Shown here: in pieces, positions 1 through 64,000 of the stretch
Layout of the letters: the number at the start of each line of letters is the position of its first letter
How positions within the stretch are numbered: position 1 is the first letter of the stretch
Assembly: GCA_039801085.1 (NCBI GenBank)
Contig: JBDRTY010000002.1
Span: 319,339 to 383,338, forward strand
Origin: a candidate division WOR-3 bacterium
Lineage (GTDB): Bacteria > Hydrothermota > Tepidihabitantia > Tepidihabitantales > Tepidihabitantaceae
DNA: 64,000 nucleotides
Direction of reading: 5' to 3'
Position numbers and translations under genes: made by a program
Notes under the pieces: model-generated
Database searches by the model: none
Seen by the model: the letters and a program-made list of their open reading frames with translations, nothing else
Told to the model about the DNA's origin: nothing

Positions 1-752
1 TGGTTTATCAGGGGGTGTTGAGCGTGGGGGGCGAGGGCAACCGGCTGTTCCCGGTTTTTCTAGTGGCAGCAATGTTTGGCAGTGTGCTAACCCTAGCATC
101 CTTTTTGAAACTCTTGCATGCCCTGTTTCTTGGTCAGCGGCCCGCACAGCTGGAACGGGTCCGGGAGGTGCCGCTGACGATGTGGCTGCCGCCGTTTCTC
201 TTGGCGCTTACCTGCGTGATTTTCGGGGTTTTTGCATATCAGCTGCCACTGCGCGGGCTGATCATTCCCGGTTTCAATTTTTACGAGCTGAATCTGTCCG
301 GGGTCTGGAGTCCGGTTTCAGCAACCCTCCTGCTGCTGGCAGCGCTCGGTCTGGGAGCAGGTGTCTATCTGCTGAGTACGGCTGTCAGGCCGGTGACGGG
401 CAGGACATTTGTCGGCGGGGAACAGATTGGTTATTCTGAGGAGAGCCGGGTTCCGGGAACGGCATTTTACTCTTCGGTGAAGCATATGCCGATTATCGGC
501 GAGCTGCTGATCTTTGGTGAACGCGGCGCATTTGATCTCTATAACTGGCTTGTGGGTGTCTTCCGGGTGATCGGTTATGTATTTCGGGAAGGGGTGGACC
601 GGGCACTCAGAGCACTGGTTGAGTTTATCGGCAGGCTGATTTACTACTTTGGCATTGGTCTTTCTCGGATTCACACCGGAAATCTCCCCCTTTATCTCTC
701 GTGGGTTTTTTTGGGAGCGGTAATATTTTATCTGCTGCTGTTTTTGAGGTAA
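1..752 (+). CDS. NuoL/MrpA-like proton-translocating membrane subunit, C-terminal part (partial)
   Basis: The frame is open to the left edge of the window, so only about the last 249 residues are seen. The visible part is hydrophobic, with several membrane helices separated by a loop containing a TFVGGEQ-like segment and a long amphipathic region, and it ends in a final helix. This matches the C-terminal part of NuoL/HyfB/MrpA-type antiporter-like subunits, which move protons or sodium in complex I-like enzymes. The next gene starts 4 bp after its stop, followed by MbhD/MnhB/C/D/E/F/G homologues, so it belongs to a multisubunit membrane complex. The catalytic subunits, if any, lie left of the window, so hydrogenase, dehydrogenase or pure antiporter cannot be told apart. 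Confidence 0.75.
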   Translation, partial: VYQGVLSVGGEGNRLFPVFLVAAMFGSVLTLASFLKLLHALFLGQRPAQLERVREVPLTMWLPPFLLALTCVIFGVFAYQLPLRGLIIPGFNFYELNLSGVWSPVSATLLLLAALGLGAGVYLLSTAVRPVTGRTFVGGEQIGYSEESRVPGTAFYSSVKHMPIIGELLIFGERGAFDLYNWLVGVFRVIGYVFREGVDRALRALVEFIGRLIYYFGIGLSRIHTGNLPLYLSWVFLGAVIFYLLLFLR

Positions 753-755
753 GTT

Positions 756-1301
756 ATGCTTGAACTTTATTTGCTGCTTGCGGTGATGCTGGCTGCAGCG
801 CTGGTAGCCAGTGAGACGAGGAATCTTTTGGCGGCGGCGGTGGCGCTCGGGCTGGTCGGTTTCAGCGTGGCGATAATGTTCATTCTGGTGCAGGCGCCGG
901 ATCTGGCGATTGTGCAGATTGTGGTTGAAACGCTGACGGTGGTGTTCTTTACTGCAGTAATTCTGCGCACGACCGATGTTGATACTACTGTTACTCAGGG
1001 GCTGAAAATGGAGACGGCGATGTTTGTTGCCGCATTTCTGGCTTTCGGCGGACTTTTTCTGTCGCTGATTATCGGTGTGCTGCAGGAGATACCGAGGTTT
1101 GGAGAACCGGTGATGCGAATTGCCCAGGAGTATGTTCAGCTGGGCTTGGAGCGGACCGGCGCGGCCAATATTGTGTCGGCAATTATTCTTGATTTCCGGG
1201 GTTATGATACCCTCGGCGAGGCAACAGTGCTGTTTACCGCGGTGGTTGGAGTTCTAACGGTAATGCGGCTAGCGAGCCGGAAAAAGCCCGGGGAGTTCTG
1301 A
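756..1301 (+). CDS. MbhD/MbhE-like membrane subunit of Mrp/Mbh-type complex
   Basis: This 181-residue membrane protein has an N-terminal part with the pattern of the MbhD/DUF4040 domain (helices with VQAPDLAIVQIVVETL around residues 45-60). Its C-terminal part resembles MbhE or the N-terminal half of MnhB (DFRGYDTLGEATVLFTAVVG near residues 147-166). It is therefore a fusion of two subunits that are separate in archaeal Mbh hydrogenases. In this family such subunits form the sodium/proton antiporter module. The ATG lies 4 bp after the NuoL-like gene, and the MnhB gene follows after 1 bp, which indicates one transcript. The fold assignment is fairly certain; the substrate ion cannot be read from the sequence. 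Confidence 0.8.
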   Translation: MLELYLLLAVMLAAALVASETRNLLAAAVALGLVGFSVAIMFILVQAPDLAIVQIVVETLTVVFFTAVILRTTDVDTTVTQGLKMETAMFVAAFLAFGGLFLSLIIGVLQEIPRFGEPVMRIAQEYVQLGLERTGAANIVSAIILDFRGYDTLGEATVLFTAVVGVLTVMRLASRKKPGEF

Positions 1302-1302
1302 T

Positions 1303-1743
1303 ATGCGTGGAATGTCACTGATCGTGCAGGTAATGACCGGATTGCTTGCCGGCATCCTGCTGCTCTATGGGTGGTATGTTATTCTGCACGGACATTTGAC
1401 TCCTGGTGGTGGCTTTGCCGGCGGTGTACTGGTGGCAGCGGCATTGATCCTAGTTTCGCTGGCATTCGGGGCAGTTGAGCAGGTGGAGCGCAGGGAGTAT
1501 ATTCTGTCATCGATTTTTGAAAGTTCCGGCGGAGTGCTGTTCCTCGGGCTGGCGCTTGCCGGCTATTTTGCTGCCGACTACTTCTTCCGGAATGCCGGGC
1601 TATTTTATATCGGCAGACCGCTGGAACTGGTGAGTGGTGGAATAATACCGCTGGCGAACATTGCAATCGGGCTCAAGGTTGGTGCCGGGCTGTTTGCCAT
1701 CTTTCTGGCGCTTGGTGCCTCAAGATTTGTGATGAAGGAGTAG
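1303..1743 (+). CDS. MnhB-domain subunit of Mrp/Mbh-type antiporter
   Basis: This is a 146-residue, four-helix membrane protein. The motif HGHLTPGGGFAGGVLVAAA (residues 29-47) is the hallmark of the MnhB/MrpB domain, and of MbhF in hydrogenases. In Mrp antiporters this subunit is part of the membrane ion-translocation module. It starts 1 bp after the upstream gene and lies 5 bp before the MnhC homologue. Length is normal for the family. The identification of the domain is secure; which type of complex it serves is not. Confidence 0.88.
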   Translation: MRGMSLIVQVMTGLLAGILLLYGWYVILHGHLTPGGGFAGGVLVAAALILVSLAFGAVEQVERREYILSSIFESSGGVLFLGLALAGYFAADYFFRNAGLFYIGRPLELVSGGIIPLANIAIGLKVGAGLFAIFLALGASRFVMKE

Positions 1744-1748
1744 CAAGG

Positions 1749-2102
1749 ATGATTCCCTATCTTGCCTGTGTGCTTCTGTTTCTCATCGGCCTGTATGTGG
1801 TTATTTCCAAACGCAACCTGATTAAGATTGTTATCGGATTCTCGCTTATTGAATATGCAGTCAATCTGTTCTTCGCCCTCGTAGGGTTCAAGAAGGGGGC
1901 ACTGGCGCCGATTATCACTCAGCCCGAGCAGGTTCGGATGGGAGTTGCCAGGAATTTTGTTGATCCGGTACCCCAGGCGCTGGTACTGACCGCAATTGTC
2001 ATCGGACTCTCTACGACCGCTCTGATGCTTTCGCTGGCGATGCGGCTTTATGAGAAATACAAGACCTTTGATATTTCAGAAATCAGACGGCTGAAGGGAT
2101 AA
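1749..2102 (+). CDS. MnhC/NuoK-like antiporter subunit
   Basis: This 117-residue protein has three membrane helices and the NuoK/MnhC pattern: a first helix ending in ISKRNLIKIVIGF, a second with IEYAVNLFF, and a third following DPVPQALVLTAIVIGLSTTA (DPVPQALVLTAIVIG at about residues 74-88). NuoK/MnhC subunits carry conserved charged residues in the proton path; the glutamate in the second helix is present. A 5-bp gap upstream and a 2-bp gap downstream place it inside the operon. MbhG is the equivalent subunit in membrane hydrogenases. Confidence 0.88.
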   Translation: MIPYLACVLLFLIGLYVVISKRNLIKIVIGFSLIEYAVNLFFALVGFKKGALAPIITQPEQVRMGVARNFVDPVPQALVLTAIVIGLSTTALMLSLAMRLYEKYKTFDISEIRRLKG

Positions 2103-2104
2103 CG

Positions 2105-3610
2105 ATGGAAGGCAGGATACTACCACTGTTTGTTGCTGTCCCGCTTGCCGGGGCGTTTCTGGTGCCACTGCTGTCCAAGCTATGGACCAGGTTTGCAGAT
2201 CTGATTGCCAGCATTGCCAGTGCTCTGTTGCTCGGAGTTTCGGTTTATGGCTGGCTGATGGTCAATACTGGCGGCTTGCCGCTTCATTACTGGGTTGGTG
2301 GCTGGCGGATAATCGGCATCGCGATGTGGTTTGACGCCCTGACCGCACTGATTGTACTGATTATCAATATTGTTGGGTTCTGTGCTTCACTTTATTCAAT
2401 ACGGTATCTGGACCGCTATACCGGGGGGCGGTGGAAGTTCTTTACCCTGTTGCTGCTTTTGATTGCAGGATTGAACGGCTTGGCGATTTCCGGTGACCTG
2501 TTTAATATGTTTGTATTCATCGAGATTTCAGCAATCGCCAGCTATGCGCTGGTAGCGTTCGGCACTGAAGAGGAAGAGGTGGAGGCGGCGTTCAAGTACA
2601 TGGTCCTCGGTGAGGTGGGGGGGGCAGTTCTTCTGTTCGGAATTGCTCTGATTTATGCCCGCGCATCAACCCTTAATCTCGCTCATCTTTCGCAAGTACT
2701 CGCCGGGTTCGGCAGGACACCATTTTACTGGTTTGTGATTGCGACACTTTTGATCGGATTTGCGATTAAGATGGGTATGGAGCCATTCCATGCCTGGCTG
2801 GCAGATGCCCATTTCTCCGCTCCGGCGCCCATTTCAGCAATGCTGTCCGGTGTCTTTATCAAGGTCACCGGTGTTTATGCGATGAGCCGGTTGATGTTCA
2901 ATGTCTTCGGGGTCTCGCGGGCAGCGACGCCGGCGTTCTTCAATCTGCTGATTGCCTTTGGGGCAGTTTCCATGGTGCTGGGCGGGCTGCTTGCCTACAC
3001 TCAGAATGATTACAAACGGCTCCTGGCATATTCCAGTATCAGTCAGATCGGATATATTCTCGTCGCACTGGGGATTGGTAACTTCTGGGGGGTTGTCGGT
3101 GCCCTGTTTCATATTTTCGCTCATGCGCTGGGCAAGGGCACGCTGTTTCTGGCATCCGGTTCGGTGGAGCGTCAGACGGGCACAAGGGATCTTGAGCAAT
3201 TGAAGGGGCTGGAGAAGACAATGCCGGCGACCACCTGGTCACATATTCTCGCTTCATTCTCTATGGCTGGGCTGCCGCCGTTTGCCGGCTTTTTCTCGAA
3301 ACTGTTTATCATCATTGGTGCAGTTGCTGCCCGGATGTACTGGCTGGCATTTCTTGCGGCGCTGTTTTCAGCGGTGACGCTCGGCTATCTGACCAAAGTG
3401 GTCAATATGGCGTTTTTTGCCAAGAAGGATGGTCCGGTGACTTCAGCAAGGGAGGCACCGGCGCTGATGGTGCTGGCGATGCTGGTGCTGGTGGTACTTA
3501 CGGTGGTGGTTGGCGTCGGATTCCGGGGTGTGCTGGATCATCTGGTCGGTCCTGCTGCGCGGGTGCTGCTCAACGGCTTGGAATATGCCCGGCTGGTTCT
3601 GGGAGGGTAA
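2105..3610 (+). CDS. MnhD/NuoN-like proton-conducting antiporter subunit
   Basis: At 501 residues it has the usual length of MnhD/MbhH proteins and the long series of membrane helices of the proton_antipo_M family. Visible family motifs include SGDLFNMFVFIEISAIASYALVA (about residues 127-149), MGMEPFHAWLADAHFSAPAPISA (about 223-245) and the broken-helix region KRLLAYSSISQIGYI (about 304-318). The glutamate before the SAIASY segment and the lysine preceding MGMEPFHAW are typical ion-path residues. It is the main ion-pumping subunit of the complex. A G8 tract at 2617-2624 lies inside the gene without breaking the frame. It ends 1 bp before the start of the MnhE gene. Confidence 0.9.
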   Translation: MEGRILPLFVAVPLAGAFLVPLLSKLWTRFADLIASIASALLLGVSVYGWLMVNTGGLPLHYWVGGWRIIGIAMWFDALTALIVLIINIVGFCASLYSIRYLDRYTGGRWKFFTLLLLLIAGLNGLAISGDLFNMFVFIEISAIASYALVAFGTEEEEVEAAFKYMVLGEVGGAVLLFGIALIYARASTLNLAHLSQVLAGFGRTPFYWFVIATLLIGFAIKMGMEPFHAWLADAHFSAPAPISAMLSGVFIKVTGVYAMSRLMFNVFGVSRAATPAFFNLLIAFGAVSMVLGGLLAYTQNDYKRLLAYSSISQIGYILVALGIGNFWGVVGALFHIFAHALGKGTLFLASGSVERQTGTRDLEQLKGLEKTMPATTWSHILASFSMAGLPPFAGFFSKLFIIIGAVAARMYWLAFLAALFSAVTLGYLTKVVNMAFFAKKDGPVTSAREAPALMVLAMLVLVVLTVVVGVGFRGVLDHLVGPAARVLLNGLEYARLVLGG

Positions 3611-3611
3611 A

Positions 3612-4100
3612 GTGGCAAGACGATTTGCCTATTTCATTGCCGGTTGGATCATCTGGCTGCTTCTGGGCTGGACACTGAATTATCAGGAGGTTATTGCCGG
3701 TGCTGCGGTGGCACTCATTGCCGCCGGAATGTTTGGGGGCTACCTGCCGCTCCAACCCCGTAAATTGCTTAATCCGGTGCGCTGGTTCTGGCTGCTGATT
3801 TATATACCCGTATTCGGCTGGCAGTGTCTGAAGGCAAATATTGATGTGGCACTGCGGGTGCTTTCGCCAGGTCTGAATCTGAAGCCGGGGATTGTTAAAA
3901 TTAAAACGAATTTGAAGAGTGATATTGCCAAAGTTTTTCTTGCTAATTCGATTACGATGACTCCAGGGACGCTGACGGTCGAGATCAAGGATGATACGCT
4001 CTATATTCACTGGATTGAGATCAGAAGTGATAATCCGGAGGAGATGGCGAAGATGATCAAGGGTCCGTTTGAATTTTTCCTGAAGAAGATCTTTGACTGA
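3612..4100 (+). CDS. MnhE-like antiporter subunit
   Basis: I place the start at the GTG at 3612, which has a GGGAGG ribosome site at 3601-3606 and begins a normal MnhE N-terminus; a longer reading would run through the preceding gene. The protein is 162 residues. The first half has about three membrane helices, and the second half is a soluble domain with FLANSITMTPGTLTVEIKDDTLYIHWI, a clear MnhE/MbhA signature. The MnhE subunit stabilises the antiporter module in Mrp complexes. MnhF follows 9 bp later. Confidence 0.88.
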   Translation: MARRFAYFIAGWIIWLLLGWTLNYQEVIAGAAVALIAAGMFGGYLPLQPRKLLNPVRWFWLLIYIPVFGWQCLKANIDVALRVLSPGLNLKPGIVKIKTNLKSDIAKVFLANSITMTPGTLTVEIKDDTLYIHWIEIRSDNPEEMAKMIKGPFEFFLKKIFD

Positions 4101-4109
4101 GGAGGCGGA

Positions 4110-4361
4110 ATGGTGCCAATTATCATTTTAGTGCCGGCGGCGCTGTTCTGCCTGTACCGGGCGCTGGTCGGACCTTCAATTGCTGACCGGGCGATTGCGG
4201 TGGATATGATGGGGGTGGTATTTTCGGCGATTACGGCACTGGTGGCTTTACAGTACACACTGAGTTATCTGCTGGATATCTCCATTGCGCTGGCGATCAT
4301 CTCCTTCATCGGTGCTCTGGCACTGGCAAAGTTTCTGGAAAAAAGGAGTCTCGATGATTAG
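4110..4361 (+). CDS. MnhF-like antiporter subunit
   Basis: This is an 83-residue protein with three membrane helices and the MnhF motif YRALVGPSIADRAIAVDMMG (residues 17-36), in which the aspartate is characteristic of MnhF/MrpF and MbhB. A GGAGG site stands just before the ATG. Its last codons overlap the start of the MnhG gene by 8 bp, which suggests coupled translation. It is a small membrane subunit of the ion-translocating module. Confidence 0.88.
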   Translation: MVPIIILVPAALFCLYRALVGPSIADRAIAVDMMGVVFSAITALVALQYTLSYLLDISIALAIISFIGALALAKFLEKRSLDD

Positions 4362-4725
4362 CGTACTGGCGCTGATCTTTCTCTGGCTCGGGGTGGTGTT
4401 TGTGCTCCTGGGTGCACTGGGACTGGCGCGATTTCCCGATCTTTACAACCGGATGCAGGCGGCAACCAAGTGTGTTACTCTGGGGGTCTGCGGGATCATG
4501 ATTGGAATATTTCTGCGGTCGGGATTCAATCCGCTCGGGATCAAGGCACTGCTGGCAGCAGTGTTTATTCTCTTTACCGTGCCGGTCTCCAGCCATGCGC
4601 TCGTCCGCGGGTCACTGATTGCCGGGGTCAAGCTCTGGAAAGGTACGGTCCGGGATGAGTTCACTGCCGATCGGGGCGGACCTTCAATCATTGACAATTC
4701 GATGACGGATCAGGAGGGGAAATGA
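4354..4725 (+). CDS. MnhG-like antiporter subunit
   Basis: The start is the ATG at 4354, preceded by AAAAGGAG at 4341-4348; the frame is open further upstream but that part lies within MnhF. The protein is 123 residues with three helices and the MnhG/MbhC signature LGALGLARFPDLYNRMQAATK (about residues 19-39), followed by a glycine-rich second helix. The soluble tail of about 25 residues is longer than the helical core needs. The 8-bp overlap with MnhF and the 4-bp overlap with the ferredoxin gene indicate one translation unit. Confidence 0.88.
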   Translation: MISVLALIFLWLGVVFVLLGALGLARFPDLYNRMQAATKCVTLGVCGIMIGIFLRSGFNPLGIKALLAAVFILFTVPVSSHALVRGSLIAGVKLWKGTVRDEFTADRGGPSIIDNSMTDQEGK

Positions 4726-5333
4726 GAGTTCCGTTACCCAAGGTCCGAGAGCTGATTGAGGCGTTGCGGGCGGTATTTACCGGGCCATTTACAACTAAAT
4801 TCCCCAAGGCGGTGGATTCTGTCCATCCCAACTTCCGAGGGATACTGAAGTTTCGCGAAGACCGCTGCATCTGCTGTGGTGCTTGCTCACAGGTGTGTCC
4901 GACTGATGCCCGGGAGCTGATTCTGGACCGGGAGAAGAGGGTCATGCGCAACATCCATCATGCAGACCGGTGCATCTACTGTGCTCAGTGTGTCAAAGGC
5001 TGTCCAACCGAGGCAATCTACCATACTCCGGAATTTGATCTCTCCCGGACAGAACGGGGCGGCTGGGATACGATGGTGGAAAAGGAACTTATCTACTGTG
5101 AAGCCTGTGGGGAACCGTTTGCTACCCGGGAACAGTTGCTCCACATTGGGAGAAAAGTTGGAGATCTGATTAATGCCAATCCTACTCTTCTGCTGGTTCA
5201 CTACCAGCAACTGGGCTTGGCGGTTCTGGAGTCGGCACCCGCGGGTGCTCTGCCCTACCGTTCGGGAACGATGCGGATTCTCTGCCCGGACTGCCGGCGT
5301 CGGGTCTACATGACCGAGCAGTGGGGCTACTGA
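4722..5333 (+). CDS. NuoI/MbhN/HyfH-like 2[4Fe-4S] ferredoxin subunit
   Basis: The 203-residue protein has two complete ferredoxin motifs, CICCGACSQVCP and CIYCAQCVKGCP (about residues 49-60 and 85-96), which bind two [4Fe-4S] clusters. It also has a C-terminal part with two CxxC pairs (CEAC about 128-131 and CPDC about 191-194) that may form a small zinc or iron site. Such subunits pass electrons between the catalytic module and the membrane module in complex I-like hydrogenases and dehydrogenases. Its ATG overlaps the MnhG stop (ATGA), and it ends the operon. Its presence shows that the cluster is a redox-driven complex and not a plain Mrp antiporter. Confidence 0.85.
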   Translation: MRVPLPKVRELIEALRAVFTGPFTTKFPKAVDSVHPNFRGILKFREDRCICCGACSQVCPTDARELILDREKRVMRNIHHADRCIYCAQCVKGCPTEAIYHTPEFDLSRTERGGWDTMVEKELIYCEACGEPFATREQLLHIGRKVGDLINANPTLLLVHYQQLGLAVLESAPAGALPYRSGTMRILCPDCRRRVYMTEQWGY

Positions 5334-5356
5334 TAAAGTCCGCGGTGGGATTTAAC

Positions 5357-6808
5357 TTAAGTGAGGTGTGATTTTCGGATATTTAAAGAATATAGTTTTA
5401 AAAGGTGCGGGAACTTTTGCTGGATAATACGAATTCTTCTTCTTAGAGCAAACCGGTCGTTATAACCGAGTAATTTCCAAGCTTCGGACTTTATACCTCC
5501 ACATTTTTTAAGTGCTGCTTCGATGTAAGCAAGTTCCATCTTTGCCAGTTCTTCAGAAATATCGATGCCCTGTTCCAAGATTTCTACCTTTAAAGAATAG
5601 CCAGTGGTTTCGTTCTTGTTCCTTATTTCCATGGGTAAATCATCGATGTTGATGACGCTGCGTTGATTGTAATCGGCATAGATTGCCGCCCGCTCAATGC
5701 AAGATTTTAGCTCTCTAATGTTTCCTGGCCAGTGATAGTTTTGGAGATAGTCGATGGCGCTCGGGTGGATATCTTCACACCTGCTTTTCCCCTTCTGGTA
5801 ATGCTGTCTGAGGAAATATTTTGCCAGAAGCGGTATGTCATCTTTACGCTCTCGCAGAGGTGGAACATAAATTTCTACTGTTTTTAGACGGTAATATAAG
5901 TCTGGTCTAAATTTACCTGCTTTTATTGCATTCTTTAGGTCGATATTTGTCGCGGCTATAATTTGAACATCTAATTTAATTTCATCCGTTCCGCCGACAC
6001 GACAGAATTGTTTTGTATCTAGAAACCGAAGTAACTTTACCTGCACTTCCGGGTCCAAATCCCCAATTTCATCAAGGAACAAAATACCAGTGTCAGCTTT
6101 TTCTAAATAACCGATTTTTCGGCGATCTGCACCGGTGAAAGCACCTTTTTCATGGCCGAACAACTCGCTTTCAACTATGTTTTTCGTAAGAGCTGATATC
6201 GCAAGTGCTACGAAAGGTCCATTCCGTCTTGGATTTGTTTTGTGAATTGTGCGTGCGACGAGTTCTTTCCCTACGCCGGTTTCGCCGGTAATTAAGACCG
6301 AGATTTCCCCGTTGTTGGAGATCATCTGAATAATTTTCTTGATTTCTTTAATTGCTGGGGTGTTGCCAATCAGCTCGGCCGGTTCTAACTGGTGTAATTC
6401 ATCTTCTAGTATTTTTACTTTTTTCTCCAGCCTTTTCTTCTCAAGCGTTCTTTTGATTATATTTTTGAATTCCCAGACAGTAATTTTGTCTTTTTGTATA
6501 AAATCGTCGGCTCCCAGTTTTATTGCCTCAACGGCAGTTTGGATATCGCCGTATGCGGTCATGATGATCACAGGTATGTCTGGATAATAGGTTTTGGTGT
6601 ATTTTAAGAGTTCGATACCATCTTTGTTAGATGGTTTCGTATCATCTAAACGAATGTCAATTAGTGCAATATCAGGCTTTTCTTTCAGTAGTAATGTTCC
6701 TGTGTCAAATGTATGGGCTTTTAGAATGAGATATTGGCTTCCTAATACAGCTGCAAGTGAATTTAAATACTCTTCATTATCGTCAACGAGTAATATTTGC
6801 GGAATCAC
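5357..6808 (-). CDS. NtrC-family sigma-54-dependent response regulator
   Basis: This 483-residue protein has three parts. The first is an N-terminal receiver (DD at 9-10, phosphoacceptor D51, T84, K106). The second is an AAA+ domain with Walker A GETGVGKE (175-182), the sigma-54 contact loop GAFTGA (222-227), Walker B region DEIGD (246-250) and a WPGNIREL arginine-finger region (360-367). The third is a Fis-like helix-turn-helix at about 428-460. All residues needed for sigma-54 activation are present. It is the last gene of the minus-strand arm, 49 bp after the adenosine deaminase fusion. Sigma-54-like promoter elements lie in the intergenic region from which both arms start, so it probably activates its own operon and the divergent one. 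The receiver has a short insertion after D51 that is also seen in the lone receiver at 20084-20458, so both may be read by the same kinase. The role is secure; the target sites are inferred. Confidence 0.93.
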   Translation of the reverse strand: MIPQILLVDDNEEYLNSLAAVLGSQYLILKAHTFDTGTLLLKEKPDIALIDIRLDDTKPSNKDGIELLKYTKTYYPDIPVIIMTAYGDIQTAVEAIKLGADDFIQKDKITVWEFKNIIKRTLEKKRLEKKVKILEDELHQLEPAELIGNTPAIKEIKKIIQMISNNGEISVLITGETGVGKELVARTIHKTNPRRNGPFVALAISALTKNIVESELFGHEKGAFTGADRRKIGYLEKADTGILFLDEIGDLDPEVQVKLLRFLDTKQFCRVGGTDEIKLDVQIIAATNIDLKNAIKAGKFRPDLYYRLKTVEIYVPPLRERKDDIPLLAKYFLRQHYQKGKSRCEDIHPSAIDYLQNYHWPGNIRELKSCIERAAIYADYNQRSVINIDDLPMEIRNKNETTGYSLKVEILEQGIDISEELAKMELAYIEAALKKCGGIKSEAWKLLGYNDRFALRRRIRIIQQKFPHLLKLYSLNIRKSHLT

Positions 6809-6857
6809 TCCAACATGTTACATAATCATCACCAAAAAATCAAGTTAATTTGTGGGG

Positions 6858-9800
6858 TTATAAATTATAATCAATAGGGAAGTAAGGCTCCAATTCTTCC
6901 TGCCAAATGATTTTTTGATATATTTCCTCTTCAACCGCTCGGAGCAGTTCTCTTTTCTCATCTCGACTGATAAAGGCAAATTTAAAAGCGTGTTTAACTA
7001 ATCGGAGCACTTCCCATTTAGATAACCAGAGTTTGTTTTTATTATCATGGGCGTTTTGATAAAGCCGAGCCGCCTCTACAAACTCGTGGGAAAGTGTGCT
7101 GTTAGCGGAAAATATCGGATCATCAGTGTTAATCGTGCAGGGAATACCGTGCTGAATAAAATGAAACAAGGGATAATTTTCTTCGATTAATTGATTGGTG
7201 AGCAGGTTGCTTTTCGGACACAACTCAATGCAAATCTGAAGGTCCCGGGCGAGGTCCATTAAAAATTTATTGTTTCGGAGAGTTAAACCATGACCGATGC
7301 GGTTAGCATGAAGCAGATAAATTGCTTTCCAGATATTTTCCGCTGTTGCGGATTCCCCTGCATGGACAGTGATGGGAATACATAATCGAAAAAGTGGTAT
7401 AAATTCATTAATATAGCGTTCAACATCAGCAGCGGTTTCTATACCCGAAAGGTCAAATCCAACCAGGCGGCTGGGTTTCCATTCATAAAGGAAACTGCTA
7501 GGTGTCAAGGGAGTATCTAATTGATTTTCTTTGAGTAAGTGCAGGATTTCCCGTTGACGGTAGACTACGGTTGCCGCTATTTCCTGCGCAATTTGTTCTG
7601 GGGATTTATGTCTTTTGCCGGAGAATATGAAATTGGGCCAGATAAACCGATGTTGAGTGAAGTATAAATATGCGCTGAAAAGGTCGGCGCCATCAAAAAG
7701 CGCCTGAATTGATTCTTGAAGTATCAGATTTTTTTTGCAATAACCATCTGGGGCAACGCGTAGTTCAGTATAACGAACATTATCGCGCGTTGCTTTTTCC
7801 AAGAAATTGGCGACCGCGATCACAATATTCTCGTAATACTGCAGTTGGACAGAGCCGCAGAATATGTCTGGTCGTAAATAATTTTTAAGGGATCTTTTTT
7901 TGCCTTGCGCCGTTGTTCCGAGGGATAGTAATTGACTAATCAGTCCGGGTTGTTTGGGACTGTTAGCGCTAATAGAAGCGTTAATCTCTTCATAGAACTT
8001 AGTAATATGTTCTCCGTATTCTTGTAAGTTTCCGTTTCCTAGATGAGTGGAAATATTTTTTTGGGCTTTTTGCAGGTGGTCGATAATAACCGGTGGATAA
8101 TCGTTAGTGGAGAATAATAACTTTCTTGACCACTTATTCCAGAAATTTCGAATGTCTTCGCTTGTTTTACCTTCACAAACACCTAAGAAAACAATAAAAG
8201 TGCAAATAAATTCATCCCGATCAAGTTCGATACTACCTTTATTCAACTTCTGACAATACCGATAATAATGATAACTGAGAAAAAGCTCTTCAGGGGTAAA
8301 ATTATTTTCCAGTTGTTCTGGCCATTTATTCTGATTTTCATGAAGAAACTTGTTTAGCCACTTCCAATAAACATTGTTATTCTGCCCATTAGATTTTTGA
8401 GCGATTGAAATCAACTCATTTTTGAATTTTTCTAATATATCGTTTAAATTTATATTTTCACCGCACAGTTGCAGGTTTTCTTTCCAGTAATCAAGCGGGT
8501 TGATGTTTGTTGAACGAAAGCGATGAAAAAGGACATTTAAAGAGAGATGGAACACTAGGTCAACATCCATTGTACCACCCAGGTGACAGTGGAGCTCTGC
8601 TTTAGGTATTTCTTTTATCCACTGGTGCGCCAAACGGGTGGCAAGTGTATTTTTGTAATAAGATTCTGAGCTACTGACGTCTAAAAATGGTTCGGTCTGT
8701 AGTTTTCGACGCAGATAATTGGGCAGTTGATATAATTTGCTAAAATTACGCGCTTTGCCAATTGAACTTCGCTCGATTTGTGCGAGTATATGTCTACTTC
8801 GTTCCAGTTTAGCAATTAATGCCGGCAACTGGTATATTCTGTGTTTATATACATAACCTAAAGCACCTTCTTCCAGCGCCCGTTCAATGTTCTCAATATT
8901 CAGACTTAATGAAAGAACAACGACATCAAAAATTGCCGGACGATCATGTCCTTTTAAATTACGATTGACCGCGGTTCGGAATTTTATCAACTCTCTGATA
9001 ATCCTGTTCCCGTTGTTATAATTTCCCAAAAGCAAGTCAACGGCGATGAAATGGTACTGGAATTTTTTAGTCTGACTATCAAACAGGTCGATTTCTTTTT
9101 CTTCTTTAGGGGACGATGAATCATTCGAGGATGATATTTTTCTTACGCGCAACTTGCCTTGATTTTTATACATTAAAGTTAAAAATTCTCTGTCGATGAA
9201 TTTTCTCCATTCGTTTTCAGTCGTTATATGAATATTTACATTCTGCCCGAATTCGTTAACGATTTTTCTTAAGGGTTCTACTAAATTATCCGGGTTGTCA
9301 TCAATTACAAGTATGCTGAGATTTTTGATTTCACGGGAATTGACTTTAATACAATTTTGGCGGTCAAGGTTTTCAAGAAATGTCAGATATTCACGATAAC
9401 CCTTGTTCGAGGTTTCTTGTTCCATCTGTCTTAAATAATCGTGTTCAATTTTGGCTGGTGTGTTGTTGTTTATAGGTCCCCATAGCTCAGGAGGATATGA
9501 GTTAATGGCTAATCCATTTACCGGCATTTGCAGTAGCAATTCGTTAATCTTTTGTAGCAGATTGTAGGGGGAGGCGGTTGCTGCCTTACCCTTTTCCTCT
9601 AGGTATTTACGGAGGATACAGGTTCTATTATAAATTGATTGCGCATGGTCACCATGTGGTAAGGTTTCTAAGGAGAAGAAAAGTATCCGATTTCTGTCGG
9701 GTATATTTTCAATTATGTCCTTTATTTTTACTTCGTTTTCATCCCGACAGTGGTCACATAGGAAAACGATGGTAACATTAATGTCACTTTCAATTTCTAT

Positions 9801-9908
9801 CATTAAATTATTAAGAACATTATTTAATTCATCGAGCCCGAGTTTTAAGCCACAATTATTCCTATTTTGATTGCAGGGGAAAACTAATTCAAACCTAGGA
9901 TTGCTCAT
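6858..9908 (-). CDS. Receiver domain-adenosine deaminase fusion protein
   Basis: This is a 1016-residue protein. Residues 1-190 are unassigned. Residues about 197-370 read as a receiver domain: VIDD at 201-204, FIAVD with phosphoacceptor D291, S333 and K355, and a charged insertion near 250-280. The C-terminal part is an adenosine/AMP deaminase-type metal hydrolase: HxH at 440-442, HAGE at 849-852 (metal His and catalytic Glu), GHG at 872-874 and TDDP at 928-931. The metal and catalytic residues all appear intact, so it should be active. About 230 residues (470-700) are inserted after the first strand, much more than in housekeeping adenosine deaminases; from memory the RADAR defence deaminase RdrB also carries a large insertion, but homology is not shown. 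The start overlaps the preceding gene by 14 bp. I infer phosphorylation-controlled deamination of an adenine nucleoside or nucleotide; the substrate is unknown. Confidence 0.85.
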   Translation of the reverse strand: MSNPRFELVFPCNQNRNNCGLKLGLDELNNVLNNLMIEIESDINVTIVFLCDHCRDENEVKIKDIIENIPDRNRILFFSLETLPHGDHAQSIYNRTCILRKYLEEKGKAATASPYNLLQKINELLLQMPVNGLAINSYPPELWGPINNNTPAKIEHDYLRQMEQETSNKGYREYLTFLENLDRQNCIKVNSREIKNLSILVIDDNPDNLVEPLRKIVNEFGQNVNIHITTENEWRKFIDREFLTLMYKNQGKLRVRKISSSNDSSSPKEEKEIDLFDSQTKKFQYHFIAVDLLLGNYNNGNRIIRELIKFRTAVNRNLKGHDRPAIFDVVVLSLSLNIENIERALEEGALGYVYKHRIYQLPALIAKLERSRHILAQIERSSIGKARNFSKLYQLPNYLRRKLQTEPFLDVSSSESYYKNTLATRLAHQWIKEIPKAELHCHLGGTMDVDLVFHLSLNVLFHRFRSTNINPLDYWKENLQLCGENINLNDILEKFKNELISIAQKSNGQNNNVYWKWLNKFLHENQNKWPEQLENNFTPEELFLSYHYYRYCQKLNKGSIELDRDEFICTFIVFLGVCEGKTSEDIRNFWNKWSRKLLFSTNDYPPVIIDHLQKAQKNISTHLGNGNLQEYGEHITKFYEEINASISANSPKQPGLISQLLSLGTTAQGKKRSLKNYLRPDIFCGSVQLQYYENIVIAVANFLEKATRDNVRYTELRVAPDGYCKKNLILQESIQALFDGADLFSAYLYFTQHRFIWPNFIFSGKRHKSPEQIAQEIAATVVYRQREILHLLKENQLDTPLTPSSFLYEWKPSRLVGFDLSGIETAADVERYINEFIPLFRLCIPITVHAGESATAENIWKAIYLLHANRIGHGLTLRNNKFLMDLARDLQICIELCPKSNLLTNQLIEENYPLFHFIQHGIPCTINTDDPIFSANSTLSHEFVEAARLYQNAHDNKNKLWLSKWEVLRLVKHAFKFAFISRDEKRELLRAVEEEIYQKIIWQEELEPYFPIDYNL

Positions 9909-10875
9909 CTCGGGTATATTGTTTTAATTTTTCTAAAAGATCGTTGAGCAGTCGGAACCAGTCTGAGAAATTACCGATGGGGTGATTTATTATACAGGCA
10001 AGTTCATCCCAGCCGTCATAGTTAAGTATTTTTTTAACATCTTCTAATGTTGGGGTATCTGGGTGTTCAAGAATCTCCATAAATTTTGCCAGCTTGGATT
10101 CATTATCGAGGCGATATCCTCCTGAGGTTTGTTTTTCAAAACCGCACAGCAAAATGATTTTATCCCAAACGGGTTGCCATTCTTTTTGACATTCGACGAG
10201 CAATAGTTCTTCAATATTATTTAGCAATTCCCCCAATTCCTTGAGTTTTTGTTTAAATTGCGTAACCTTTATTGTTTGTTGAAGGAAAGCAATAGGATTA
10301 TCTTTTGAAATTTCCGGGTAATCATATATCTCTGCCAGTCGTTCTAAAGACAGAGCTGTCGGGGCAAAAAGGTTGATAAGTCGGTGTTTGAGCACATTGA
10401 AAGAATTAACTCTTTTTTGAAAAAAGACAGTAAAAATTGTGTCAAAATCTGCATTCGGGTTCAACTTGGTTTCCTCTCTTATTATCTTGCTAAATATTTT
10501 TTTGTTCTCTTTTACAAGTGAGTAATCACGTATAACTTTAACTTTATGTTTTAAACAATCAAATTTTTGTTTTAAAATATTGTGAGTAGCAATGAATACT
10601 TGGTGATCTTCCGAGTTTAGTTTTTGTGCCAGAGGCTCTAGATTTTTATTTAGATTTTCGATTTTCATTGTGTTTACCCATATGATGGCATTTTCTTCGA
10701 TGCGAATATCACTCGCATCGTCTGTAAAATTGATACGAAATTTATTATCGATCTTGTAAGCAAAATTTTTATTGCTATTTCTATTATCAAACCATGCCTG
10801 CCATTCTGGGATATTACCGATAAACCTGTCAGATTTTATGTCCGGTGAAGTTATTATTACCTGAATTTTAGCCAT
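9895..10875 (-). CDS. Unknown protein in the sigma-54 locus
   Basis: I do not recognise this 326-residue protein. It has no signal peptide or membrane helix. The N-terminal ~130 residues alternate short hydrophobic strands (IQVIITS, AIIWVNT, HQVFIATH, VKVIRDYS) with charged stretches, which suggests a small alpha/beta domain, perhaps a degenerate receiver or Rossmann-like fold without acidic active-site residues. The remainder is helical and rich in Leu, Lys and Glu (about 200-240), ending in a short hydrophilic tail. It sits 9 bp after the kinase ATPase gene and overlaps the deaminase fusion by 14 bp, so it is made with them and may be an adaptor or regulator of the kinase or the deaminase. 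AT-rich codon use fits its neighbours. Confidence 0.7.
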   Translation of the reverse strand: MAKIQVIITSPDIKSDRFIGNIPEWQAWFDNRNSNKNFAYKIDNKFRINFTDDASDIRIEENAIIWVNTMKIENLNKNLEPLAQKLNSEDHQVFIATHNILKQKFDCLKHKVKVIRDYSLVKENKKIFSKIIREETKLNPNADFDTIFTVFFQKRVNSFNVLKHRLINLFAPTALSLERLAEIYDYPEISKDNPIAFLQQTIKVTQFKQKLKELGELLNNIEELLLVECQKEWQPVWDKIILLCGFEKQTSGGYRLDNESKLAKFMEILEHPDTPTLEDVKKILNYDGWDELACIINHPIGNFSDWFRLLNDLLEKLKQYTRDEQS

Positions 10876-10884
10876 CGTCTGATT

Positions 10885-12984
10885 TTACTCAATTTTTGTG
10901 TTTAAGGCAACTTGGACCAGAAAGAATTTTGAAGGCTCGGTAGTCAGATACTGCTGAACGATGTTGAAGTCCAGAAACGGTGCATTGTCCGGGATATCAC
11001 CGGTAGTCTTTCCCCTTCCGGAATGAACGATGACATAGGGGATTCTAGTTTTAAACATACGGACAGTCTCTTCAAGATTTTTGCCCAACATTGCGGCGAT
11101 TTCCTTAAGTTTACTGGCGTGGATTAGAAGGATGTGAACCGGCACGTCTTTTTCTAACTCGAACCGGCTGTTATTAACATGCTGAAAATAACGCATTTCA
11201 ACATCCACCATTCTATTGCTGTCTGATTCTGCGTTATCGATCAGCCAAATTGTTTCATTGCCGTCGTCCCCCTTTTTCACACTCCGGGCTATATATATGC
11301 CCATCCAGTAGAGTTTTTCAACGAGATTAACATTCTTATCTTCTACCGCCTTTAATTTTACCGCCTCTTGTGCAATCCGTTCATCAATAACCAGCACATT
11401 CATCAAAGCCGACTCAACGAACTGACGGATGATCAGTCCTCCCAGTCTCTCAGGATCAATGTGGAAAAGGAAGTTGAAAAAAGGGTCACTGTAAGAAGCA
11501 AACTGATAAAAGTAAAGTTGGAGTTTGGTGCGGTCCATGCTCTGAAGTTGACCGAGGATGTTATGATGACGCAAGAGGAGAATCTTAAGGTATTTGTTAT
11601 TCAAAATTTCATTTATTCCCACCACTGTTTTAGGAAACTCAATTTTGATTTGATAATTTATGTTATTTATATTTTGGGTCCATTTTTTAGATCTGTCAAC
11701 GTCTTCAAAATAGATTACCATGTGATATTTTTTGTCTTTAATCAGGTCTTTAAGATGCAGGTCATACGCTTGCAGCAGAAATTTGTCGGGGTGGGTTGGC
11801 TGTAGATCCAGATTTCCTTTTATCTGTTTCTGGGGTAATTTCAGAGTTTCGGGAAGATTTACATTGGCATCAAGATAAAGGAGGCTGTAATTGGTGTCGC
11901 TGTCATTTATTATATCATCAGGGGGAATTACCCTTATCCCCTCAACTTCCCACTTGTTCCGATCTAGGATATTGTTGATTACATTTTGATTCAATATAGC
12001 GAGTAACTGTCTGGACTTTTCCAATCGGATAATGTAGCAGAATCTTTTTTTATCATCGCAGTTATTCCAGATTCCTTCCGGACATTCGCGGACTTCGATG
12101 TAATCGGGATTTTCAGTATCTACCTCCTTCAGCTGAGCATTACTTAAGAATGCGGCGCAGACTTTTATTTCCTTCAAACCCCAATTCCCCGGGGTGACTT
12201 CCCCCGTCAGGGGGTCAATTACCTTCTGGCAGATTTTATTGTTAAGAAAGTTCACAATGTTTACCAATGTTTTTTCCTCCCGCACCTTTTGAGCAGAATA
12301 GTCGGTGCTGGCACTCAGGAGAAGGTAAGCGAATCTGCTGTCGCGGGGGAAACTGCTGTCTAACAGTTCAGACGAAGGGAAAATAACGATTCGCAACTCC
12401 AACTGGTCATTTTGAGATTTATTATGGCGGTGTTTAGCAGCATTTCTGAGCAGACCTTTAACAAGGGAATGGAAAGCCTGAACTGCAAGGTCAGCACCCC
12501 GTGCCCAGACCAGAAAAGGTTTGGTATTTTCATACTCACAGCTGAATTTAATGTCCCTGCTTGGTTCCAGCAGGGCAATGGTAAAGTCAACCAGATCCGG
12601 ATCTTCGATTATCCTTTCTTGGTTGGCACTATTTTTAATTCTGATTTTGGGTAATACCCAGGTTATTCCTTTATTATTTTCCGCATAGCCGTATTTTATT
12701 TTTATTTGCGAAAGGGAGATGAAGTCGGAAAGATTGAGGAAGTGCATGACCAGAGGATTTTGGAACAGAGGCTGGATGAAGAATTGATGAAATTCAAGCC
12801 CAAGCCCCCATCCAGGCCATCTGGTTGCCATTCGGGCGATAAAATTCTCCTGTTTATGGCGTTGGATTGAGTGTTGGATATAGGCGCGTCTCAAGATTTC
12901 ATAAAGCAGCAGTTGCCGATCAGTTTTTTTTGTGCAATGGAGGTCTTGATAGTAATTTGACGTCAAATTACCTTTTACTTCCAT
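10885..12984 (-). CDS. Histidine kinase-like ATPase subunit (HATPase_c, second half of a split kinase)
   Basis: This 699-residue cytoplasmic protein begins with helices (about residues 20-95, including IARMATRWPGWG) that look like the second helix of a kinase dimerisation hairpin. A GHKL ATPase domain follows, with an N-box (LLRNAAKHR, N181 and K184), a later strand (AYLLLSAST) and a G-box-like GNWGLKEIKVCAAFL (about 266-280). The ATP-lid glycines are fewer than in classic kinases. Residues 350-699 are unassigned and contain no transmembrane helix. The start codon overlaps the stop of the preceding gene by 10 bp in the -1 frame. The phosphoacceptor histidine region is at the end of that preceding gene, so the two genes together look like one kinase. 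Confidence 0.72.
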   Translation of the reverse strand: MEVKGNLTSNYYQDLHCTKKTDRQLLLYEILRRAYIQHSIQRHKQENFIARMATRWPGWGLGLEFHQFFIQPLFQNPLVMHFLNLSDFISLSQIKIKYGYAENNKGITWVLPKIRIKNSANQERIIEDPDLVDFTIALLEPSRDIKFSCEYENTKPFLVWARGADLAVQAFHSLVKGLLRNAAKHRHNKSQNDQLELRIVIFPSSELLDSSFPRDSRFAYLLLSASTDYSAQKVREEKTLVNIVNFLNNKICQKVIDPLTGEVTPGNWGLKEIKVCAAFLSNAQLKEVDTENPDYIEVRECPEGIWNNCDDKKRFCYIIRLEKSRQLLAILNQNVINNILDRNKWEVEGIRVIPPDDIINDSDTNYSLLYLDANVNLPETLKLPQKQIKGNLDLQPTHPDKFLLQAYDLHLKDLIKDKKYHMVIYFEDVDRSKKWTQNINNINYQIKIEFPKTVVGINEILNNKYLKILLLRHHNILGQLQSMDRTKLQLYFYQFASYSDPFFNFLFHIDPERLGGLIIRQFVESALMNVLVIDERIAQEAVKLKAVEDKNVNLVEKLYWMGIYIARSVKKGDDGNETIWLIDNAESDSNRMVDVEMRYFQHVNNSRFELEKDVPVHILLIHASKLKEIAAMLGKNLEETVRMFKTRIPYVIVHSGRGKTTGDIPDNAPFLDFNIVQQYLTTEPSKFFLVQVALNTKIE

Positions 12985-13940
12985 CCCAAGCGCTTTATGA
13001 TTTCCTCACAAAATGTATCAAGGCGGTTCTGGATCCCGGTTTCAATATGAGAGTCGTAGTGAGAGAGATTCCGAGCCATAATCGCTGCGACTGCGGACCG
13101 CCGGGCATGTTTCCGGAGTTCATAGCTCAGTGTGCTGTAAAACAGTCCTAACAGTGCCTTCTGGATTACTATATGGTTAAAATTAAAAAGAAAAGACAAG
13201 AAATTCTCGTGCTCAGAAAAAGCTTCAAATTCTGTAATTATAATGATAGCAAGATAGTATACATCATAAAGATGTATAGGCAAATAGAGTAGGAGATCGA
13301 ATCCCAGTGCCATATGTATGTCAAAGATCGTTAAACAATATTTGAGCGTGTGCTCTATTTTGGTTGTTTTATAATTTTGGGATGAGTCCCCGCTTGTAAA
13401 TTTTTTCACGAAATCGGCCTCTAATTCATATTTACTAGCTAGCTGAATAATCGCACTATCTATTTGGTCCCTGTTTTGATTATTATTTATCATTCCTATT
13501 ATTTTACAGTAGAGGTCGATGTAAGTGGTTGTATTCTTATAAAAATAGATATCAATATATTTTTTGAGGAAATTCCATTTTTCGGAATTTGCTACCGCCA
13601 AGATGCTATTCTTGGGCAGAAGGAAATCGGATAGTGATGGCAAGTTTTCTAGATTTAGGACAATTCGGTTATAAAAAGAATCGATCCCTCCAAAAAAGAA
13701 TTTGTTTATTTTCGATAAATTATCTTGAAATTTATCTTTTTCAGTAGAAGGTTCAGGAACGTAATAAAACACTCTATTGAACACCGGTTCGCTGATGTTT
13801 AAGGCTTGCCGTAGATCGTCCGCTTTAATGGTTAGGACGAAATAGATCTTTTTTCCTTTATTGTAATTAATTCTATTTATGAAATCTTTCGTTGACTCGG
13901 CTATTTTTACTAGCCAGCTGGGATAGTAATCCTGATTCAT
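12975..13940 (-). CDS. Sensor/dimerisation subunit of the split histidine kinase
   Basis: I take the ATG at 13940, which overlaps the stop of the methyltransferase gene as ATGA; an in-frame ATG at 13970 with a GGGGGG stretch upstream is an alternative. The protein is 321 residues from 13940. The first ~270 residues are an unassigned, probably helical sensor-like region without clear membrane segments. Near the C-terminus is AIMARNLSHYDSHIETG (about residues 287-303), which resembles the H-box (MARNxSHNIGSH) of a group of soluble histidine kinases; the histidine in LSH is the likely phosphoacceptor. The protein stops shortly after this helix, and the second helix and ATPase domain are encoded by the overlapping next gene. 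Either a naturally split kinase or a frameshift could explain this. Confidence 0.65.
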   Translation of the reverse strand: MNQDYYPSWLVKIAESTKDFINRINYNKGKKIYFVLTIKADDLRQALNISEPVFNRVFYYVPEPSTEKDKFQDNLSKINKFFFGGIDSFYNRIVLNLENLPSLSDFLLPKNSILAVANSEKWNFLKKYIDIYFYKNTTTYIDLYCKIIGMINNNQNRDQIDSAIIQLASKYELEADFVKKFTSGDSSQNYKTTKIEHTLKYCLTIFDIHMALGFDLLLYLPIHLYDVYYLAIIIITEFEAFSEHENFLSFLFNFNHIVIQKALLGLFYSTLSYELRKHARRSAVAAIMARNLSHYDSHIETGIQNRLDTFCEEIIKRLGWK

Positions 13941-15514
13941 TTTTCCGGTTTCAGTTTTCTGTAAAGACATACCCAGTACCCCCCGGATTCGGAATCCGAT
14001 TCTTTGTAGATAAATCCATCCGGCACAAATCCATATTTGCGCAGAGTTCTGAGATAAGGATCGGGGGCGTGAAGTATGTAGTTGATTAATTCTTGACGAG
14101 TAAAGATTCTTCTTTCTTTAGGTGCGAGTCGGGTCAAGATTACGGCATAGTCAAGATTAAGTAATTTTGCCAGTTTTAACCGATAAATGAGCATGTCCTG
14201 CCACAAACCCTGCTGGCGATATTTTTGCATAACACAGGCGGAAACAAGATGTAGCGCATTGCCTCGGGGATCACTGGTGCGCGAAATATCGGCATCCGGA
14301 TAATTATCTAATTCCATCCATCTTGCCATTGCTAGCTGTCTTAATTCTCCTGTCGGTTTAAATTTGATGCGCTGGGAGGTAGCAAAACCAACCATTGTCC
14401 CATCAAGGTTGAAGGCGCCGACACAGCCGGCACTGAAATTTTGCAGCCTCGATGCCAGATTATCCCGCGAAGCCTGTAGCTGCTTGGGCCAGCAGATTTT
14501 TTCCAGTTTTAATACCGAATTCAGGTACTCCGGGCCGATGTTTTTTATTAAAAATGCTCGACGATTCTGAATTTTTCCCTTGTTGATGCCGACAATAAGA
14601 AGATTTGTAAGGAAACGGTATTTCCGGCTGAAATTTTTACAGAACTGGAGAAGCTCTCTGGTATTATACAAATTCTGTGGTAAAAGACGATAGTAATCAT
14701 CTAGGAGAATGGTGGGTTCATCAGCATAGTCGATACTGTAACCACTCCAAGCAGGCGGTAGTAACACAAAATACCGGAGGGTGTATTTATTGCTAAGCGA
14801 CCGTAACATTTTTTTATAGGAAAGATACTCCCTGCGCATCGCCGTGTTTTTTATAAATTCGGGGTTCATAGTTCCGTTTATAATTCCCCGCCGGCCTGGT
14901 TGCGAATCCCCTAATGAATATGCAAGTAAACCGAACATGGCATTTGCAGGACGGGAGTACTGACTTAGGTGTTTGAAAAACTGGAAAACCGCCGATATAC
15001 CGAGAGGGCCTCCAAAGTTAAATACTAAGCCACTGCCCGGGGGCAGGGGAACATAGGGCGGATTTGCGAGCAGAATATCAAAGGTCTGCTTGTGCAAGGT
15101 TAAACGCGGGCAGAGATATGGATTAAAGCCGGCATTAGCGTCTACCTTGCAGGGGATAATTAGATTGCGAAGTCCAAACGATTTAATTCTTTCTACTAGG
15201 TAATCATAGGTGCGCGGGTCCTTCTCTGTTGCTACGATTTTTGAAAAATAATTTTTATAATGCCTTGCAAAATATATTGCATAAGTACCTATTCCTGCAA
15301 ACAGATCAAGCATCTTCAGAGCGGCTGCCGGGGGACCAAAGTGTGCGGTTAGATACTCCTCCAAGATAAAGGCACTTTGCCAGAATTGACTGGCAAATTT
15401 CAATGGGTTACAGAACTCTGCGGGTAGTCCCGGCACGGCGGTTAATTTTCTGAGGAAAGACCGATTTTCCATCTGTCCCCGAGGGTCCGAATTTTTACGG
15501 ATAGACTTGGACAC
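13937..15514 (-). CDS. SAM methyltransferase-GNAT acetyltransferase fusion
   Basis: The GTG at 15514 has a GGAGGG site 8 bp upstream inside the preceding gene, hence this start; the protein is 525 residues. Residues 65-260 form a class I SAM-dependent methyltransferase with motif I DLFAGIG (70-76), an acidic loop (ATEKDP) and the catalytic NPPY (151-154) used by N-methyltransferases acting on DNA, RNA or glutamine side chains. Residues about 330-520 resemble a GNAT acetyltransferase (VSACVMQKYRQQGLWQDMLIYRLKLA region, with an RQQG acetyl-CoA loop). No DNA target-recognition domain is evident. It lies between the substrate-binding protein (20-bp overlap) and the kinase genes. The target is unknown: it could modify a protein of this locus, or a small molecule. 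Confidence 0.75.
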   Translation of the reverse strand: MSKSIRKNSDPRGQMENRSFLRKLTAVPGLPAEFCNPLKFASQFWQSAFILEEYLTAHFGPPAAALKMLDLFAGIGTYAIYFARHYKNYFSKIVATEKDPRTYDYLVERIKSFGLRNLIIPCKVDANAGFNPYLCPRLTLHKQTFDILLANPPYVPLPPGSGLVFNFGGPLGISAVFQFFKHLSQYSRPANAMFGLLAYSLGDSQPGRRGIINGTMNPEFIKNTAMRREYLSYKKMLRSLSNKYTLRYFVLLPPAWSGYSIDYADEPTILLDDYYRLLPQNLYNTRELLQFCKNFSRKYRFLTNLLIVGINKGKIQNRRAFLIKNIGPEYLNSVLKLEKICWPKQLQASRDNLASRLQNFSAGCVGAFNLDGTMVGFATSQRIKFKPTGELRQLAMARWMELDNYPDADISRTSDPRGNALHLVSACVMQKYRQQGLWQDMLIYRLKLAKLLNLDYAVILTRLAPKERRIFTRQELINYILHAPDPYLRTLRKYGFVPDGFIYKESDSESGGYWVCLYRKLKPEK

Positions 15515-16619
15515 CGGTTGTTCCCTCCACCTTTTTTACCACTAGGTCTATAACCCACTCACCGACCGGGTCGTACTTATAGAAACCTGCAACGCCTTGG
15601 AAATCGCTGAAATTCTCAAGTCCGGTCTTAATTTTTTGAGGAACAGTGCCGTACTTGCTGAATATTGGGGTAAGGAGGTTGAATAGTGCATCGAATTCAA
15701 TGACGGAATTCCAATTCGGGAGCGCCCCGAAGCGGGTTTCAAATTTTTTTACTATCGCTAATGTTAATGTATCAGTGACGGATGAAGCGTCAAATGCAGG
15801 GGTAGTGTAGTAAGTACCTTCCAATGCTTCCTTTGCAAGGCTGATGGTAGGTTCGACAGAAAAGTTATAGCTTCCAAGTATGTAGCCTTTGTACTGCAGT
15901 TCCTTTGTTTGCTTGAGCGCAATTCCGTTAGCTTTACCATATCCGTAGATATATATCGCTTCCGGCTTGGCAGCAATTAATCTCCTAATAGACGCCCGGA
16001 AGTCAGTTCCGTCTTTTTCAAATGCTTCGGCTTTAAGAATTTGTCCTCCCAAGCGGTGAAAATGCTGACTGAACATTTTCATTGCTGCTTCACCAAAGGC
16101 ATCGTTAATGTAAAAAATGGCGATTTTTCTTATTCCCATTTTATTAAATGCAAACTCTGCCATTTTTAAAGCCTCATGTTTACTGGTAGGAAAATTTCTG
16201 AAAACCCAGTCACTAAGAGAGGTAATTTCAGGATGGCCGCAGTTGGCGAACAGAACTACCCCTTTCTGCTCCGCTTGATTATAAATCGCCATACTTGGAG
16301 AGCTCATTACTGTAATGATCAAGGGCACACGATCAACCGTTACGAGTTTGTTGAATGCACTTACAGTTAATTTCGGTTCATTCTGATCATTTTCGTAAAT
16401 AAGCTGGAGTTTCTTACCGTTGATTCCGCCTCGTGAATTTATTTCTTCCACCGCCAAGTCAAGGCCAATTTTGTGCTGCTGTGCAATTTCAGCGGCACTC
16501 CCAGTAAGAGGTAAAATTACGCCGATCTTTATTGCTTGGGGTTCTTTCTTGCAATCTATTTGACCTAGTACCGTCAAAACTGCGGTCATAAGTATGCCAA
16601 TTTTTATTCCATTGTGCAA
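15495..16619 (-). CDS. Liv-type ABC transporter substrate-binding protein
   Basis: This 374-residue protein starts at a TTG (16619) with AGGAGG 5 bp upstream. A hydrophobic export signal (residues 5-20) is followed by a cysteine (C23) that could be lipidated, although LGQIDC is a poor lipobox. The rest is a type I periplasmic-binding fold of the leucine/isoleucine/valine family (Peripl_BP_6): IKIGVILPLTGSAAEIAQ near 31-48, GLDLAVEEINSRGGINGKKL near 52-71, and YINDAFGEAA in the middle. It faces the livHMGF-like genes across the divergent promoter region, so it is probably their binding protein. Ligand specificity cannot be read from sequence; members of this family also bind amides, aromatics and nucleobase-like compounds. 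Confidence 0.88.
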   Translation of the reverse strand: MHNGIKIGILMTAVLTVLGQIDCKKEPQAIKIGVILPLTGSAAEIAQQHKIGLDLAVEEINSRGGINGKKLQLIYENDQNEPKLTVSAFNKLVTVDRVPLIITVMSSPSMAIYNQAEQKGVVLFANCGHPEITSLSDWVFRNFPTSKHEALKMAEFAFNKMGIRKIAIFYINDAFGEAAMKMFSQHFHRLGGQILKAEAFEKDGTDFRASIRRLIAAKPEAIYIYGYGKANGIALKQTKELQYKGYILGSYNFSVEPTISLAKEALEGTYYTTPAFDASSVTDTLTLAIVKKFETRFGALPNWNSVIEFDALFNLLTPIFSKYGTVPQKIKTGLENFSDFQGVAGFYKYDPVGEWVIDLVVKKVEGTTGVQVYP

Positions 16620-16663
16620 GCTTTCCTCCTTTTATTTGTTTGGCTTCATACAATTCTATAGTA

Positions 16664-16679
16664 AGCAAATTGCGTTCCT
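16664..16679 (-). promoter_or_regulatory. Candidate sigma-54 promoter for the minus-strand arm
   Basis: On the minus strand the sequence reads AGGAACGCAATTTGCT. It has the GG and GC pairs at the -24/-12 spacing and matches the consensus TGGCACGNNNNTTGCW except at positions 1 and 4. A start of transcription about 12 bp further would leave a short leader with the AGGAGG site of the substrate-binding protein gene. An NtrC-type activator encoded in the same arm supports it. Confidence 0.55.
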
Positions 16680-16725
16680 TGTCAACAACCACACAAAAGC
16701 TTTCTGAAAAGCCAGCCGATGGGAT

Positions 16726-16758
16726 TTGATCGTCACAATCAAGTGATAACAGAATCAC
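16726..16758. promoter_or_regulatory. Two inverted repeats between divergent sigma-54 promoters (candidate activator sites)
   Basis: TTGAT-N7-ATCAA (16726-16742) and GTGAT-N6-ATCAC (16743-16758) lie directly next to each other. They sit 47-62 bp upstream of the minus promoter and 41-57 bp upstream of the plus promoter. Dyads of this size in such a place are typical of enhancer sites for NtrC-family proteins. That the activator at 5357-6808 binds here is an inference. Confidence 0.4.
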
Positions 16759-16798
16759 CTTGCGTTCATTTCTGAATCATCTTTTCCTTTGCACACGC

Positions 16799-16814
16799 TG
16801 GCACATAATTTGCA
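16799..16814 (+). promoter_or_regulatory. Sigma-54 promoter for the liv/tubulin arm
   Basis: TGGCACATAATTTGCA fits the sigma-54 consensus TGGCAC-N5-TTGCW with the exact GG/GC spacing; only the G after TGGCAC is replaced by A. Transcription would start near 16825, giving a leader of about 17 nt before the ATG of the first permease gene. It stands at the head of the nine-gene plus-strand arm. Confidence 0.75.
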
Positions 16815-16841
16815 GATGTAGTTTAAAATAGGTTGAATGTG

Positions 16842-17717
16842 ATGTTACTGCAGTTTATTGCCAATGGTTTGGTTGAGGGAGTTGTTTTAGGAATGTTTGC
16901 TTTGGGGTTTAGTATAATTTATAATTCAAGCAGAGTATTTAATTTCGCACAAGGCGGGATATTTACTGTCGCTGGGTACATAGTGTACCTCTCTTGGAAA
17001 ATTTTAAATCTGCCAATAGGCGTTGGAATAATGCTGGCGATCATAGGTGCGATTGGACTAGGGATGCTGCTTGAGAGATTGATTTTCTATCCTTTATATA
17101 GGCAACAGTCTTCACCTGCCATTGTGATTCTAAGCAGTTTAGGTAGTTATTTGGTCATTGTTAACTTGATTGTTCTTATATTAGGTAATGAGACTAGGGT
17201 TCTGAGGTCTGGGGTAGAGGAAACGTTGAAATTAGGGGGGGGCATATTAACCAAAATTCAGGTTTTTGGGGGGTGCACTGCACTGATTCTAAGTGTTCTT
17301 ACAATTATTTTGCTAAGACATACTAGGTTTGGTATAACGCTGAGGGCACTGGCAGATAACTCATCATTGATTGCAGTGCTTGGACTTGGTATTCAGCGGT
17401 TACGACTGCTGAGTTTCGCTTGGGGGTCGATGTTAGGGGGAGTGGCAGGTGTGATTGCAGCATTTGATGTCGGCATCGATCCGCACGTTGGCGGGTCAGC
17501 AGTGTTAATCGGCGCCGTGGCGACAATCCTCGGTGGTATCCGAGTCATTGAAGCAGCATTCTTTGGGGGGGTGATTATCGGAATTACTAAAAACTTGGCT
17601 GCTGGGCATATTTCGGCCCGTTGGGAGTCGGCAGTTACATTTTTTATACTGCTGATTGTGCTTTTGCTTCGGCCTCAAGGAATACTGGGAAAACGCGGTA
17701 GACTGGAGGAAATTTGA
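16842..17717 (+). CDS. livH: LivH-like ABC transporter permease
   Basis: I take the ATG at 16842, 9 bp after an AGG, over the in-frame TTG at 16833. The protein is 291 residues with about eight membrane helices. It has the branched-chain amino-acid permease pattern, for example the N-terminal GLVEGVVLGMFALGFSIIY and FNFAQGGIFTVAGYIVY segments and a cytoplasmic loop with RALADNSSLIAVLGLGIQ that contacts the ATPase. It forms the inner-membrane channel together with LivM. The stop overlaps the TTG start of the next gene. A G8 tract lies at 17235-17242. The family is certain; the gene symbol reflects family only, since the transported compound is not known. Confidence 0.88.
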   Translation: MLLQFIANGLVEGVVLGMFALGFSIIYNSSRVFNFAQGGIFTVAGYIVYLSWKILNLPIGVGIMLAIIGAIGLGMLLERLIFYPLYRQQSSPAIVILSSLGSYLVIVNLIVLILGNETRVLRSGVEETLKLGGGILTKIQVFGGCTALILSVLTIILLRHTRFGITLRALADNSSLIAVLGLGIQRLRLLSFAWGSMLGGVAGVIAAFDVGIDPHVGGSAVLIGAVATILGGIRVIEAAFFGGVIIGITKNLAAGHISARWESAVTFFILLIVLLLRPQGILGKRGRLEEI

Positions 17718-18583
17718 GTTACTTACTCCACATACTGATTATGTGTTGTATTTATCTTATTCTCGCGCAGTCACTTAATTTGCTTGTGGGGTATACTGGT
17801 TTGCTTTCAATGGCCCATGCAGCATTTTACGGGCTCGGTGCTTATATATCAGCACTGCTAATGGTCAGGGCGGGCTGGAACTTTTTCGCTACTATTCCTG
17901 TGGCAATGGTCGGAGCAATGATACTGGCAGTGATTGTGGCATTACCGTCACTTCGGTTGCGGGGAGATTATTTTTTACTTGCGACGTTGGCTTTTCAGAG
18001 TATCATCTTTTACCTTCTCTATAACTGGATATCATTTACGCGGGGTCCATATGGGATTGCGGGTATCCCCAAGCCAGAATTTCTCGGTTTTAAGATCACT
18101 AATGTACCGGAATATTTTCTGATGAGTGCACTGATCACGGGTTTAATTTTTCTGATAGTAGGTACACTTTGTTCGTCTCCTTTTGGTCGGGTGCTTAAAT
18201 CAATCAGGGAGGATGAGTTTGTCGTTGAGGCGCTGGGTAAGAACACAAGAGTTTTTAAAATTCAGGCGTTTATGACTGCTGGTGGTCTGGCAGCGGTTGC
18301 CGGTTCGCTATATGCTGCCTATGTGGCTTATATTGATCCTACCAGCTTTACTTTTGATGAATCGGTATTCATCCTTTCGATAATAATAATTGGTGGGACC
18401 GGTAATCTGAAAGGTCCAGTAGTTGGGACGCTACTGATGCTCTTTTTGCCTGAACTTCTGAGATTTTTAAGGGTTTCTGATCCCGTAGCGGCAAATGTCC
18501 GGCAAATTATTTACGGAGCTCTCCTTGTCGTGCTGATGCGAATTCGACCTCAGGGGATTTTAGGTGACTACCAGTTCGACTAA
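17714..18583 (+). CDS. livM: LivM-like ABC transporter permease
   Basis: This 289-residue membrane protein starts at a TTG overlapping the LivH stop, with GGAGGA upstream at 17705-17710. It carries the LivM pattern: SLNLLVGYTGLLSMAHAAFYGLGAY near residues 20-44, SLRLRGDYFLLATLAFQ near 80-96, and the ATPase-contact loop SIREDEFVVEALGKNT near 163-178, followed by the GGTGNLKGPVVGT segment. It pairs with LivH to form the permease. A frame overlap with the LivG gene (GTG start at 18564) shows coupled translation. Confidence 0.88.
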   Translation: MSYLLHILIMCCIYLILAQSLNLLVGYTGLLSMAHAAFYGLGAYISALLMVRAGWNFFATIPVAMVGAMILAVIVALPSLRLRGDYFLLATLAFQSIIFYLLYNWISFTRGPYGIAGIPKPEFLGFKITNVPEYFLMSALITGLIFLIVGTLCSSPFGRVLKSIREDEFVVEALGKNTRVFKIQAFMTAGGLAAVAGSLYAAYVAYIDPTSFTFDESVFILSIIIIGGTGNLKGPVVGTLLMLFLPELLRFLRVSDPVAANVRQIIYGALLVVLMRIRPQGILGDYQFD

Positions 18584-19337
18584 TGAAATGATACGGACCG
18601 AAGGGCTGGTAAAGAGTTTTGGCGGGCTGAGAGTGATAGATGATGTTACCGTTACGTTTTACCGTGGCAAGATTACCGGTTTAATCGGACCCAATGGAGC
18701 GGGCAAAACTACCCTTTTTAATATTCTCAACGGTTTCATAAAACCGGATGAGGGGGTAATTTATCTAGGGGATATCAGAATTGACTGTTTAGCCCCGTTT
18801 CAGGTTGCCCAGTTGGGAGTGGGTAGGATGTTTCAGGATACGAGAATTTTTGCCCAAATGAGTGTGTTGGACAATGTGTTGGTAGCGATAAAGGGTCAGA
18901 GTGGTGAGACCCCTTTTAATTTATTTGCTAAATATCCCAAAATCCAGCAGGAAGAAAAGGAAAATCGGCAAACTGCGATTCGCTGGTTGGAATTTGTGGG
19001 GTTAAGTGATAAAATGCAAATCCGTGCCGAAAATCTTTCCTACGGGCAACAGAAACTCTTGGCGCTTGCCCGATTGCTTGCCGGGAATAGTAGCGTATTG
19101 CTACTGGATGAACCAACTGCTGGGGTGGATCCAGGGTTTATTCCTGTGCTTCTTGATTTTTTAAAAAGACTGAAGGAAGATGGTAAAACTATAATTCTAA
19201 TAGAGCATAATATGACCGCAGTGCTTGCGGCGTGTGACTGGGTATATTTCATGGATGAAGGGAAAATTACAGCGTTCGGTTTGCCAGAAGAAGTGCTATC
19301 TGATCCTACAGTCAGAAATGCCTATCTGGGTTTATGA
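18564..19337 (+). CDS. livG: LivG-like ABC transporter ATPase
   Basis: This 257-residue ABC ATPase has Walker A GPNGAGKTT (42-50), the LivG-type FQDTRIF Q-loop region (about 92-98), the signature LSYGQQKLLALARLL (about 160-174), and Walker B LLLDEPTAGVDP followed by the H-loop IEHNM. The GTG start at 18564 is favoured by an AGGGGA stretch upstream, and no ribosome site precedes the later in-frame ATG at 18588. It overlaps LivM by 20 bp and LivF by 4 bp. It energises the Liv-type transporter. Confidence 0.9.
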   Translation: MTTSSTNEMIRTEGLVKSFGGLRVIDDVTVTFYRGKITGLIGPNGAGKTTLFNILNGFIKPDEGVIYLGDIRIDCLAPFQVAQLGVGRMFQDTRIFAQMSVLDNVLVAIKGQSGETPFNLFAKYPKIQQEEKENRQTAIRWLEFVGLSDKMQIRAENLSYGQQKLLALARLLAGNSSVLLLDEPTAGVDPGFIPVLLDFLKRLKEDGKTIILIEHNMTAVLAACDWVYFMDEGKITAFGLPEEVLSDPTVRNAYLGL

Positions 19338-20053
19338 GTCAAGCATCTGATTTGATAAAGATCGATGATATTCATGCTGGTTATGGCAGAAAAAAAATTC
19401 TATTTGGAGTTAGTATGGTGATTCACGAGGGGGAGGTGGCGGTGCTTATCGGTCCTAACGGTTCGGGAAAATCGACACTTCTTAAGGTTATTGGTGGACT
19501 TCTTCAACCATGGCAGGGAAGGGTTTACTTCAAGGGTCGCGACATCACTCAGATTTCAACGGATGCAAGAGTCAGACTTGGTTTAGGTTATTTTCTTCAA
19601 GGAGGTGAAATTTTTAGGAGTTTGAGGGTGCAGGAAAATTTGGAGGTCGGGGGTATGGGTTTGAGTCGGATCGATTTCAATCGAGCGCGCAAAGAAATTT
19701 TTGATTTGTTCCCGCAGTTAAGAGCATATCAAAACCGGCGTGCCGGGGAACTTTCTGGAGGAGAAAAACAGGCACTCGCTTTAGCCATGGTTCTGCTGCG
19801 TCGGCCGCAACTGCTTTTACTTGACGAACCATCTGCTGGACTGGCGCCGGCGCTGGTGGAGGCAATGATTAAAAAGATTGAAAATGTTAGAAAGATTTTG
19901 GGCACGACGATTTTGTTAGTAGAGCAGAATGTCCGCGAGGCACTGAGAATCGCCACTACCGTTTTTATAATTAAAAAGGGGGTAATTCTAAGCCAAGAAG
20001 AACCTGATGTAGTGCTGGAAAAGGGAAAATTGGTTGAGGTTTTTTTTCGTTGA
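19334..20053 (+). CDS. livF: LivF-like ABC transporter ATPase
   Basis: This 239-residue ABC ATPase has Walker A GPNGSGKST (40-48), signature LSGGEKQALALAMVLL (about 138-153), Walker B LLLLDEPSAGLAP and H-loop VEQNV. It is the second ATPase of a Liv-type importer. The ATG overlaps the LivG stop (ATGA). In place of the usual YVPQGR segment of LivF it reads YFLQGGEIF, a small deviation at the Q-loop. The next gene, a receiver, starts 30 bp later. Confidence 0.9.
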   Translation: MSQASDLIKIDDIHAGYGRKKILFGVSMVIHEGEVAVLIGPNGSGKSTLLKVIGGLLQPWQGRVYFKGRDITQISTDARVRLGLGYFLQGGEIFRSLRVQENLEVGGMGLSRIDFNRARKEIFDLFPQLRAYQNRRAGELSGGEKQALALAMVLLRRPQLLLLDEPSAGLAPALVEAMIKKIENVRKILGTTILLVEQNVREALRIATTVFIIKKGVILSQEEPDVVLEKGKLVEVFFR

Positions 20054-20083
20054 CAACAGGAGAAATTTATTATCTAATAAATT

Positions 20084-20458
20084 ATGGAAAGAGTATTAAT
20101 CGTCGAAGACTCCATTGAGTATGCTGAGGCATTGAAAAACATTCTTAAATTTGATTATGATGTGGTTATTGCTACCAATTTAGAAGAAGCCAAGGAGAAG
20201 GCAAACGGAAATTTCGGCGTTTTTCTAGTGGATATCCGATTAAATGAGTCAGATCCAAACAACGCTGATGGTTTGTTGTTTCTCAAATGGGCTAAACACA
20301 AGTTTTGCGAAGTTCCAGTGATAATGATGAGCGCCTACCGCGAGTTTGAGGAACAGAAAGATTGTATTGCGCAAATGGGTGCAGCATTATTTCTTAAAAA
20401 ACCTATAAGCATAAAGGATTTGAAAGAAGGTCTAAGATCAGTATTACGCAAAACTTGA
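20084..20458 (+). CDS. Single-domain response regulator (lone receiver)
   Basis: This 124-residue protein is a receiver domain only: acidic E8-D9, phosphoacceptor D50 in FLVDIRL, a serine in MMSAY and a lysine in LFLKKPIS. It has no output domain, like CheY or Spo0F, so it may act by protein contact or as a phosphorelay step. After D50 it carries the insertion NESDPNNADGLLFLK, which closely parallels DDTKPSNKDGIELLK in the NtrC protein of the opposite arm; the two receivers probably share a kinase. It lies between the transporter and vWA/tubulin genes and may link them to the signal. Confidence 0.9.
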   Translation: MERVLIVEDSIEYAEALKNILKFDYDVVIATNLEEAKEKANGNFGVFLVDIRLNESDPNNADGLLFLKWAKHKFCEVPVIMMSAYREFEEQKDCIAQMGAALFLKKPISIKDLKEGLRSVLRKT

Positions 20459-20496
20459 CAGAGTAAGAATGTTTTATTAATTTTTTTTAGATTTTT

Positions 20497-21633
20497 ATGT
20501 TTTGGACAAACCGAGCCATAAAATACTTATTTCTGTATTTACTTTTGGTTCCGGGAGATGTCGCAGCTCAGAAAACTCTAATTTTTGTAATCGATGTTTC
20601 TGGTAGTATGCGCTACGATAACCTTTACCAGCGGGTAACGGGTTCGTTAGTTGATTTTATTCGTCGCGAGTTTAAAGAGGGGGATAATATTGTTTTGTGT
20701 TCGTTCGGGAATGATTTCTATATCAACAAAGAGCTTAATGAAGTGAAGAACTTGTGGTCGAGTAATATCTTGCAAGAAATTGAGCGCTTAGCTTTTAACG
20801 ATCAATGGACTTATATGACGCTTGCCTTTGCTCGAGTAGCAGAGATCGCCGAACGCTATCGACTACGCTCACCAAGCAACCCGATCTACATTTATCTTTT
20901 CACTGATGGTAAAAATGAGCCACCGCCCAAGGTTAAGAATCCACTGAGTTTTAAGCAGATTCTTGAGTGGTATTTTAGCAGCTATCAAGCCGAAAATACC
21001 TACCTTTATGTTGTTACTTTAGGGACTCAACCTCAGGATAGCCTTACAATGTTTGTGGAATCTACGGGAGGAGAGATTGTTTCAGTGCCGCGAGAAATTA
21101 AAATGAAGAACCTTTCTTCAGAGATTCCATCGGCCCAGACCCCCCCCCCCAAGAAAGGCGAACAAGATGTTGCTCGGCAGAAATCGAGGGTAGAATCCCA
21201 TTCGCAAAAGAGAGATGGAAGATACTGGCTGATTTTAGTGATTGGTGGAGGGATTTTGCTGCTGGCACTGGTTTTTGTGATCGTTAAGTATAAGTTTAGA
21301 TTGGCTGAATTTCCGCCAGATGCTCAGCTGTTATGGCTTGATGATGTTGGACATACGATCGATCGGTTTAATTTGAGACAGCATCAGAAAGTTGGTAAAA
21401 ATAAATTGCTGATTTCAGGTGATATCGATATTCCAGGCATCGCAATCGGTGAACTGGAGTTATCAGTGCACAGAGACGGGAATGTCTTTTTGAACGTCAA
21501 ACAGCCCGATAAATCAGTTAAAATAATGGGGGAAGTCGGGGGAGAAATTAAGGCTGGAGAAAGATATCTTTTAACTTCAAATATCGAATTTGAATACAAC
21601 AGCGTTAAACTGAAATACGAGAAAGGAGATTAA
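20497..21633 (+). CDS. Membrane-anchored von Willebrand factor A (vWA) protein
   Basis: The 378-residue protein has a signal or anchor sequence (residues 8-24) followed at once by a vWA domain with the MIDAS motif DVSGS (33-37), a later threonine in the QWTYMT region, and FTDGKNEP (about residue 136). A proline-rich linker near residues 214-220 is coded by a C11 tract (21140-21150). One membrane helix follows (about 243-265), then a C-terminal beta-rich domain of about 110 residues, perhaps FHA-like but not certain. By topology the vWA domain is outside the inner membrane and the C-terminal domain inside. vWA proteins commonly act as metal-dependent adhesion partners in large assemblies; here the partner is likely the tubulin-like GTPase encoded 2 bp downstream. 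Confidence 0.82.
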   Translation: MFWTNRAIKYLFLYLLLVPGDVAAQKTLIFVIDVSGSMRYDNLYQRVTGSLVDFIRREFKEGDNIVLCSFGNDFYINKELNEVKNLWSSNILQEIERLAFNDQWTYMTLAFARVAEIAERYRLRSPSNPIYIYLFTDGKNEPPPKVKNPLSFKQILEWYFSSYQAENTYLYVVTLGTQPQDSLTMFVESTGGEIVSVPREIKMKNLSSEIPSAQTPPPKKGEQDVARQKSRVESHSQKRDGRYWLILVIGGGILLLALVFVIVKYKFRLAEFPPDAQLLWLDDVGHTIDRFNLRQHQKVGKNKLLISGDIDIPGIAIGELELSVHRDGNVFLNVKQPDKSVKIMGEVGGEIKAGERYLLTSNIEFEYNSVKLKYEKGD

Positions 21634-21635
21634 AT

Positions 21636-24600
21636 ATGGCTTCAATTCTAATTGGTTTGGGCGGTTTTGGGACTGGGGTTGTGCGCAGGGTTAAGCGTTT
21701 GTTTGAAGAAAATCCCGCTTATCACGGATTGATCAATCAAACCGTCTTTTTTTCCTCCATTGATATTGACCCTGATTTTGAGTCGGAGATTGCTTCTATC
21801 GATCAGATTTATTGGGAAGGATTCCGTGTCAGTAGGCCCAAACATGAAATTGATAAGCTGTTTAAAGAAGATGCAAATTTTAAGTATTGGTGGATTCCTG
21901 GTTTTACTTTAGAATCAGAGATAAAGGGAACAAGGGGGGCAGGTCAAATTAGAATTGCTGGCCGACTGGCTTTTTATTTGCATTTTCCCCGAATTAAATC
22001 AGCAATTAAAGAACGTATCGATCAGGCCAATGAACTGCGAGCCAAGTTACAGAAAGATCAGGGTATGGCAGCAGTAAATACTCCCAATGTTGTATTTTTG
22101 GTAAGTTCGCTTGCCGGGGGGACAGGTTCCGGCATACTGATCGACACAGCGATGTTAGTTAGGAGTTTGGTTGATGAGTCATACAAGATTTACGGCGTGT
22201 TCTGCGATGGGTCGGTAGTTGAAAAATTTGCGGGAGGTAATACCAAGTTATACGGGTTTGCTACATTGACCGAAATTGAACGATGGATGGAAAAGGGTGA
22301 TACTTTTGAATTTCATTATGGTAATATAAACGCAACGGTAAAAGGGCAAAATAGATTATTTGATATTGTGTTTCTTATACAGTCAGACAATTTACAGGGT
22401 CGGACATTTTACGTGCGAGGGGGTGGTGACCGAGAAATCAGAAACAATTATCAAGAATTGCTTGCTTCTTTTTTGGGGACGCTCCTTACATCTATTGACT
22501 TCGATGAGACGCTAGCCGCAAATTCTTGGAACAGATTTGATGCTTTGCCTCTCACTTCCAATGGGCGAAGCCGTAATTATTCCACCTTCGGTATTAGTCA
22601 TATATCGTTTCCAGTGCACAAGGTAACAAATTATTGCTATTCCCGTTTGATTAGCGAAGTATTGAAATTAGGATTTGATTTTTCCAATCCTGACTTGCAA
22701 AAATTTGAAAGAGATAATTCAATTTGCGAACGTGATGGAAATCAGTTGACAAATTATTTGCGCGATAAATGCCGGTCGGCGAGGTCTTATAAGGCAAAGA
22801 GAGACCGGGAGTTAATACGTTTTAGTGCTCCCCGGATTAAAAATACAGCGAGCTTTGTGAATTTGTTAGCACCGCACGGAATAGAAAAACTCATACTTGA
22901 TTATTCAGATTTGATAGAGGGTTATAAAAAAGAGTTATCTCAGGAATTGGAAGATCTGAAGAAAGTAATAACGAAAAACTTTGAGCGCACAATTTTTGAA
23001 TTGGTTGCGAGTCTTAGGTTTGACGAACTGAATAAGATCTTAGAGGAATTCATTGGAGTGATGCAAGCTAATATAGAACACACTAACCGGTCAAAACCAT
23101 TATGGGATAAAGCTGACGCACTTCGCGAACAATTAAGTGCTCGATACGATGCAGTGCTAAAGTGTAAAAGGGGTTTTATGGGTATTGGTGATGAGTTTCC
23201 CTCTCGAAAAGGAGAATTTGTTGCTACCCTGAAACAATGGACTGATGCCGAAATACAATCAGCTGAACGTAAAATAATGGAAAAGTTCTACAAAGAAATA
23301 ATTGAAACTACGAAACACATCAAATGGGTAATTCAATATCTTGGCGGTATTCTTAACGACTATGTTGCTCAGTGTGCTCGACAAACTGGAGCGTATGTGC
23401 AGCACGACTGGATTGTTGATCCTGAACGTTTTAGTTCTGGTGAATATCTTTTAAATTTAGAACTTTCGACATCGAAGTCTGATGTAGATGAATATATTTA
23501 CCCCGATATTAAAAAGATCTTTAAAGACGAGGGGGTTAGACAAGAAATCATCAATGGTTGTGAAAAAAAATACGATGGCATCGGGACTATTATAAGAGAA
23601 TTGTATGATAAGTATATTCAAGATCCCAATAAAATGGCAAAGTCGCTTAATAATAGCAGGAATGAATATGCCGCAAAGTTAGAGCAGACTTTTACCGGGG
23701 CAATTAAATCAAAAGTTTATGACTTGGTAAAAAGAATTCGGGTAGATGATGCGATGACGTGGTTTTTGCAGCGGACTTACAATGAGGTAAAGAACGTAAT
23801 GACTAATGGAAGCGGTGCTGAACAAGAGGGGGTTAAAAATCGCCTCAGCATGGTTTTTGGTACTGCTACGGCAAATCTGCTTATGAACAAAGATTATAAT
23901 GAGGATAGGTGGATGCGAGAGGCAGCACGGGGAATTCTAAAGCAGATGTCAGAATTGACGCAGCCTTTTATAAAAATTGAGGAGAACGACATAATAAGAG
24001 ATAATCAAGGGGAAGATCAGGTAGAGCACATCAAGATTCAGGTGGTATTTGCCCCAGAAAATTTTAAGTTCGCTAAAGAAATACCAGTTTCCTCTTGCAT
24101 TTATACAAAAATGACAGATAGAATTACTTTTTACACCCAACTGTCTTTCTTTCCTCTGTATCGAGTATTGTCATTTAAAGAAATAGCCGAGGCGTATAAT
24201 AAACATGTGGAAACTATTTTATCTGCCGTGGATAAAGGGCGTAAAACTGGAATTCCAGCGCATGCAGATTACAGGTTTTATACGATATGGCGCGATAATA
24301 TTTTGCACCCGGTGGCTAAAGAAGAGGAACGAATGAAGGACGTTATTTTATTGATACTTCTTGGAATGGCAATGGGATTTATCAAACGCGATAAACAAAT
24401 ATTCCGTATCTATTCCCCACGAGGAGAGGAGATTGGAAATCCTATCCGGGGGGTTGAGGCACTTTATAATCAGCTACTTAACGATCAAATTACTCGAAGG
24501 CAGCTTGGCACTTTGGTATGCGAGAAATTCATGAATGAATATTATGGTGATGATAAGCTTAAAGCGGTACAGAATCTCTTCAAAATAGCACAGCAGGAAT

Positions 24601-24755
24601 TGAAAAAGATCAAAACAGATAAAAACAGTAGCAGTTATAAGATCCTAAGCTTGCTGATTAAATTATCCTCAATAATGGATAAGAGCACTGTGATTCCAAA
24701 CTCAAATAAAGAATTAGAGGAATTGGCTAAAAGGTTGCAACAGTTAAGGCAATAA
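21636..24755 (+). CDS. Tubulin/FtsZ-superfamily GTPase-like protein (Tubulin_2 type)
   Basis: At 1039 residues it is far longer than FtsZ. The N-terminal part reads as a tubulin-like nucleotide-binding fold: the T1 loop GLGGFGTG (7-14), RGAGQIRIAGR (100-110) as a possible T3 region, and the signature T4 loop SLAGGTGSG (158-166). A hydrophobic strand FDIVFLIQSDN follows near 242-252. The remainder (about 350-1039) is largely helical and charged, with long segments that may be coiled coil, and no membrane helix. I recall that Makarova and Koonin (2010) described FtsZ-like families that occur with vWA proteins and were proposed to act in membrane remodelling; this gene fits that class in general. 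The gene lies 2 bp after the vWA gene and before a membrane protein gene. Polymerisation is inferred, not shown. Confidence 0.8.
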   Translation: MASILIGLGGFGTGVVRRVKRLFEENPAYHGLINQTVFFSSIDIDPDFESEIASIDQIYWEGFRVSRPKHEIDKLFKEDANFKYWWIPGFTLESEIKGTRGAGQIRIAGRLAFYLHFPRIKSAIKERIDQANELRAKLQKDQGMAAVNTPNVVFLVSSLAGGTGSGILIDTAMLVRSLVDESYKIYGVFCDGSVVEKFAGGNTKLYGFATLTEIERWMEKGDTFEFHYGNINATVKGQNRLFDIVFLIQSDNLQGRTFYVRGGGDREIRNNYQELLASFLGTLLTSIDFDETLAANSWNRFDALPLTSNGRSRNYSTFGISHISFPVHKVTNYCYSRLISEVLKLGFDFSNPDLQKFERDNSICERDGNQLTNYLRDKCRSARSYKAKRDRELIRFSAPRIKNTASFVNLLAPHGIEKLILDYSDLIEGYKKELSQELEDLKKVITKNFERTIFELVASLRFDELNKILEEFIGVMQANIEHTNRSKPLWDKADALREQLSARYDAVLKCKRGFMGIGDEFPSRKGEFVATLKQWTDAEIQSAERKIMEKFYKEIIETTKHIKWVIQYLGGILNDYVAQCARQTGAYVQHDWIVDPERFSSGEYLLNLELSTSKSDVDEYIYPDIKKIFKDEGVRQEIINGCEKKYDGIGTIIRELYDKYIQDPNKMAKSLNNSRNEYAAKLEQTFTGAIKSKVYDLVKRIRVDDAMTWFLQRTYNEVKNVMTNGSGAEQEGVKNRLSMVFGTATANLLMNKDYNEDRWMREAARGILKQMSELTQPFIKIEENDIIRDNQGEDQVEHIKIQVVFAPENFKFAKEIPVSSCIYTKMTDRITFYTQLSFFPLYRVLSFKEIAEAYNKHVETILSAVDKGRKTGIPAHADYRFYTIWRDNILHPVAKEEERMKDVILLILLGMAMGFIKRDKQIFRIYSPRGEEIGNPIRGVEALYNQLLNDQITRRQLGTLVCEKFMNEYYGDDKLKAVQNLFKIAQQELKKIKTDKNSSSYKILSLLIKLSSIMDKSTVIPNSNKELEELAKRLQQLRQ

Positions 24756-24771
24756 AAGCACTGTTCACTTA

Positions 24772-26799
24772 ATGTCTTTATCAGCCGCCACTTGTTTACT
24801 CTATTTAGTTAAAAGTGGTGATGGCATGTGGGATTTATTCAAATCTTTTGCTAATGATTTTTATAACCAGGTTAAACCGGAATCGCCAAGTATTAAAGTT
24901 AAAATTGGGGCGGTTGCTGACATCGAATCCACAATGAATGAAATCAACAAAGAAATCACACCTAGGGAGGTTATTTTTTTCCCCTTGATCGATGTTCAAT
25001 CGGCTTCCCAGGAGATTTATCACAGCCTCAACATACTCGGTGATAAGTACCCTAATATCATAATTTACACTTATCCGATTTTATTTTTGCCGTCCAATGC
25101 AGTTGTTGATTTTCTAAGGGAATTCCCAGATAAATTCTCTAATTACTCTAATTTTGAGTTTTGCTTTTTTTTCTCTGATAAAGATACGAGCAACCGCGCT
25201 GTTAAACCGGTTGATTGGATTGTGTTACTTAATCATTTTATGGCGCTGGTTCATGCAATAATATCAAATGGCGAATTGCGGTACTGGTTAGAAAAATTTA
25301 GCAACAGAGGTAAAGATGAAAAAGGCATTGCTAGCTTTGGGGCAACTTTGTTTCAGCTTCCGATTCGAAGGTTGATCGACGATAAATTAAGCACTAAATT
25401 TAAGGAATTCAGCGAAAATCACCTTAAAAAAATTAATAATAGGTTTGAAGTTAATCCTGAGGAACTGGTAAAAGAAGTTGTTGAAAAGGGTGTTGATCAA
25501 ATATTTTCCCGTTATTCGAATCCTCCGATTGATAGTCCCTTTACCCATATGCATGATGTTACTGACTATCCCTGTCTGCTGAAAACTAACTGCGAAGTGG
25601 ATAAGTCCCGAATTAAAGAAGAATCTCAAAGGATAACCGCCGAAGTTTTGAATACTGTTTACAACTCTCTTTATGATCATGTTAAAAAACATACTGTTGA
25701 AATTAATGAAGGGCTGAAAGAGATTAGAAAAACATCGGTACAAAAACTTCAAGAAGCGATTCCGGGATTTTTAAGAGGGGGCGGTACATTGATCGCCTTA
25801 GAAGAATGGTTGGAAAAAAGGGAAAAGGAAGCAAACGTTATTAATTCTAAAATGGATTACTTTCCTGAAGAGCAGAGATACATTTTTATTCCAGCACTTA
25901 ATAAAGTAGCCGAAATTTTAAAAAAGTTGTATTATTGGCAATCAAAGTTTCGATATATGGTTATCTTTTTTTTAGTTGGCTATGTTATTTTTTTATTGAC
26001 TGTGATTGCGTTATTTTCATTGGGGGGGGGAAACTTCCGGAACTTTATGCGATCAATTTTAGTGGGGGGAGGGGTCTTTTTTTTAATATTAGTTGTTCGT
26101 TATTTGAAATTGAACGCGATAAAAAATAAGGGGGCTACAGTTTTGAAAGAACTAAAAGATCAATATGACAGTTTTATAAAGAATACGACACATGATATTA
26201 AAGAGTGGTTCAAGAGATGGTTAGTAAAGCATTTGTCTACTAAACTGATAATTAGTTTTGAAAATGTTCTTGACGAAATAAGAGAGATATGCTTTATTTG
26301 GCGCCGGACTTTACAAAACTTTGAGTTCTGTAAAAATTCTGATACGCCGTCCCAGTTTGTTCAGGAAATAAATTCCCACGGGAATTTATTAGATGATTTG
26401 ATTGACAAGGAAGTTCAAAAAAAGGAAGTTTTTCAAAATCTATCTGTGATATTTGATCATTTCTTGGAGAGTGTTTCTTATCATAATCTGTCTAAAAATA
26501 TACAAACCACCTTAATCCAATTAAGAGAAGAAATTTTTCAAATAATCGAACAAGAAATTCCGCCTCCCTTGATAGGGTTGGGCGCAAATAAATTAAATGA
26601 TTACATTAGAGTAACCGATAATAATATTGTGACGGGTTGTTCGTCCTTAATTAAACCTGAAACACCCAAGTTGTATTTTGTTGTTAAACCCCAGAGTCTC
26701 ACTTTGGAATTTAGCGTTGAAAAAACCTTTAATTGGAACCATAAAGAAGCTCTGTTAATAACCGTAATATACAAGCTAATTCCAACTAAATATGATTGA
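24772..26799 (+). CDS. Two-TM, coiled-coil-rich membrane protein of unknown function
   Basis: The protein is 675 residues. Residues 1-390 are soluble and rich in Lys, Glu and Asn with probable coiled coils. Two membrane helices lie at about 395-450 (VIFFLVGYVIFLLTVIALF and ILVGGGVFFLILVV). The C-terminal 220 residues are again soluble and helical. Both large domains would thus be on the same side, probably the cytoplasm, as no signal peptide is seen. A G9 tract (26022-26030) falls in the loop between the helices. No family is recognised. Position right after the tubulin-like gene suggests a membrane tether for that protein. No good ribosome site precedes the ATG; a start at a later methionine (residue 19) is possible. 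It overlaps the next gene by 8 bp. Confidence 0.72.
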   Translation: MSLSAATCLLYLVKSGDGMWDLFKSFANDFYNQVKPESPSIKVKIGAVADIESTMNEINKEITPREVIFFPLIDVQSASQEIYHSLNILGDKYPNIIIYTYPILFLPSNAVVDFLREFPDKFSNYSNFEFCFFFSDKDTSNRAVKPVDWIVLLNHFMALVHAIISNGELRYWLEKFSNRGKDEKGIASFGATLFQLPIRRLIDDKLSTKFKEFSENHLKKINNRFEVNPEELVKEVVEKGVDQIFSRYSNPPIDSPFTHMHDVTDYPCLLKTNCEVDKSRIKEESQRITAEVLNTVYNSLYDHVKKHTVEINEGLKEIRKTSVQKLQEAIPGFLRGGGTLIALEEWLEKREKEANVINSKMDYFPEEQRYIFIPALNKVAEILKKLYYWQSKFRYMVIFFLVGYVIFLLTVIALFSLGGGNFRNFMRSILVGGGVFFLILVVRYLKLNAIKNKGATVLKELKDQYDSFIKNTTHDIKEWFKRWLVKHLSTKLIISFENVLDEIREICFIWRRTLQNFEFCKNSDTPSQFVQEINSHGNLLDDLIDKEVQKKEVFQNLSVIFDHFLESVSYHNLSKNIQTTLIQLREEIFQIIEQEIPPPLIGLGANKLNDYIRVTDNNIVTGCSSLIKPETPKLYFVVKPQSLTLEFSVEKTFNWNHKEALLITVIYKLIPTKYD

Positions 26800-29593
26800 C
26801 ATTAAGGCAATTATTGAAAAGCCTGAAAATCTAAGGTATTATAAAGGTCAGGTTTATGAGGTTGATGAGGTAGGGATAGTTGAACCCAAATACTACGATA
26901 TAGAGAAGATAGGTATTCCATATAAAAATATCCTGAAGGTTTTATTGAGCAATTTGCAACTTTCCCATTTATACCAACACCAAGGGTTATTCATTAAGGA
27001 GATAGCTGATGGAAAGGATGCTTATTTATGTTTAGCACCAGGAAGTGGTAGTTCAATGGCGGTGGACTTAGCGGTAGTTGCGACAATACTTACTAAACAT
27101 CGGACTGCGTTGTACCTCCGCCCGTCAACTTATGATTTGCGGTCGCGGCTGGCAGTAGTTAATGATCGCATAAAACAAATGAGGTGGGATTGGTTGGTGA
27201 AAGCCGAAAAGGCAGACTGTATTGAGGAATTCTGTTCGGCACTCGGGAGGGAGCCGGATATAATCATAACAGCACCGGAAGTTTTTAAGGAGTATTTTTT
27301 AACTAAATTCTCGGTTGAGGAGGGATCCACTTGGATGGATGCGTTACTGCATGTTGTGATTGAGGAAATCACAATGTTTCACCCGGAGGAGTTATTTCAT
27401 CTCAGCAATCTTATTTCTTCCTTAATAATTGAGAGAAATAACTCAATTCAATTTTTACTCACAAGTGCACCAGTTGGGTCACCAGAAAAATTTGCCCGTA
27501 ATTTAACCCACCGGAACTGCTCGGTTATAACAAGTAGCTATAGCGGCAACAATAGATTCAAAATTTTATATTGGATTCCCCAGATTGTAGCCAAGGTTGA
27601 TGACGACACTGGAGAAATTCAAGTTTTTCGGGAAAATTTTTTCGAAGAATTAAAAGGTTGCTTCAAAATTTTTTGTCGTTCAGAAGATAACATTCTGGTT
27701 TGGAATTTAATTCAAAGTTTTAGTTCCGCAGATTACCGTTTACTTAAAGAAGATTTGTTGCGTTCGGTGCAGTTAGAAATCCCCAAGTTGGAAATAACAA
27801 TATGTGGCGATATTTCCGAAATACCTCGTGACAAATTTAAAAAGTTTAATCGAGTATTTGTTTTAGGAACGGCACCAATCTACAAAAATATCAAGCAGAT
27901 ACTCAGTAATTTAATTACCGAAAATGGCTTGGCAATAATAATTGCCAACGAAGATCCATTATCGTTTTTCTTTGTACGCAGGTTGGATATGGTTGATAAG
28001 CTTCGTTTACCAGACATTATAATTCCTCAAAATAAAAGTGTAACGGAGTTTTATTTTTTTAGAACTCTTGCTAGTAAAAGAATAAATTCTTTAGGTTATG
28101 AACAATTGATTTCTGTTTGGGGTAAAGAACTAACAGAAGAGATTCTCAGCCAACTTGTACAGGAAAAGTTAATTGAAAAAGGTGACGGTAGGGTTTACGT
28201 ATTAGACCGAGATAAAATTTATGACAAGCAGAAAGATATTCCATGGGGCATCATGGATAAAAACTTTTATGAGCTTTCAACGAGTAGCCAAGAAATTTAC
28301 TCAATAAGAAAGTTTGTAACAGAATCACTTTTCCCATATATTGTCTACCCTGAAGCAGTTATTTATAACGGGCTGGAAAAATACCAAATATCTTCCAGTT
28401 TTGACGGCAGTTTTGACGGTGATAAATGTAAGCTTAATTACGCAACAGAGCATACCCCGGTGTTGACTGTCCCGATAATTAATCACTTATTTTCAAGCAA
28501 GCACACCGAACCAATTGCTTATAAAGAAATTAAAGGATTAGGAAGATTGGAATTATTACCCGAACAAACGATTGAAATTCAATTCTGCGGGTTTAAATAT
28601 TTTTTAGATTTTAAGTTTCAGAATACGGGGGAGGTAAAGGTTAAACCAATTAGTCGTATAAGAAAAACATCGCTGATTAAATTTAACACAGATAGCTCCG
28701 CAGGCATTGCTCAGATTTGGAATATCTTTCTTCCCTATTTTTTCCACAATTTTGAACGGCTGATTGCTGTTTTCTCTGACGAATCCGCTGTTTATATTAT
28801 TCCTCTGGTCGACAGTGGTAATGAAGTGTTGAAGGAGATTTATGAGGGTATGGTAGAATTACTTAATTTACTTTATGAGTACGGGTATGAATTGCTAATT
28901 TCTTGCCCTTGTTCTGATGGTTGTCCACTATGTATAGAATACAAAAAAACAAATGTAACGCTCAAAGGGAAAAAACACGATATCTTGCTAACAATAGGGC
29001 AGGCTTTGGGCAAAGAATCAGAAACCAAGAAATTCCTTATCTATAAATCTGAGGGGCTTGATGCTGATTCAGCCCAAAAACAATACGAGGCAGAACAAAA
29101 AAGAATCATCGGACTTTTTCGCAACAAATTAGGTCTGGAAATTCAAAAGCCAGCGAGAATCACGGTTGATAACTTAGATAAAAAACTATTAGGTTTTTGT
29201 TCTTCCGAAGGTGGAGTAAAGGTGATTCCTAAGATTCCTCAAGCATTGGCAATTCAAGTCATTGCTCACGAATATGCTCATAACTGGGAATTTGAACAGA
29301 CCAACAGCAATGTTTTGAAAGAAAAAATAATTAGTGAAGGGTTTGCTGAATGGGTTGCATTTAAAATTTTGGAGTTTTATGGTTTGTTGGATTATATTGG
29401 AAAGATCAAACTACGGGACTATGACGAATATGGTAAAGGGTTTAATTTATGTAAAAGAATCGAAGATGAAATAGCTGGTTTTCTAGGGGTGATCGAGTTT
29501 GTTAAAACAGGTATAGTTAGAAATCCATTAAATAATGAGGAATACGATTTAGCCCGATTAATGGAGGAAGGCTGGGTATATTATAACAAATAA
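26792..29593 (+). CDS. Degenerate MrfA/Hrq1-type helicase fused to HExxH metallopeptidase
   Basis: This is a 933-residue protein. The first ~700 residues follow the layout of superfamily-2 helicases of the MrfA/Hrq1 (DUF1998) group: a Q-motif-like YQHQ (61-64), and a Walker A position that reads APGSGSSMA (82-90) in place of APTGSGKT. The DExH position reads EEIT (191-194), and a cysteine cluster CPCSDGCPLC near 704-713 corresponds to the zinc site of MrfA. Loss of the catalytic Lys and Asp suggests no ATP-driven helicase activity. The last ~130 residues contain HEYAH (about 825-829) and a downstream EGFAEW glutamate about 20 residues later, the pattern of a gluzincin-type zinc metallopeptidase. 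I infer a nucleic-acid- or nucleotide-sensing scaffold that controls a protease. It ends the plus-strand arm. Confidence 0.75.
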   Translation: MIDIKAIIEKPENLRYYKGQVYEVDEVGIVEPKYYDIEKIGIPYKNILKVLLSNLQLSHLYQHQGLFIKEIADGKDAYLCLAPGSGSSMAVDLAVVATILTKHRTALYLRPSTYDLRSRLAVVNDRIKQMRWDWLVKAEKADCIEEFCSALGREPDIIITAPEVFKEYFLTKFSVEEGSTWMDALLHVVIEEITMFHPEELFHLSNLISSLIIERNNSIQFLLTSAPVGSPEKFARNLTHRNCSVITSSYSGNNRFKILYWIPQIVAKVDDDTGEIQVFRENFFEELKGCFKIFCRSEDNILVWNLIQSFSSADYRLLKEDLLRSVQLEIPKLEITICGDISEIPRDKFKKFNRVFVLGTAPIYKNIKQILSNLITENGLAIIIANEDPLSFFFVRRLDMVDKLRLPDIIIPQNKSVTEFYFFRTLASKRINSLGYEQLISVWGKELTEEILSQLVQEKLIEKGDGRVYVLDRDKIYDKQKDIPWGIMDKNFYELSTSSQEIYSIRKFVTESLFPYIVYPEAVIYNGLEKYQISSSFDGSFDGDKCKLNYATEHTPVLTVPIINHLFSSKHTEPIAYKEIKGLGRLELLPEQTIEIQFCGFKYFLDFKFQNTGEVKVKPISRIRKTSLIKFNTDSSAGIAQIWNIFLPYFFHNFERLIAVFSDESAVYIIPLVDSGNEVLKEIYEGMVELLNLLYEYGYELLISCPCSDGCPLCIEYKKTNVTLKGKKHDILLTIGQALGKESETKKFLIYKSEGLDADSAQKQYEAEQKRIIGLFRNKLGLEIQKPARITVDNLDKKLLGFCSSEGGVKVIPKIPQALAIQVIAHEYAHNWEFEQTNSNVLKEKIISEGFAEWVAFKILEFYGLLDYIGKIKLRDYDEYGKGFNLCKRIEDEIAGFLGVIEFVKTGIVRNPLNNEEYDLARLMEEGWVYYNK

Positions 29594-29626
29594 ATGACCA
29601 ATATATACCGAAGAATTGATTTTGGG

Positions 29627-30634
29627 TTATGTTCTAACCGCATGCCCTAATGCCCCGACCAGGTCAATCGCCTTGACCGGGCAGACAAGGACACACTGGC
29701 CACAGCCGATGCACTTTTCGGGGATGACCCGGTGCTGTTTTCCGGGGTCACCTTCAATCGCCTTGAACTGACAAACTTTGACACATTCACCGCAGCCGGT
29801 ACAGCGGGGATTGATAGATGCTTTGGGTCGGCCTGGTGCCCGGTCGATAAATGATTTGGTCGGACATTTGTGAACGCAGATGCCGCAGTCAATGCACTTT
29901 TGAAAGTCCATGACTGGCAGGTTGTTTTCCATTCTCAGGGCGCCAACCGGGCAGACCCGCGTACACAGTCCGCAGGCGATGCAGCCGACCGAGCAAACCT
30001 CTTTAACCGCCCGCCCGCGGTCGTGAGAAACACAGGCGAGGTAGACCAGTTTCGAACGGGGAATCAGGCTCAGCGTTCCCTTCGGGCATTCGGCTACGCA
30101 CTTGCCACAGCCGATGCATTTTCTTTCGTCGATAATTGGCAGCCGGTTTTCGCCCATTCTGATCGCCTTGACCGGGCAGACAGTGACGCAGTGTCCAAAG
30201 CCCACACAGCCGTAGATGCAGGCTTTGGGTCCGCCGAGCAGAAGAGCTGCCTGACGGCAGTTTTCGGCCCCCTTATATTGGAAGCGTTGGGGTGCCTGAT
30301 CCTTGCCTCCGCGGCAGATGAGAACCGCCACTTTCGGTTCAGCTGCGGTTACCTCCTGCCCCATGATTTCGCCGATTTTCTTGGCTACTTCAGGTCCGCC
30401 GACTGAGCAGGCGTTCAACGGTGCCTTGCCCGCGGCAATCGCAGCGGCATAACCGTCGCAACCGGGATAGCCGCAGGCACCGCAGTTGGCGCCAGGCAGG
30501 ACCGAGCGGATGCGGGCTTCCCGTTCATCAACCTTGACCGCCAGTTTGATGGAGGCGAGCAGCAGAATCACGCCCAGAATCAGTCCCAGTCCTCCCAGGG
30601 TGATGAGCGATTTGATAACCAGTGACCAGTCCAT
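29627..30634 (-). CDS. rnfB: Rnf complex subunit B (polyferredoxin)
   Basis: The 335-residue protein begins with one membrane helix (residues 8-28). Next comes the RnfB-type Fe4S domain with cysteines in NCGACGYPGCDGYAAAI (about 50-66), and then several CxxCxxCxxxCP ferredoxin motifs, more than the two of the shortest RnfB proteins (for example CVGFGHCVTVCP, CIGCGKCVAECP, CIACGLCTRVCP, CIDCGICVHKCP, CTGCGECVKVCQ, CIGCGQCVLVCP). It is the likely entry point for electrons from ferredoxin. It is the last gene of the operon, 2 bp after rnfA, and its stop lies 33 bp from the end of the AT-rich locus. Confidence 0.93.
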   Translation of the reverse strand: MDWSLVIKSLITLGGLGLILGVILLLASIKLAVKVDEREARIRSVLPGANCGACGYPGCDGYAAAIAAGKAPLNACSVGGPEVAKKIGEIMGQEVTAAEPKVAVLICRGGKDQAPQRFQYKGAENCRQAALLLGGPKACIYGCVGFGHCVTVCPVKAIRMGENRLPIIDERKCIGCGKCVAECPKGTLSLIPRSKLVYLACVSHDRGRAVKEVCSVGCIACGLCTRVCPVGALRMENNLPVMDFQKCIDCGICVHKCPTKSFIDRAPGRPKASINPRCTGCGECVKVCQFKAIEGDPGKQHRVIPEKCIGCGQCVLVCPVKAIDLVGALGHAVRT

Positions 30635-30636
30635 AG

Positions 30637-31224
30637 TTACGATATACCGAATAAGGCGGTAAATCCCATAAATGCCAGCGAGACGAGTGCGGCACCGATG
30701 AAGGCGATCGGGTAACCACGGAATGCCGGGCTGATCGGTGCATCCTCAAGCCGTTCGCGAATAGCGGCAAAGAGAATGATTGCCAATGCAAAGCCGCCGG
30801 CGGTGCCGAGTGCAAAGATGGTTGCCTGCAGCAGATTGAAGTTATAGTTGATGTTAAAGAAGGTGACTGCCAGGATGGCGCAGTTGGTGGTAATCAGGGG
30901 CAAATAGATGCCCATTGCCGAGTAGAGGTTGCGGATGTAGCGCTTGAGAAACATTTCCACAAACTGAACAAGTGCGGCGATTACCAAGATAAAAACTGCG
31001 GTGCGCAGAAATACCAGCCCGAGCGGCAAAAGCAGGGCATGGTACAGGACCCAGGAAACCCATGATGCGAGCAGCATTACAAACAGCACTGCCGCGCTCA
31101 TGCCGATTGATGTGGAGACCGAGGTGGAGACACCGAAGAAGGGGCACAGTCCGATGAAGCGCATGAGAATGATGTTGTTGACCAGGAATGCGGCAAGGAA
31201 AATCTGTCCGGGGTTCAGTTTCAT
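30637..31224 (-). CDS. rnfA: Rnf complex subunit A
   Basis: This is a 195-residue, six-helix membrane protein of the RnfA/NqrE family. The motifs AFLVNNIILMRFIGLCPFFGVS (residues 13-34) and LPLITTNCAILAV (about 106-118) are characteristic; cysteines in these two half-helices are reported to hold an iron-sulfur centre at the RnfA/RnfE interface. The start codon ATG stands 1 bp after rnfE, with a GGAGG-like site (from the complement of cctccc). It forms part of the membrane core that couples electron flow to sodium or proton export. Confidence 0.94.
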   Translation of the reverse strand: MKLNPGQIFLAAFLVNNIILMRFIGLCPFFGVSTSVSTSIGMSAAVLFVMLLASWVSWVLYHALLLPLGLVFLRTAVFILVIAALVQFVEMFLKRYIRNLYSAMGIYLPLITTNCAILAVTFFNINYNFNLLQATIFALGTAGGFALAIILFAAIRERLEDAPISPAFRGYPIAFIGAALVSLAFMGFTALFGIS

Positions 31225-31225
31225 T

Positions 31226-31834
31226 TTACCTCCCCCACCCCAGTTTGTTGACCAGCGCCTTGAGCAGTCCGATCAAGAGAAATGCACCAGGCGGGAAGAT
31301 GGCAAAGAGCATGGGAGCGGAGCGATATGCTGCGGGCAGGAGTGGACTGCCAAAGAAGGTTCCGGCACCGAACAGCTCGCGCAAGCTTCCCATAATGAAG
31401 AGCACGAGCGTAAACCCAATTGATTTACCCAGACCATCAAGGAACGAATCAAAAATGCCGTGGTGGTAGGCAAAGGCTTCTGCCCGGCCGAGGATGATAC
31501 AGTTGACCACAATCAGCGGTACAAAGACCCCGAGTACCCGGTAAAGGTCAGGCTGGTATGCCTGCATCACATAGTCGATGATGGTGACAAAAGTGGAGAT
31601 GATAATGATGAAGATCGGAATCCGGACTGAATCGGGGACAAGTTTGCGAATAGCAGAAATGGCAATGTTCGAGCAGATGAGCACAAAAGAGGCAGCAGCT
31701 GCCATGCCGAGGGCATCGCGGGCGGTGACCGTAGTTGCCAGGGTTGGACACAGACCGATCATCAGAATCAGCGTCGGATTTTCCCTGATGATTCCTGAAG
31801 TCAGATAGGAGAGGCGGGACGGGTTACGGTTCAT
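31226..31834 (-). CDS. rnfE: Rnf complex subunit E
   Basis: This is a 202-residue membrane protein with the RnfE/NqrD pattern: NPTLILMIGLCPTLATTVTARDALGM (residues 19-44) with the conserved GLCPTLA, and FVPLIVVNCIILGRAEAFA (about 108-126). It is the pseudo-symmetric partner of RnfA. Its start overlaps the end of rnfG by 11 bp, and rnfA follows after 1 bp, so the genes are translated together. Confidence 0.94.
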   Translation of the reverse strand: MNRNPSRLSYLTSGIIRENPTLILMIGLCPTLATTVTARDALGMAAAASFVLICSNIAISAIRKLVPDSVRIPIFIIIISTFVTIIDYVMQAYQPDLYRVLGVFVPLIVVNCIILGRAEAFAYHHGIFDSFLDGLGKSIGFTLVLFIMGSLRELFGAGTFFGSPLLPAAYRSAPMLFAIFPPGAFLLIGLLKALVNKLGWGR

Positions 31835-32393
31835 GGTCCGGTTCCTCCTGGGGAATCAGAATTGTTCTGTATTTTACCAGCGCTTCGTGCAAGCCGTCCG
31901 CGACCGCCCGCGAGGTGATGGTGGCGCCGGTGATGGCCTGAATCGTGCCGCCATCTTTGGTCAGCCGGATTTCTGCGGCTGTTTTGCCCTGGAACTGATT
32001 GCGGAATTCCGGTTCAGTTGCCTTCAGTCCGAGCCCGGGTGTTTCCTTCAACCCTTCAGCGGCAGAGGCAACTCTGATTGCGACAATTCTGCCCTGCAGG
32101 TCTACCCCCGCCGTGACCGGCACCGGTCCGCCATAACCCTGTTTGGCGGCTTTAATGATCGAGCCGATCCTGGTTTCCCCCTTGAATGCCAGCCAGATGC
32201 TTGAATCCGGGGTCGCGGGTTCAAAACGATCTGCTTCGGGCATCACCGCACCAAATGCTGCTTTGAGTCCGGCGACATTCCGCTGATACTCAATCCGGGG
32301 CAGAGTCAGATTGTAGATCTGAGAAAGGGCGAAGGCGGAAATCAGGCAGGTGATCAGGAGCGACAGCACCATCCAAGCCCGACTGTCCTTCAT
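31824..32393 (-). CDS. rnfG: Rnf complex subunit G (covalent flavoprotein)
   Basis: The 189-residue protein has one N-terminal membrane helix (residues 8-28) and an FMN-binding domain on the outer side. The motif AITGATITSRAV (about 154-165) contains the threonine that is covalently linked to FMN by a phosphoester bond in RnfG/NqrC proteins. It overlaps rnfD by 4 bp and rnfE by 11 bp. The length is slightly shorter than many RnfG proteins but complete. Confidence 0.92.
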   Translation of the reverse strand: MKDSRAWMVLSLLITCLISAFALSQIYNLTLPRIEYQRNVAGLKAAFGAVMPEADRFEPATPDSSIWLAFKGETRIGSIIKAAKQGYGGPVPVTAGVDLQGRIVAIRVASAAEGLKETPGLGLKATEPEFRNQFQGKTAAEIRLTKDGGTIQAITGATITSRAVADGLHEALVKYRTILIPQEEPDHEP

Positions 32394-33442
32394 TTCTTTC
32401 TCCTTGTTCCGAAAAGCCGCGGCGGAGTGAGCCGGTCGATGAGAGGGGTGGCGACATTCATCAGCAGGATCGAATAGCAGACCCCCTCCGGATAGCCGCC
32501 CCAGAGTCTGATGAGGACGGTCAGAACGCCGCAGCCGACACCGAAAATCACTCTGCCCTTTGCAGTCAGGGGAGAGGTCACATAGTCAGTCGCCATATAA
32601 AATGCTCCCAGCATCAGACCACCGGAGAGGAGATGGAAAATGGTATAGTTCAGCAGGCCGGCTTTGTGTCCGGGCAGGATGAGGACGAGTGCGGTAACAG
32701 TGAGCAGATAGGAGAGCGGAATGCGCCAGTCAATGACCCGGATGATGATGAGCGCCAGCCCGCCGATCAAAAGCAGCAAGGCGGATGTTTCTCCGATGCA
32801 CCCGCCGGTGTTGCCCCAAAAAAGGTTTTTCAGGGTTGTCCAGGACTGCAACTGTTCGTAAAGGGCATGCGGGTTACACCCGGGCAGCACCAGTTTTGCC
32901 CCCTGCTTCAGGACATTAAGTGGTGTCGCGGTGGTAACCGCATCGGTGCAGAGATTCAGAGCGTTCGCGGGCAGTCCGGAAATGATACCCCCGCGCGGGG
33001 CGAGCCAGCTGGTGGTCATCTGCGTGGGCCAGGAAGCAACGAGGAACGCCCTGCCGGCGAGCGCCGGGTTGATGAAGTTATGCCCCAGACCACCAAAAAA
33101 CTGCTTGGCTACCAGCATGGCAAAGGCGCTGCCTGCAACCGGTATCCACCACGAGACATTGGGCGGAAGATTGAACCCGAGCAGGATGCCAGTCAGGACC
33201 GCACTGCCGTCAAGGAGAGTAATCTTTCTGCCGAAAAGCCGCTGGCCCAGGGCATCAAACAGCAGAGCCGAAGCAACGCTCAGCAAAGTGATGATGAGTG
33301 CCCGCAGACCGAAGAAGTAGATTGAGCCGGCAAAGGCGGGCAGAAGGGCAATTATCACCGCCCACATCAGTTTGTTCACGGTGACTGGTCCGGTGATATG
33401 GGGTGAGGCGGTAACCTGCAGGATTGGACGATTTTCACTCAT
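32390..33442 (-). CDS. rnfD: Rnf complex subunit D
   Basis: I take the ATG at 33442 (MSENRPIL), since the longer in-frame reading to 33541 begins inside rnfC. The protein is 350 residues with about nine or ten membrane helices. Family motifs are SPHITGPVTVNKLMW near the N-terminus, GLGHNFINPALAGRAFLVASWP in the middle and DAVTTATPL, the region of the covalently bound FMN threonine. Usual RnfD proteins read (D/S)GAT here, so the TTAT variant is slightly unusual. It lies 5 bp after rnfC and overlaps rnfG by 4 bp. Confidence 0.92.
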   Translation of the reverse strand: MSENRPILQVTASPHITGPVTVNKLMWAVIIALLPAFAGSIYFFGLRALIITLLSVASALLFDALGQRLFGRKITLLDGSAVLTGILLGFNLPPNVSWWIPVAGSAFAMLVAKQFFGGLGHNFINPALAGRAFLVASWPTQMTTSWLAPRGGIISGLPANALNLCTDAVTTATPLNVLKQGAKLVLPGCNPHALYEQLQSWTTLKNLFWGNTGGCIGETSALLLLIGGLALIIIRVIDWRIPLSYLLTVTALVLILPGHKAGLLNYTIFHLLSGGLMLGAFYMATDYVTSPLTAKGRVIFGVGCGVLTVLIRLWGGYPEGVCYSILLMNVATPLIDRLTPPRLFGTRRKK

Positions 33443-33447
33443 ATTTT

Positions 33448-34749
33448 TTACACCTTGAGCCGGGCGATCTCTGCCTTGCCGAATTTGAAGGTATGCACGA
33501 GCCGGATTTTTGCCGGACAGACATAGGCACAGCAGCCGCATTCAATGCAGTCCAGGAGGTGTTCCGATTTGGCAGCAGCAAACCTTTTGGCGCGGATATG
33601 GTAATTGAGCCGGGTGGGCGAAAGTCCCATCGGGCATACCTGAATGCAGCGGGCGCAGCGGATGCAGTCCTGTTCCGGTGTTTCCGGCACCCGATTGAAC
33701 ACGAGGATGCCCGAAGTACCCTTGAGTACGGGCAGTTCGTCACTGCTCAGCGCAATACCCATCATCGGCCCGCCGTTAATAATTTTCTTCGGTTCGCCGT
33801 TATAGCCACCACAGAAGTCAATCAGGGTTTTCACCGGAGTACCGATCCGGACCCAGAGGTTTTTCGGTTCCTTGACCCCATTACCGGTAACCGTTACTAC
33901 TCGCTCATAAAGTGGGCGGCGGAACCGGACCGCATTGCGGACTGCAAAGGCAGTACCCACATTCTGGACAATACAGCCGACATCGGCGGGCAGACCGCCG
34001 GAGGGAACCTCCCGGTTGAGACATGCCTTGATTAACTGTTTTTCTGCTCCCTGCGGGTATTTCGTTTTCAGCTGGACAACCCGGAAATTCCTTCCTGCTA
34101 CTGCTTCTCTCATTGCCTGAATCGCATCCGGTTTGTTATCCTCAATGGCGATGATCACATTGCTTACCCCAAGCGCCAGCGCCAGATAACTGGTGCCCTC
34201 AACGATCTCTTCAGTTTTTTCGAGCATCAGCCGGTGGTCGGCGGTGAGGAATGGTTCGCACTCACAGCCGTTGATGAGCAGAGTATCAACCGGCTTATCA
34301 GCTGGCGGGGAGATCTTGAAAAATGTCGGAAAGGCAGCACCACCCAAGCCCACAATGCCGGCATTCTTTACCGCCTCAATAATCTGCTGGGGGGTAAGTT
34401 CCCCCGGATTCTGTTCCTGAATGGAAGGATCAAGGGTGTCGTTGCCGTCCGAATCGATGATTATCGTGGTTACAAGTCTGCCGGTTAGTGGATGGGGAAG
34501 TTCGGCAATCTCAGCAACAGTACCTGAAACCGGGGCGTGGGTCGGGACTGAAATCCTTCCGCCGGGCTCACCAATCACCGAACCGGTAAATACTTTATCC
34601 CCCTTTTTCACCACCGGTTTGGAGGGTGCACCGAGGTGCTGGGAAAGGGGAACAAGTACTCGCGAAGGGAGAGGCAGAGTCTCAATCGGCTTATGCTCAG
34701 TTGCCTCTTTACCTTCTGGAGGGTGAACACCGCCACGAAATTTCAACAT
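33448..34749 (-). CDS. rnfC: Rnf complex subunit C (NADH-binding, FeS)
   Basis: The 433-residue protein begins with an RnfC barrel-sandwich domain (FRGGVHPPEGK near residues 4-14). It then has the NuoF-like nucleotide/FMN-binding region GIVGLGGAAFPTFFKI (about 133-148) and INGCECEPFLTADHRLM (about 159-175). It ends with two ferredoxin motifs, CIRCARCIQVCPMG (about 364-377) and CIECGCCAYVCP (about 404-415). It is the soluble subunit that reacts with NAD+/NADH in Rnf complexes. It heads the operon, behind the promoter at 34777-34804. Confidence 0.94.
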   Translation of the reverse strand: MLKFRGGVHPPEGKEATEHKPIETLPLPSRVLVPLSQHLGAPSKPVVKKGDKVFTGSVIGEPGGRISVPTHAPVSGTVAEIAELPHPLTGRLVTTIIIDSDGNDTLDPSIQEQNPGELTPQQIIEAVKNAGIVGLGGAAFPTFFKISPPADKPVDTLLINGCECEPFLTADHRLMLEKTEEIVEGTSYLALALGVSNVIIAIEDNKPDAIQAMREAVAGRNFRVVQLKTKYPQGAEKQLIKACLNREVPSGGLPADVGCIVQNVGTAFAVRNAVRFRRPLYERVVTVTGNGVKEPKNLWVRIGTPVKTLIDFCGGYNGEPKKIINGGPMMGIALSSDELPVLKGTSGILVFNRVPETPEQDCIRCARCIQVCPMGLSPTRLNYHIRAKRFAAAKSEHLLDCIECGCCAYVCPAKIRLVHTFKFGKAEIARLKV

Positions 34750-34776
34750 AGTTTAAAATTATTAATTAAAGGTAAA

Positions 34777-34804
34777 ATTTTATTTTCAGCTTAACCGATG
34801 TCAA
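34777..34804 (-). promoter_or_regulatory. Sigma-70-like promoter of the rnf operon
   Basis: On the minus strand TTGACA (34804-34799), a 16-bp spacer and TAAAAT (34782-34777) lie about 30 bp before the ATG of rnfC. The surrounding DNA is AT-rich. No other gene lies between it and rnfC. Confidence 0.7.
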
Positions 34805-35109
34805 GAAAAAAGAGTAGTGGATAGAAAACTGATCTACTTTGAGCGAGACAATAACTTGGGGAAACAGGGCTAGAAAGTTATCCTGTTGAAAAATAATATC
34901 TTAAGTACAAGGGGGCTAGGGGTGGGCAGTATCCGGGACAGTGGTCGTGATTGTGCGCTCCCGAGCCGACCTGACTGCTTTGGAACCGGATGGGTGCAGA
35001 ATCAGGATAGAAGTCTTACGGACATCAATGGTGATGGTTGTGCCGATGATTTTCTGCGGCTATCTGTCAGGTATCGTCGACACGCAACGGTTGTGATTTC
35101 CAGCTGGGT
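34805..35109. other. Gene-poor spacer with a possible FG-GAP relic
   Basis: No convincing gene is present. A plus-strand frame from 34886 contains LTDINGDGCADDFLRLSV (about 35018-35071), similar in style to the calcium-binding loops of the FG-GAP protein at 41046-42725. It has no signal peptide and runs into the antisense of the downstream gene. It may be the remains of a lost secreted-protein gene, or chance. Confidence 0.3.
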
Positions 35110-35994
35110 TTATTCACCGGTTTTGGGTCCGTTCTGGTCTGAAACCGGAACTGGATGCCGGGTGTAAAGCCGGCAGCGGTTCGCCTCGAGAAGCAGCGGT
35201 TCTTTTTTCTGCCACTGAGCAGCAGAGATTGTGCGGGTGCCGGTTGTTTTCTCGATCCGGTTCAGCCATTCAGGCCCGGATGGGCTGCGCAGCAGGTGGT
35301 GGTCAATGATCAGTGTGCCGGTATTAATCGCCAGCCGGACGGCGTTTTTCAGTGCCTGCTGGTTCAATTCTGGGGCAAGAGCATTCAGGTAAAATGGTGG
35401 TCCATCAACAAATACGATGTCCGGCTGCCAGCTGATAATGAGGTCGACCGCTGCGCTATCAAGAAGCTGAATATCAGACGCATGGACAAAGGTGGTTTCG
35501 CCATCACTGATTCTGGTCATCATTACCGTGCCTCTGCCCGGCTGGCCATGGAGGACCGGTGGGGAAAAATCAAGTCCAGGTTCGGTGTGTCCGTCTGCCA
35601 TCATTACAAGGTTGCCCAGTTCGGAGATGAACTGCCCGTGCCGGTGTTGCATCAGCCGGGTGTTACCGGCAGTGCTTTTGAGCCAGATACGGGTTTTGCC
35701 GAGTCGGGTCTTGAATTCGGAGAGCGGAATCTGGGATGAATCAGGCTCAAGAAGCGGGGCGTGGTCACCGTGAAAATGGCTGATGACGATATCGGTGGTT
35801 TCCGGCAGCAGACTGAGAACTTGGTGCCTTATTTCTTCTGCCCTTTTGAATTCCAGCGGATGGGGCGGCAGACTGAACCGGAGCGGAGCAAGGGCAACAC
35901 CGGGATCGATCAGAATCAGCCGGTCCCGGGTTTTCACCAGCGTGCACATGCTGCGCACACCCAGTGATTCGGCGCCGATAAAGATGATTTCCAT
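35110..35994 (-). CDS. UPF0282-type metallo-beta-lactamase-fold hydrolase
   Basis: The 294-residue protein shows an MBL-fold metal site HFHGDH (about residues 74-79) after an aspartate in LILIDPGVALAP (about 27-38). The N-terminal ESLGVRSMCTLVKT and the PGVALAP stretch are the pattern of the archaeal UPF0282 family, as I recall it. Further metal ligands appear as HASD (about 170) and DHHLL (about 233). No function is assigned to the family; hydrolysis of a phosphoester or thioester is possible. It is transcribed away from the aminotransferase gene, from a promoter at 36007-36035. Confidence 0.75.
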   Translation of the reverse strand: MEIIFIGAESLGVRSMCTLVKTRDRLILIDPGVALAPLRFSLPPHPLEFKRAEEIRHQVLSLLPETTDIVISHFHGDHAPLLEPDSSQIPLSEFKTRLGKTRIWLKSTAGNTRLMQHRHGQFISELGNLVMMADGHTEPGLDFSPPVLHGQPGRGTVMMTRISDGETTFVHASDIQLLDSAAVDLIISWQPDIVFVDGPPFYLNALAPELNQQALKNAVRLAINTGTLIIDHHLLRSPSGPEWLNRIEKTTGTRTISAAQWQKKEPLLLEANRCRLYTRHPVPVSDQNGPKTGE

Positions 35995-36006
35995 CGTGGC
36001 AGTTTC

Positions 36007-36035
36007 AGATTAGCCGGAACAGGGAAAAATTTCAA
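36007..36035 (-). promoter_or_regulatory. Promoter of the UPF0282-type gene
   Basis: On the minus strand TTGAAA (36035-36030), a 17-bp spacer and TAATCT (36012-36007) end 12 bp before the ATG. The mRNA leader would be only about 6 nt, too short for a ribosome site. Confidence 0.5.
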
Positions 36036-36038
36036 TCG

Positions 36039-36066
36039 TTGACTTCAGGACGGTCGGGCATATCTT
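36039..36066 (+). promoter_or_regulatory. Promoter of the aminotransferase gene
   Basis: TTGACT (36039-36044), a 16-bp spacer and TATCTT (36061-36066). Transcription starting 7 bp downstream would begin exactly at the ATG at 36073, suggesting a leaderless transcript. The -35 elements of this and the divergent promoter lie only 3 bp apart. Confidence 0.5.
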
Positions 36067-36072
36067 ATGGTG

Positions 36073-36972
36073 ATGAGTCAAGTTCCAGATTACTGTTATA
36101 TCCGTTCGGCAGAAGTTCCGGAAGGTGCTATTATGCCTAAACGGCAGGCACGGATTTCGCCTGATGACCGAGGTTTCTATTTTGCCGACGGTGTATATGA
36201 GGTGATGCGCACCTACCAGGGCAGGATTTTCCGGCTCCGGGAACATCTGAACCGGTTCCGGAATAGTCTGCGGGCGGTGCAGATTGACCTGCCGGATGTT
36301 GATCGTCTGGGCGAGATCTGTGTCGAGCTGATGGAGCGTAACGGGTTCTCTGGTCGGGATGTGTTTTTCTACATTCAGGCGACACGCGGGGTGTGGCAGC
36401 GCAACCTGCTTTTCCCACCTAGGGAGGTGCTGCCGACGCTGTATATATCGGTGACCGAAATTGTGCCGCCGGTCCGGGAGCGGGAGCAGGGTATTAGGGT
36501 GATTACCGTGGAGGATATCCGGTGGCAGCGGTGCGACATCAAGGCGATCGGTCTTCTGGCGAGTGTGCTGGCGCGTAATCAGGCGCAGGCGGCTGGTGCC
36601 GAGGAGGCGATTTTTGTCCGTAACGGGATTCTGACCGAGGGTACCCATACCAATCTGTTTCTGGTAAAAAATGGCAGGGTGTTCACCCATCCGCTCAACC
36701 GGCACATTTTGCCTGGTGTAACCAGAACGGTGGTTCTGGAGCTGTGTGCCCGGCTCGGGATTGAAGTTGTGGAGAGCGGGGTACGAGAGGACGAGGTTTT
36801 TGCAATGGATGAGGTTTTTGTCACCAGCACCACCTGGGAGGTGGTGCCGGTCGTGATGGTTAACGGTCGGCCGGTGGGCGCGGGTGTGCCAGGAGCAATC
36901 AGCCATGCCCTTCAGACAGAGTTTAGAAATTATGTGATAAAACAGTCCGGGGCCGGAATGAAAAATTTGTAA
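36073..36972 (+). CDS. Class IV PLP aminotransferase (D-amino-acid or branched-chain type)
   Basis: The 299-residue protein is a fold-type IV pyridoxal-phosphate aminotransferase. The PLP lysine lies in CDIKAIGLLASVLARNQA (K at about residue 157), and it is followed by AEEAIFVRNGILTEGTHTNLF, where the glutamate and the threonine-rich loop bind PLP. The spacing and the CDIK context are closest to D-alanine aminotransferase; branched-chain or aminodeoxychorismate lyase activity cannot be excluded. I choose the ATG at 36073 because no ribosome site precedes either this or the upstream ATG at 36067 and the promoter position fits a leaderless start at 36073. Confidence 0.82.
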   Translation: MSQVPDYCYIRSAEVPEGAIMPKRQARISPDDRGFYFADGVYEVMRTYQGRIFRLREHLNRFRNSLRAVQIDLPDVDRLGEICVELMERNGFSGRDVFFYIQATRGVWQRNLLFPPREVLPTLYISVTEIVPPVREREQGIRVITVEDIRWQRCDIKAIGLLASVLARNQAQAAGAEEAIFVRNGILTEGTHTNLFLVKNGRVFTHPLNRHILPGVTRTVVLELCARLGIEVVESGVREDEVFAMDEVFVTSTTWEVVPVVMVNGRPVGAGVPGAISHALQTEFRNYVIKQSGAGMKNL

Positions 36973-36975
36973 AAC

Positions 36976-37005
36976 TTGACAAGATAAATTCATATGTGAT
37001 ACAAT
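36976..37005 (+). promoter_or_regulatory. Sigma-70-like promoter of the secreted-protein gene
   Basis: TTGACA (36976-36981), an 18-bp spacer and TACAAT (37000-37005) lie 42 bp before the ATG at 37048, which has an AAAGGAG ribosome site. Confidence 0.65.
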
Positions 37006-37047
37006 ATGATGCGGCATGGTGCCTCCTTATTGGAAAGGAGAAAGGAG

Positions 37048-38452
37048 ATGAAGCACTTAATCAGCACTCCGGTATTTTTAATCATTTTACTATCGCCCAG
37101 CTTTGCTGGTGACTGGGCGCTGTTCAATACCCCCCCCGCCATTTGATAGAACTCTACCCGGCACTTCTCTGACCTATGGGCACAACCCGGACGAGCCGTA
37201 TAGCAAGCTCTTTTTAATCATCCCATCAAATGTTTCTTCGGAATACGGTTTCTTTCAGACCTGGGCTGGATTCGGTGGTTCGCTGGAGTGGGAGCAGCTG
37301 CCAGTGCCTGCGGGTGTAACACCGGCTCGGGATGCCTCCATCTGCTACGTTTATAACCCGTTCCGTATACCGCCGGAGGAAAAGGTGCTGGCGGTATTTG
37401 GTAACCGTCGTGATATCTGGTCCTATGATGTGCAGAGCCGGTCCTGGACCAGGGAAAGGGACATCTGGGGAGCCTCACCGGCAGGTAGAGGTGTCAGTCT
37501 CAGATTTGGTGGGTTTGGCACGGTATGTGGTCAGCCGGTAACAAGGTTTTATCTCATCAAGGGTGAAGGCAGTTCTGAATTCATGGTTTATAACCGGTTG
37601 TATGGAAACGGTGATGAGATCAAGGCACCCTTTCCTTACTGGGAGTTTCTGGCACCGTTTGGCAAGGGCATGATCCTCGATACTTTTTTCTATGCCGGTG
37701 CGGATATGGCGCTTTGGCCCCCGGTGCCGTTTATGACATTAATACCCACCTACATTTATGCGATGCAGGGAATGTCCTATCGAACTGGCATTAGTGATTT
37801 TTTCTACAGGTACTACATCCCGGGCAACTACTGGGAAAGACGCGATGACATTTTACACGGCGGGGTATTGGAAGGTGCTGCCATTGTTTCCCATGACACC
37901 TGGGGAAACCTGTATCCACATCAGACCGATGAGGTGAATTCAATTATGCACTGCGCTATTGGTGGAGGCACGAGACATTTTGATTGTTACGATGTGCCTG
38001 ACAGATGGAATACCGACGCCCCTAATCCGGATAGAACTTTTGGTCCTGGTTCGGATCTGGTGTTTGGTGCTTACTGGTGGAGCCGGAATGTTGCCGATTC
38101 GCTTCCCGGCATCTGGGTATCGTTTGGAAACGGGCATAATGTCATTGCCTTTTATTCTAATTTTCCAAGAGATTACTCCGGTGAACAGTCCCAGCCCGGG
38201 TTTAAATATGAACCGAGCAGAGTTACAGTGAGTCCAAACCCGATAGAAAACAGTGCAACTTTCCGAATCAGAGATCGCTCAGGACCGGTGAGATTGCGGA
38301 TTTATTCCGGAGCTGGCAGACTGGTCTGGGATGGAGAGGTTGCTGATGGCGTGGCGGTCTGGAATCGCTGCGACTTTAAAGGCAACAATGTCCCGCCCGG
38401 TGTTTATTTCTATCATGCCGGGCTGGAGACAGGTAAGCTGGTTGTAAGGTAA
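37048..38452 (+). CDS. Secreted T9SS-sorted protein with apparent frameshift in a C8 tract
   Basis: The ATG at 37048 with AAAGGAG upstream encodes a clear signal peptide (residues 1-20, ending LLSPSFAG). This frame stops at 37145-37147, just after a run of eight C (37130-37137). The rest of the protein reads in the +1 frame through to 38452; removing one C joins them as GDWALFNTPPPFDRTLPG and gives about 467 residues. The body looks like a beta-rich extracellular protein with an ExxxP-free kelch/propeller-like start, without a recognised enzyme motif. The C-terminal ~75 residues (VSPNPIENSATFRI ... VPPGVYFYHAG ... KLVVR) are a T9SS type A sorting domain. The frameshift may be a sequencing error, slippage or a real pseudogene. 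If the stretch from 37103 is taken alone, the protein would lack an export signal. Confidence 0.75.
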
Positions 38453-38471
38453 AAAATAAACAGGAGACACC

Positions 38472-40973
38472 ATGCCGTGGGTTTTAATATTGAGAAATGC
38501 CGGACGGGCAATGGTGTTGGTTCTTTTTTTGTCAGTGGTGCTCGCACAGCCGGTCCGGACGCTTTATATTCCGGACAGTCTTGGCGGTAATTCTTACCTG
38601 CGTTCGCTGGTTTATAATCCGGTGCTGGACCGGATTTACATCTACAGTTCCAAATCAGAGAATATCGTAACGCTGGACTGCGGGACAAATCAGCGGCTTA
38701 TACCCCACCACGACATCAGTCCCAATTTTGTTTTCAACCCCGGCAACAACCGTCTTTATCATGCCCGTCTGGTTGATGATTCCTCCGCGGTGACGGTCTA
38801 TGGCGTTGATGCCGTTACCGGGCTGACAGTTGACAGTGTAGTTATCGCTCCCGGTACCCGGTTCTGGCCAATGCTGAAACTGGACCTCAGTATTCCGGCA
38901 CAGAAGGTTTACTGCACCACTTTTTCGCTGGCAGGAGATACGGTAACCCATGTGATTGACTGCCGGACCAGCCATATTATCCGGCAGATTCCGGGCTTGC
39001 ACTGGCTGACGGTCTTTGATACAGTGCGCAGTTATGCCTACATCTGCACGCCGGCGGCGATTTATACCCTTGACTGTGAACAGGACCAGATTACCGATTC
39101 AATCGCCGCACCGCCCGATTTTCAGTACCTGGACCTTTATCTTTTCCCGGAGCGGGAACTGCTGACCGCAACCCTTTATTCTCCAACTGCACCAGGAAGG
39201 GTGCAGCTGATTGACTGTCGGAACCGCCGGGTAAGGGGTGAGCTGGAGATGCCGGTTTCCGGACTGGGCATTGCCCGCCAGGTTCTCAATACCGTCAATA
39301 ACAAATTATATGTCCTTGCACCATACACCAATACGGTTGCAATGATCTATGTGATCCCGGTGGACAGTCTGGTGATCAGCGATTCAATGCTGTTTCCACT
39401 TTACCAGATTCCCTACTGGCTTCTCTATAACCCGCAGAGCAATCATTTGTATGCCGCTTCCGGTTCAAGGTATGATATATTATTTTATGTCTTTGATGCC
39501 GGCGCCGACAGTCTGCTTGATGTTTTTGAGCTCTGGTTTCATTTTGAAGACGGGCTGGTGCATCCGGCGCTTAACAGGCTGTATTGTATTGATCAGAGCT
39601 GTGTCCATATTTTTGACTGTGCCCGGCGGAAGTTTGAAACCGCGATCAAGGCTGGATATCTGAATGAGCGGATAATGTGGCAGCCGGTTACAAACCGGCT
39701 TTATGTCAATGATGTGACTGTGGACACCTTTTCCACTCTGCTTATCGTCTACGATGGTCACACAAATGAATACCTGAAGACGGTGGATCTGTCTCATCAA
39801 CTGCAACCGGCTGAGTGGTTCTTCCATTTTACCACGGCAACTGCAGAGAACAAGATTTATCTTGCCTCGGGCCAATCACTTGGGATCTATGTGCTGGACG
39901 GGGCAACCGATTCACTGGTCAACTTCATTCCCGGTCCGATTGGCGGTCATTATCTGCTTTACAATCCGGTGGTAAACAAGCTGTATGCCATTCCCTTTTC
40001 CGATTTTCTGCGCCGTTATTTTCCGCTTTATATCATTGACTGTGCGACTGATCGGGTTCTTAATGTTATTGATGTCGGTCAGTCGGGCGATGGTTACTGC
40101 AACCCCCATACCGGCAGGGTTTATGCGGCGATTACTTATCCACCTTCGGATTTGAAGACTTTCGTTATCTGTGGCAATGGTGATACGGTAATCCGGGTGC
40201 TGGATTCAATCGGCAGACCGCTTGCCTTCCGCAATAAGGGCAATATCCATCAGGTGTATGCGGGCTGTCCCTATCGGGACCGGATTTATGTTCTGGATCC
40301 GTATTCGGACAGTATCATTGATTCGGTTATTAATGTTTACTATACGAGCGAACCATTCTTTTATTACGATTCGATTGATGACCGGCTCTACTTTCCGCAC
40401 GGTTCGGGCAATATTCTTGTCATTGACTGTGCCACCAACCGGCTCAGTGATACGATCAGCAACTGCGGCATCCGCCATGATGACTTTCGGGAAAACTCGG
40501 TCTGGAACGTCCGCAGTAACCGGCTTTATGTTGCCAATTACGACACCGCATCCCTGTTTTCCCGAGAGCCGAAAATCATGGTGATTGACTGCCGGACGAA
40601 TACGGTGATTGACTCATTTACCGGACCGGCAAAGCCGGGATATATGCAATGGAATTACATTGATAACATGGTCTATATCAACGACCACGATCGTGCCAGG
40701 GTATTCGCATTCGCGGATGACCTGATCGGGTTGCAGCAGTCACCGGCAAGGAGTGGTAAGACTGCTTTGGGTCTTTTTATGCCTTCGGTCGGCATCCGGT
40801 TTGTGCGTCAAGCCGGGATTGGACAGGAGATAAACATTGCCGACATCAGCGGTCGGGTCGTCAGAGTCCTCGGAGCGAAGGAACTGATCTTTGATGCCGG
40901 CCGAATGGTACCGGGCGTTTATTTTGCATTCATTCGTGGCTTCAAGCCTCAGCGACTTGTAATAGTTAAATAA
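38472..40973 (+). CDS. Secreted YncE-like beta-propeller protein with T9SS-type tail
   Basis: The 833-residue protein has a signal peptide (about residues 1-26) and AGGAGA before the ATG. The body is a long array of propeller-type repeats with recurring VIDC(R/A)T and NRLY(V/I) motifs about 45 residues apart (for example LTLDCEQ, IIDCATDRV, VIDCATNRL, VIDCRTNTV), as in YncE/NHL-like surface proteins. The last ~75 residues (INIADISGRVVRVLGAK ... MVPGVYFAFIRG ... LVIVK) form a short sorting-domain-like tail. A role on the cell surface or as a secreted protein is likely; no ligand can be named. It follows the preceding gene by 19 bp. Confidence 0.8.
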   Translation: MPWVLILRNAGRAMVLVLFLSVVLAQPVRTLYIPDSLGGNSYLRSLVYNPVLDRIYIYSSKSENIVTLDCGTNQRLIPHHDISPNFVFNPGNNRLYHARLVDDSSAVTVYGVDAVTGLTVDSVVIAPGTRFWPMLKLDLSIPAQKVYCTTFSLAGDTVTHVIDCRTSHIIRQIPGLHWLTVFDTVRSYAYICTPAAIYTLDCEQDQITDSIAAPPDFQYLDLYLFPERELLTATLYSPTAPGRVQLIDCRNRRVRGELEMPVSGLGIARQVLNTVNNKLYVLAPYTNTVAMIYVIPVDSLVISDSMLFPLYQIPYWLLYNPQSNHLYAASGSRYDILFYVFDAGADSLLDVFELWFHFEDGLVHPALNRLYCIDQSCVHIFDCARRKFETAIKAGYLNERIMWQPVTNRLYVNDVTVDTFSTLLIVYDGHTNEYLKTVDLSHQLQPAEWFFHFTTATAENKIYLASGQSLGIYVLDGATDSLVNFIPGPIGGHYLLYNPVVNKLYAIPFSDFLRRYFPLYIIDCATDRVLNVIDVGQSGDGYCNPHTGRVYAAITYPPSDLKTFVICGNGDTVIRVLDSIGRPLAFRNKGNIHQVYAGCPYRDRIYVLDPYSDSIIDSVINVYYTSEPFFYYDSIDDRLYFPHGSGNILVIDCATNRLSDTISNCGIRHDDFRENSVWNVRSNRLYVANYDTASLFSREPKIMVIDCRTNTVIDSFTGPAKPGYMQWNYIDNMVYINDHDRARVFAFADDLIGLQQSPARSGKTALGLFMPSVGIRFVRQAGIGQEINIADISGRVVRVLGAKELIFDAGRMVPGVYFAFIRGFKPQRLVIVK

Positions 40974-41006
40974 CTGCCACGCCAGTCGATTGAACGCAAC
41001 ACCATA

Positions 41007-41026
41007 AAGGCTTGACCAGAAGCCTT
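41007..41026. promoter_or_regulatory. Inverted repeat over the -35 region
   Basis: AAGGCTT-gaccag-AAGCCTT, a perfect 7-bp dyad, overlaps the -35 box of the promoter at 41012-41039. It could be an operator or a hairpin ending the preceding transcript; no T-run follows. Confidence 0.35.
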
Positions 41027-41039
41027 AATAGGCTAAACT
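41012..41039 (+). promoter_or_regulatory. Promoter of the FG-GAP protein gene
   Basis: TTGACC (41012-41017), a 16-bp spacer and TAAACT (41034-41039), followed by 6 bp and the ATG. A start 7 bp after the -10 box would be the A of the ATG, again a leaderless arrangement. Confidence 0.45.
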
Positions 41040-41045
41040 CAGTTG

Positions 41046-42725
41046 ATGAGCAGACAGGCTGTAATGCCTTTTTTGGTAATTTTTTGTCTTACGGGTTACG
41101 CCCAGATCCCGCTGCCGGCTGCGCCGGACTGGAGTTCGGTGGATAATGACTATTCAACCGGTGGCGCCTTTGCTGATATTGATGGCAACGGGTTTGTGGA
41201 TTTCTGTATCAGTAACGGTAATGACATGGCTTACAATTACAATTCGGTTTATTTCAATACCGGCGGTGTGCTGGAGACCAGGGCATCCTGGCGTTCGAAT
41301 GACAGCGGTTATTTTGGCCATTGTTATGCCGGTGATGTGAATAATGACGGACTGCCGGATCTGGCGGTCGGTTATCTGGGCAGTGGGACAAGCGGTGATT
41401 TCCGGGCACGAATCTACTTAAACACCGGCTCGGGACTCAGTCCATTACCATGGTGGCGTTCCGCAGACCGGCATGCCTCGTTTGACTGCTGTCTGGGCGA
41501 CTTTGATCTGGATGGAGATCTGGATCTGGCAATTTCTGCCGGTGATGCCTATGCGCCCGATGGTGATTCTGTCCGGATCTACCGGAACAACGGTGGTGTC
41601 TTTGACAGTCTGCCCTGCTGGACTGCTGAGGACAGCATACCCTCCGATGCGATCCGGTTCTGTGATATTGATAATGACGGAGATCTTGATCTTTTTGTCG
41701 GTTGCCGGCGCAAGGTGGTAATGTATGAAAATCGTGCCGGGGTGCTTGATACCCGTCCCTCGTGGGTTGCCCGGCAGGGAATCGGCTGGGTCCTGCGCCT
41801 GGAGTTCGGTGACTATGACCGGGACGGCTTTCTGGATCTGGCAGTAGCATCCAATGATCAGCTGGGCGATCCGAACAGCATCAAGGTCTTTCATAATAAC
41901 AATGGGGTGCTGGATACGATTGCCAGTTTTAATATGCAGCGCCGGGGGACTCAGAACTATTCATCCTGTGTTGCCTGGGGTGATGTGAATGGTGACGGGT
42001 ATCCGGAGCTGGCAGCCGGCGGCTGGTGGAAACCGGTCCGGGTTTATGCCAATAATGCCGGTGTACTCGATACCCTGCCTTCCTGGCAGTGGCAGCCGGC
42101 AAATCCGAATAATCTGGTGTGTGAGGCGCTGGTCTGGACTGATGTGCGCAACCGGCAGCTGGTCGCGGTTGTCGAGAGCAGTAGTGGGGATGGTTACCGC
42201 AAGCTGTTTTACCTCGGGCACCGGCCGGTTCAGTTTCTGGACAGTATTAAAGTAAATGGCGGGGCAGTAACTCCGGCTGATTACTGTTTTGATCAGACCG
42301 CAGGTTGGGTAAGTTTCGCCGACGCGCCGGATTCGGGAAACGGTAATGTGATCTTTTATTACCGTTATCCGGAATATCCGGACCTGGCGGTGACCAACTG
42401 GGACCGGGGTAATGGTAATCATCTGTTTCTGAATACTACGCAGGTGGGCGTTGCTGAGGCAGGCAGTACCAGCCGATTGAGTGTTGCGATTATGCCCAAC
42501 CCTGCGGCTGGACCGATGACAATCAGGTTTGATAAAATTTTATTCCGAGAAATACCGGTCAGCATCTACAGCCAGGATGGCAGGCTGGTGCGCCGGCTCA
42601 TTATCAAAAACGGGGTTATTGTATGGGACGGAAGTCTGGATGATGGCAGACCGGCAGTTCCCGGAGTTTATATGATCCGGGCCGAAGGGGCAGTACCGGT
42701 AAAGCTGGTGTGGCTCGGAAGATAA
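41046..42725 (+). CDS. Secreted FG-GAP/VCBS-repeat protein with T9SS sorting domain
   Basis: The 559-residue protein has a short signal peptide (residues 1-19) and about seven repeats built around calcium-type loops D(I/V)(D/N)xDG (DIDGNGFVD, DVNNDGLPD, DLDGDLDL, DIDNDGDLD, DYDRDGFLD, DVNGDGYPE), as in integrin-like FG-GAP propellers. The C-terminal ~80 residues (IMPNPAAGPMTIRF ... VPGVYMIRAEG) are a T9SS type A sorting domain. It is therefore probably carried across the outer membrane and bound to the surface. Its three neighbours upstream and the protein at 46527 have the same kind of tail. Confidence 0.85.
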   Translation: MSRQAVMPFLVIFCLTGYAQIPLPAAPDWSSVDNDYSTGGAFADIDGNGFVDFCISNGNDMAYNYNSVYFNTGGVLETRASWRSNDSGYFGHCYAGDVNNDGLPDLAVGYLGSGTSGDFRARIYLNTGSGLSPLPWWRSADRHASFDCCLGDFDLDGDLDLAISAGDAYAPDGDSVRIYRNNGGVFDSLPCWTAEDSIPSDAIRFCDIDNDGDLDLFVGCRRKVVMYENRAGVLDTRPSWVARQGIGWVLRLEFGDYDRDGFLDLAVASNDQLGDPNSIKVFHNNNGVLDTIASFNMQRRGTQNYSSCVAWGDVNGDGYPELAAGGWWKPVRVYANNAGVLDTLPSWQWQPANPNNLVCEALVWTDVRNRQLVAVVESSSGDGYRKLFYLGHRPVQFLDSIKVNGGAVTPADYCFDQTAGWVSFADAPDSGNGNVIFYYRYPEYPDLAVTNWDRGNGNHLFLNTTQVGVAEAGSTSRLSVAIMPNPAAGPMTIRFDKILFREIPVSIYSQDGRLVRRLIIKNGVIVWDGSLDDGRPAVPGVYMIRAEGAVPVKLVWLGR

Positions 42726-42735
42726 GGGGTGTAAT

Positions 42736-43500
42736 TTGGCAGCGGAGCAGACAATTGCCGGAGAACTGCTTGCACGGCTTACGCGTTTCGGCCGGGTGTA
42801 TCTGCTGGATACGGTTGGTTCGACAAATGATTATGCGTTCAGTCTGGCGGCGCGGAAAGAGCCAGCGGTGGTTGTTGCCCGGCGGCAGACAAAAGGCAGG
42901 GGCAGGTTTCGCCGGCGCTGGTTCGCCGATGAGGACAGTCTGATCTTTTCGCTTTTGCTGTTCACTGAGTCCGGTTTCCCGCAGCCGGCTGCTGTCACCC
43001 AGATTGCCGGACTCGCGCTCTGTCGGGCAATTGAACTGGGTATTCAGACCGCAAAACCGCCAGCGATGCTGCGCTGGCCTAATGATGTGGTGATCAGTAA
43101 TAAAAAGGTTGCCGGTATCCTGTGCGAACAAAGGGGACAGGCAGTGGTGGTTGGTGTTGGGGTGAATGTTAATCAGCACCAGCTGCCGGAAAATCTGCCG
43201 GAAGCGGGTTCACTGTTTAGCGTTTACGGGCAGGCATGTGACAAGATGCGATTGCTGGATCTGTTTCTGGAGGAGTTTTCCCAGCTCCTGACCCAGATGA
43301 AGAAGGGAAATTCCCAGCCGGTCTGGGAAGAGATTCGGCAGCGGAGTGCGGTTATAAATCACCGGGTTGAGGTGAAAACGCTCTTGCGCCGGCACCTGGG
43401 CACAGTGATTGATATTGATGATGAGGGCAGGATTGTGCTGCGGAGTGATTCCGGCAGGCTGGTGGTGCTGAGCTCGGGACAGGTGAGACAGTTGAGATGA
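42736..43500 (+). CDS. birA: Biotin-[acetyl-CoA-carboxylase] ligase
   Basis: The TTG at 42736 is preceded by AAGGGG (42724-42729) at normal spacing. The 254-residue protein has the catalytic domain of BirA: TVGSTNDYA (about 26-34), the biotinyl-AMP loop KGRGRFRRRW (about 53-62), RWPNDVVISNKKVAGILCE (about 115-133), and a C-terminal SH3-like domain. No N-terminal DNA-binding domain is present, so it is a non-repressor type ligase. It attaches biotin to carboxyl carrier proteins. The stop overlaps the next ATG (ATGA). Confidence 0.93.
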   Translation: MAAEQTIAGELLARLTRFGRVYLLDTVGSTNDYAFSLAARKEPAVVVARRQTKGRGRFRRRWFADEDSLIFSLLLFTESGFPQPAAVTQIAGLALCRAIELGIQTAKPPAMLRWPNDVVISNKKVAGILCEQRGQAVVVGVGVNVNQHQLPENLPEAGSLFSVYGQACDKMRLLDLFLEEFSQLLTQMKKGNSQPVWEEIRQRSAVINHRVEVKTLLRRHLGTVIDIDDEGRIVLRSDSGRLVVLSSGQVRQLR

Positions 43501-44237
43501 TATTGACGGTAATTATCGGTAATACCAACAGCCGGCTGGCGTTTTTTGAAGGACAGTGTCTGGTCCGGTCTAGGGTTGTGCCGACGAGCCGGCTTGAGCA
43601 GGTGCTGGCAAACTTGAGGTTGAGCTCAAAAATTACCGGTGCTGCAGTGGCTTCGGTAGTGCCCAAGAAGACGCTCGCGGTCTACCGGGCTTTGAGCCGG
43701 CAGGTGCGGACCATGCTTTTTAATTCCCGGACTGGTGTACCGATCCGGGTGCATTACAACCGGAGGCTCGTGGGAGCAGACCGGCTCTGCGCCGCAGCCG
43801 GTGCGTTCAGTTGTTACCATCAGGACCTGATTGTAATTGATTTTGGCACTGCCATTACCTTCAATGTGGTTAAAATGCCCGGCGTTTTTCTTGGCGGTCC
43901 GATTCTGCCCGGTGCCCAGCTGATGCTGAACGGACTGGCAGCAGGAACCGGCAGACTGCCCCGGATCGATTTTTATCCCCGATCCCGGGTTCTGTCCCGG
44001 CAGACCGGACCGGCAATGCAGTCGGGCGTGTTTTTCCTGCTGGTTGGAGGGATCAAATTGATTCTGTCCCGGATCACCAGTGAAGCGGGACTGCAGTCAC
44101 CACTAGTGATCGGGACCGGGGGCGGTATACGGCATTTTGTGCGGCATTTCAGAGAGATAATAAGTATTGTGGATCAAAATCTGGCAAGCCGTGGTCTTGC
44201 CGAAATATATTATTACAACAGGAGGCAGAATGAATAA
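43497..44237 (+). CDS. coaX: Type III pantothenate kinase
   Basis: The 246-residue protein has the ASKHA phosphate loop GNTNSRLAFFEG near the N-terminus, the VGADRLCAAAGA segment (about 92-103), and the second phosphate motif VIDFGTAITFNVV (about 113-125), followed by GGPILPGAQL. These are the CoaX signature; the enzyme carries out the first step of coenzyme A synthesis. It overlaps birA by 4 bp and the following NYN gene by 8 bp, a common pairing of cofactor genes. Confidence 0.93.
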   Translation: MILTVIIGNTNSRLAFFEGQCLVRSRVVPTSRLEQVLANLRLSSKITGAAVASVVPKKTLAVYRALSRQVRTMLFNSRTGVPIRVHYNRRLVGADRLCAAAGAFSCYHQDLIVIDFGTAITFNVVKMPGVFLGGPILPGAQLMLNGLAAGTGRLPRIDFYPRSRVLSRQTGPAMQSGVFFLLVGGIKLILSRITSEAGLQSPLVIGTGGGIRHFVRHFREIISIVDQNLASRGLAEIYYYNRRQNE

Positions 44238-44766
44238 GACCGGAGTGTTTGTTGATGTCCAGAATATTCAGGAGACTTTTGAACGGCAGGGGAAGGAAGT
44301 GCGGTATGATGCGATTATCCGTCATGTAATTACTACCGGCAACCGGGAGCGGGAGAATTGCAAGTTTGTTGCCTTTGTGCCTTATCGTCGGGACGATGAG
44401 CGACGGCAGCGGCTCATTGATGCCCTTTCCTTTCAGGGATACCGGGTGGTTTCCAAGCCGGTACGGGAGCGGCCGGACGGCACGATCAAAGCGAACATGG
44501 ATATTGAGATCACGCTGGAGATTCTCTCGATGAGCGACTGGCTGGATGAGATTGTGCTTGTTACCGGTGATGGTGACTTTGTGGCGCTGGTGGACTGGCT
44601 GTCCAAGCGGGGGAAGAAGGTGATTACAATCGGACTCGGCCGGGGGTATACTTCAGTTGAGCTGATCCGGGCGTGTGACGAATATATCAATCTGGAGGAG
44701 ATTGAAGGGGCGGTCAAGACACAGACGCAGAATCGGGAATGGGAGACACCGCCGACGGTCGCGTGA
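44230..44766 (+). CDS. LabA/DUF88-like NYN-domain protein (putative RNase)
   Basis: I take the ATG at 44230 behind GGAGGCAG; earlier in-frame codons lie inside coaX. The 178-residue protein has the PIN-like NYN fold: VFVDVQNIQ with the first acidic residue (about 6-14), the middle MDIEITLEIL, and LVTGDGDFVALVDWLSKRGKKVITIG (about 117-142) with two conserved aspartates. NYN proteins of the LabA type are predicted metal-dependent RNases, but few have been tested. It overlaps coaX by 8 bp, and its stop overlaps the start of tsaB. Confidence 0.85.
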   Translation: MNKTGVFVDVQNIQETFERQGKEVRYDAIIRHVITTGNRERENCKFVAFVPYRRDDERRQRLIDALSFQGYRVVSKPVRERPDGTIKANMDIEITLEILSMSDWLDEIVLVTGDGDFVALVDWLSKRGKKVITIGLGRGYTSVELIRACDEYINLEEIEGAVKTQTQNREWETPPTVA

Positions 44767-45464
44767 AGGATATTTTTCTGGGACTGGATACCAGCGGGTT
44801 TCAGACCGGCCTGGCGCTGGTCAGCGGAGGTGCGGTTTTATATGAAACCCGGAGTTCCGCCGGGACTTCCCATAATGAGTCGCTGTTACTTTTAATCAGG
44901 AGGGCACTGGACGCTGCCGGATTGCAGCTGGATCAACTCAGCGGTATCTGTCTGACCATCGGTCCGGGAATGTGGACCGGTTTGAGAGTGGGGTTGAGCA
45001 CCGTCAAGGGTCTGGCACTGCCGAAGGGGATTGCGGTCAAGGGGGTGAATACGCTTCAGGTGATCGCTGCCAGCGCAGGTGCCGGCAGCGGTGCGGTGCT
45101 GGCGGTGATGGATGCGCGCCGGAATGAGCTCTACGCTGCCCTGTATCATGGAACTCAGGTTCTGATTTCACCTCAGGCAGGGGCAGCCCTTTTTTGGGGG
45201 AGGCTTGTTGCCGAAAGGCAGCCCCCAGGTGAGCTGGTCCTTGCTGGTGAGGGCAGTGAACTTATAAAGCCGGTTCTCTCGGCAATGGGAATCAGGTTTG
45301 TGGATTCCGGGGTGCGTTTGCCAGAGCCGGCGGTAATAGTCCGGCTCGGGGTTGAGTTATTAAAAAGTGAGGGTCCGGACCGGCTGTCCGAACTGGAACC
45401 GGTTTACCTGCGGCGCACTGATGCCGAGATTAATCTTGAAGGACGATTAAAGGGCAGCTTGTAA
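44763..45464 (+). CDS. tsaB: tRNA threonylcarbamoyladenosine modification protein TsaB
   Basis: I prefer the GTG at 44763, which overlaps the preceding stop (GTGA) and gives the usual TsaB N-terminus leading to FLGLDTSGFQTGLAL; an in-frame ATG at 44739 is possible. The 233-residue protein shows GPGMWTGLRVGLSTVKGLAL (about 75-94), the TsaB signature, and AVMDARRNELYAALY (about 119-133). It is the non-catalytic partner of TsaD in t6A formation on ANN-decoding tRNAs. The 3' end overlaps the convergent porin-like gene by 18 bp. Confidence 0.92.
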   Translation: MKDIFLGLDTSGFQTGLALVSGGAVLYETRSSAGTSHNESLLLLIRRALDAAGLQLDQLSGICLTIGPGMWTGLRVGLSTVKGLALPKGIAVKGVNTLQVIAASAGAGSGAVLAVMDARRNELYAALYHGTQVLISPQAGAALFWGRLVAERQPPGELVLAGEGSELIKPVLSAMGIRFVDSGVRLPEPAVIVRLGVELLKSEGPDRLSELEPVYLRRTDAEINLEGRLKGSL

Positions 45465-46394
45465 TTTAATTACCAGCGCCTGATATTCCCAGATGTCCGT
45501 CAGGCTGTGATACTGAAAGCCGATGAGTATTTTCAGCCGGTCGTGGGGCAGGATGTTGATTCCGGGCAGAACCCGCCACTGGATTTTAGCATCTTCCCAG
45601 CGGATGATTTCAAAAGAGAGTGCCGGGGCAACAGGATTGAAGCGGGCTTCAACCTTCACATCACCGGCGAGGACATTGACATTCTGGTACCGGCGCAGGG
45701 CGATTTCCGGCGAAATCAGGAACGGTCCCTGATTTAGCTGGAGTTCTGCACCCAGTCCGAGCCATGGGACCGCTTCAGCCTGAGTCCAGCCGTAATAGAT
45801 ACGAGTGCCAAGTGCGAGGCTGGAGCTATGCCAGGGTTTTAATACCAGCCGGAGAAATATATCCTTGGCGCTGTTATTATCCCCGGTGTTCGGGCCGGTG
45901 CCATTGACTACTCCGGCGATTGCCCGGATCGCAGCAGCAGCTGTGCTGTCAGAACGATACCAGCAGAGCACACCGATATCCCGGGGGTTTTCGGGTTTAA
46001 GGATATTCGTGTAACAGAGAAGCGAATATTCCTCCAGGTTCAGCTGCTCTTCAGGAATTTCGCTGTTGAAACTTAATGGCAGAAGCATCTGGCCCACCTT
46101 CAGACCCATCCCACTGTGCCAGGTGAATTCCACCGCGAGGTCGCGCAGCGTCAGCCGGCTGAAGTCAAATTCCAGCCGGCTGGAAACAAGGGGTGCAATT
46201 TTGCCGGTGAGTCCCACAGTTGCCTGCCGGTGTCGGAATTCAAACGCATTTTTGAACCAGCCTCTGGCGCCGCCCCGCGAGAATGTGCCATAACACCAGA
46301 GTAAGCCGTCGACCGACAGCCGGTCCGGAATAATCGGAACTTCGGCAATCAAGATTGTATTGAGGATTAGAATGATGAGGAGAGGGCGGTGCAT
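45447..46394 (-). CDS. Porin-like outer-membrane beta-barrel protein
   Basis: The 315-residue protein starts with a signal peptide (about residues 1-17). It continues with alternating strands ending in aromatic residues and a C-terminal IKLQAAL strand. Segments such as GLTGKIAPLVSSRLEFDFSRLTLRDLAVEFTW and GLKVGQMLLPLSFNSEIPEEQLNLEEYSLL resemble the phosphate-selective porin O/P family. This is a tentative call. The length is shorter than typical OprP-like porins (about 400). AGGTGG lies 6 bp before the ATG; the tRNA-Sec gene is immediately upstream on the same strand. Confidence 0.65.
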   Translation of the reverse strand: MHRPLLIILILNTILIAEVPIIPDRLSVDGLLWCYGTFSRGGARGWFKNAFEFRHRQATVGLTGKIAPLVSSRLEFDFSRLTLRDLAVEFTWHSGMGLKVGQMLLPLSFNSEIPEEQLNLEEYSLLCYTNILKPENPRDIGVLCWYRSDSTAAAAIRAIAGVVNGTGPNTGDNNSAKDIFLRLVLKPWHSSSLALGTRIYYGWTQAEAVPWLGLGAELQLNQGPFLISPEIALRRYQNVNVLAGDVKVEARFNPVAPALSFEIIRWEDAKIQWRVLPGINILPHDRLKILIGFQYHSLTDIWEYQALVIKLQAAL

Positions 46395-46421
46395 TTAAAA
46401 CCACCTGCAGGTAAAATAATA

Positions 46422-46516
46422 TGGCGGAGGCGGGTAGGAATCGAACCTACCGGTCAGCTTAACGCCGACCATACGGATTTGAAGTCCGCCAGGCACACCA
46501 GCACCCATCCGCCTCC
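46422..46516 (-). tRNA. selC: Selenocysteine tRNA (anticodon UCA)
   Basis: On the minus strand the sequence folds as a 95-nt tRNA-Sec: an 8-bp acceptor stem (GGAGGCGG with CCGCCTCC), discriminator G and an encoded CCA end. The anticodon arm GCGGACTTCAAATCCGT has UCA in the loop. A long extra arm (GGTCGGCG...GCTGACC) is present, with the T-loop GGTTCGATTCC. The length equals that of E. coli selC. The organism therefore should read some UGA codons as selenocysteine. The 3' end lies 28 bp before the porin-like gene, so the two may share a transcript. Confidence 0.95.
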
Positions 46517-46526
46517 GCATATCTGT

Positions 46527-48479
46527 TCAGTGCTGAATAACCACTTTGGCATTCAGCGGGACATCGACGCGGTCAGCCTTGAGAAAATATACACCTGCGG
46601 GCAGGTTTTTCAAATCCAGCCGGAAGCGGGTTTTGCCGTTGACCGTCTGAATCGGGAACTGCTGGACAAGGGCACCGGTGCGGTCAAAGAGCCGGAGTGT
46701 CACTGCCGGTTCGGGAGGCAGATTGAAGTTTATCTGTGCCTGGGCCCGGACCGGGTTCGGGGTGATGGTAACCACCAGACGGGTGTTTGCGGGACGGTTT
46801 TCAGCCAGGCCGGTCGTTTCCTGCCAGACGACTGCGGTCCGGATCAGAGTGTCATTAAACCGGCGTTCATCGGCAGCGAGATTAACCCAGCAGGTTACGG
46901 TGATGACGCCGGCGGTTTCGGCAAGGAATGGGGCAAAGCGCACGGTATCAAATGCGCCCGGGGTCAGGACCAGCCAGCTGCTGTCCATATAGGTTCCCGG
47001 CTGGATCTTCAGGTAGGCACGGCAGCTGTCAGGGTTGATTGCCAGGTTGCTGATTATTGCTTTGGGGTAAAGGGTGTCGGAGATATACAGTGATTCGGGA
47101 GTGAGCAGTGTCCGGACGGCAAAGTCATGGAGAACTTCATAAAGTTTCATCACCACCAGATCCTGATTGGCGGTGTCGTCTGTCGTTGTGCCGGCAGCAA
47201 AAATATATTTCGGACCCCGTACCACAATACGGTAGCCCCAGTCTTCACGGTGAGCTGCCGGGTTGTCCCAGGACCAGACATAGAGCGGAGTGCCGGCATT
47301 ATCATATTTCAGAATCGTCATATCCATCCGGTTGATTCTTGATTCGCCGGTGCCGAGGACGAAAATTTGATTAAGCGAGTCAATAGCAATGTCAGCACCG
47401 GTGTCTTCAAATCCGTCCGCATCATAACGCTGAGTCCAGCGGGGCATTCCCGAGGCAGTGTAGGATACGGTGGCGATGTCATAGTCAGTGACATCGTCAA
47501 AGCTGGTGCCGGTGACAAAGACATTACCTGCAGGGTCCAGAGCGAGTGCGGTCAGGAGATCTTCATTATTCGCCGGATAACGGTTGTAGGTGCGGTACCA
47601 GAGCGAGTCACCACTGGTCGCACGGTACTTCATGGTAAAATAGTTGTAGTCCTGATTGTCATCCCAGACCGTACCGGCGACCAGCACGGAGCGGGTAACG
47701 GGGTCAAAGACAATTTTCATTCCATAGTCATCGCCGACCCAGGGCCAGTTGTTTTTGCGCCGGAGCCAGGTCTGCGTTCCATTGGGACGATAGCGGATGG
47801 TGGCAATGTCGTAGTCGGTGCCGTCATCGTAGCTGGTGCCGGTGACATAGATGTTATTGGAATCGTCAACGCAGATGGCGTAGGCTATATCCTCGTCATT
47901 TTCCGGAACCCGGTTGTAATAGCGGACCCAGAAGGTGTCACCGGTCTGGGCGTTATAACAGACAGTGCAGTAGTCGATGTTATAGCTGGCATCCGAGCAG
48001 AAGCCCGTGACGATCACCCGCCCGAGCCGGTCAAGGACCAGGGCATGGGCGGCATCGTCGCGGTTAACGGCACGGAACCAGCGTTTTGCCCAGAGCAGTT
48101 GTCCCGCCGGGCTGTATTTGATGGTGATCATATCCATGTCCATCAGGGTATCCATGGTCCAGCCGCAGACGAACACATTGCCGATGCTGTCGACCACGAG
48201 CGCCGATGCCGAATCATCCTGATTTGCCCGGCCGTTATAGGTCGCGGTCCAGACTACGGTGCCATCAGGGCGGTATTTCTGGACAAAGATGTCAGTCGTG
48301 AGTGAAGCGTTGGCGGTCTGACCGGTGATATAAACATACCCGGAATCATCAACTGCCATATCAGAGAAGACATCTTCGAGTCCGGGACCACCGTCAATTT
48401 TTCGCAGCCAGAAGGTATCCAGTTGAGCCAGGACAAGTGCCGGGAGCAGCATAACGAGGAACAGTACTGGGCGGGTCAT
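46527..48479 (-). CDS. Secreted SBBP-type beta-propeller protein with T9SS sorting domain
   Basis: The 650-residue protein has a signal peptide (about 1-18, ending LVLAQ). Nine or so repeats of about 50 residues follow, with the core ALDxxGNVFVTGTSxD ... DYDIATVxY, as in SBBP bacterial propeller repeats. A beta-sandwich region follows (about 440-560), and a T9SS type A sorting domain ends the protein (TITPNPVRAQAQINFNL ... LPAGVYFLKADR ... VVIQH). The start has a GGAGGAAA ribosome site and the promoter at 48518-48546. It is the only feature of its kind on the minus strand here, directly downstream of which lies tRNA-Sec. Confidence 0.85.
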   Translation of the reverse strand: MTRPVLFLVMLLPALVLAQLDTFWLRKIDGGPGLEDVFSDMAVDDSGYVYITGQTANASLTTDIFVQKYRPDGTVVWTATYNGRANQDDSASALVVDSIGNVFVCGWTMDTLMDMDMITIKYSPAGQLLWAKRWFRAVNRDDAAHALVLDRLGRVIVTGFCSDASYNIDYCTVCYNAQTGDTFWVRYYNRVPENDEDIAYAICVDDSNNIYVTGTSYDDGTDYDIATIRYRPNGTQTWLRRKNNWPWVGDDYGMKIVFDPVTRSVLVAGTVWDDNQDYNYFTMKYRATSGDSLWYRTYNRYPANNEDLLTALALDPAGNVFVTGTSFDDVTDYDIATVSYTASGMPRWTQRYDADGFEDTGADIAIDSLNQIFVLGTGESRINRMDMTILKYDNAGTPLYVWSWDNPAAHREDWGYRIVVRGPKYIFAAGTTTDDTANQDLVVMKLYEVLHDFAVRTLLTPESLYISDTLYPKAIISNLAINPDSCRAYLKIQPGTYMDSSWLVLTPGAFDTVRFAPFLAETAGVITVTCWVNLAADERRFNDTLIRTAVVWQETTGLAENRPANTRLVVTITPNPVRAQAQINFNLPPEPAVTLRLFDRTGALVQQFPIQTVNGKTRFRLDLKNLPAGVYFLKADRVDVPLNAKVVIQH

Positions 48480-48517
48480 TTTTCCTCCTTTTTCAAATTT
48501 TATGGTGCATACATAAA

Positions 48518-48546
48518 ACTTTAGCCTGCATTCTGCCGGATGTCAA
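48518..48546 (-). promoter_or_regulatory. Promoter of the SBBP propeller gene
   Basis: On the minus strand TTGACA (48546-48541), a 17-bp spacer and TAAAGT (48523-48518) lie 38 bp before the start codon. Confidence 0.65.
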
Positions 48547-48563
48547 TTAAAGCCATAAATAAC

Positions 48564-48591
48564 TTGAAACCTGCCGTGTTTATGTTAAAAT
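48564..48591 (+). promoter_or_regulatory. Promoter of the TPR-protein gene cluster
   Basis: TTGAAA (48564-48569), a 16-bp spacer and TAAAAT (48586-48591), 46 bp before the ATG at 48638. It is divergent from the promoter at 48518-48546. Confidence 0.55.
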
Positions 48592-48637
48592 GCCCAGTAA
48601 AAGAAATTTGGTGCAGGGTATTTAAAGAAGATAGCGC

Positions 48638-50314
48638 ATGGAAAACGGTATCGGGTTAGATGTGCTCCAGGAGGCAATCCGGACTGTCGATTTTCTATTG
48701 AGTCAGAACCGGGGACGTTATCCTGGGGATCTGCAGCCAATACATCCGCTTAGGCTGTCCGCCTGGCGCGAGGGCAGGACCGGAATGGAAAGCGAGGGTC
48801 CCTTTTTTGAGTTTCCGAGGCCTTCAGTTTCCGATCCGCTGGACGAGACGCTGGAATTGAACCGGGCGTATGCGGAGGCGCTGCTGATTCATGAGCAGCT
48901 CCATCAGGTGAAATTTGAACCCCGGATGCGGGAAGAACTGATTCAGCGGGCGCTGGGAATTCTGCCGGCATCGGAGCTCGGGCGGTTTCTGGAAATTCAT
49001 TCCTGTCCCGCCGCGCTGCCCCGAAACATCGCCGATTCCAATGAGCGGCTGCTGGAGGCATTCAACCTGATCGCCCGCCGGTTCGGTGAGGCATCGGCAC
49101 TGGCATACATTATGCTGATCGTTGCCGGTTTGCGCGCGAGGACCGAATTTGAAAATTACGGCAGAAAGATTGATCTGCTGTTTCAGAAGGTTGTGGAGGG
49201 ACCGGCAGTTGCTCAGACACTGGAAATGGTGACATTGAATGGCCGGCGAGCCGGATTTGAACCGCAGTTCCGGCTCCTGGTGGCATTGAGGGAGCGGTTG
49301 TGGCAGCTGAAGCCGTCCCGGCTGGCACCAACCGGATTTTTGCTGTCCAAGGTGGTTGATGCCTACCTGTCTACCCGGCCCGGTGCCGGCAATGTGCTCG
49401 GTCTGGCAGTGCTGGACAGTATCATGATTGGCAAACTGGGTTTTGAGGTGCGCTATGTTTTCAATGCCGGGGTGATCATTCTTGAGGTCATCGTTGACAA
49501 CCGGAGTGTTTACTGGGACCCCACCCGGCAGACACCCCTCTCCTTTGAGCCGCTGACCGCGGGTAAGCGGCTGAAAGTTTCGGATCTGGTGGGGCTGACC
49601 TATGCGAGTATCGCCCAGCAGTATTTTGCCCAGACCTACTGGGACCGGGCGATTGAGAATTTTCAGCGGGTCCTGGAGCTGATGCCGGATTCGGTTGAGA
49701 CCTATATGGACCTCGCACTCTGCTATATGCGCAAGAATCAGCCGGAACGGGCGATCCGGATCGTGAATGAAGGGTTGAAGATCTGTCCGAATTCACCGGC
49801 ACTGCACCATCTTGCCGGAAATGCCTATGCACAGGCGAATCAGTGGCGGAATGCGATTCTGGCTTACAAGAAGGCGGTGCAGCTGGCGCCCAAACTTCCT
49901 GAGGTGTGGTATAATATGGGTCTTGCCTATGAGAAGATGGAGGCATGGGGTCAGGCAGAGGCAGCATTTCAGATGGCGATCGAGCTGAAATCGGATTACT
50001 GCGCAGCCTATCTGGCACTGGGCAATCTCTATCTCGAACAGCAGAAGCCCGACAAGGCGATCGGATGCTACCGGGAGGCATTAAAACATGAGCCGAACCT
50101 GGTGGCAGCCTATTACAACCTCGGGCGTGCCTATTATGAGCGGAAGGAACTGGATAATGCGATCAATGCCTATCAGAAGGCGGTAAAACTTAACCCCAAG
50201 CATGCCGGTGCCTGGCATAATCTGGGAATTGCCTACCGGGATAAGGGGTTGAAGGACAAGGCGGTGGAAGCCCTGGAGCGGGCGGTTTCGCTGAACCCTA
50301 ATCTGTTGAGGTGA
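48638..50314 (+). CDS. TPR protein with SirB1/transglutaminase-like domain
   Basis: The 558-residue protein has no signal peptide. Residues about 90-320 are helical and include FLLSKVVDAYLSTRPGAGNVLGLAVLDSIMIGKLGFEVR, which recalls the SirB1/transglutaminase-like fold, but the position of the catalytic cysteine (GNC in active members) reads GNV, so it is probably inactive. From about residue 325 to the end there are seven tetratricopeptide repeats (for example VWYNMGLAYEKMEAWGQAEAAF). These serve as a protein-binding scaffold. The gene overlaps the next by a few bases, suggesting that they work together. Confidence 0.75.
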   Translation: MENGIGLDVLQEAIRTVDFLLSQNRGRYPGDLQPIHPLRLSAWREGRTGMESEGPFFEFPRPSVSDPLDETLELNRAYAEALLIHEQLHQVKFEPRMREELIQRALGILPASELGRFLEIHSCPAALPRNIADSNERLLEAFNLIARRFGEASALAYIMLIVAGLRARTEFENYGRKIDLLFQKVVEGPAVAQTLEMVTLNGRRAGFEPQFRLLVALRERLWQLKPSRLAPTGFLLSKVVDAYLSTRPGAGNVLGLAVLDSIMIGKLGFEVRYVFNAGVIILEVIVDNRSVYWDPTRQTPLSFEPLTAGKRLKVSDLVGLTYASIAQQYFAQTYWDRAIENFQRVLELMPDSVETYMDLALCYMRKNQPERAIRIVNEGLKICPNSPALHHLAGNAYAQANQWRNAILAYKKAVQLAPKLPEVWYNMGLAYEKMEAWGQAEAAFQMAIELKSDYCAAYLALGNLYLEQQKPDKAIGCYREALKHEPNLVAAYYNLGRAYYERKELDNAINAYQKAVKLNPKHAGAWHNLGIAYRDKGLKDKAVEALERAVSLNPNLLR

Positions 50315-50316
50315 AT

Positions 50317-51156
50317 ATGGGACTGGGTGATTTACCGATTATCCGGGCAATTGGCGATTTTTTCCGGTCGGCGTTTATCCGGGAGAAGCCGTTTGTCTGG
50401 GAGCCGGGGAGAATCGGGCCAAAATTTGACTGGCTGGATCATACTCATATCCTGATCCGTGAAGGTCCGCTGGCAAATAAGGAGATGGAGATCATTACCG
50501 AAATTTTCCCGAATAAGGCGAATGTGTTTGTTTCCATGGATGGCGAGAAGATCGGCCGGGCCTATATCGAGCGGGATCCACCCGGGGTTGGCGTGATCCT
50601 CTGGGACATTGCGGTCAAGGAAGGCTACCGGCGCAAGGGAATCGCCTCAATCATGACCTATGTGATCTTCCGGGAGCTGCTTTCAATTCAGAAGTCCGCA
50701 TTCTTCAAAATCCGGATGATGCGGCTGATGAAGCCGGCGGAGAAAAACATTGAGCTGCAGAATGTTGGGATCGGGGTAATCGGCAACCGGCTGGGTTTCA
50801 CCCCGGAGTTCAATCTTGACCGGCTGCTGAGGCCGGACAACATCGTCAGCCTGGAGGTGCTGCCGGCAAAGGGTGAATTCCCCCCCAGTTTCAAGATTGT
50901 AATCAAGACCTTTCCGCTCGTGCTGATCGCATTTGTTCTGGACACGGATACGCTGAAACCGGTGGACGATTTCCGGACCTATGTTCAGCTGACCAAGGAT
51001 GAGTCAACAATTTACAACTGGGTGCGCCGGGGACTGATTGTCGTCGGCAACGGCAACTACTGGTTGCGCCGTAACGGCATCGACCAGTTTGTGAATCACC
51101 TGGCGACCGATGAGTGGGAAGCCCGGGATTTCCGGCGCAAGGTCCGGCCGGTATGA
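50317..51156 (+). CDS. GNAT acetyltransferase-like protein with C-terminal DNA-binding-like region
   Basis: The ATG at 50317 lies 5 bp after GAGG (50308-50311); the GTG at 50311 overlapping the TPR stop is an alternative. The 279-residue protein has a GNAT core with WDIAVKEGYRRKGIASIM (about 91-108), the acetyl-CoA loop RRKGIA, and an N-terminal region with IIREG. The last ~60 residues (STIYNWVRRGLIVVGNGNYWLRR) resemble a small winged-helix/MerR-like unit. The acceptor is unknown. It is placed between the TPR gene and a gene of unknown function. Confidence 0.7.
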   Translation: MGLGDLPIIRAIGDFFRSAFIREKPFVWEPGRIGPKFDWLDHTHILIREGPLANKEMEIITEIFPNKANVFVSMDGEKIGRAYIERDPPGVGVILWDIAVKEGYRRKGIASIMTYVIFRELLSIQKSAFFKIRMMRLMKPAEKNIELQNVGIGVIGNRLGFTPEFNLDRLLRPDNIVSLEVLPAKGEFPPSFKIVIKTFPLVLIAFVLDTDTLKPVDDFRTYVQLTKDESTIYNWVRRGLIVVGNGNYWLRRNGIDQFVNHLATDEWEARDFRRKVRPV

Positions 51157-51168
51157 AGGGAGGAGGTC

Positions 51169-51834
51169 ATTCCTGAAAAACTGCGGCTGGAGGTAAACCG
51201 TTCTCTGGAGATTGATTTCCGTCGGCTCAGCCCGAAAATCGGGTGCGGGCTGATGCTGGATAAGCTTCCCCGTTTCACGGGTTCTGATCCGCTGAATGCG
51301 GTGATGGCAAATTACGGCTATCAGCGGATTGCTGCTGATGTTCCGGCGCAGAAGATACTGACCAACCCCGGACTGCTGAAGAACTTCTATGACAATGCCT
51401 TTGCGAACAAAACGCCACTGCCGCAGAATTTCCGCTCCGTATATGGCACACAGGAGATTTATCTGGCGTATGATCCCGGGCTCAAGGGTGCCTGGTTTAT
51501 TTCCGAGCCCCAGAACCGGATTGCACTGTTGAACTATTTCCGGGATGCGGTTTCCCTCGGTCTGAAGGCGGATGGAATTCTGCTGGTCGGTTCCACGCCC
51601 AAGCTGACCCCGGTCGGCTGGCAGAATCTGTATGATCTGCTTGATGAGGATTTTCTCAAGCAGTACCGGCCGATTGAGCGAGTGGAGATCATGAGCATCC
51701 TGTCCGGTGTCCGCTGGCGTCCGCCAACGCTCGGTCTGGGGGTGACATTTCTCAATATGAAGGAGCTCAAGGAAATCCGGGCGACGGTGGCGGCGGCGAT
51801 CCGGGGAGGAACTGAGGGGGAGATTCATCAGTGA
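51169..51834 (+). CDS. Unknown protein, weak CheR-like resemblance; possible ATT start
   Basis: The frame is open from 51157. The first ATG is at 51253 (193 residues), without a ribosome site. The preceding in-frame stretch (IPEKLRLEVNRSLEIDF...) reads like real coding sequence and begins at an ATT at 51169, 5 bp after GGGAGG (51158-51163). This may be a rare ATT start, or the site of a sequence error; I give the longer form (221 residues) with that warning. The C-terminal part (AWFISEPQNRIALLNYFRDAVSLGLKADGILLVGSTPKL) has a faint resemblance to the end of CheR methyltransferases, with no SAM motif recognised. It is probably cotranscribed with the upstream GNAT gene. Confidence 0.55.
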   Translation: MPEKLRLEVNRSLEIDFRRLSPKIGCGLMLDKLPRFTGSDPLNAVMANYGYQRIAADVPAQKILTNPGLLKNFYDNAFANKTPLPQNFRSVYGTQEIYLAYDPGLKGAWFISEPQNRIALLNYFRDAVSLGLKADGILLVGSTPKLTPVGWQNLYDLLDEDFLKQYRPIERVEIMSILSGVRWRPPTLGLGVTFLNMKELKEIRATVAAAIRGGTEGEIHQ

Positions 51835-51916
51835 GCGCGGGGAATTGTAATCCTGAGATTCACGGGGCTGGTGTTACCAGCCTTGGCTGTTTCGGCCGGG
51901 GGTAATCATTCAATCA

Positions 51917-52498
51917 ATGTCCGAACCTGATGTAATAATTCAAAAGTTAAATCAGGCGGTGCAGCTGATTGAGGACTGTGCTGAGTTTGTTCCGCTTATT
52001 CCGGAAGTCCGGACGAATATCGTTTTTGCCCGGGCTGATGCCAGCACCCCAGCTGATGTTGCAGCGGTTGATGGCAGAATTACCGTGGTCAACAGTCGCC
52101 CGAAGGCAGCCGGTCCGGTCCGGTTTGGGGCTTCGGATCATCTTGCCCGTTTTGTCCTGGAGCTGCGCCGTTTTGACCCTGAAGTGCGTTCAGCAGTGAA
52201 TTTCCGCTGGAACGAGCGGATCAGAATGCTGGTGGAAAAATGGGCAGGAGAGCACGGGTTCAGAATCGGGGTAATTGACCGGACGAGAGAGCCGGAGGAG
52301 CTTCTGGGCAAAGATCGGATGTCCGCACCCTGGAAGGTGGAGCAGGTTCTGCAGTCAACCGGCGGTATCGTGCCGGAAATTGTGAGTGAGACCGCCGGGT
52401 GGGGCAAGGAGCCGATGTTCATTCTGCTGGGACCCGAGCCGGTCGTTGTTGCCCGGCGGCTCGTGGATATCGCCCGGATTTACCATCAGTCGGTATAA
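51917..52498 (+). CDS. ThiN-type thiamine-phosphate synthase domain protein
   Basis: The 193-residue protein matches the ThiN domain: VPLIPEVRTNIVFARADASTPADVAAVDGRIT (about 24-55), FGASDHLARFVLELRRFDPEVRSAVNFRW (about 69-97), and the C-terminal GWGKEPMFILLGPEP (about 160-174). ThiN forms thiamine phosphate from HMP-PP and HET-P and is best known from archaea and some bacteria, where it is usually fused to ThiD or to a DNA-binding domain. Here it stands alone. A regulatory role like that of the fused ThiR proteins is possible. The next gene starts 1 bp after its stop. Confidence 0.85.
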   Translation: MSEPDVIIQKLNQAVQLIEDCAEFVPLIPEVRTNIVFARADASTPADVAAVDGRITVVNSRPKAAGPVRFGASDHLARFVLELRRFDPEVRSAVNFRWNERIRMLVEKWAGEHGFRIGVIDRTREPEELLGKDRMSAPWKVEQVLQSTGGIVPEIVSETAGWGKEPMFILLGPEPVVVARRLVDIARIYHQSV

Positions 52499-52499
52499 T

Positions 52500-54200
52500 A
52501 TGAGGTTCAGGTTTCGCATATTGCTCTTACTGGTAATGGCTTGCCGAGCTGTTTATCCGGCACTGCCGATCATGCCGGTGGATTCGCTCAAGCCGGGAAT
52601 GAAGGGTACAGGGTATTCAGTGTTTTCCGGTACCAAGCCCGAGCCGTTTCAGGTGGAGATTATTGATGTCATGCACCGGACTACGCCCCGGGGTGATATC
52701 ATTCTTGCCCGGCTTTCCGGTGCCGGGCTGGAGCAGACCGGTGTGATTGCCGGCATGTCGGGCAGTCCGGTGTATATCGACGGCCGGCTGGTGGGGGCGG
52801 TTGCCTATGCCTGGGCGTTTGCCAAGGAGCCGATTGCCGGTATTACCCCGGCGGGCGAGATGCTGAAGATCTGGGAACTGCCGGATACGGTGAAAACCGG
52901 TGCGGTCCGACCGCTCGGTTCCGGTTACCGTTCAGAGCTGAATCTGCCTGCGGTACCGCTTGCACTCTCGGGTTTTTCTTCCCGGCTGGAGGCACTGGTG
53001 GCACCAGTGCTCAGCCGGCATGGACTGGTGCCGGTTGCCGGCGGGATTGCCGGCGGTGATGATACTGCGGAGCTGGTGCCGGGCGGAGCGGTGGGGGTGG
53101 CGCTGATTGATGGTGATGTCCGGGCAGCAGCGATCGGCACAATCACCGCCCGGGATGGCAACCGGATCTTAGCCTTCGGTCATCCGATGTTTCTTGCCGG
53201 TGCGGTCCGACTGCCGCTGACCGGTGGCAGAATTCATTCGGTTCTGCCTTCACTGAACATTTCCGCAAAGCTGTTTTCGCCGTCAAAACCGGTAGGTGTA
53301 GTCAATCAGGACCGGCTGACCGGAATCAGCGGTATCATCGGACCGGAAGCACCGATGATTCCAGTGCGGGTACATATTCAATCTCCGGTTACCGATGACT
53401 CCTACCGGTTCCGGGTTGCGGACCATGAGCAGCTCACCCCGGATTTTCTGCCGGTCGGGCTGATTCAGACGGTGCTGCAGACTGAGGGCATGATGGAGGA
53501 TTATGCGCTTGAGACCCGGGTGCAGCTGGTTTTCGAGCGGCAGGGCAGAAACCGGGTGGAAGTCCGCCATCTGTTCAGCGGGACCGAACCGCTTTCCCAG
53601 ATGATGGAAAAGTTCAGTGCCGAGCTGGCACTGCTGTTCGGAAATCCGATTGAGCCGGTAAGTCTGCGCGCGGTTGAAGCAGAACTTAAATTTCACCCGG
53701 GCCGGCGCATCTGCCAGCTGATTTCCGCCCGGTCGGAGCGGAGCCGGGTGCAGCCAGGCGATACATTCGGCATCCTTCTCCGGCTGCGTGACTACCGCGG
53801 CGAGGAGACGGAAAAAAGGGTGACGCTGACAGTACCACCCGCAGCATCGCCGGGTCCGCTCACGCTGACGCTCACCAGCCGGGACGATTTTCTGAATCAG
53901 GAGCTGGGTGATGCGGGTGAGTTAGCCCAGCCGAAAACTCTCGACGGACTGCTGAGGCTATTGGGGGAATCGGGACGGGAGGATGAGCTGGTGATTGCCG
54001 GCTATGTCCGGAAACCGGGTTTGAGACTTGATAATCAGGCGGAGCTGCCGCAGGCGCCGCCGTCAATTCAGCGGGTGCTCGGTGTGCCCCGTTCGCTCGG
54101 CGAGGTCCGGCCTGTTCCGGCAAGCCGGCTGTTCAAAACGATCGTGCCGCTGGAACGGGTGGTCATCGGTTCGGCAACCATCGAAGTGGAGGTCAAATGA
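52500..54200 (+). CDS. SpoIVB-like S55-family serine peptidase domain protein
   Basis: I take the ATG at 52500 (MRFRFRILLLL), where an export signal starts; longer in-frame readings overlap ThiN. The 566-residue protein carries the S55 domain: IMPVDSLKPGMKGTGYSVFSG (residues about 24-44), the catalytic serine region GMSGSP (85-90) and FGHPMF (about 219-224) with the histidine. SpoIVB itself is a sporulation protease, but S55 domains also occur in non-spore-forming bacteria. Residues 350-566 are beta-rich and unassigned. The stop overlaps the next start by 4 bp. Confidence 0.8.
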   Translation: MRFRFRILLLLVMACRAVYPALPIMPVDSLKPGMKGTGYSVFSGTKPEPFQVEIIDVMHRTTPRGDIILARLSGAGLEQTGVIAGMSGSPVYIDGRLVGAVAYAWAFAKEPIAGITPAGEMLKIWELPDTVKTGAVRPLGSGYRSELNLPAVPLALSGFSSRLEALVAPVLSRHGLVPVAGGIAGGDDTAELVPGGAVGVALIDGDVRAAAIGTITARDGNRILAFGHPMFLAGAVRLPLTGGRIHSVLPSLNISAKLFSPSKPVGVVNQDRLTGISGIIGPEAPMIPVRVHIQSPVTDDSYRFRVADHEQLTPDFLPVGLIQTVLQTEGMMEDYALETRVQLVFERQGRNRVEVRHLFSGTEPLSQMMEKFSAELALLFGNPIEPVSLRAVEAELKFHPGRRICQLISARSERSRVQPGDTFGILLRLRDYRGEETEKRVTLTVPPAASPGPLTLTLTSRDDFLNQELGDAGELAQPKTLDGLLRLLGESGREDELVIAGYVRKPGLRLDNQAELPQAPPSIQRVLGVPRSLGEVRPVPASRLFKTIVPLERVVIGSATIEVEVK

Positions 54201-56128
54201 AACCGGTTGGGCTGATGGTATTATTTTACACGCAGTTAATGGCTGCGGTCTGGACATTTATGCCGGATGAGAGTCTGTTTCCGCGGATAGACGAGATTGA
54301 GTTGCAAAATGTCTATCTGCCGGCTGAAGGTGAGATTCGCTTAAGCAGTGCGGTGGAGCCGCTTACTCAGCTGGAGGATGCGGTTATCTGGAGTATCGCT
54401 CCGGACCGCAGCGGTAATCTGTATATCGGCACCGGTAACCAGAGCCGGCTTTACCGGTTCAATCTCCAGCGGCGCCAGCTGGTGCCGGTTTTCTCCGGTG
54501 AGGAGGGGCAGATATTGGCAGTGCTGGTGCAGGATAATCAGGTGTACTTTGGCACTTCACCGCAGGGAATCGTCTGGCGCCTGCTTCCGGATGGCAAAAG
54601 TGATACCTTCGTCAATACCGGTGAGGTTTATATTCACAGCCTGATCTCCGGTCCCGGGAGAGCAATTCTCTGCGCTACCGGTCCGAACGGCCGGCTTTAC
54701 CTGATCGGGCCCGAGGGAAGAACGAAAACGGTGTTTACCGCACCATCCGCTCACATCACCACCCTCAGCTGGCTCAGGCCCGGAGAGGAGCTGCTCGCCG
54801 GCACCGCACCCGCCGGCACACTTTACCGGTTGCGACTGGCACCGGATGGCAGCCTCACCAGCGCCGCGGTGCTCTACGACACGCCGCTGGAGGAGGTCCG
54901 GGCGGTGACGGTCAGGGGCAGACAGATTTATCTGGCAGCAAACCCCGGAACTGAGAGTCAGAGCGGTGGTCAGCCCACAGTTTATGCGCTCAATTCCGAG
55001 GGGCTGGTCCGGTGGCAGTGGCAGTGTCCGGAGTCAACCATATTCAGCCTGGTGAGCTTTGGCGACCGGCTGCTGGTTTTCACCGGTAACCGCGGGCTGA
55101 TTTATGCACTGGACACACTGGGCAGAGCAGGGGTCCTTGCCCGGATGGAGGAGCCCCAGCTGCTGGTGACTGCGGTCCGCGATCGGGAACTTTACTTCGG
55201 CACCGGCAATCCGGCGGCAGTTTACCGGTTAACTTCCAGCTATGCCGATTCCGGTTATTTCACCAGTCCGGTATATGACTGTCAGACGGTGGCGCGGTTC
55301 GGCAGAATGGTGCCGCGGCTGCACACCCCGGCTGGAACCGAAGTCGGCTTCGAGACCCGTTCCGGGAATGCCGAAGAGCCGGATTCACTCTGGAGCAGCT
55401 GGATGCCGGTGCGGGAACGGGTAGTTTCGCCACCGGCGCGGTTCATCCAGTGGCGGGCAAAATTTGCTACCAGTTACCGCGCGGCAACACCGGCGCTGGA
55501 GCGGGTTGATCTTTATTATCAACCGGTCAACCGGACACCGGTCATCAGCCGGCTTGATATCAGCACACCGGCAGAAAATGAGGTCCGGCGTGGTAACGCT
55601 CAGCCGAGACGGCAGATCACCTTTGATGTTTCCGATCCGGATGGCGATTCACTGCTTTATCAATTGCTGCTCAGACCGGAAGGCGGAGCGGACTGGCTGG
55701 TTTTGAAGGGAGAGTTGACCGAGAGTCGTTATGAGCTTGACACCAGGACGCTGCCCGACGGCTGGTACCGGATTAAGGTTATTGTCTCGGATGCACCGGA
55801 TCACGGTGCTGATGAGGCGCAGACAGCAGAAAGGGAGAGTCCGCCGTTTCTCATTGACAATACACCGCCAGTGATTTCCGAGATCAGAATTTCCGGCAAC
55901 CGGGCGCAGTGGACCGTGACCGATGCCACATCACCGCTTGCCGCCTGCCGGATTGCGGTCAATTCCGGGTCCTGGGTACCGGTGATACCGGAGGACACGA
56001 TCTTTGACGGATTGAGCGAGCGGTTCTCGAGTGCGGTGGAGTTGAAGCCCGGATTGAATACGGTGGCGGTCTGGGCGGTTGACGGCCAGGGGAATGTTGC
56101 CGTCCGCCAGCTGACGGTCAACCGTTAA
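54197..56128 (+). CDS. Exported beta-propeller protein of unknown function
   Basis: The 643-residue protein starts with a short hydrophobic signal (residues 3-18) and has no sorting tail. Residues about 50-350 show propeller-like repeats (NLYIGTGNQSRLYRF, VYFGTSPQGIVWRL, RLYLIGPEGRTKTVF, ELLAGTAPAGTLYRL, ELYFGTGNPAAVYRL). The C-terminal half has Ig/fibronectin-like beta-sandwich segments (about 440-640; ITFDVSDPDGDSLLYQLLLR). It overlaps the S55 peptidase gene by 4 bp (ATGA), so the two are made together and may be a peptidase-substrate or peptidase-adaptor pair in the periplasm. The 3' end overlaps surE by 11 bp. Confidence 0.75.
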   Translation: MKPVGLMVLFYTQLMAAVWTFMPDESLFPRIDEIELQNVYLPAEGEIRLSSAVEPLTQLEDAVIWSIAPDRSGNLYIGTGNQSRLYRFNLQRRQLVPVFSGEEGQILAVLVQDNQVYFGTSPQGIVWRLLPDGKSDTFVNTGEVYIHSLISGPGRAILCATGPNGRLYLIGPEGRTKTVFTAPSAHITTLSWLRPGEELLAGTAPAGTLYRLRLAPDGSLTSAAVLYDTPLEEVRAVTVRGRQIYLAANPGTESQSGGQPTVYALNSEGLVRWQWQCPESTIFSLVSFGDRLLVFTGNRGLIYALDTLGRAGVLARMEEPQLLVTAVRDRELYFGTGNPAAVYRLTSSYADSGYFTSPVYDCQTVARFGRMVPRLHTPAGTEVGFETRSGNAEEPDSLWSSWMPVRERVVSPPARFIQWRAKFATSYRAATPALERVDLYYQPVNRTPVISRLDISTPAENEVRRGNAQPRRQITFDVSDPDGDSLLYQLLLRPEGGADWLVLKGELTESRYELDTRTLPDGWYRIKVIVSDAPDHGADEAQTAERESPPFLIDNTPPVISEIRISGNRAQWTVTDATSPLAACRIAVNSGSWVPVIPEDTIFDGLSERFSSAVELKPGLNTVAVWAVDGQGNVAVRQLTVNR

Positions 56129-56873
56129 ACCAGTCCAGCTTCTTGAATGCCCGCTCCAGCCGGCGGACCTCGTAATGATGGGTCATGTCAAGATGGAGCG
56201 GGGTTACGGAGATAAACCCGGCATAGACCGCTTCAAAATCTGAGCCCCGGGTCGCCTTGAAGTCCATTTCACCGTCAATCGTGTAGCACAGGCCGCCATC
56301 GGGCAGTCGCTTGCGAATTGCCATATCACGGTAAATCCGGTGTCCCAGGCGTGTCACCCTGATCCCCCTGATCTCTCCTGCCGGAATGTTGATATTGAGC
56401 AGGCACTTATGAGGCAGAAGTCCGTCAAGTAAAAGCGGTACCAGGACAAAAAGCAGCCGGCGGATGGCGGGCAGGTTCTCGCCGGTACGGAGATAGGACA
56501 GGGCGATTGCCGGAATGCCGAGCAGGGCAGCCTCGATGGCAGCGGCAACTGTGCCGGAATAGAGGACATCATCACCGAGGTTCGGGCTGTCGTTGATTCC
56601 GGAGACTACCAGGTCAATCGACCTCCGGAAGATGCCGTGGTGGGCGATGAGGACGCAGTCGGTCGGAGTGCCGGCAACCGCATACCAGCCGGGTTTGCGC
56701 CGCTGGACCACGAGCGGTTTGCGCAGGCTGAAGGAGTGGCTGGCAGCCGACTGGTTGGTTGCCGGTGCGACCACAAACCTTCTGCCCAGACCCCGGGTGG
56801 CGGTAAAAAGGTCCTTTATTCCCGGGGCATCAATGCCGTCGTCATTGGTCAGGACGAGAAGCGGTCTTTCCAT
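56118..56873 (-). CDS. surE: 5'/3'-nucleotidase SurE
   Basis: The 251-residue protein starts with VLTNDDGIDAPGI (about 7-19), where N10, D11 and D12 are metal ligands. It has SGINDSPNLGDDVLYSGTVAAAIEAALLGIPAIALS (about 90-125) with the SurE-specific NxGxDxxYSGTV pattern, and the C-terminal FISVTPLHLDMT. SurE removes phosphate from nucleoside monophosphates and polyphosphates. The length is normal. The gene is convergent to the propeller gene. Confidence 0.95.
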   Translation of the reverse strand: MERPLLVLTNDDGIDAPGIKDLFTATRGLGRRFVVAPATNQSAASHSFSLRKPLVVQRRKPGWYAVAGTPTDCVLIAHHGIFRRSIDLVVSGINDSPNLGDDVLYSGTVAAAIEAALLGIPAIALSYLRTGENLPAIRRLLFVLVPLLLDGLLPHKCLLNINIPAGEIRGIRVTRLGHRIYRDMAIRKRLPDGGLCYTIDGEMDFKATRGSDFEAVYAGFISVTPLHLDMTHHYEVRRLERAFKKLDWFNG

Positions 56874-56930
56874 TGACGGTGAGATTTTAATGGCACGACA
56901 GCGAAGGTCAACCTGATGTCTTGTTGAAAA

Positions 56931-56959
56931 TTGACAGATAGAATAAAAATTAGTATCGT
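56931..56959 (+). promoter_or_regulatory. Promoter-like site before a T9SS gene relic
   Basis: TTGACA (56931-56936), a 17-bp spacer and TATCGT (56954-56959), a good -35 with a weaker -10. No full gene follows, only the sorting-domain fragment at 57022-57330. Confidence 0.4.
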
Positions 56960-57021
56960 TAAAGGTTTGGATTCGTCGCTTAAGGTCTGAATTGCGGGTT
57001 TCAGGGTAAAAAACATAATAA

Positions 57022-57330
57022 CCACCGGTCTCCGCGCCCGAGCGTTCGGGTGTGATGGGTCAGACGGTGACGCCGGCACGGTTCGGCTTTGCGCTGACGC
57101 CCAATCCGCTGGTGAAGGGCTATGGTCTGCTCTCCTACAGTGTGCCGCAGGCGGGTGCGGCGCGGGTGAAGGTGTTTGATGTCACGGGTCGGACGGTTGC
57201 GGAGTTCGGCTTTGTGGCGCAGGGCACCGGTACCCGGAGCCTGGATCTGCGGCAGCTGTCTGCTGGCATCTACCTCGTGAAGTTCGAGGCGGCAGGACAG
57301 AGCGCAAGCCAGAAGCTCATCGTCCAGTAG
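57022..57330 (+). pseudogene. Orphan T9SS type A sorting domain (C-terminal relic of a secreted-protein gene)
   Basis: The frame is open from 57022 without a good start or ribosome site. From about 57055 it encodes a complete T9SS type A sorting domain of about 90 residues (FALTPNPLVKGYGLLSYSVP ... VKVFDVTGRTVAEFGF ... LSAGIYLVKFEAAGQSASQKLIVQ). Nothing of the secreted body remains; the promoter-like site upstream and the terminator downstream are still there. It is most simply the remainder of a gene deleted in between, though a short expressed 92-residue product from the GTG at 57052 cannot be ruled out. Confidence 0.65.
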
Positions 57331-57346
57331 CGACTGCGAACGGATT

Positions 57347-57374
57347 GCGGGGGGCGATATCGCCCCCCGCTTTT
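57347..57374 (+). terminator. Palindromic rho-independent terminator
   Basis: A perfect 24-bp palindrome GCGGGGGGCGATATCGCCCCCCGC (two 12-bp arms) is followed by TTTT. It lies 17 bp after the sorting-domain relic. Confidence 0.75.
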
Positions 57375-57383
57375 GTTTTCAAG

Positions 57384-58025
57384 GGATTTCTCCACTCCGC
57401 CCTTCGGGCTCCGGTCGAAATGACTGGAGGGGGTGCGTTCGGGTTCCGGTCGAAATGACTGAAAAAAATATGCCTCGGCGTCGTCCGGTCGAAATGACCA
57501 TTTTCCCCGTCATTCCGAGCGAGCCAAAGGCGAGTCGAGGAATCGCTCCTCCCTTCTGTCATTCTGAGCGAGGCGTAAGCCGAGCCGAGGAATCTCCTTT
57601 GAGGGATTTCTCCATTCCGCTTCGCTCCAGTCGAAATGACAGTTCCTTTAGTCATTCCGAGCTTGTCCCCCCTTCTGTCATTCCGAGCGGAGTGAAACGG
57701 AGTCGAGGAATCCCTTTTCAGAGATTTCTCGACTTCGCCCCTTCGGGGCTGCGCTCGAAATGACCCTGCGCCCCTCTGTCATTCCGAGCCTGTCGAGGAA
57801 TCTCTTTTGAGGGATTTCTCCACTCCGCCCTTCGGGCTCCGGTCGAAATGACTGAAAAAATGTGCCTCGGCGTCGTCCGGTCGAAATGACCATTTTCCCC
57901 GTCATTCCGAGCGAGGCGTAAGCCGAGTCGAGGAATCCCTTTTCAGAGATTTCTCGACTTCGCCCCTTCGGGGCTGCGCTCGAAATGACCTGCACTCTTT
58001 TGTCATTCCGGGCCTGCCGAAGGAA
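57384..58025. repeat. Cluster of GTCATTCCGAGC / GAAATGAC palindromic repeats
   Basis: About a dozen half-units form this cluster. One half reads GTCATTCCGAGC...GAGGAATC and the other GGGATTTCTCxACT...CGGTCGAAATGAC; the two are imperfect inverted copies of each other. Two longer stretches are near-identical: 57384-57520 and 57811-57910. No gene with a start and ribosome site is present, and open frames on both strands are products of the repeat. This is the type of dispersed palindromic repeat found in many bacterial genomes; no transposase is near. Confidence 0.85.
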
Positions 58026-58398
58026 TTTTTTGATCAATTGATCAATGTAATCTGCAATCAGGAAATCCGATGGCTGGGTGTTCGGTGTAAGTTAAAACTT
58101 TTCAATGTCTTGGCGAATTGGACCCTGTGGCGGTCTATCCCCCCGGCAGTTCCCCCGAGGGTGGGGTTAATACCAGCGAGGGGCGATTCCGGTCTGGGTG
58201 GTGCTGTTTTGTGGAGAACGGTTTCAGGTCCGGGGCTTCACTCGCAGTCAATAAAAACAAGTTCAGACGTTCTGGTTTTCTGGCCGATCACAATGCAGAT
58301 TTGGATATAAACAGAAACAGCTTCGTCGGATCGCTGAATCGGGCAGTCAGGTCCCGGAATGATGAGTCTGACAAAGCCGGTCGCGGTCTATCTTTTGC
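58026..58398. other. Spacer without recognisable genes
   Basis: Short plus-strand frames at 58038-58310 and 58118-58402 lack ribosome sites and resemble no family. I see no RNA gene here. Confidence 0.5.
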
Positions 58399-58426
58399 TT
58401 GACAGAGGGGTTTGACTTTTTATAAT
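58399..58426 (+). promoter_or_regulatory. Sigma-70-like promoter of the three-repeat protein gene
   Basis: TTGACA (58399-58404), a 16-bp spacer and TATAAT (58421-58426) are both perfect consensus boxes, 38 bp before the ATG at 58465 with its AAGGAGG site. Confidence 0.8.
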
Positions 58427-58464
58427 TTACCTGAAGTGGCTGCGTATGAAAAAAAGGAGGAATA

Positions 58465-59517
58465 ATGCGCAAAGAGCATGTTGCTTTTGCGGCAGCTCCC
58501 GTAATCCTGTTGACAATTCTGGTATCAGTTCTGCCGGTAACCGCAGCGGAGGTTAATCACCGTCCGTGTCTGTGCAGTCCGCAGCTGATACCACTGCAGG
58601 GCAGTTCCCGAAATGCCTATCTCGCCCGGGTGCGCTATTCCGACCCGGACAATGACCCGCCCGCCAAGGTTGAGATTTACATTGATGGCATCGCCTATCC
58701 GATGCGACTGGTCAAGGGTAAGGCTGCCAGTGGTCTCTATCAGGCGCGGCTGACACTGCCTGCCGGTGAGCACAGTTATTATTTTTATGCTGAGGACATT
58801 AACGGTTTTTATGAGCGGTATCCCCGTTACGGCGCCAAGCCCGGACCATATGTGGGCAAGGGGAAGGAAGTTTATAACAGAATACCGGTGCTGACCAATG
58901 GCGGATATCAGGAGGATTTTACTACCGGAACCGGGGTTTATACTTTCACCGTCCGGTATCAGGACAAGGATGGTGTGAAACCCAGGGCGGTCAGAGTGAA
59001 TATTGATGGCATCTGGCACGATATGGAGCTGCTGCAGGGTGAACCGGCAGATGGGATCTACTATTATCAGACAAAACTGTCCCCGGGAAACCATTTCTAT
59101 TATTTTGCCGGGGTTGATCAGTGTGGCAGTTGTCAGCTTCATCCGGCATATGGCGTGATTCACGGGCCGAAGGTGAATGAGTGTGTTAATGAGGGGCCGC
59201 GTTTGGTGTGGCAGAAGGTTGATCCCTCAGCCGGCGACCGGGGAACGGTTTTTACCTATTATGTTGAATACCGGGATCCGGACAATGACCCGCCAGCACG
59301 GGCTGAGGTGTATATCAACGGTCAGCCCCATCTGATGCAGCGGGTATTCGGCAAAAAGTACTCCGGGCTCTACCGTTTCCGGACCAGACTTTATCCCGGG
59401 GCGTTTCATAATTACTACTTCTATTTTGAAGATGGCAAGGGTGGTTTCTACCGGCTTCCGGAATCGGGCTATTTTCACGGGCCGGTGGTTACTTTCGATC
59501 GCGGCTGTGAGCTCTAA
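58465..59517 (+). CDS. Secreted protein with three repeated beta domains
   Basis: The 350-residue protein has a signal peptide (about residues 1-28). The mature part is three copies of a domain of about 100 residues: YSDPDNDPPAKVEIYIDG ... YYFYAEDINGFYERYPRYG, then YQDKDGVKPRAVRVNIDG ... and YRDPDNDPPARAEVYING .... Each ends in (S/N)xYYFY and a short proline/glycine stretch. The DPDNDPP loops look like calcium-binding or Ig-like turns. There is no sorting tail. It is followed after 21 bp by the lipoprotein gene, with AAGGAGGAG before the next ATG, so the two are likely cotranscribed. Confidence 0.8.
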   Translation: MRKEHVAFAAAPVILLTILVSVLPVTAAEVNHRPCLCSPQLIPLQGSSRNAYLARVRYSDPDNDPPAKVEIYIDGIAYPMRLVKGKAASGLYQARLTLPAGEHSYYFYAEDINGFYERYPRYGAKPGPYVGKGKEVYNRIPVLTNGGYQEDFTTGTGVYTFTVRYQDKDGVKPRAVRVNIDGIWHDMELLQGEPADGIYYYQTKLSPGNHFYYFAGVDQCGSCQLHPAYGVIHGPKVNECVNEGPRLVWQKVDPSAGDRGTVFTYYVEYRDPDNDPPARAEVYINGQPHLMQRVFGKKYSGLYRFRTRLYPGAFHNYYFYFEDGKGGFYRLPESGYFHGPVVTFDRGCEL

Positions 59518-59538
59518 AAAGAAAGAAGGAGGAGAGAA

Positions 59539-61353
59539 ATGAAGAGCAAAAACATGTTACCGCTGGTTGCCGCAGCGGTGATCTTGGCACTGCTCGGGCT
59601 CGGTTGCCCGAAGTCCAAGGCGCCATCAACGCCGGTGATTGCATCGGCACCGGAATCAACCTGGATTAATGCGACAACACCTGTCCGGGTTTTCTGTACC
59701 GCACCCGGTAACAAGGATGTCCGGTATGTGGTTGACCTCGGTCAGCCGGACAACCGGATGGACACCTCAGATGTGACGACGAGCGGTGATACCACCTATA
59801 TCTATCCGAAATGGACTCAGACCGGCACCTTCTCGTTCAAGGTGGCGGCATATCTGGATGAGGACCCAACCAAGATTTCGGAGTTTTCCGAATCGAAGTC
59901 AATCCGGGTGCTGCCGAACAGCCCGCCGCAGCTGGTCTGGTTTAGCGTTCCGCCGATGAGTGCCAAGAATGTGGAAACCGAATTCAAGGCGAGCGCAGTT
60001 GATCCGGAAAACGATTCAATTGAGTTCTATTTTGATTTTGGCGACGGCACCAAGAAGTGGTTTACTGACCAGCGGGTTGCTTCCGGTGAGACAGTGACCG
60101 TTTATCACAAATATGACCAGGTTGATACTTTCTGGGTGAAGATCAAGGCACGGGACTGGAAGCGTTCGGAGAGCGATCCGGATTCGTCCAAGATCATCAT
60201 CGGTCTTGCCGGCAGAGTGCTCTGGGCGTTTGTCGGTCCAACTGAGGATTCGGAGCCGCCGGTTGCATCCCCGGTGATTGTGGACACACTGATCTACACC
60301 TATTGCGAAGACGGGTATATCTATTCAGTGCGGATGGGCAGCGGCAGGAAGCAATCTCAGGCGAGTTCACCGCGCGGGACTGACCCGGATGACTATTACT
60401 ACAACGGCCATCCCGCATACTGTCAGTCAACGGGCCATATCATCATCGGTTCGGATGATGCCTTCCTGTATGCGCTCAATGCCTCAAATCTGAACCGGGC
60501 ATGGAGCTGGAGTCCGACCGACACCGTCAATCCGGGCTGGGGTACGCCAGCGATCAACGGTGACAAGATTTATATCGCCAGCGATGCAGATACGCTTTAC
60601 TACCTGCAGGATGCGGTCAGCTCCTGCTCGCGTCTGGGTGCCTATGCCCTGCCGGCGCCGGTGAGCGGGGCACCGGTGATTGACCGTTCGGGCAATGTGA
60701 TCGTTGCCTTGGAGAACGGTATGCTCTACCGGTTTACCCCAACTCTGGCGCTGGATACAGTGCTGACCATCCGGCAGGGCACTGCGCTGACCTCACCGGT
60801 GCTGGATGAGGCGGGGGTAATCTATGTTGGTGATGACTCGGGCTATGTAACCGCCGTGAACGAAAATGGTTCGATCCGGTGGACCCAGATGGTTGACCCG
60901 GCAGGAATTTCCGGCATGGCGGTTGGTGTTACCCGGCTGTATGTGGGCACCGGACTCGGTAAACTGGTGGCGCTGAATCTGGCTGACGGTCAGACCGCTT
61001 GGACCAACACCACCTGCCCGAACAGCGTAGTCGGTTCACCGGCACTGGCAGCCAACGGTTATCTCTACTTCATGGATGATGATGATAACCTCTACTGCAT
61101 CAGCCAGACCGATGGTGCCTGGATCTGGACCGCACAGTGCTTCCTGCAGGTTGGGGGCAGAGCCCGGCATTCCGGACCACGGCGGCTGGAGGTGGGTTCC
61201 AATCCGAGCCTGACGATTGCACCCAATGGTAATATCATTGTGGTCGGCGAGAACTATATGTACTGCGTGCTCGGTTACAGCGATGGCACACTCCATACCG
61301 GTGCACCCTGGCCCAAGTGGCAGAAGGACCTCTACAACACCGGTAAGAAATAG
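59539..61353 (+). CDS. Lipoprotein with PKD-like and PQQ-type beta-propeller domains
   Basis: The 604-residue protein has a lipoprotein signal with lipobox LGLGC (C at about residue 23). Two Ig/PKD-like domains follow (about 25-210), including YFDFGDGTKKWF and DTFWVKIKARDW. A BamB/PQQ-like propeller (about 220-600) repeats IYTYCEDGYIYSV, IIIGSDDAFLYALN, IYIASDADTLYYL, IYVGDDSGYVTAVN and LYFMDDDDNLYCI. It probably faces the periplasm or the cell surface as an anchored binding protein. A strong terminator follows at 61372. Confidence 0.85.
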   Translation: MKSKNMLPLVAAAVILALLGLGCPKSKAPSTPVIASAPESTWINATTPVRVFCTAPGNKDVRYVVDLGQPDNRMDTSDVTTSGDTTYIYPKWTQTGTFSFKVAAYLDEDPTKISEFSESKSIRVLPNSPPQLVWFSVPPMSAKNVETEFKASAVDPENDSIEFYFDFGDGTKKWFTDQRVASGETVTVYHKYDQVDTFWVKIKARDWKRSESDPDSSKIIIGLAGRVLWAFVGPTEDSEPPVASPVIVDTLIYTYCEDGYIYSVRMGSGRKQSQASSPRGTDPDDYYYNGHPAYCQSTGHIIIGSDDAFLYALNASNLNRAWSWSPTDTVNPGWGTPAINGDKIYIASDADTLYYLQDAVSSCSRLGAYALPAPVSGAPVIDRSGNVIVALENGMLYRFTPTLALDTVLTIRQGTALTSPVLDEAGVIYVGDDSGYVTAVNENGSIRWTQMVDPAGISGMAVGVTRLYVGTGLGKLVALNLADGQTAWTNTTCPNSVVGSPALAANGYLYFMDDDDNLYCISQTDGAWIWTAQCFLQVGGRARHSGPRRLEVGSNPSLTIAPNGNIIVVGENYMYCVLGYSDGTLHTGAPWPKWQKDLYNTGKK

Positions 61354-61371
61354 CACAAGGGCGAATAAGAC

Positions 61372-61405
61372 AGCGGGCAGAGGATATCCTCTGCCCGCTT
61401 TTTTT
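61372..61405 (+). terminator. Palindromic rho-independent terminator
   Basis: A perfect palindrome GCGGGCAGAGGAT/ATCCTCTGCCCGC (61373-61398) is followed by TTTTTTT (61399-61405), 19 bp after the lipoprotein gene. Confidence 0.9.
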
Positions 61406-61450
61406 ACCGCAGATTTTGACACCCGCTGAGGTTCGGGCAGGATTAATGTT

Positions 61451-63343
61451 GTGAAAACTGACCGGTCCTTGAACAAACCGGATGCGGTCGCGCTGGTGTT
61501 GGTCCTTGCCGGGCTGGTGCTCCGGATTTTGACCGCCCGTGGCACCTGGCTCAATCCCGATGAGGCGCTCAATTACCTGATTGCCAATCAGCCAAATCTG
61601 ACTGCAGTCTACCGGGCAAGCCTGACCAATCCCCATCCACCGCTTTATTTTTTTCTGCTTTACTGCTGGCGCCTGCTCGGAACATCGGAAATTTTTCTCC
61701 GTCTGTTTTCGGTGCTTGCCAGCGGTGGTGCGATCTGGTTTTTTTACCGGTGGCTGAAGCGGGCGATCAATTCAACTGCCGGTCTTGCCAGCACATTTCT
61801 TTTTGCCTTTCTGCCGGCACTGGTGGGCAACGGGACTGAGGTCCGTTCCTACAGTCTGATGCTTCTGCTTGCAACTGTCAGTCTGATGCTGCTGGAGCAG
61901 GGTGTGCAGGAAAACTGCTGGCAGGCGATGCTGTTTGCCGGTTTTTTCTCCGCACTTGCCGGCGCTGCCCATTATTCGGCACTGTGGTTTTCAATCGCTG
62001 CCGGAATTTACTTTCTGATTTATGTTTTCAGCCGGAAACTGAATTCCAGAGTGGTTGCAGCCGGGTTCACCGGTAACCTGAGCGCCGGGCTGGTGTATCT
62101 TCTGCTTTATCTGACCCACCTGAAAAATATCCGCAACAGCCCGATGACCCGGTTTGCGGTTACCGGCTGGCTCAAAGAAAATTATCTCCAGCCCGGGGAA
62201 AATCCGCTGGTCTTTATCGGCCGGAACACATTCGGTTTCTTCCGCTATCTCAGCGGCTCAGATGTCCTCGCCATTATTCTGCTTGTTCTGTTCATTTCCG
62301 GGATTACTACGCTTGCGCTCAGCCGGTCAGGCAGACGGCAGGCACTGCTGATTGTCCTGCCCTTGCTTCTGATGATCGCCGGTGCAGTTGCCGGGCTGAT
62401 GCCCTATGGCGGGACAAGACACAGCATCCTGCTCGGTCTGTTTGCCACTGCCGGTATTGCCGGTCTGGGTATGGTGGAGAAACCGGTGTTGAAACGGATG
62501 TTGCCTGCTGGCTGCGGACTGCTTGCCCTGCTGAGCAATCTCCTGCTCAGTTATCGCGGCCAGCATATCAGCCGGGCTGATAACAGGCTTGACCGCATGC
62601 ACCGCGCCATCGCCTATCTCCAGCTGAAGGTACCGCCCGGTGACACCCTGTTTACCGACTATCAGGGCAGTGCCCTGCTCAGCTATTATCTGGCAGATCG
62701 GACACAGCCGGTTGAGTTCTTCGGCAGAATGACCGGTGATTTCCGGGAGTTTGATTACGGCGGTTATCTGGTGACAAGCATTCAGGACTGGGACTTCAAT
62801 CAGCACCGGCACCGGTTCGGGGCGCTGGTTGACAGGCTTTATCAGCATTACGGCTGGCAGACGGACCGGGTGCTCTGGGTCTTTGACGGCGGCTGGGGAA
62901 TGCCGCTGATGCCGCGGGAGGAGTTCGGGAGAAATCTCTCGGTGTTTGCGGTGGTGCCGGAGCTGATCCTGCCGCAAGCCAGGGCGGAAAGTCTGCTGTT
63001 TGGAGCTGCCGAGCAGGCAAAGGAGCTGGGTTATCATCAGTTGCGCACCTGGCTCATTCCCTCCCGCTACACCTCGGTCCGGCTGGTTGAAAAGCTTCGT
63101 GGTTTCGGAGTAGAGGTGCTGACCTATGATTCTCTCTACCGGCTTGTCCGGCAGGAGCGGGCGCAGTTTGATCTCCGGCTGCCGGCGCTGGCATTCTGGC
63201 TGTTCAACTGCTATGAACCTCATCCCGAATTCATGTCCTATATGGCGGACGGCGAAAGCTACATCGCCGGTGATTACCGGTTTACCCTGCTCTTGATGGA
63301 TTCAAACCGGGAGATTGCGGTTTACCGGCTGGAACGAAATTAG
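61451..63343 (+). CDS. GT39/ArnT-like membrane glycosyltransferase
   Basis: The 630-residue protein starts at a GTG (61451). It has about ten membrane helices in the first two thirds, with the catalytic acidic motif NPDEALNYL (about residues 35-43) after the first helix, as in GT39/GT-C enzymes of the ArnT/PMT class, followed by NPHPPLYFFLLYCW. The C-terminal ~230 residues are soluble (about 400-630). Such enzymes transfer sugars from polyprenyl-phosphate donors to proteins or lipids outside the inner membrane. The substrate is not known. A weak TTGACA (61416-61421) precedes, with a 17-bp spacer to a poor -10 box. Confidence 0.78.
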   Translation: MKTDRSLNKPDAVALVLVLAGLVLRILTARGTWLNPDEALNYLIANQPNLTAVYRASLTNPHPPLYFFLLYCWRLLGTSEIFLRLFSVLASGGAIWFFYRWLKRAINSTAGLASTFLFAFLPALVGNGTEVRSYSLMLLLATVSLMLLEQGVQENCWQAMLFAGFFSALAGAAHYSALWFSIAAGIYFLIYVFSRKLNSRVVAAGFTGNLSAGLVYLLLYLTHLKNIRNSPMTRFAVTGWLKENYLQPGENPLVFIGRNTFGFFRYLSGSDVLAIILLVLFISGITTLALSRSGRRQALLIVLPLLLMIAGAVAGLMPYGGTRHSILLGLFATAGIAGLGMVEKPVLKRMLPAGCGLLALLSNLLLSYRGQHISRADNRLDRMHRAIAYLQLKVPPGDTLFTDYQGSALLSYYLADRTQPVEFFGRMTGDFREFDYGGYLVTSIQDWDFNQHRHRFGALVDRLYQHYGWQTDRVLWVFDGGWGMPLMPREEFGRNLSVFAVVPELILPQARAESLLFGAAEQAKELGYHQLRTWLIPSRYTSVRLVEKLRGFGVEVLTYDSLYRLVRQERAQFDLRLPALAFWLFNCYEPHPEFMSYMADGESYIAGDYRFTLLLMDSNREIAVYRLERN

Positions 63344-63412
63344 TCAACTGTTTGATTTCTGCCCTGCCGGTGTTAATATCCTTCCGAGAGTACCGATGAG
63401 CGAGGTTGAAGG

Positions 63413-64000
63413 ATGAGCTTTCTGCTGTCATTGATAATTACCACCAGTCTACCGGAACTCCGAGACATCTGCAACTCGGCACCGGATTCGGCGGTAACCG
63501 TCAATGTTGACTGCGTCGTTACGGATGAGGCGTTTACCAGTGTGCAACTGTTTTACTCGATCGACAACCAGCAGTCCTGGACTGGACTGGCGATGTCCCG
63601 GCTCGGCACTCCGGGTTATGAAAGCACCTGGTATGCCCGGTTTCCTCTGCCGGCTTCAGGCACGGTTTACTACTACCTCCGGGCAGAGATACCTGAGGGT
63701 GCTGCAACCCTTGCTCCCTATAATTCCGCAAACAGCTGGGTTCCGCCGCTCAATCTGCTGGCGCTCGGCAATTATGACCCGACCGGTGATGCCCGCTCGC
63801 CTGAGGGTAACTGGCTGGATCTGACCGGATTCCGGGTCGGTTATTCAGCCGACCGTTTCTATGCCCTGCTGACCAACAACTATAACTCCTGGCCTCTCTA
63901 CTCATTTCCTCAGCCCTGGTACATCTATTCGGTCGGGTTTGTCAATGCCGAGGCGCCCAGCGACTCCTATGTCTTTGCTCTCTGCTATGCTGATATTCCG
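63413..64000 (+). CDS. Secreted protein, N-terminal part (partial at window edge)
   Basis: The ATG at 63413 starts a frame that stays open to the end of the window (196 residues). The first ~14 residues (MSFLLSLIITTSLP) form a short export signal. The visible part is beta-rich, with an Ig-like first domain (SVQLFYSIDNQQSWTGLAM ... YYYLRAEIP) and a start of a second (FRVGYSADRFYALL). No family is recognised. A GAAGG precedes the ATG. The style suggests another surface protein. Confidence 0.7.
   Translation, partial: MSFLLSLIITTSLPELRDICNSAPDSAVTVNVDCVVTDEAFTSVQLFYSIDNQQSWTGLAMSRLGTPGYESTWYARFPLPASGTVYYYLRAEIPEGAATLAPYNSANSWVPPLNLLALGNYDPTGDARSPEGNWLDLTGFRVGYSADRFYALLTNNYNSWPLYSFPQPWYIYSVGFVNAEAPSDSYVFALCYADIP

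Follow-up and report, generated by a model that had tools for sequence, protein, structure and literature searches.

A receiver-fused, Cad1-like adenosine deaminase in a Liv transporter island with a sigma-54 promoter from candidate division WOR-3

Introduction

What could bring an amino-acid transporter, a histidine kinase, an adenosine deaminase and a tubulin-like GTPase together in one island? This combination lies in a 64-kb stretch of DNA (the window) from an uncultured bacterium of the phylum candidate division WOR-3. A preliminary description had reported sixteen packed, low-GC genes in two divergent arms and suggested that they act together. Here we ask what these genes are, which of them belong together and what they might do.

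Results

All 16 genes of the stretch 5357-29593 were found at their noted places, seven on the minus and nine on the plus strand. Gene calls, spacers (-34 to +49 bp, with overlaps predominating) and GC content (0.394 in the island vs 0.548 in the remaining window) bear out the described arrangement. In a genome of the same genus, G107 (L078), the site is empty: the flanks, which match the window up to the island ends with 88% and 86% identity, are separated by 58 bp. The 24-kb stretch is an accessory island. No repeats were found at its ends and no integrase gene was found, and an Rfam search gave zero matches. The features are as follows.

5334-29629, no strand: whole accessory island, from the GC contrast and the empty site
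5357-6808, minus: NtrC-type response regulator, REC with sigma-54 AAA+ and a weak Fis HTH (Pfam)
6858-9908, minus: N-terminal domain (1-190), receiver (~195-375) and Cad1-like adenosine deaminase (~405-1016) (PADLOC, PDB, Pfam)
9895-10875, minus: 326-aa protein, motif LKHxxxxxFAPxxLxL; slot shared with 397-aa (G120) and 369-aa (G072) proteins
10885-12984, minus: ATPase (HATPase-like) half of split kinase, 699 aa, receiver-like C-terminal region; N-box 178, G-box 266
12975-13970, minus: DHp half of split histidine kinase, 331 aa; candidate phosphoacceptor H304, H-box ARNLSHYDSH
13937-15514, minus: methyltransferase-GNAT fusion (PF02475 5e-8; GNAT of GphF 1e-4)
15495-16619, minus: LivK-type substrate-binding protein (PF13458, Peripla_BP_6, 1e-49)
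16664-16679, minus: weaker sigma-54-like site AGGAACGCAATTTGCT, facing LivK, 45 bp before it
16799-16814, plus: perfect sigma-54 -24/-12 promoter TGGCACATAATTTGCA, facing LivH
16833-17717, plus: LivH permease (PF02653, BPD_transp_2, 2e-28); probable ATG at 16842
17714-18583, plus: LivM permease, from sequence, with LivM matches in G120, G072 and G143
18564-19337, plus: LivG ATPase, from sequence, with matches to Liv genes in the same three genomes
19334-20053, plus: LivF ATPase, likewise
20084-20458, plus: stand-alone receiver REC124 (PF00072 2e-14), subfamily motif DIRLxExDxxNxDG
20497-21633, plus: signal/anchor, vWA (PF00092 1e-8; MIDAS DVSGS), TM helix 245-263 and C-terminal domain, FHA-like by eye
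21636-24755, plus: FtsZl1-type tubulin-like GTPase (Tubulin_2, PF13809 1e-41; GGTGSG at 161)
24772-26799, plus: 675-aa protein with two predicted central TM helices (397-415, 429-447)
26792-29593, plus: inactive helicase of MrfA/YprA type (6znp, E 5e-10), bearing a zinc site, in fusion with a zincin metalloprotease

The adenosine deaminase fusion, already recognized as such, can be sharpened to a Cad1-like, putatively receiver-gated deaminase. Its C-terminal domain (PF00962 7e-39) retains the catalytic residues (HxH 440, HAGE 849, H873, TDD 928-930). Its best PDB matches are to Cad1, at 92.5 bits, with the top ordinary ADA at 73.6, whereas an ordinary WOR-3 ADA shows the opposite preference (Cad1 71 vs ordinary ADA 177), and PADLOC CARF_ADA scores are 273 and 257 bits, with 106-154 for ordinary ADAs. 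The match of the window protein (272.8 bits) spans profile positions 208-601 of 605, linker and ADA only, with no CARF domain; a receiver stands there instead, weak against Pfam alone (E 0.003) and with a complete phosphorylation site (D203/D204, D291, S333, K355). Cad1 carries two substitutions, Asp19 to Gly and Asp296 to Asn (mouse ADA numbering for Asp19; PMC12669630). Like Cad1, the window deaminase has a Gly (Gly444) at the Asp19 position, whereas ordinary WOR-3 ADAs carry Glu or Arg. Because Asp930 is kept at Cad1's Asn position, the substrate may differ from that of Cad1. Judged by sequence, its nearest relative is Cad1, which converts ATP to ITP in CRISPR systems, with CARF replaced by a receiver in the window protein. 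As an addition to the preliminary description, the receiver sits mid-protein, downstream of an extra N-terminal domain.

The call of a split kinase proved correct even though a Pfam search of the kinase proteins matched no family, as a single 827-aa G072 protein bridges both halves. The DHp protein matches it with 52.6% over 38 aa (E 2e-7) and the ATPase protein, with N-box LLRNAAKH, at a BLAST E of 4e-4. H-box, N-box and G-box motifs are kept across four loci, the kinase being split in the window. AlphaFold models of the ATPase protein and of REC-ADA (pLDDT 33 each) were too poor to use. The receivers carry the full DD, D, T/S, K residue set, and those of the window REC-ADA and a REC-HD protein in G120 are related to each other. 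Close relatives of REC124 were found only beside LivH, in G120, G130 and G072; among the 147 genomes searched, the window's included, 4/4 matches above 160 bits adjoin Liv genes.

The inter-arm spacer, 16620-16832, is indeed the single intergenic control region that had been proposed. Its perfect sigma-54 promoter is the sole exact match in 64 kb, with five in the whole genome (1.9 Mb) and 2e-4 expected by chance in the spacer. The weaker site retains the GG-N10-GC core and may be a chance occurrence; G072 has a perfect site 28 bp before LivK, at a position matching the window promoter. The TTG start of LivK is preceded by a AAAGGAGG Shine-Dalgarno. The response regulator (PF00158 5e-64, PF00072 1e-16) has an intact GAFTGA at residue 222, and its orthologues adjoin Liv genes in G120, G072 and G143. 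The genome also has an RpoN gene; the features of a sigma-54 regulon, GAFTGA activator, RpoN and -24/-12 promoter, are all present. Gene content, domains, intact catalytic and phosphoacceptor residues and promoter can all be read from the sequence.

Our in-depth searches covered WOR-3 genomes, where two of the supporting loci end at contig ends. Neighbourhoods found with tubulin and deaminase queries join LivK, kinase and response regulator to REC and LivHMGF in 3/3 fully assembled loci. We favour a predicted conserved kernel of Liv transporter, cytosolic histidine kinase, small receiver, NtrC-type sigma-54 activator and receiver-fused effector, with versions in G120, G072, G130 and G143 (the last two partial) and, more remotely, G135. 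The G120 locus (contig C272) reads vWA-FtsZl1-two DCD-fold genes-REC-LivHMGF-LivK-KamA-like-fused kinase (1251 aa)-397 aa-RRsigma54-REC-HD, with both arms on one strand. In G072 (contig C8), RRsigma54 is divergent from LivK-MTase-aldolase-kinase-369-...-REC-157-REC-LivHMGF. G130 has ADA-150-REC-LivH-LivM and G143 LivHMGF-RRsigma54, and in G135 a polar amino-acid transporter takes the place of Liv and there is a Tyr-decarboxylase-REC fusion. The effector slot thus holds REC-ADA in the window and REC-HD in G120. The slot of the methyltransferase-GNAT fusion, which might make or modify a small ligand, is taken by different small-molecule enzymes in both G120 and G072. The 326-aa protein is weakly related to the 397-aa and 369-aa proteins (hhalign; hmmsearch with a 2-row profile, E 1e-4). 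Recurrence, effector exchange and the island nature are likewise legible in these comparisons.

The two G120 DCD-fold proteins were considered as dCTP-deaminase effectors and rejected, the canonical catalytic motif being missing by eye. A scan of genome contigs with the ADA pair alignment, whose patterns are narrow, found only the G130 contig. Nothing matched in viral contigs, and a plasmid search returned only ordinary ADAs and Thermaceae FtsZl1; the G120 kinase, REC-HD and the ATPase protein of the window had no plasmid match.

The plus arm continues with a PF13809 protein above the cut-off adjoining a vWA gene with intact MIDAS, which are the features of FtsZl1-vWA operons, a gene pair already described (Makarova and Koonin 2010, PMC2875224). 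The protein that follows FtsZl1 in G135 has the same topology as the 675-aa protein. The last gene is a dead helicase-protease, as it had been called: Walker A is lost (GSGSS, no Lys), as is the DExH box (EEIT), a CPCSDGCPLC motif lies at 705 and the zincin HEYAH...E at 826 appears intact. FtsZl1 lies next to REC-Liv genes in the window genome (G000) and G120. Because only two loci carry it, the FtsZl1-vWA-2TM-helicase/protease half looks like an attachable module outside the conserved kernel. In the neighbourhood search these genes were absent from G072 and were found elsewhere without the signalling part. The proposal that the genes act together is thus supported for one co-regulated signalling system and less than fully so for the tubulin-like half.

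Discussion

Within the open-licence PMC literature, we found no described system with this gene combination, as had been claimed, and no paper combining CARF, adenosine deaminase and receiver domain. Among the 16 genes, PglZ, BrxC and PglX of BREX are missing, with just weak BrxHI and BrxD matches; PADLOC matches are single-gene only, with no full gene set of a listed defence system. Cad1 (CARF-ADA, type III CRISPR; PMC11645235, PMC12669630) has the nearest ADA domain by sequence and shares with the window protein the HCHLGG start, in which Gly occupies the Asp19 position, and a Rossmann-like regulatory domain on the N side. The window protein differs in its receiver in place of CARF, a long insertion between HxH and the remainder, the Asp that is Asn in Cad1, and its non-CRISPR locus. 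RADAR (RdrA-RdrB), whose deaminase acts against ATP in defence (PMC11645235), also uses an ADA-superfamily deaminase, but the window lacks an RdrA-like ATPase and two-component genes control instead. FtsZl1-vWA operons likewise combine a Tubulin_2 gene with vWA and TM proteins, and a reviewer remark in PMC2875224 notes that in Arthrospira a branched-chain amino-acid binding protein adjoins FtsZl1; kinase, sigma-54 regulator, receivers and deaminase are not reported there. The GTPase/tubulin and MoxR-vWA conflict systems (Kaur et al. 2020, PMC7159879) are likewise variable neighbourhoods with tubulin, vWA, a peptidase and effectors that can be exchanged. However, the window has no TRAFAC GTPase or MoxR gene, and thresholding would fall to a histidine kinase, which is not found among the vWA-associated effectors of that study.

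An even chance, in our estimate, attaches to a single signalling-effector system leading from Liv sensing through the kinase and receivers to the deaminase. LivK and LivHMGF would sense or take up a compound resembling an amino acid, which the methyltransferase-GNAT protein encoded next to them may make or modify, and this would set the activity of the split cytosolic kinase. The kinase would phosphorylate the NtrC-type activator, REC124 and the deaminase protein's internal receiver, three receivers in all. The phosphorylated activator would turn on the divergent sigma-54 promoters and amplify both arms by positive feedback, and phosphorylation would unlock the Cad1-like deaminase to attack ATP or another 5'-phosphorylated adenine nucleotide, arresting the cell. 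The FtsZl1-vWA-2TM-protease genes would form a membrane-associated, attached module that this signal also drives. What we infer here is which proteins exchange phosphoryl groups, what the substrate and the ligand are, and whether the purpose is growth arrest or defence. A signal resembling an amino acid would probably elicit defence or an arrest of growth; given the Cad1-like deaminase, a nucleotide-modifying response is more likely than generic membrane remodelling, which was among the earlier suggestions.

The genes may instead form a nutrient-scavenging regulon, which we consider unlikely, in which Liv takes up amino acids under NtrC-like/sigma-54 control in nitrogen or carbon limitation and the enzymes recycle purines, pyrimidines and amino acids with no growth arrest. 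Several parts also fit this reading. In its favour are the NtrC-type activator, the sigma-54 promoter and the amino-acid transporters, together with the amino-acid or pyrimidine enzymes of the relatives (aminomutase, aldolase, decarboxylase, a PreA-Maf fusion) and, in G135, the transporter swap and Tyr-decarboxylase-REC fusion. NtrB-NtrC/LivKHMGF nitrogen control shares an NtrC-type activator, a sigma-54 promoter and Liv genes with the window, which differs from it in a split, cytosolic kinase of an unlisted family, a receiver-fused effector and an island setting. Against the regulon, the deaminase resembles Cad1 and not a salvage ADA and is exchanged for REC-HD, the island is patchy and accessory, and FtsZl1-vWA and zincin have no nutrient-recycling role. 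Accretion, in which unrelated accessory modules, two or three in number (Liv two-component genes with deaminase; FtsZl1-vWA operon), came to lie together in a low-GC hotspot yet act separately, is quite improbable. It agrees with the signalling genes lacking FtsZl1 in G072 and with the occurrence of FtsZl1-vWA in G030, G020, G116, G135 and Thermaceae plasmids, where the signalling genes are missing. However, the very diverged FtsZl1 genes of G000 and G120 (29% over 180 aa) both lie beside REC-Liv, in differing gene orders, and in the window the FtsZl1-vWA genes continue the transcription unit of LivHMGF-REC, spaced by 2-38 bp. That the deaminase is a Cad1 answering cyclic oligoadenylate from this genome's Cas10 is very improbable: Cas10 is present and the ADA part is Cad1-like, but Cas10 lies on another contig, the deaminase gene is unlinked to cas genes, the N-terminal half holds no CARF match but a receiver whose phosphorylation site is complete, and G120, G072 and G135 have no Cas10 match.

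A bolder form of the signalling-effector proposal, which we hold only tentatively, is a new type of immunity or population-level dormancy in which a transporter-coupled two-component relay phosphorylates receiver-fused, exchangeable nucleotide-attacking effectors (Cad1-like ADA, HD) and drives an attached tubulin-vWA machine. With similar reserve, the relay would replace the cyclic nucleotide as direct effector trigger, and the signal that LivK reads may be a product of the adjacent small-molecule enzyme. Cad1 and RADAR have shown ATP deamination to be an antiviral strategy, with cyclic oligoadenylates or an unknown cue as their known triggers. If the deaminase is receiver-gated, an enzyme of this class can also be wired to ordinary two-component signalling, which would link defence-type attack on nucleotides with the sensing of the environment or of neighbours. 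The swap of ADA for HD in one receiver slot is a pattern known from conflict systems, and the long-unexplained FtsZl1-vWA module would, if this is true, gain a testable input signal.

An island inserted between convergent 4Fe-4S genes

The window is G000:C2:319339-383338 of a 1.91-Mb, seven-contig assembly. Between 5.3 and 29.6 kb its GC content falls sharply, and this low-GC block is the island (GC 0.394, against 0.548 for the rest of the window). Its 16 genes lie in two divergent units with spacers of -34 to +49 bp, and gene calls and domain searches bore out both the gene content and the two-arm layout of the preliminary description. The deaminase and the tubulin gene are both absent from two genomes of the same genus. 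In G107, of this genus, the left flank aligns up to window base 5333 (88% identity) and the right flank from 29630 (86%), with 58 bp between them; G108 is arranged likewise, with more sequence between the flanks. Flanks this close together show that the island was inserted between a convergent pair of 4Fe-4S genes, and they make an assembly chimera at its outer ends unlikely. We saw no integrase in the gene calls and no end repeats in a check of the island's ends.

The window also carries a selenocysteine tRNA gene (46422-46516, minus strand). A type III CRISPR system lies elsewhere in the source genome, where a Cas10 palm domain is encoded on another contig (G000:C1:192687-193082).

A signalling kernel recurring with Liv genes

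We surveyed 147 genomes of candidate division WOR-3, the phylum of the source genome; two of the related loci are cut by contig ends. Other phyla were covered by a single scan of genome contigs, which returned one locus, on WFRC01000207.1 from candidate division WOR-3 bacterium isolate S014_22, identical to contig G130:C207. The small-receiver profile, A2, gave four matches above 160 bits across the 147 genomes (the source genome, G120, G130 and G072), all adjoining Liv genes. The island's sigma-54 activator has a receiver and a Fis-like helix-turn-helix, its GAFTGA loop is intact, and its orthologues (E <1e-120) in G120, G072 and G143 likewise adjoin Liv genes.

Gene content of related WOR-3 loci
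G120, single strand: YhcG-type nuclease, vWA, FtsZl1, two DCD-fold proteins, receiver, LivHMGF, LivK, KamA-like radical SAM, fused kinase, 397-aa protein, sigma-54 activator, receiver-HD protein
G072: LivK, methyltransferase, homocitrate-synthase-like aldolase, kinase, 369-aa and 462-aa proteins, PreA-like/Maf fusion, receiver protein, 157-aa protein, receiver, LivHMGF
G135, looser relative: polar amino-acid ABC transporter, kinase, CysQ-like phosphatase, tyrosine-decarboxylase-receiver fusion, receivers, sigma-54 activator

The small-molecule enzyme beside the binding protein varies by locus (methyltransferase-GNAT; aminomutase; methyltransferase plus aldolase), and this changing neighbour suggests a role in ligand synthesis. 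The receiver-fused enzyme varies as well (ADA, HD or decarboxylase). In the island the kinase is split, with the H-box in a 331-aa protein and the N- and G-boxes in a 699-aa protein. A single 827-aa protein of G072 matches both halves (E 2e-7 and 4e-4) as well as G120's fused kinase of 1251 aa (E 4e-8); that kinase in turn matches the 1422-aa kinase of G135 (E 1e-43). All share a C-terminal region that is receiver-like by eye; a Pfam search found no family match for the island kinase proteins or their relatives in other loci.

The unusual G072 fusion (L069:2931-4925) joins a PreA/dihydroorotate-dehydrogenase-like part, 4Fe-4S and a Maf nucleotide pyrophosphatase within the signalling locus, and in the G135 fusion (L072:1204-3498) the receiver is C-terminal to the tyrosine-decarboxylase domain. 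Small genes of four-helix-bundle type, by eye, lie between LivH and LivM in G130 (L028:4055-4456) and G072 (L068:15840-16250 and 17225-17644). The tandem DCD-fold pair adjoining FtsZl1 in G120 (L027:5090-6026) seems by eye to have lost the usual catalytic residues, and so its members are perhaps nucleotide sensors.

G012 encodes a Pycsar-type pair (L041:221-1532; cyclase PF00211, 8e-6; PycTM PF18967, 8e-13) with, on the same contig stretch, a LivK 39% identical to that of the window. In G116, a 518-aa protein encoded between LivK and LivHMGF (L042:3604-5160) is cyclase-like by eye, with no Pfam match, which is another hint that Liv genes act as signalling front ends in the WOR-3 phylum.

Sigma-54 promoters

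Immediately upstream of LivH lies a perfect -24/-12 site, TGGCACATAATTTGCA (16799-16814), which is the sole exact match in the 64-kb window and one of five in the genome; the chance expectation in the 213-bp spacer is 2e-4. The weaker site facing LivK keeps the GG-N10-GC core and may be a chance occurrence. One of the 10 perfect sites in the G072 genome is 28 bp upstream of LivK, between it and the divergent activator gene, and G120 has a two-mismatch site upstream of its receiver-Liv genes. Together with the RpoN encoded in the source genome, these sites support a model in which the island's own regulator would control the Liv genes and downstream operons.

A receiver-fused, Cad1-like deaminase

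In the 1016-aa deaminase, REC-ADA, the receiver lies between an N-terminal domain and the C-terminal ADA domain. From the window sequence alone the receiver has a weak Pfam match (E 0.003); a profile that adds the receivers of the G120 receiver-HD protein and a 368-aa G072 protein has response-regulator-type proteins as its top PDB matches. The phosphoacceptor, Asp291, is kept, as are the acid pair, Ser333 and Lys355. The best PDB matches of the ADA part are Cad1 structures, a ranking that is reversed for an ordinary WOR-3 ADA run as a control, and PADLOC CARF_ADA scores are 273 bits for the window protein, 257 for its G130 relative and 106-154 for five ordinary ADAs. By sequence, then, the ADA part is Cad1-like. 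Its catalytic HxH, HAGE, H873 and TDD residues are all retained. Residue 444 is a Gly, shared with Cad1; ordinary WOR-3 ADAs carry Glu or Arg there, and in canonical ADA the position that is Gly in Cad1 is occupied by the ribose-binding Asp19 (PMC12669630). Unlike Cad1, REC-ADA retains an Asp (Asp930) at Cad1's Asn position. We infer that the substrate is a 5'-phosphorylated adenine nucleotide, most likely ATP.

The tubulin half

FtsZl1-vWA neighbourhoods were reported by Makarova and Koonin, who inferred membrane remodelling; a reviewer remarked there that Arthrospira FtsZl1 adjoins a branched-chain amino-acid binding protein (PMC2875224). FtsZl1 matches occur in 6 of the 147 genomes, two of them (the source genome and G120) within a receiver-Liv locus, even though the FtsZl1 proteins of these two have diverged greatly. 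In three plasmids of Thermaceae (pMESIL01, pMtWR-220 and pTHEOS01; loci L052, L053 and L054), genes for a ~680-aa protein and brxL come after vWA and FtsZl1, and one of the three loci adds helicase and DNA methyltransferase genes. This setting is defence-type. The four genes from vWA to brxL make up a conserved block, near which lie genes for helicases, a DNA methyltransferase or Swt1-HEPN, so that FtsZl1 is here part of a BREX-like defence locus.

In G135, the protein encoded after FtsZl1 shares the topology of the island's 675-aa two-TM protein. The last gene encodes a relative of MrfA/YprA-type helicases that has lost Walker A and DExH, keeps the zinc site and is fused to a zincin that looks intact in sequence. 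A HEIGH zincin-like fragment in G030 (L023:3347-3682), near vWA-FtsZl1, is a second protease beside the pair.

Probable integration of the modules

Within the literature covered, the open PMC papers, Kaur et al. (2020) reported conflict systems that are built on tubulin and vWA and whose effectors can be exchanged (PMC7159879). Histidine kinases are not among their vWA-associated effectors, so the present gene combination is not covered there. We infer all functional steps of the island system from sequence. The signalling kernel and the deaminase probably belong together, and we lean towards the tubulin module having been brought under the same signal. Because these regulators also serve nutrient control, we give only about even chances to growth arrest or defence as the purpose of the system.

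Follow-up and report, generated by a model that had tools for sequence, protein, structure and literature searches.

The window, i.e. the whole stretch of 64,000 nucleotides that was analysed, originates from the genome of a WOR-3 bacterium and contains a horizontally acquired island (Table 1). In a sister species that lacks the island (genome G107), the sequences matching window positions 1-5333 and 29630-41857 lie just 59 bp apart, and the GC content of the island is 39.4% compared with 53.7% and 55.0% in its flanks. The island encodes a protein combining a putative receiver with an adenosine deaminase domain (hereafter REC-ADA), a sigma-54 response regulator, a split putative histidine kinase and an ABC transporter. 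No cas genes were recognised in the island and no CRISPR array was found in the window, and membership of REC-ADA in a CRISPR locus was accordingly rejected; the host's type III locus is located on another contig (C1), which carries Cas10 and the arrays. Five of the seven receivers detected by Pfam in the host genome adjoin conventional kinases, and the other two are encoded in the island.

Table 1. Features of the acquired island, with positions in the 64-kb window.
Feature	Position	Strand	Evidence
Whole acquired island, 24 kb	5334..29629	.	Empty site in G107; GC
NtrC-type sigma-54 response regulator	5357..6808	-	Response_reg + Sigma54_activat
REC-ADA gene, 1016 aa	6858..9908	-	ORF, ATG start; Pfam A_deaminase; PADLOC CARF_ADA
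Cad1-like deaminase domain of REC-ADA, residues ~425-1000	6909..8636	-	Pfam, PADLOC, motifs, tree
Insertion inside deaminase, residues ~455-665, HxH to third metal His	7914..8546	-	Spacing; best Pfam stretch from 666
Predicted receiver domain of REC-ADA, residues ~196-372	8793..9323	-	Profile, hhalign, BLASTP
N-terminal domain of REC-ADA, residues 1-195	9324..9908	-	No Pfam match
326-aa protein	9895..10875	-	Weak BLASTP to G72_369 and G120_397
699-aa protein, predicted HATPase half of divergent histidine kinase + C-terminal domain	10885..12984	-	BLASTP to G147
331-aa protein, predicted kinase phospho-His helix at end (SAVAAIMARNLSH)	12975..13970	-	Identity to homologous kinases
Methyltransferase-like + GNAT-like protein, 525 aa	13937..15514	-	Pfam TRM5-TYW2_MTfase 4.7e-8, Acetyltransf_1 weak
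LivK-type periplasmic binding protein	15495..16619	-	Peripla_BP_6 1.1e-49
Sigma-54 promoter-like site AGGAACGCAATTTGCT, upstream of livK	16664..16679	-	10/12 consensus positions
Sigma-54 promoter-like site TGGCACATAATTTGCA, upstream of livH	16799..16814	+	11/12 consensus positions
LivH, LivM, LivG, LivF transporter genes	16833..20053	+	BPD_transp_2, ABC_tran
Stand-alone receiver, system-specific family	20084..20458	+	Response_reg 1.6e-14
VWA-domain protein	20497..21633	+	Pfam VWA 1.2e-8
Tubulin-like protein (Tubulin_2)	21636..24755	+	Pfam 1.1e-41
675-aa protein, no assigned family	24772..26799	+	
DEAD-like helicase, C-terminal zinc-protease-like region	26792..29593	+	Pfam DEAD 3.9e-8, DUF2268 4.1e-4; BrxHI weak

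The N-terminal domain of REC-ADA is predicted by AlphaFold, at low confidence, to consist of alternating strands and helices. The assignment of the adjoining segment as a receiver domain holds across several sequence comparisons. All five phosphotransfer residues (the acidic pair D203/D204, D291, S333 and K355) are present in order, as the first-pass annotation had reported. Pfam Response_reg does not match this segment because of an insertion of approximately 50 residues (~229-281) between the alpha1/beta2 part and beta3. Against a local receiver profile from which the query sequence was left out, residues 190-390 scored 22.3 bits, compared with 9.0 bits for the best shuffle (n = 1712 scored), and hhalign of the single sequence against a receiver alignment yielded P = 5.2e-6 with a probability of 86%. 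Furthermore, residues 270-386 resemble the receiver of a 621-aa protein from G147 (29% identity over 120 aa, E = 1.6e-5, BLASTP), which is undisputed (Pfam 5.6e-9). AlphaFold models of residues 190-419 and of the full protein with a two-row alignment were poor (mean pLDDT of 47 and 33, respectively), because a single truncated homologue was available for the alignment; Foldseek searches with the low-confidence model of residues 190-419 gave a best, non-significant E of 0.07, with receivers among the weak matches.

The C-terminal domain matches Pfam A_deaminase (E = 6.5e-39) and the PADLOC profile CARF_ADA (E = 1.8e-81), the latter aligning to the deaminase part alone (profile positions 208-601). 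The motifs HCHLGG (440-445), HAGE (849-852), GHG (872-874) and TDDP (928-931) are intact, again in agreement with the first-pass annotation, and the metal ligands and catalytic Glu/His are complete (H440, H442, H849, E852, H873 and D929). The large insertion that had been described is likewise real, as H442 and H849 are 407 residues apart compared with roughly 200 in Cad1 or mouse ADA. At the substrate-binding aspartate position, REC-ADA shares with Cad1 the Gly that follows HCHL, whereas Asp or Glu occupies it in almost every stand-alone deaminase whose motif is readable, and one has Arg. In canonical ADA the Asp at this position binds the ribose hydroxyls, and in TaqCad1 the HLGG Gly contacts ATP (PMC12669630). 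REC-ADA also contains an Asp (D930, TDD) where most Cad1 proteins have Asn, and replacement of this Asn549 in TaqCad1 (N549D) abolished ATP deamination (PMC12669630). Given D930, the substrate of REC-ADA could be AMP or another nucleotide rather than ATP; however, D930 is not decisive against ATP, because the Cad1 of G286, encoded in a CRISPR locus, carries SDD and thus likewise Asp at this position.

A tree of REC-ADA, its homologue from a second WOR-3 genome (G130), three type III CRISPR Cad1 proteins and 30 stand-alone deaminases placed REC-ADA and the G130 homologue as sister to the three Cad1 deaminase domains (support 100/100), beside Cad1 and not nested within it. All 30 stand-alone deaminases fell apart from this clade, and on this placement the deaminase of REC-ADA is not a housekeeping enzyme, as had been proposed from its insertion. 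All three reference Cad1 proteins are encoded near Cas10 and two of them match CARF_ADA over its full length; true Cad1 aligns from profile position 1. As in Cad1, which converts ATP to ITP (PMC11645235), a signal-receiving N-terminal module precedes a C-terminal deaminase, with HCHLGG, HAGE and GHG in both. In contrast to Cad1, REC-ADA has the receiver and an unassigned N-terminal domain in place of CARF, an insertion of ~200 aa after HxH and Asp at the Asn549 position, and its gene does not belong to a type III CRISPR locus.

REC-ADA was seen in its complete architecture in only one genome; the G130 copy is truncated by the end of its contig, ahead of the receiver region. Searches of genome contigs with the full protein gave no match, and the REC-ADA and G130 pair as query recovered the G130 homologue alone in genome contigs and none in viral contigs. 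Plasmid and phage matches are, as far as annotated, ordinary adenosine deaminases. No description of a receiver-deaminase fusion was found in a search limited to open-access literature.

Several neighbouring genes have counterparts in other WOR-3 loci. The sigma-54 response regulator shares 45-47% identity with its G120 and G072 counterparts, and the 326-aa protein shares with its G072 and G120 relatives a conserved His in an LKHRL...P alignment block and is a candidate phosphotransfer protein. The 331-aa and 699-aa proteins are identified through homologous loci as a putative split histidine kinase. The former shows 43-53% identity to the H-box regions of the G147 and G072 kinases, and the latter matches the G147 kinase (residues 21-298, E 1e-13) and a 415-aa protein of G147 (residues 482-694, E 2e-13); the G147 kinase as query against the host genome recovered the 699-aa protein (E 4e-9). 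The two ORFs overlap by 10 nt and are read in different frames, and the split could reflect decay or a sequencing indel. No plasmid homologues of either protein or of the G147 kinase were found. The two sigma-54-like sites lie at the divergent promoter between livK and livH. The 11/12 site upstream of livH is the sole such site in the window (P ~0.003 for its intergenic region), and a sigma-54-like site also precedes livK in G072. The stand-alone receiver is matched at 46-50% identity only in G072, G120 and G130.

The island chassis is common to three other WOR-3 loci, and the complete ones bear other nucleotide enzymes. The G120 locus encodes a receiver-HD protein (REC-HD) and a dCTP-deaminase-like protein, together with a VWA protein and a Tubulin_2 counterpart (7.1e-24), and the slot is occupied by Maf/DHOD in G072. 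The chassis is thus conserved, and the nucleotide enzymes that it carries are swapped between loci. REC-HD has weak matches to CARF7-CARF_HD and HD-CE; although its enzyme is other than a deaminase, it may be a second CARF-type effector behind a receiver. All complete loci also encode a substrate-binding protein and ABC transporter adjoining a small-molecule enzyme, i.e. the methyltransferase-GNAT protein in the window, a methyltransferase and a homocitrate-synthase-like protein in G072, a lysine-aminomutase-like radical SAM protein in G120, and a radical SAM protein with an Opp transporter in G147.

The first-pass annotation also likened the deaminase insertion to that of RADAR RdrB, which forms ITP from ATP and deaminates ATP and dATP (PMC9994260). 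RdrB likewise has an adenosine-deaminase fold in which HxH and the third His are separated by an insertion (insertion 2; PMC9994260), but the resemblance is positional only: REC-ADA carries a receiver, its relative is the Cad1 deaminase, and none of the seven operon proteins matches RdrA or RdrB in PADLOC at E<1. Membership of the RdrB family was therefore rejected, and no RdrA-like partner was found among these proteins. The Detocs effector is a receiver fused to PNP; no PNP domain was detected in the island proteins scanned. Detocs, in which an effector that destroys nucleotides is controlled by a two-component system (PMC11249213), resembles the island in outline, as predicted from its genes, in that a two-component system would drive an enzyme destroying adenine nucleotides. 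It comprises three genes with a PNP effector, whereas the island combines the deaminase with a sigma-54 regulator, an ABC transporter, a lone receiver and VWA/tubulin proteins. Detocs is the functional precedent for a two-component-switched nucleotide effector (PMC11249213), and the earlier description of REC-ADA as a new kind of two-component output was too strong as worded. Adjacent tubulin-like and vWA genes are also found in predicted GTPase/tubulin/vWA conflict systems (Kaur et al., 2020, PMC7159879), from which the island differs in lacking a recognised GAP1-N GTPase, MoxR and HSP70 and in its putative control by receivers and a histidine kinase.

Based on the receiver and deaminase domains, the sisterhood with Cad1, the island boundaries, the conserved chassis and the sigma-54-like sites, we favour, with modest confidence, REC-ADA as one output of a two-component signalling and conflict island, gained by horizontal transfer, in which the phosphorylated receiver activates a nucleotide deaminase. 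As the receiver is joined to a Cad1-type deaminase, the signal that triggers nucleotide corruption probably comes from a kinase and not from a CRISPR messenger; the phosphorylation-switched deaminase proposed earlier is likely on the same grounds. We infer that some cue, which may be a small molecule captured by the LivK protein, would act on the divergent histidine kinase, from which phosphate would pass to several receivers, possibly via the 326-aa protein. The sigma-54 regulator would then increase transcription of both divergent operons, and phosphorylation of D291 would switch the deaminase on rather than inhibit it. The active enzyme would convert an adenine nucleotide, most likely ATP and possibly dATP or AMP, to the inosine form, which would arrest growth or block a parasite in a presumed defensive role. 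Weighing against this reading, antiphage systems do not usually include an ABC transporter or biosynthetic genes of the amino-acid type.

The consistent presence of a small-molecule enzyme beside a binding protein and an ABC transporter would also suit a nutrient or cell-cell signalling island, in which the neighbouring enzymes produce an amino-acid-like signal that LivK/LivHMGF sense or import, and the deaminase either tunes purine pools or generates a purine signal. We consider this unlikely, though worth weighing, as type III CRISPR CARF effectors are the nearest relatives of the deaminase and, by weak matches, of the HD output, predicted conflict systems are known to contain tubulin/VWA modules (PMC7159879) and the islands are sporadically distributed. 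The split kinase and the failure of the standard Pfam model to detect the receiver could indicate a non-switching oligomerisation domain or a decayed kinase, leaving the deaminase constitutive or silent, but the full set of phosphotransfer residues and the remaining island ORFs, which are uninterrupted and plausibly complete in length, make this improbable. That REC-ADA is an ordinary salvage deaminase for adenosine or AMP under phosphorylation control, as the retained catalytic residues and the canonical TDD might suggest, is very improbable given the grouping with Cad1, the HLGG in place of the ribose-binding Asp (PMC12669630) and a neighbourhood without recognised purine salvage genes.

We tentatively suggest, as a possibility short of a probable one, a modular conflict system of an as yet undescribed class, consisting of a mobile, sigma-54-controlled phosphorelay with a transporter-based sensor, maybe a self-made signal, several receivers and interchangeable nucleotide-corrupting effectors (Cad1-like deaminase, HD, dCTP-deaminase-like and Maf), some of whose relatives elsewhere respond to CRISPR cyclic oligoadenylates. 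REC-ADA points to the ATP-corrupting type III CRISPR deaminase as a portable effector, which evolution has connected to histidine-kinase signalling in addition to cyclic oligoadenylates. Whether immune sensors and effectors are interchangeable thus becomes directly testable with one protein. The Detocs principle of two-component-triggered nucleotide destruction would thereby extend to a larger, transcriptionally amplified, multi-output system, hosted by a WOR-3 bacterium of an uncultured phylum.

REC-ADA, the receiver-deaminase protein, retains the complete deaminase motifs described in the first-pass annotation (HCH 440-442, HAGE 849-852, GHG 872-874, TDD 928-930), and A_deaminase is its sole Pfam domain (E 6.5e-39, residues 666-994). 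The PADLOC model CARF_ADA, named for the type III CRISPR deaminase effector Cad1, matches at 1.8e-81 and aligns only from model position 208 onward, thus covering the deaminase without the CARF domain. By sequence, the closest PDB relatives are Cad1-type (9C67, 9EBT, 9UBL, 8Z3K, 8Z3P), with ordinary adenosine deaminases ranking behind. In a maximum-likelihood tree of 35 deaminases, including 30 stand-alone enzymes and three CRISPR Cad1, REC-ADA and its homologue from G130, a genome with a related locus, form a clade (100/99) sister to the three Cad1 (100/100), which sets this group apart from the stand-alone enzymes and agrees with the proposed distinction from housekeeping deaminases. All three Cad1 are encoded near Cas10; the two complete ones match CARF_ADA over their entire length, and a contig end truncates the third. 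Based on the tree, these loci and the CARF_ADA matches, the REC-ADA deaminase is, judged by sequence, Cad1-like among the sampled sequences and has a receiver where Cad1 has its CARF sensor, an exchange that may have run in either direction.

LGG directly follows HxH in REC-ADA, and HLGG is confined to Cad1 and REC-ADA among homologues with a readable motif; stand-alone deaminases with a readable motif mostly have HLDG, HLEG or HIEG (one has HLRG). TaqCad1 shares this Gly (Gly264), which contacts ATP and stands where mouse ADA has a ribose-hydroxyl-binding Asp, whereas REC-ADA keeps Asp (D930) where TaqCad1 has Asn549 in place of the catalytic Asp (PMC12669630). Asn at this second position is not diagnostic, since many stand-alone deaminases have NTDN and the CRISPR Cad1 of genome G286 has SDD. 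Between H442 and H849 lie 407 residues, compared with 344 (H154 to H498) in RdrB, the RADAR deaminase, of E. coli (PMC9994260) and about 205 (H243 to H448) in the Cad1 of PMC11645235. The suggested likeness of this insertion to RdrB holds for its position, which resembles that of RdrB insertion 2, but not for its sequence, which provides no link.

Residues 196-372 show the classical receiver motif order (ILVIDDN, FIAVDLLL, VVVLSLS, EEGALGYVYK) with a ~50-residue insertion preceding beta3, and have no Pfam match. Against a profile of five response regulators from other loci of the host genome, two island and seven homologous-locus receivers, the segment scored 14.2 bits (shuffle maximum 7.7). 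Adding two receivers with similar insertions, and never REC-ADA itself, raised this to 22.3 bits (maximum 9.0 among 1712 scored shuffles). When the single sequence was aligned by hhalign to the first receiver set, P was 5.2e-6, and residues 270-386 match by BLASTP the Pfam-detected receiver of a 621-aa protein in G147 (29%, E 1.6e-5). AlphaFold modelled the isolated region with low confidence (pLDDT 47) as receiver-compatible alternating strands and helices, and this model gave no significant Foldseek match; the full-length model was poorer.

Coordinates of the features discussed (window positions unless a locus is named)
Feature	Position	Strand	Details
Island	5334-29629		
REC-ADA	6858-9908	-	1016 residues
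326-aa protein	9895-10875	-	
699-aa protein	10885-12984	-	
331-aa protein	12975-13970	-	
Sigma-54 promoter-like site AGGAACGCAATTTGCT	16679	-	10/12 positions
Sigma-54 promoter-like site TGGCACATAATTTGCA	16799	+	11/12 positions; sole such site in 64 kb
DEAD-like helicase	26792-29593	+	weak BrxHI similarity; zinc-protease-like region at C-terminal end
Selenocysteine tRNA	46422-46516		ARAGORN prediction
Type III CRISPR locus (Cas10), two arrays	L103 (G000 C1:183000-201999) 6196-16359		host genome, other contig, away from REC-ADA
G072 dihydroorotate-dehydrogenase-like, ferredoxin and Maf nucleotide pyrophosphatase fusion	L034 6431-8425		
G120 receiver-HD fusion	L057 7699-10437		HD domain weakly matches HD-CE and CARF-HD
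G120 dCTP-deaminase-like tandem pair	L058 3090-4026		between stand-alone receiver and tubulin-like gene
Small homologous HHHH proteins	L016 1836-2288; L034 4278-4751		HHHH run near C terminus; genes adjoin stand-alone receiver

The island's 24.3 kb are missing from the sister-species genomes G107, where matches to window 1-5333 and to 29630 onward are separated by 59 bp, and G108, whose junction is closely similar (about 150 bp). GC content is 39.4% within the island vs 53.7% and 55.0% in the flanks. Its minus-strand operon encodes LivK, MTase-GNAT, the 331-, 699- and 326-aa proteins, REC-ADA and a sigma-54 response regulator; its plus-strand operon encodes LivHMGF, a stand-alone receiver, VWA, Tubulin_2, a 675-aa protein and the DEAD-like protein with its zinc-protease-like end. 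The 213-bp divergent livK-livH region contains two sigma-54 promoter-like sites, one per strand (simulated P 0.0011 for two such sites, 0.0034 for one of at least 11 positions). An 11/12 site also lies upstream of livK in G072 (P 0.0006) and a 10/12 site close to the stand-alone receiver gene start in G120, and from these sites the island's regulator probably drives both operons.

The 331- and 699-aa proteins have no match to Pfam kinase models; they are a putative histidine kinase, an assignment well motivated by context and by visual recognition of H-box, N-box and G-box-like motifs. The former ends in SAVAAIMARNLSH, the ATPase region is located in the latter, and jointly they align with single-chain kinases of other loci (331-aa protein, 43-53% over the H-box with G147 and G72; 699-aa residues 21-298, E 1e-13 with G147). 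In homologous loci the kinase is one polypeptide; here two ORFs overlap by 10 nt shortly after the phospho-His helix, a split that may be natural, decay or a sequencing indel. Of the host's seven Pfam-detected receivers, five each adjoin a conventional kinase and the remaining two lie in the island, which has no Pfam-detectable kinase; the divergent pair is thus the natural partner.

A cue, perhaps via LivK, would activate this kinase, which would pass phosphate to the receivers; the sigma-54 regulator would then amplify the island, and phosphorylated REC-ADA would deaminate an adenine nucleotide. Kinship with Cad1 favours ATP as the putative substrate, and D930 makes AMP or dATP possible. The island may serve antiphage defence or cell-cell signalling; in every complete locus, the transporter and the amino-acid-type enzymes by the binding protein argue for a small-molecule cue. 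Pairing of VWA and tubulin genes has been described in predicted conflict systems (PMC7159879). The idea of a new kind of two-component output has a functional precedent in Detocs, a defensive two-component system with a nucleotide-degrading effector (PMC11249213), and Cad1 is the closest enzyme to the deaminase. No receiver joined to a Cad1-like deaminase was found in the open-access papers searched, and a published case is possible.

The stand-alone receiver family marks four loci, in the window, G072, G120 and G130 (46-50% identity; next best about 34%). G072 encodes LivK, MTase, a homocitrate-synthase-like protein, kinase, 369-aa and 462-aa proteins (the latter with a weak receiver-like segment scoring not above shuffles), DHOD-ferredoxin-Maf, a receiver with a cyclase-like region assigned by eye only, receiver, Liv genes and sigma-54 regulator. 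G120 encodes LivK, a radical SAM aminomutase-like protein, kinase, 397-aa protein, sigma-54 regulator, receiver-HD, Liv genes, receiver, two dCTP-deaminase-like proteins, Tubulin_2 and VWA. G130 contains the deaminase homologue, a 150-aa protein, receiver and LivHM; the homologue shows 52% identity across the C-terminal part and lies on a short contig that ends before its receiver region. Outside the host's phylum, candidate phylum WOR-3, G147 encodes an Opp transporter, radical SAM, kinase, sigma-54 regulator and receiver proteins. As read from gene content, the loci combine a conserved chassis with variable enzymes, several of the latter being nucleotide-acting by family. The G120 receiver-HD fusion is possibly a second CARF-type effector behind a receiver, and the small HHHH proteins could have a phosphotransfer or metal-binding role.

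What the first reader, a model, noticed from the sequence alone, without database searches (positions are those of the whole stretch)
20497..26799. vWA - tubulin-like GTPase - two-TM coiled-coil module
The 1039-residue protein has GLGGFGTG and SLAGGTGSG loops of the tubulin superfamily plus a long helical extension. It is flanked by a membrane vWA protein and a coiled-coil membrane protein. FtsZ-like/vWA associations have been predicted to remodel membranes, but the partners here (transporter, receiver, pseudo-helicase) are new to me.
Basis: partly seen in the sequence, partly recalled or inferred. Interest (0 to 1): 0.78.

Follow-up and report, generated by a model that had tools for sequence, protein, structure and literature searches.

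The report
Phosphorelay-controlled island carrying a membrane tubulin
A bacterium has acquired, in one piece, a 24-kb set of genes in which a nutrient-type transporter and a bacterial signalling relay appear to control two outputs: a tubulin-like machine at the cell membrane, and an enzyme of a type otherwise known from antiviral CRISPR systems; this suggests, without proving it, an undescribed stress or immune response.

Summary
Positions 20497-26799 encode a membrane-anchored vWA protein, an FtsZ-like-1 (Tubulin_2) GTPase and a two-TM protein. The vWA/FtsZl1 pair is known (Makarova & Koonin 2010). The triad belongs to a 24,296-bp acquired island (5334-29629) that is exactly absent from two same-genus genomes. 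It holds a branched-chain-type ABC transporter, a standalone receiver, a sigma-54 response regulator, a split histidine-kinase-like protein and a divergent receiver fused to a Cad1-type adenosine deaminase. The window's only perfect sigma-54 promoter (16799-16814) faces the operon that ends in the FtsZl1 module. The transporter/receiver/regulator core recurs in four other WOR-3 genomes, where its transporter genes form one clade. In one of these a different vWA-FtsZl1 subfamily was recruited; a shared tubulin origin is rejected (AU p = 1e-4). The deaminase slot is exchanged (HD-type hydrolase in another). Best reading: a phosphorelay-switched conflict or stress system whose outputs are a membrane FtsZl1 machine and a nucleotide-attacking enzyme. 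Its composition is well supported; its function is inferred. Structure prediction failed (pLDDT 35), so neither a tubulin fold nor contacts were shown.

The parts
5334..29629 (.). Acquired island, 24,296 bp
   Evidence: Exactly absent in same-genus G001 (window 1-5333 and 29630-31397 lie 58 bp apart there) and absent in G002; GC 39.4% against 54-55% in the flanks
5357..6808 (-). Sigma-54 (NtrC-type) response regulator, 483 aa
   Evidence: Sigma54_activat E=4.6e-64, Response_reg 1.4e-16; 44-46% identical over full length in three other islands
6858..9908 (-). Divergent receiver fused to Cad1-type adenosine deaminase, 1016 aa
   Evidence: PADLOC CARF5--CARF_ADA E=1.8e-81 over residues 366-1000; best PDB hits are CARF/ring-nuclease adenosine deaminases 9c67, 9ebt; receiver part supported only by motif order, a half-domain profile match and BLAST E=0.004 to a true receiver
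9895..10875 (-). 326-aa island protein family
   Evidence: Weak similarity to L025 397 aa and L033 369 aa, which match each other at 2e-30; PADLOC HEC-02A E=2.6e-5
10885..12984 (-). Histidine-kinase-like ATPase half, 699 aa, with C-terminal pseudo-receiver-like part
   Evidence: Aligns with single-chain relatives L033 827 aa, L011 942 aa, L031 1422 aa; N-box-like RNAAKH and GxxGLKEIKVCA
12975..13970 (-). Histidine-kinase-like phosphoacceptor half, 331 aa
   Evidence: RRSAVAAIMARNLSHYDSH at the C-terminus, 53% identical over 38 aa to the same region of L033 827 aa
13937..15514 (-). Methyltransferase + GNAT-like protein, 525 aa
   Evidence: TRM5-TYW2_MTfase E=4.7e-8; PADLOC mads_2 1.8e-13
15495..16619 (-). 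Periplasmic LIV/amide-type binding protein (LivJ-like)
   Evidence: Peripla_BP_6 E=1.1e-49; closest PDB 3td9
16799..16814 (+). Perfect sigma-54 promoter TGGCACATAATTTGCA
   Evidence: Only exact match in 64 kb; exact match also upstream of the LivJ operon of island L033
16833..20053 (+). LIV-type permeases and ATPases (livH, livM, livG, livF)
   Evidence: BPD_transp_2 and ABC_tran; LivM in a 100/100 clade with the four other island copies
20084..20458 (+). Standalone receiver, 124 aa, acidic pocket intact
   Evidence: Response_reg E=1.6e-14; the best matches in 147 WOR-3 genomes are the other islands
20497..21633 (+). vWA protein: signal peptide, MIDAS vWA, TM, cytoplasmic tail
   Evidence: 35% identical vWA next to a related FtsZl1 in L008
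21636..24755 (+). FtsZ-like 1 (Tubulin_2) GTPase, 1039 aa
   Evidence: PF13809 E=1.1e-41
24772..26799 (+). Two-TM protein, 675 aa; possibly a degenerate tubulin-like partner
   Evidence: TM segments; marginal profile match to FtsZl1 (E 0.013, not robust)
26792..29593 (+). Degenerate DEAD helicase + Cys4 + HExxH metallopeptidase-like protein, 933 aa
   Evidence: DEAD E=3.9e-8; closest PDB MrfA/YprA 6znp; BrxHI 1e-5

Best explanation
The vWA-FtsZl1-two-TM module is an output arm of a horizontally acquired, sigma-54- and phosphorelay-controlled conflict or stress-response island. A LIV-type ABC transporter with its periplasmic binding protein senses an envelope or small-molecule cue. A split, soluble histidine-kinase-like pair passes phosphate to several receivers. 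The sigma-54 regulator then fires the promoter at 16799, raising transporter, receiver, vWA, FtsZl1, two-TM protein and helicase-peptidase together. The receiver fused to a Cad1-type deaminase becomes an enzyme that attacks adenine nucleotides. FtsZl1 assembles with GTP on the inner membrane, tethered by the vWA protein's cytoplasmic tail and the two-TM protein, and remodels or seals the membrane. Shown: gene content, island borders, recurrence of the core, the exact promoter match and the deaminase's family. Inferred: kinase activity, phosphotransfer between these proteins, filament formation, and the defence or stress purpose.
For: (1) The unit: 5334-29629 is missing as one block in two same-genus genomes, with distinct GC. 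(2) The core (LIV transporter plus receiver and/or sigma-54 regulator) recurs in G012, G028, G130 and G143. Island LivM copies form a 100/100 clade apart from other LIV transporters. The standalone receiver's best three matches elsewhere in 147 genomes are islands (E 1.7e-31, 2e-30, 2.1e-23); the next score, 2.4e-13, is the window island's own sigma-54 regulator. (3) FtsZl1 is functionally linked: two of the five cores carry vWA-FtsZl1 in the same gene cluster, and the two tubulins come from different subfamilies (win+L008 98/95; L011+L034 100/100; AU p = 1e-4 against a common clade). This implies two recruitments. (4) Control: exact sigma-54 promoter in front of the operon, matched in island L033. 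(5) Effectors: the deaminase matches PADLOC CARF_ADA at 1.8e-81. The G012 counterpart is a receiver plus HD domain (HD-CE 2.6e-4; CARF_HD 1.3e-3). Close relatives of the deaminase protein occur only in G000 and G130, both beside the receiver and LIV genes. Cad1 converts ATP to ITP in antiviral immunity (PMC11645235). (6) In Thermales plasmids the vWA-FtsZl1-~680 aa triad sits beside BrxL and helicase/methyltransferase genes, i.e. in a BREX-like defence setting.
Against: The kinase-like pair matches no Pfam or PDB kinase profile, and a comparison with one canonical kinase was negative. The receiver part of the deaminase fusion is divergent. The clearest recurrence is confined to one phylum (five cores, two broken by contig ends), and G028's core has no FtsZl1. 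No Cas, restriction or toxin gene marks the island as defence, and LIV transporters and deaminases also serve ordinary nutrient metabolism. No structural support was obtained.
Confidence: 0.5

Rival explanations
1. Nutrient-response system: the LIV transporter and two-component genes sense and import an amino acid, amide or nucleoside; deaminase, methyltransferase and peptidase process it, and FtsZl1/vWA organises the membrane for uptake. No conflict role.
For: LivJ resembles ordinary LIV/amide binding proteins. Variable enzymes near livJ include ordinary metabolic folds: a lysine-2,3-aminomutase-like radical SAM protein in L011, and an HMGL-like enzyme and a DHOD/Maf-like protein in L033. Sigma-54 control is typical of nitrogen and amino-acid metabolism (established knowledge).
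Against: The deaminase is of the CARF_ADA type rather than the housekeeping add type. Its slot holds an HD-CE-like hydrolase in G012. Patchy single-block acquisition and effector exchange are typical of conflict systems.
Confidence: 0.25
2. The FtsZl1/vWA/two-TM module is an independent published-type membrane-remodelling operon that happens to lie beside a transporter/two-component cluster within one acquired block.
For: FtsZl1/vWA operons stand alone elsewhere (PMC2875224; L008, L009, L010, L012), and G028's core lacks FtsZl1.
Against: The module follows the receiver in one operon with gaps of 2-38 bp, behind an exact sigma-54 promoter. A different vWA-FtsZl1 pair sits in the same cluster in G012, recruited separately.
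Confidence: 0.15
3. Member of the vWA/GTPase/tubulin conflict systems of Burroughs and colleagues (GAP1-N2 type), with the GTPase replaced by a phosphorelay.
For: Those systems pair tubulin-coiled-coil proteins with membrane vWA proteins and variable effectors (PMC7159879); the gut contig L097 shows such a pair.
Against: No GAP1/TRAFAC GTPase, MoxR or FNIII protein was found in the island. [quoted passage not shown]
Confidence: 0.1

Closest known systems
FtsZ-like 1 (FtsZl1; Pfam Tubulin_2 PF13809) operons with vWA proteins, Makarova & Koonin 2010 (PMC2875224)
   Same: Same GTPase family, vWA gene immediately upstream, membrane partners, patchy distribution
   Different: No Ser/Thr kinase, P-loop GTPase or OmpA partner; here the module follows a LIV transporter and a receiver, in a sigma-54 operon with a helicase-peptidase
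Cad1, CARF-fused adenosine deaminase of type III CRISPR (PMC11645235)
   Same: Deaminase domain of the same type (PADLOC E 1.8e-81; PDB 9c67, 9ebt)
   Different: CARF sensor absent; a divergent receiver takes the N-terminal place; no CRISPR genes in the island
vWA/GTPase/tubulin conflict systems (GAP1-N2), Burroughs et al. 2020 (PMC7159879)
   Same: Tubulin with helical extension, membrane vWA, exchangeable effectors
   Different: No GAP1 GTPase, HSP70 or FNIII; control by transporter and phosphorelay
Thermales plasmid vWA-FtsZl1-~680 aa triad beside BrxL (NC_014213, NC_019387)
   Same: Same gene order vWA, FtsZl1, ~680-aa third protein; helicase and methyltransferase or exonuclease genes nearby
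   Different: No transporter or two-component genes; third protein without the two clear TM segments; homology of the third proteins not shown
MrfA/YprA DEAD helicase (PDB 6znp)
   Same: DEAD domain similarity; both carry a cysteine zinc-cluster region (inferred for this protein)
   Different: Walker A lysine lost; C-terminal HExxH metallopeptidase-like domain

Membership tests
FtsZ-like 1 (Tubulin_2) | N-terminal tubulin/FtsZ GTP-binding domain with T1 and T4 loops | tested here: met
   PF13809 E=1.1e-41; GLGG.GT and GGTGSG conserved
FtsZ-like 1 (Tubulin_2) | vWA protein encoded in the same operon | tested here: met
   vWA gene 2 bp upstream
FtsZ-like 1 (Tubulin_2) | Extended coiled-coil and helical C-terminal region | tested here: inconclusive
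   About 690 aa follow the GTPase domain; helices only in a model with pLDDT 35
FtsZ/tubulin superfamily | Tubulin fold and GTP-dependent polymer | tested here: inconclusive
   Model unusable; polymerisation not testable here
Cad1 (type III CRISPR CARF-ADA) | Cad1-type adenosine deaminase domain with HxH metal site | tested here: met
   PADLOC 1.8e-81; LHCHLGG aligned with 9c67 and 9ebt
Cad1 (type III CRISPR CARF-ADA) | N-terminal CARF domain | tested here: not met
   The match starts at profile position 208 of 605; the N-terminus aligns weakly with receivers
Cad1 (type III CRISPR CARF-ADA) | Cas10/type III genes nearby | tested here: not met
   No Cas family among the island proteins scanned
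Two-component phosphorelay | Receiver domains with acidic pocket | tested here: met
   Standalone receiver 1.6e-14; regulator receiver 1.4e-16
Two-component phosphorelay | Histidine kinase | tested here: inconclusive
   H-box-like and N-box-like motifs conserved in four relatives; no profile support
Sigma-54 regulon | NtrC-type activator plus -24/-12 promoter | tested here: met
   presence of rpoN in the genome not tested
GAP1-N2 tubulin/vWA conflict systems | GAP1 TRAFAC GTPase in the operon | tested here: not met
   No such domain in the island
LIV/HAAT ABC transporter | Binding protein, two BPD_transp_2 permeases, two ATPases | tested here: met

The most novel reading that the evidence does not exclude
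A new class of bacterial immune or stress system in which an ABC transporter plus phosphorelay takes the place of cyclic-nucleotide sensing. It switches on receiver-fused versions of CRISPR-type effectors (Cad1-like deaminase, HD hydrolase) and, through its own sigma-54 promoter, an FtsZl1/pseudo-tubulin machine that acts on the membrane.
Probability: 0.3. Interest if true: 0.92.

Novelty: new variant of a known kind. Interest (0 to 1): 0.72.

Why it matters
In the library searched, I found no experimental function for FtsZl1 sixteen years after it was described. Here it is wired to a defined input, a defined promoter and a second, enzymatic output, so its trigger and timing become testable. 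A Cad1-type deaminase without CARF, apparently under receiver control, would show that CRISPR ancillary effectors move between signalling logics. Two separate recruitments of vWA-FtsZl1 into the same transporter/two-component core argue that the membrane machine and the relay work together.

Tried and rejected
The idea that the two-TM protein is a degenerate tubulin got E = 0.013 with one profile but did not stand out among 148 control proteins with a second; kept as a lead only. FtsZl1 relatives in viral contigs: none in five scans. Genome contigs returned only a WOR-3 locus already known as G080. Plasmids and phages: distant FtsZl1 only; no relatives of the two-TM or kinase-like proteins in plasmids. 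Listed plasmid hits of the deaminase cover only the deaminase part, and those with a listed gene are annotated add. No tRNA, terminal repeats or integrase at the island ends. Considered and rejected: membership in type III CRISPR or GAP1 systems (defining parts absent).
Full report
WHAT IS THERE. The three genes exist as described: a vWA protein (20497-21633), an FtsZ-like-1 GTPase (21636-24755; Tubulin_2 E = 1.1e-41) and a 675-aa protein with two TM segments (24772-26799). The T1 loop GLGGFGTG and T4 loop GGTGSG are conserved across homologues sharing only 17-28% identity. The vWA protein has a signal-peptide-like start, a MIDAS sequence, one TM segment and a tail after it, so by hydropathy the vWA domain faces outward and the tail faces the GTPase. 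The tail is similar to that of L008. The vWA-FtsZl1 pairing itself is published (PMC2875224).

THE UNIT IS A 24-KB ISLAND. In the same-genus genome G001 (89% identical upstream), window 1-5333 and 29630-31397 are continuous except for 58 bp; G002 is empty too. The inserted 24,296 bp has 39.4% GC against 54-55% in the flanks, with no integrase, tRNA or terminal repeat. It holds 16 genes in two divergent, tightly packed operons. Left: livJ, methyltransferase-GNAT, 331 aa, 699 aa, 326 aa, receiver-deaminase, sigma-54 regulator. Right: livH, livM, livG, livF, receiver, vWA, FtsZl1, two-TM, helicase-peptidase.

PROMOTER. The intergenic region between livJ and livH holds TGGCACATAATTTGCA at 16799-16814. 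It is the only exact sigma-54 consensus in the 64-kb window (by base counting I expect about 0.0002 in 213 bp, my arithmetic). It faces the livH-to-peptidase operon, so the FtsZl1 module is probably switched on by the island's own NtrC-type regulator. Island L033 has an exact site upstream of its livJ operon. No such site was found in the available stretches of G012, G143 or G130.

THE CORE RECURS. The phylum is candidate division WOR-3 (title of L026; 147 genomes held). The core was found in G012 (L011/L025), G028 (L033/L038), G130 (L095, contig-limited) and G143 (L089, contig-limited). The LivM genes of these five islands form a clade with 100/100 support, apart from other LIV transporters of the phylum. 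The window's receiver has its best hits in the other islands (E 1.7e-31, 2e-30, 2.1e-23), then drops to 2.4e-13. The sigma-54 regulator is 44-46% identical over full length in three of them. FtsZl1 itself is rare: 12 of 147 genomes.

FTSZL1 WAS RECRUITED TWICE. G012 carries vWA, FtsZl1, two dCTP-deaminase-like proteins, receiver, livHMGF and livJ in one direction. Its tubulin belongs with L034 (100/100), while the window's belongs with L008 (98/95). Forcing the two into one clade is rejected, p-AU 1e-4. Two separate captures of a vWA-FtsZl1 pair by one signalling core are hard to explain without a functional link. G028's core has no FtsZl1, so the tubulin arm is one of several possible outputs.

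THE SECOND OUTPUT. The 1016-aa protein is a Cad1-type deaminase: PADLOC CARF5--CARF_ADA E = 1.8e-81 over residues 366-1000, best PDB hits 9c67 and 9ebt, HxH site aligned. The CARF part is missing. The N-terminal region carries ILVIDD, VDLLLG and a Ser...Lys half that aligns in register with receivers, and it matches the true receiver of L025's 912-aa protein at E = 0.004; I call it a divergent receiver. In G012 the same slot holds a receiver (1.6e-6) fused to an HD-CE-like hydrolase (2.6e-4; CARF_HD 1.3e-3). In G130 a 49-52% identical deaminase lies directly before the receiver-livH-livM genes; its N-terminus is cut by the contig end. Cad1 turns ATP into ITP during antiviral immunity (PMC11645235); that this enzyme does the same is inference.

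THE KINASE. The 331-aa and 699-aa proteins align in order with single-chain relatives of 827, 942 and 1422 aa: an R..AV.AI..RN.AH..GSH box, an N-box-like ENxxRNxxKH, a glycine motif with CAGLL, and a C-terminal pseudo-receiver-like part. The window copy is split between phosphoacceptor and ATPase parts; the G012 copy appears split further downstream. No profile confirms a GHKL fold, so 'histidine kinase' stays an inference.

THIRD GENE AND PEPTIDASE. In Thermus and Allomeiothermus plasmids a protein of about 680 aa follows vWA-FtsZl1, next to BrxL and helicase, exonuclease or methyltransferase genes. In L012 the neighbouring 701-aa protein is the best non-tubulin match to the FtsZl1 profile (P = 4.5e-4). 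The window's two-TM protein shows only a marginal match. A catalytically dead tubulin partner is an attractive but unproven idea. The helicase-like protein has lost its Walker A lysine and ends in HEYAH...E; small HExxH proteins also lie beside the LIV genes of G028 and near the vWA-tubulin genes of G090.

MECHANISM. Shown: a single inserted block, operon order, exact promoter match, conserved core, deaminase identity. Inferred: vWA topology (hydropathy only), transporter as sensor, phosphotransfer, promoter activation by this regulator, GTP-driven membrane assembly, deaminase activation, defence or stress purpose.

VERDICT. The triad is a known kind of module in a setting I did not find described: searches of the open-access library found no account of receiver-fused Cad1-type deaminases or of FtsZl1 with a LIV transporter and two-component genes. 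That library lacks most subscription papers, so novelty is provisional.

Noticed in passing
L031/L032 (G135:C1:58000-90000): A polar-amino-acid ABC transporter next to a 1422-aa relative of the kinase-like protein, several receivers, a sigma-54 regulator, a ubiquitin-like protein and a ThiF/E1-like protein (read by eye): possibly a cousin system with a different transporter and a ubiquitin-like output.
   Followed up: partly
L033:4434-6425 (G028): One protein joins a DHOD-like domain, a ferredoxin domain and a Maf nucleotide pyrophosphatase domain inside the island core.
   Followed up: no
L033:2751-3854 (G028): Receiver followed by a region with weak similarity to class III nucleotide cyclases (Guanylate_cyc E = 0.13), a possible third kind of receiver-linked output.
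   Followed up: no
L036:10366-24956 and L037:10395-20363 (Allomeiothermus and Thermus plasmids): vWA-FtsZl1-~680 aa triad beside BrxL and helicase/methyltransferase or exonuclease genes; FtsZl1 may be an unrecognised accessory of BREX-like systems.
   Followed up: partly
L097 (MT836542, human gut contig recorded as phage): A vWA-tubulin pair on a contig labelled bacteriophage; it looks like a bacterial (Firmicutes-type) fragment.
   Followed up: no
window 13937-15514: Methyltransferase + GNAT protein matches PADLOC mads_2 at 1.8e-13; the slot next to livJ holds a radical-SAM aminomutase-like protein in L011 and an HMGL-like plus a methyltransferase in L033.
   Followed up: partly
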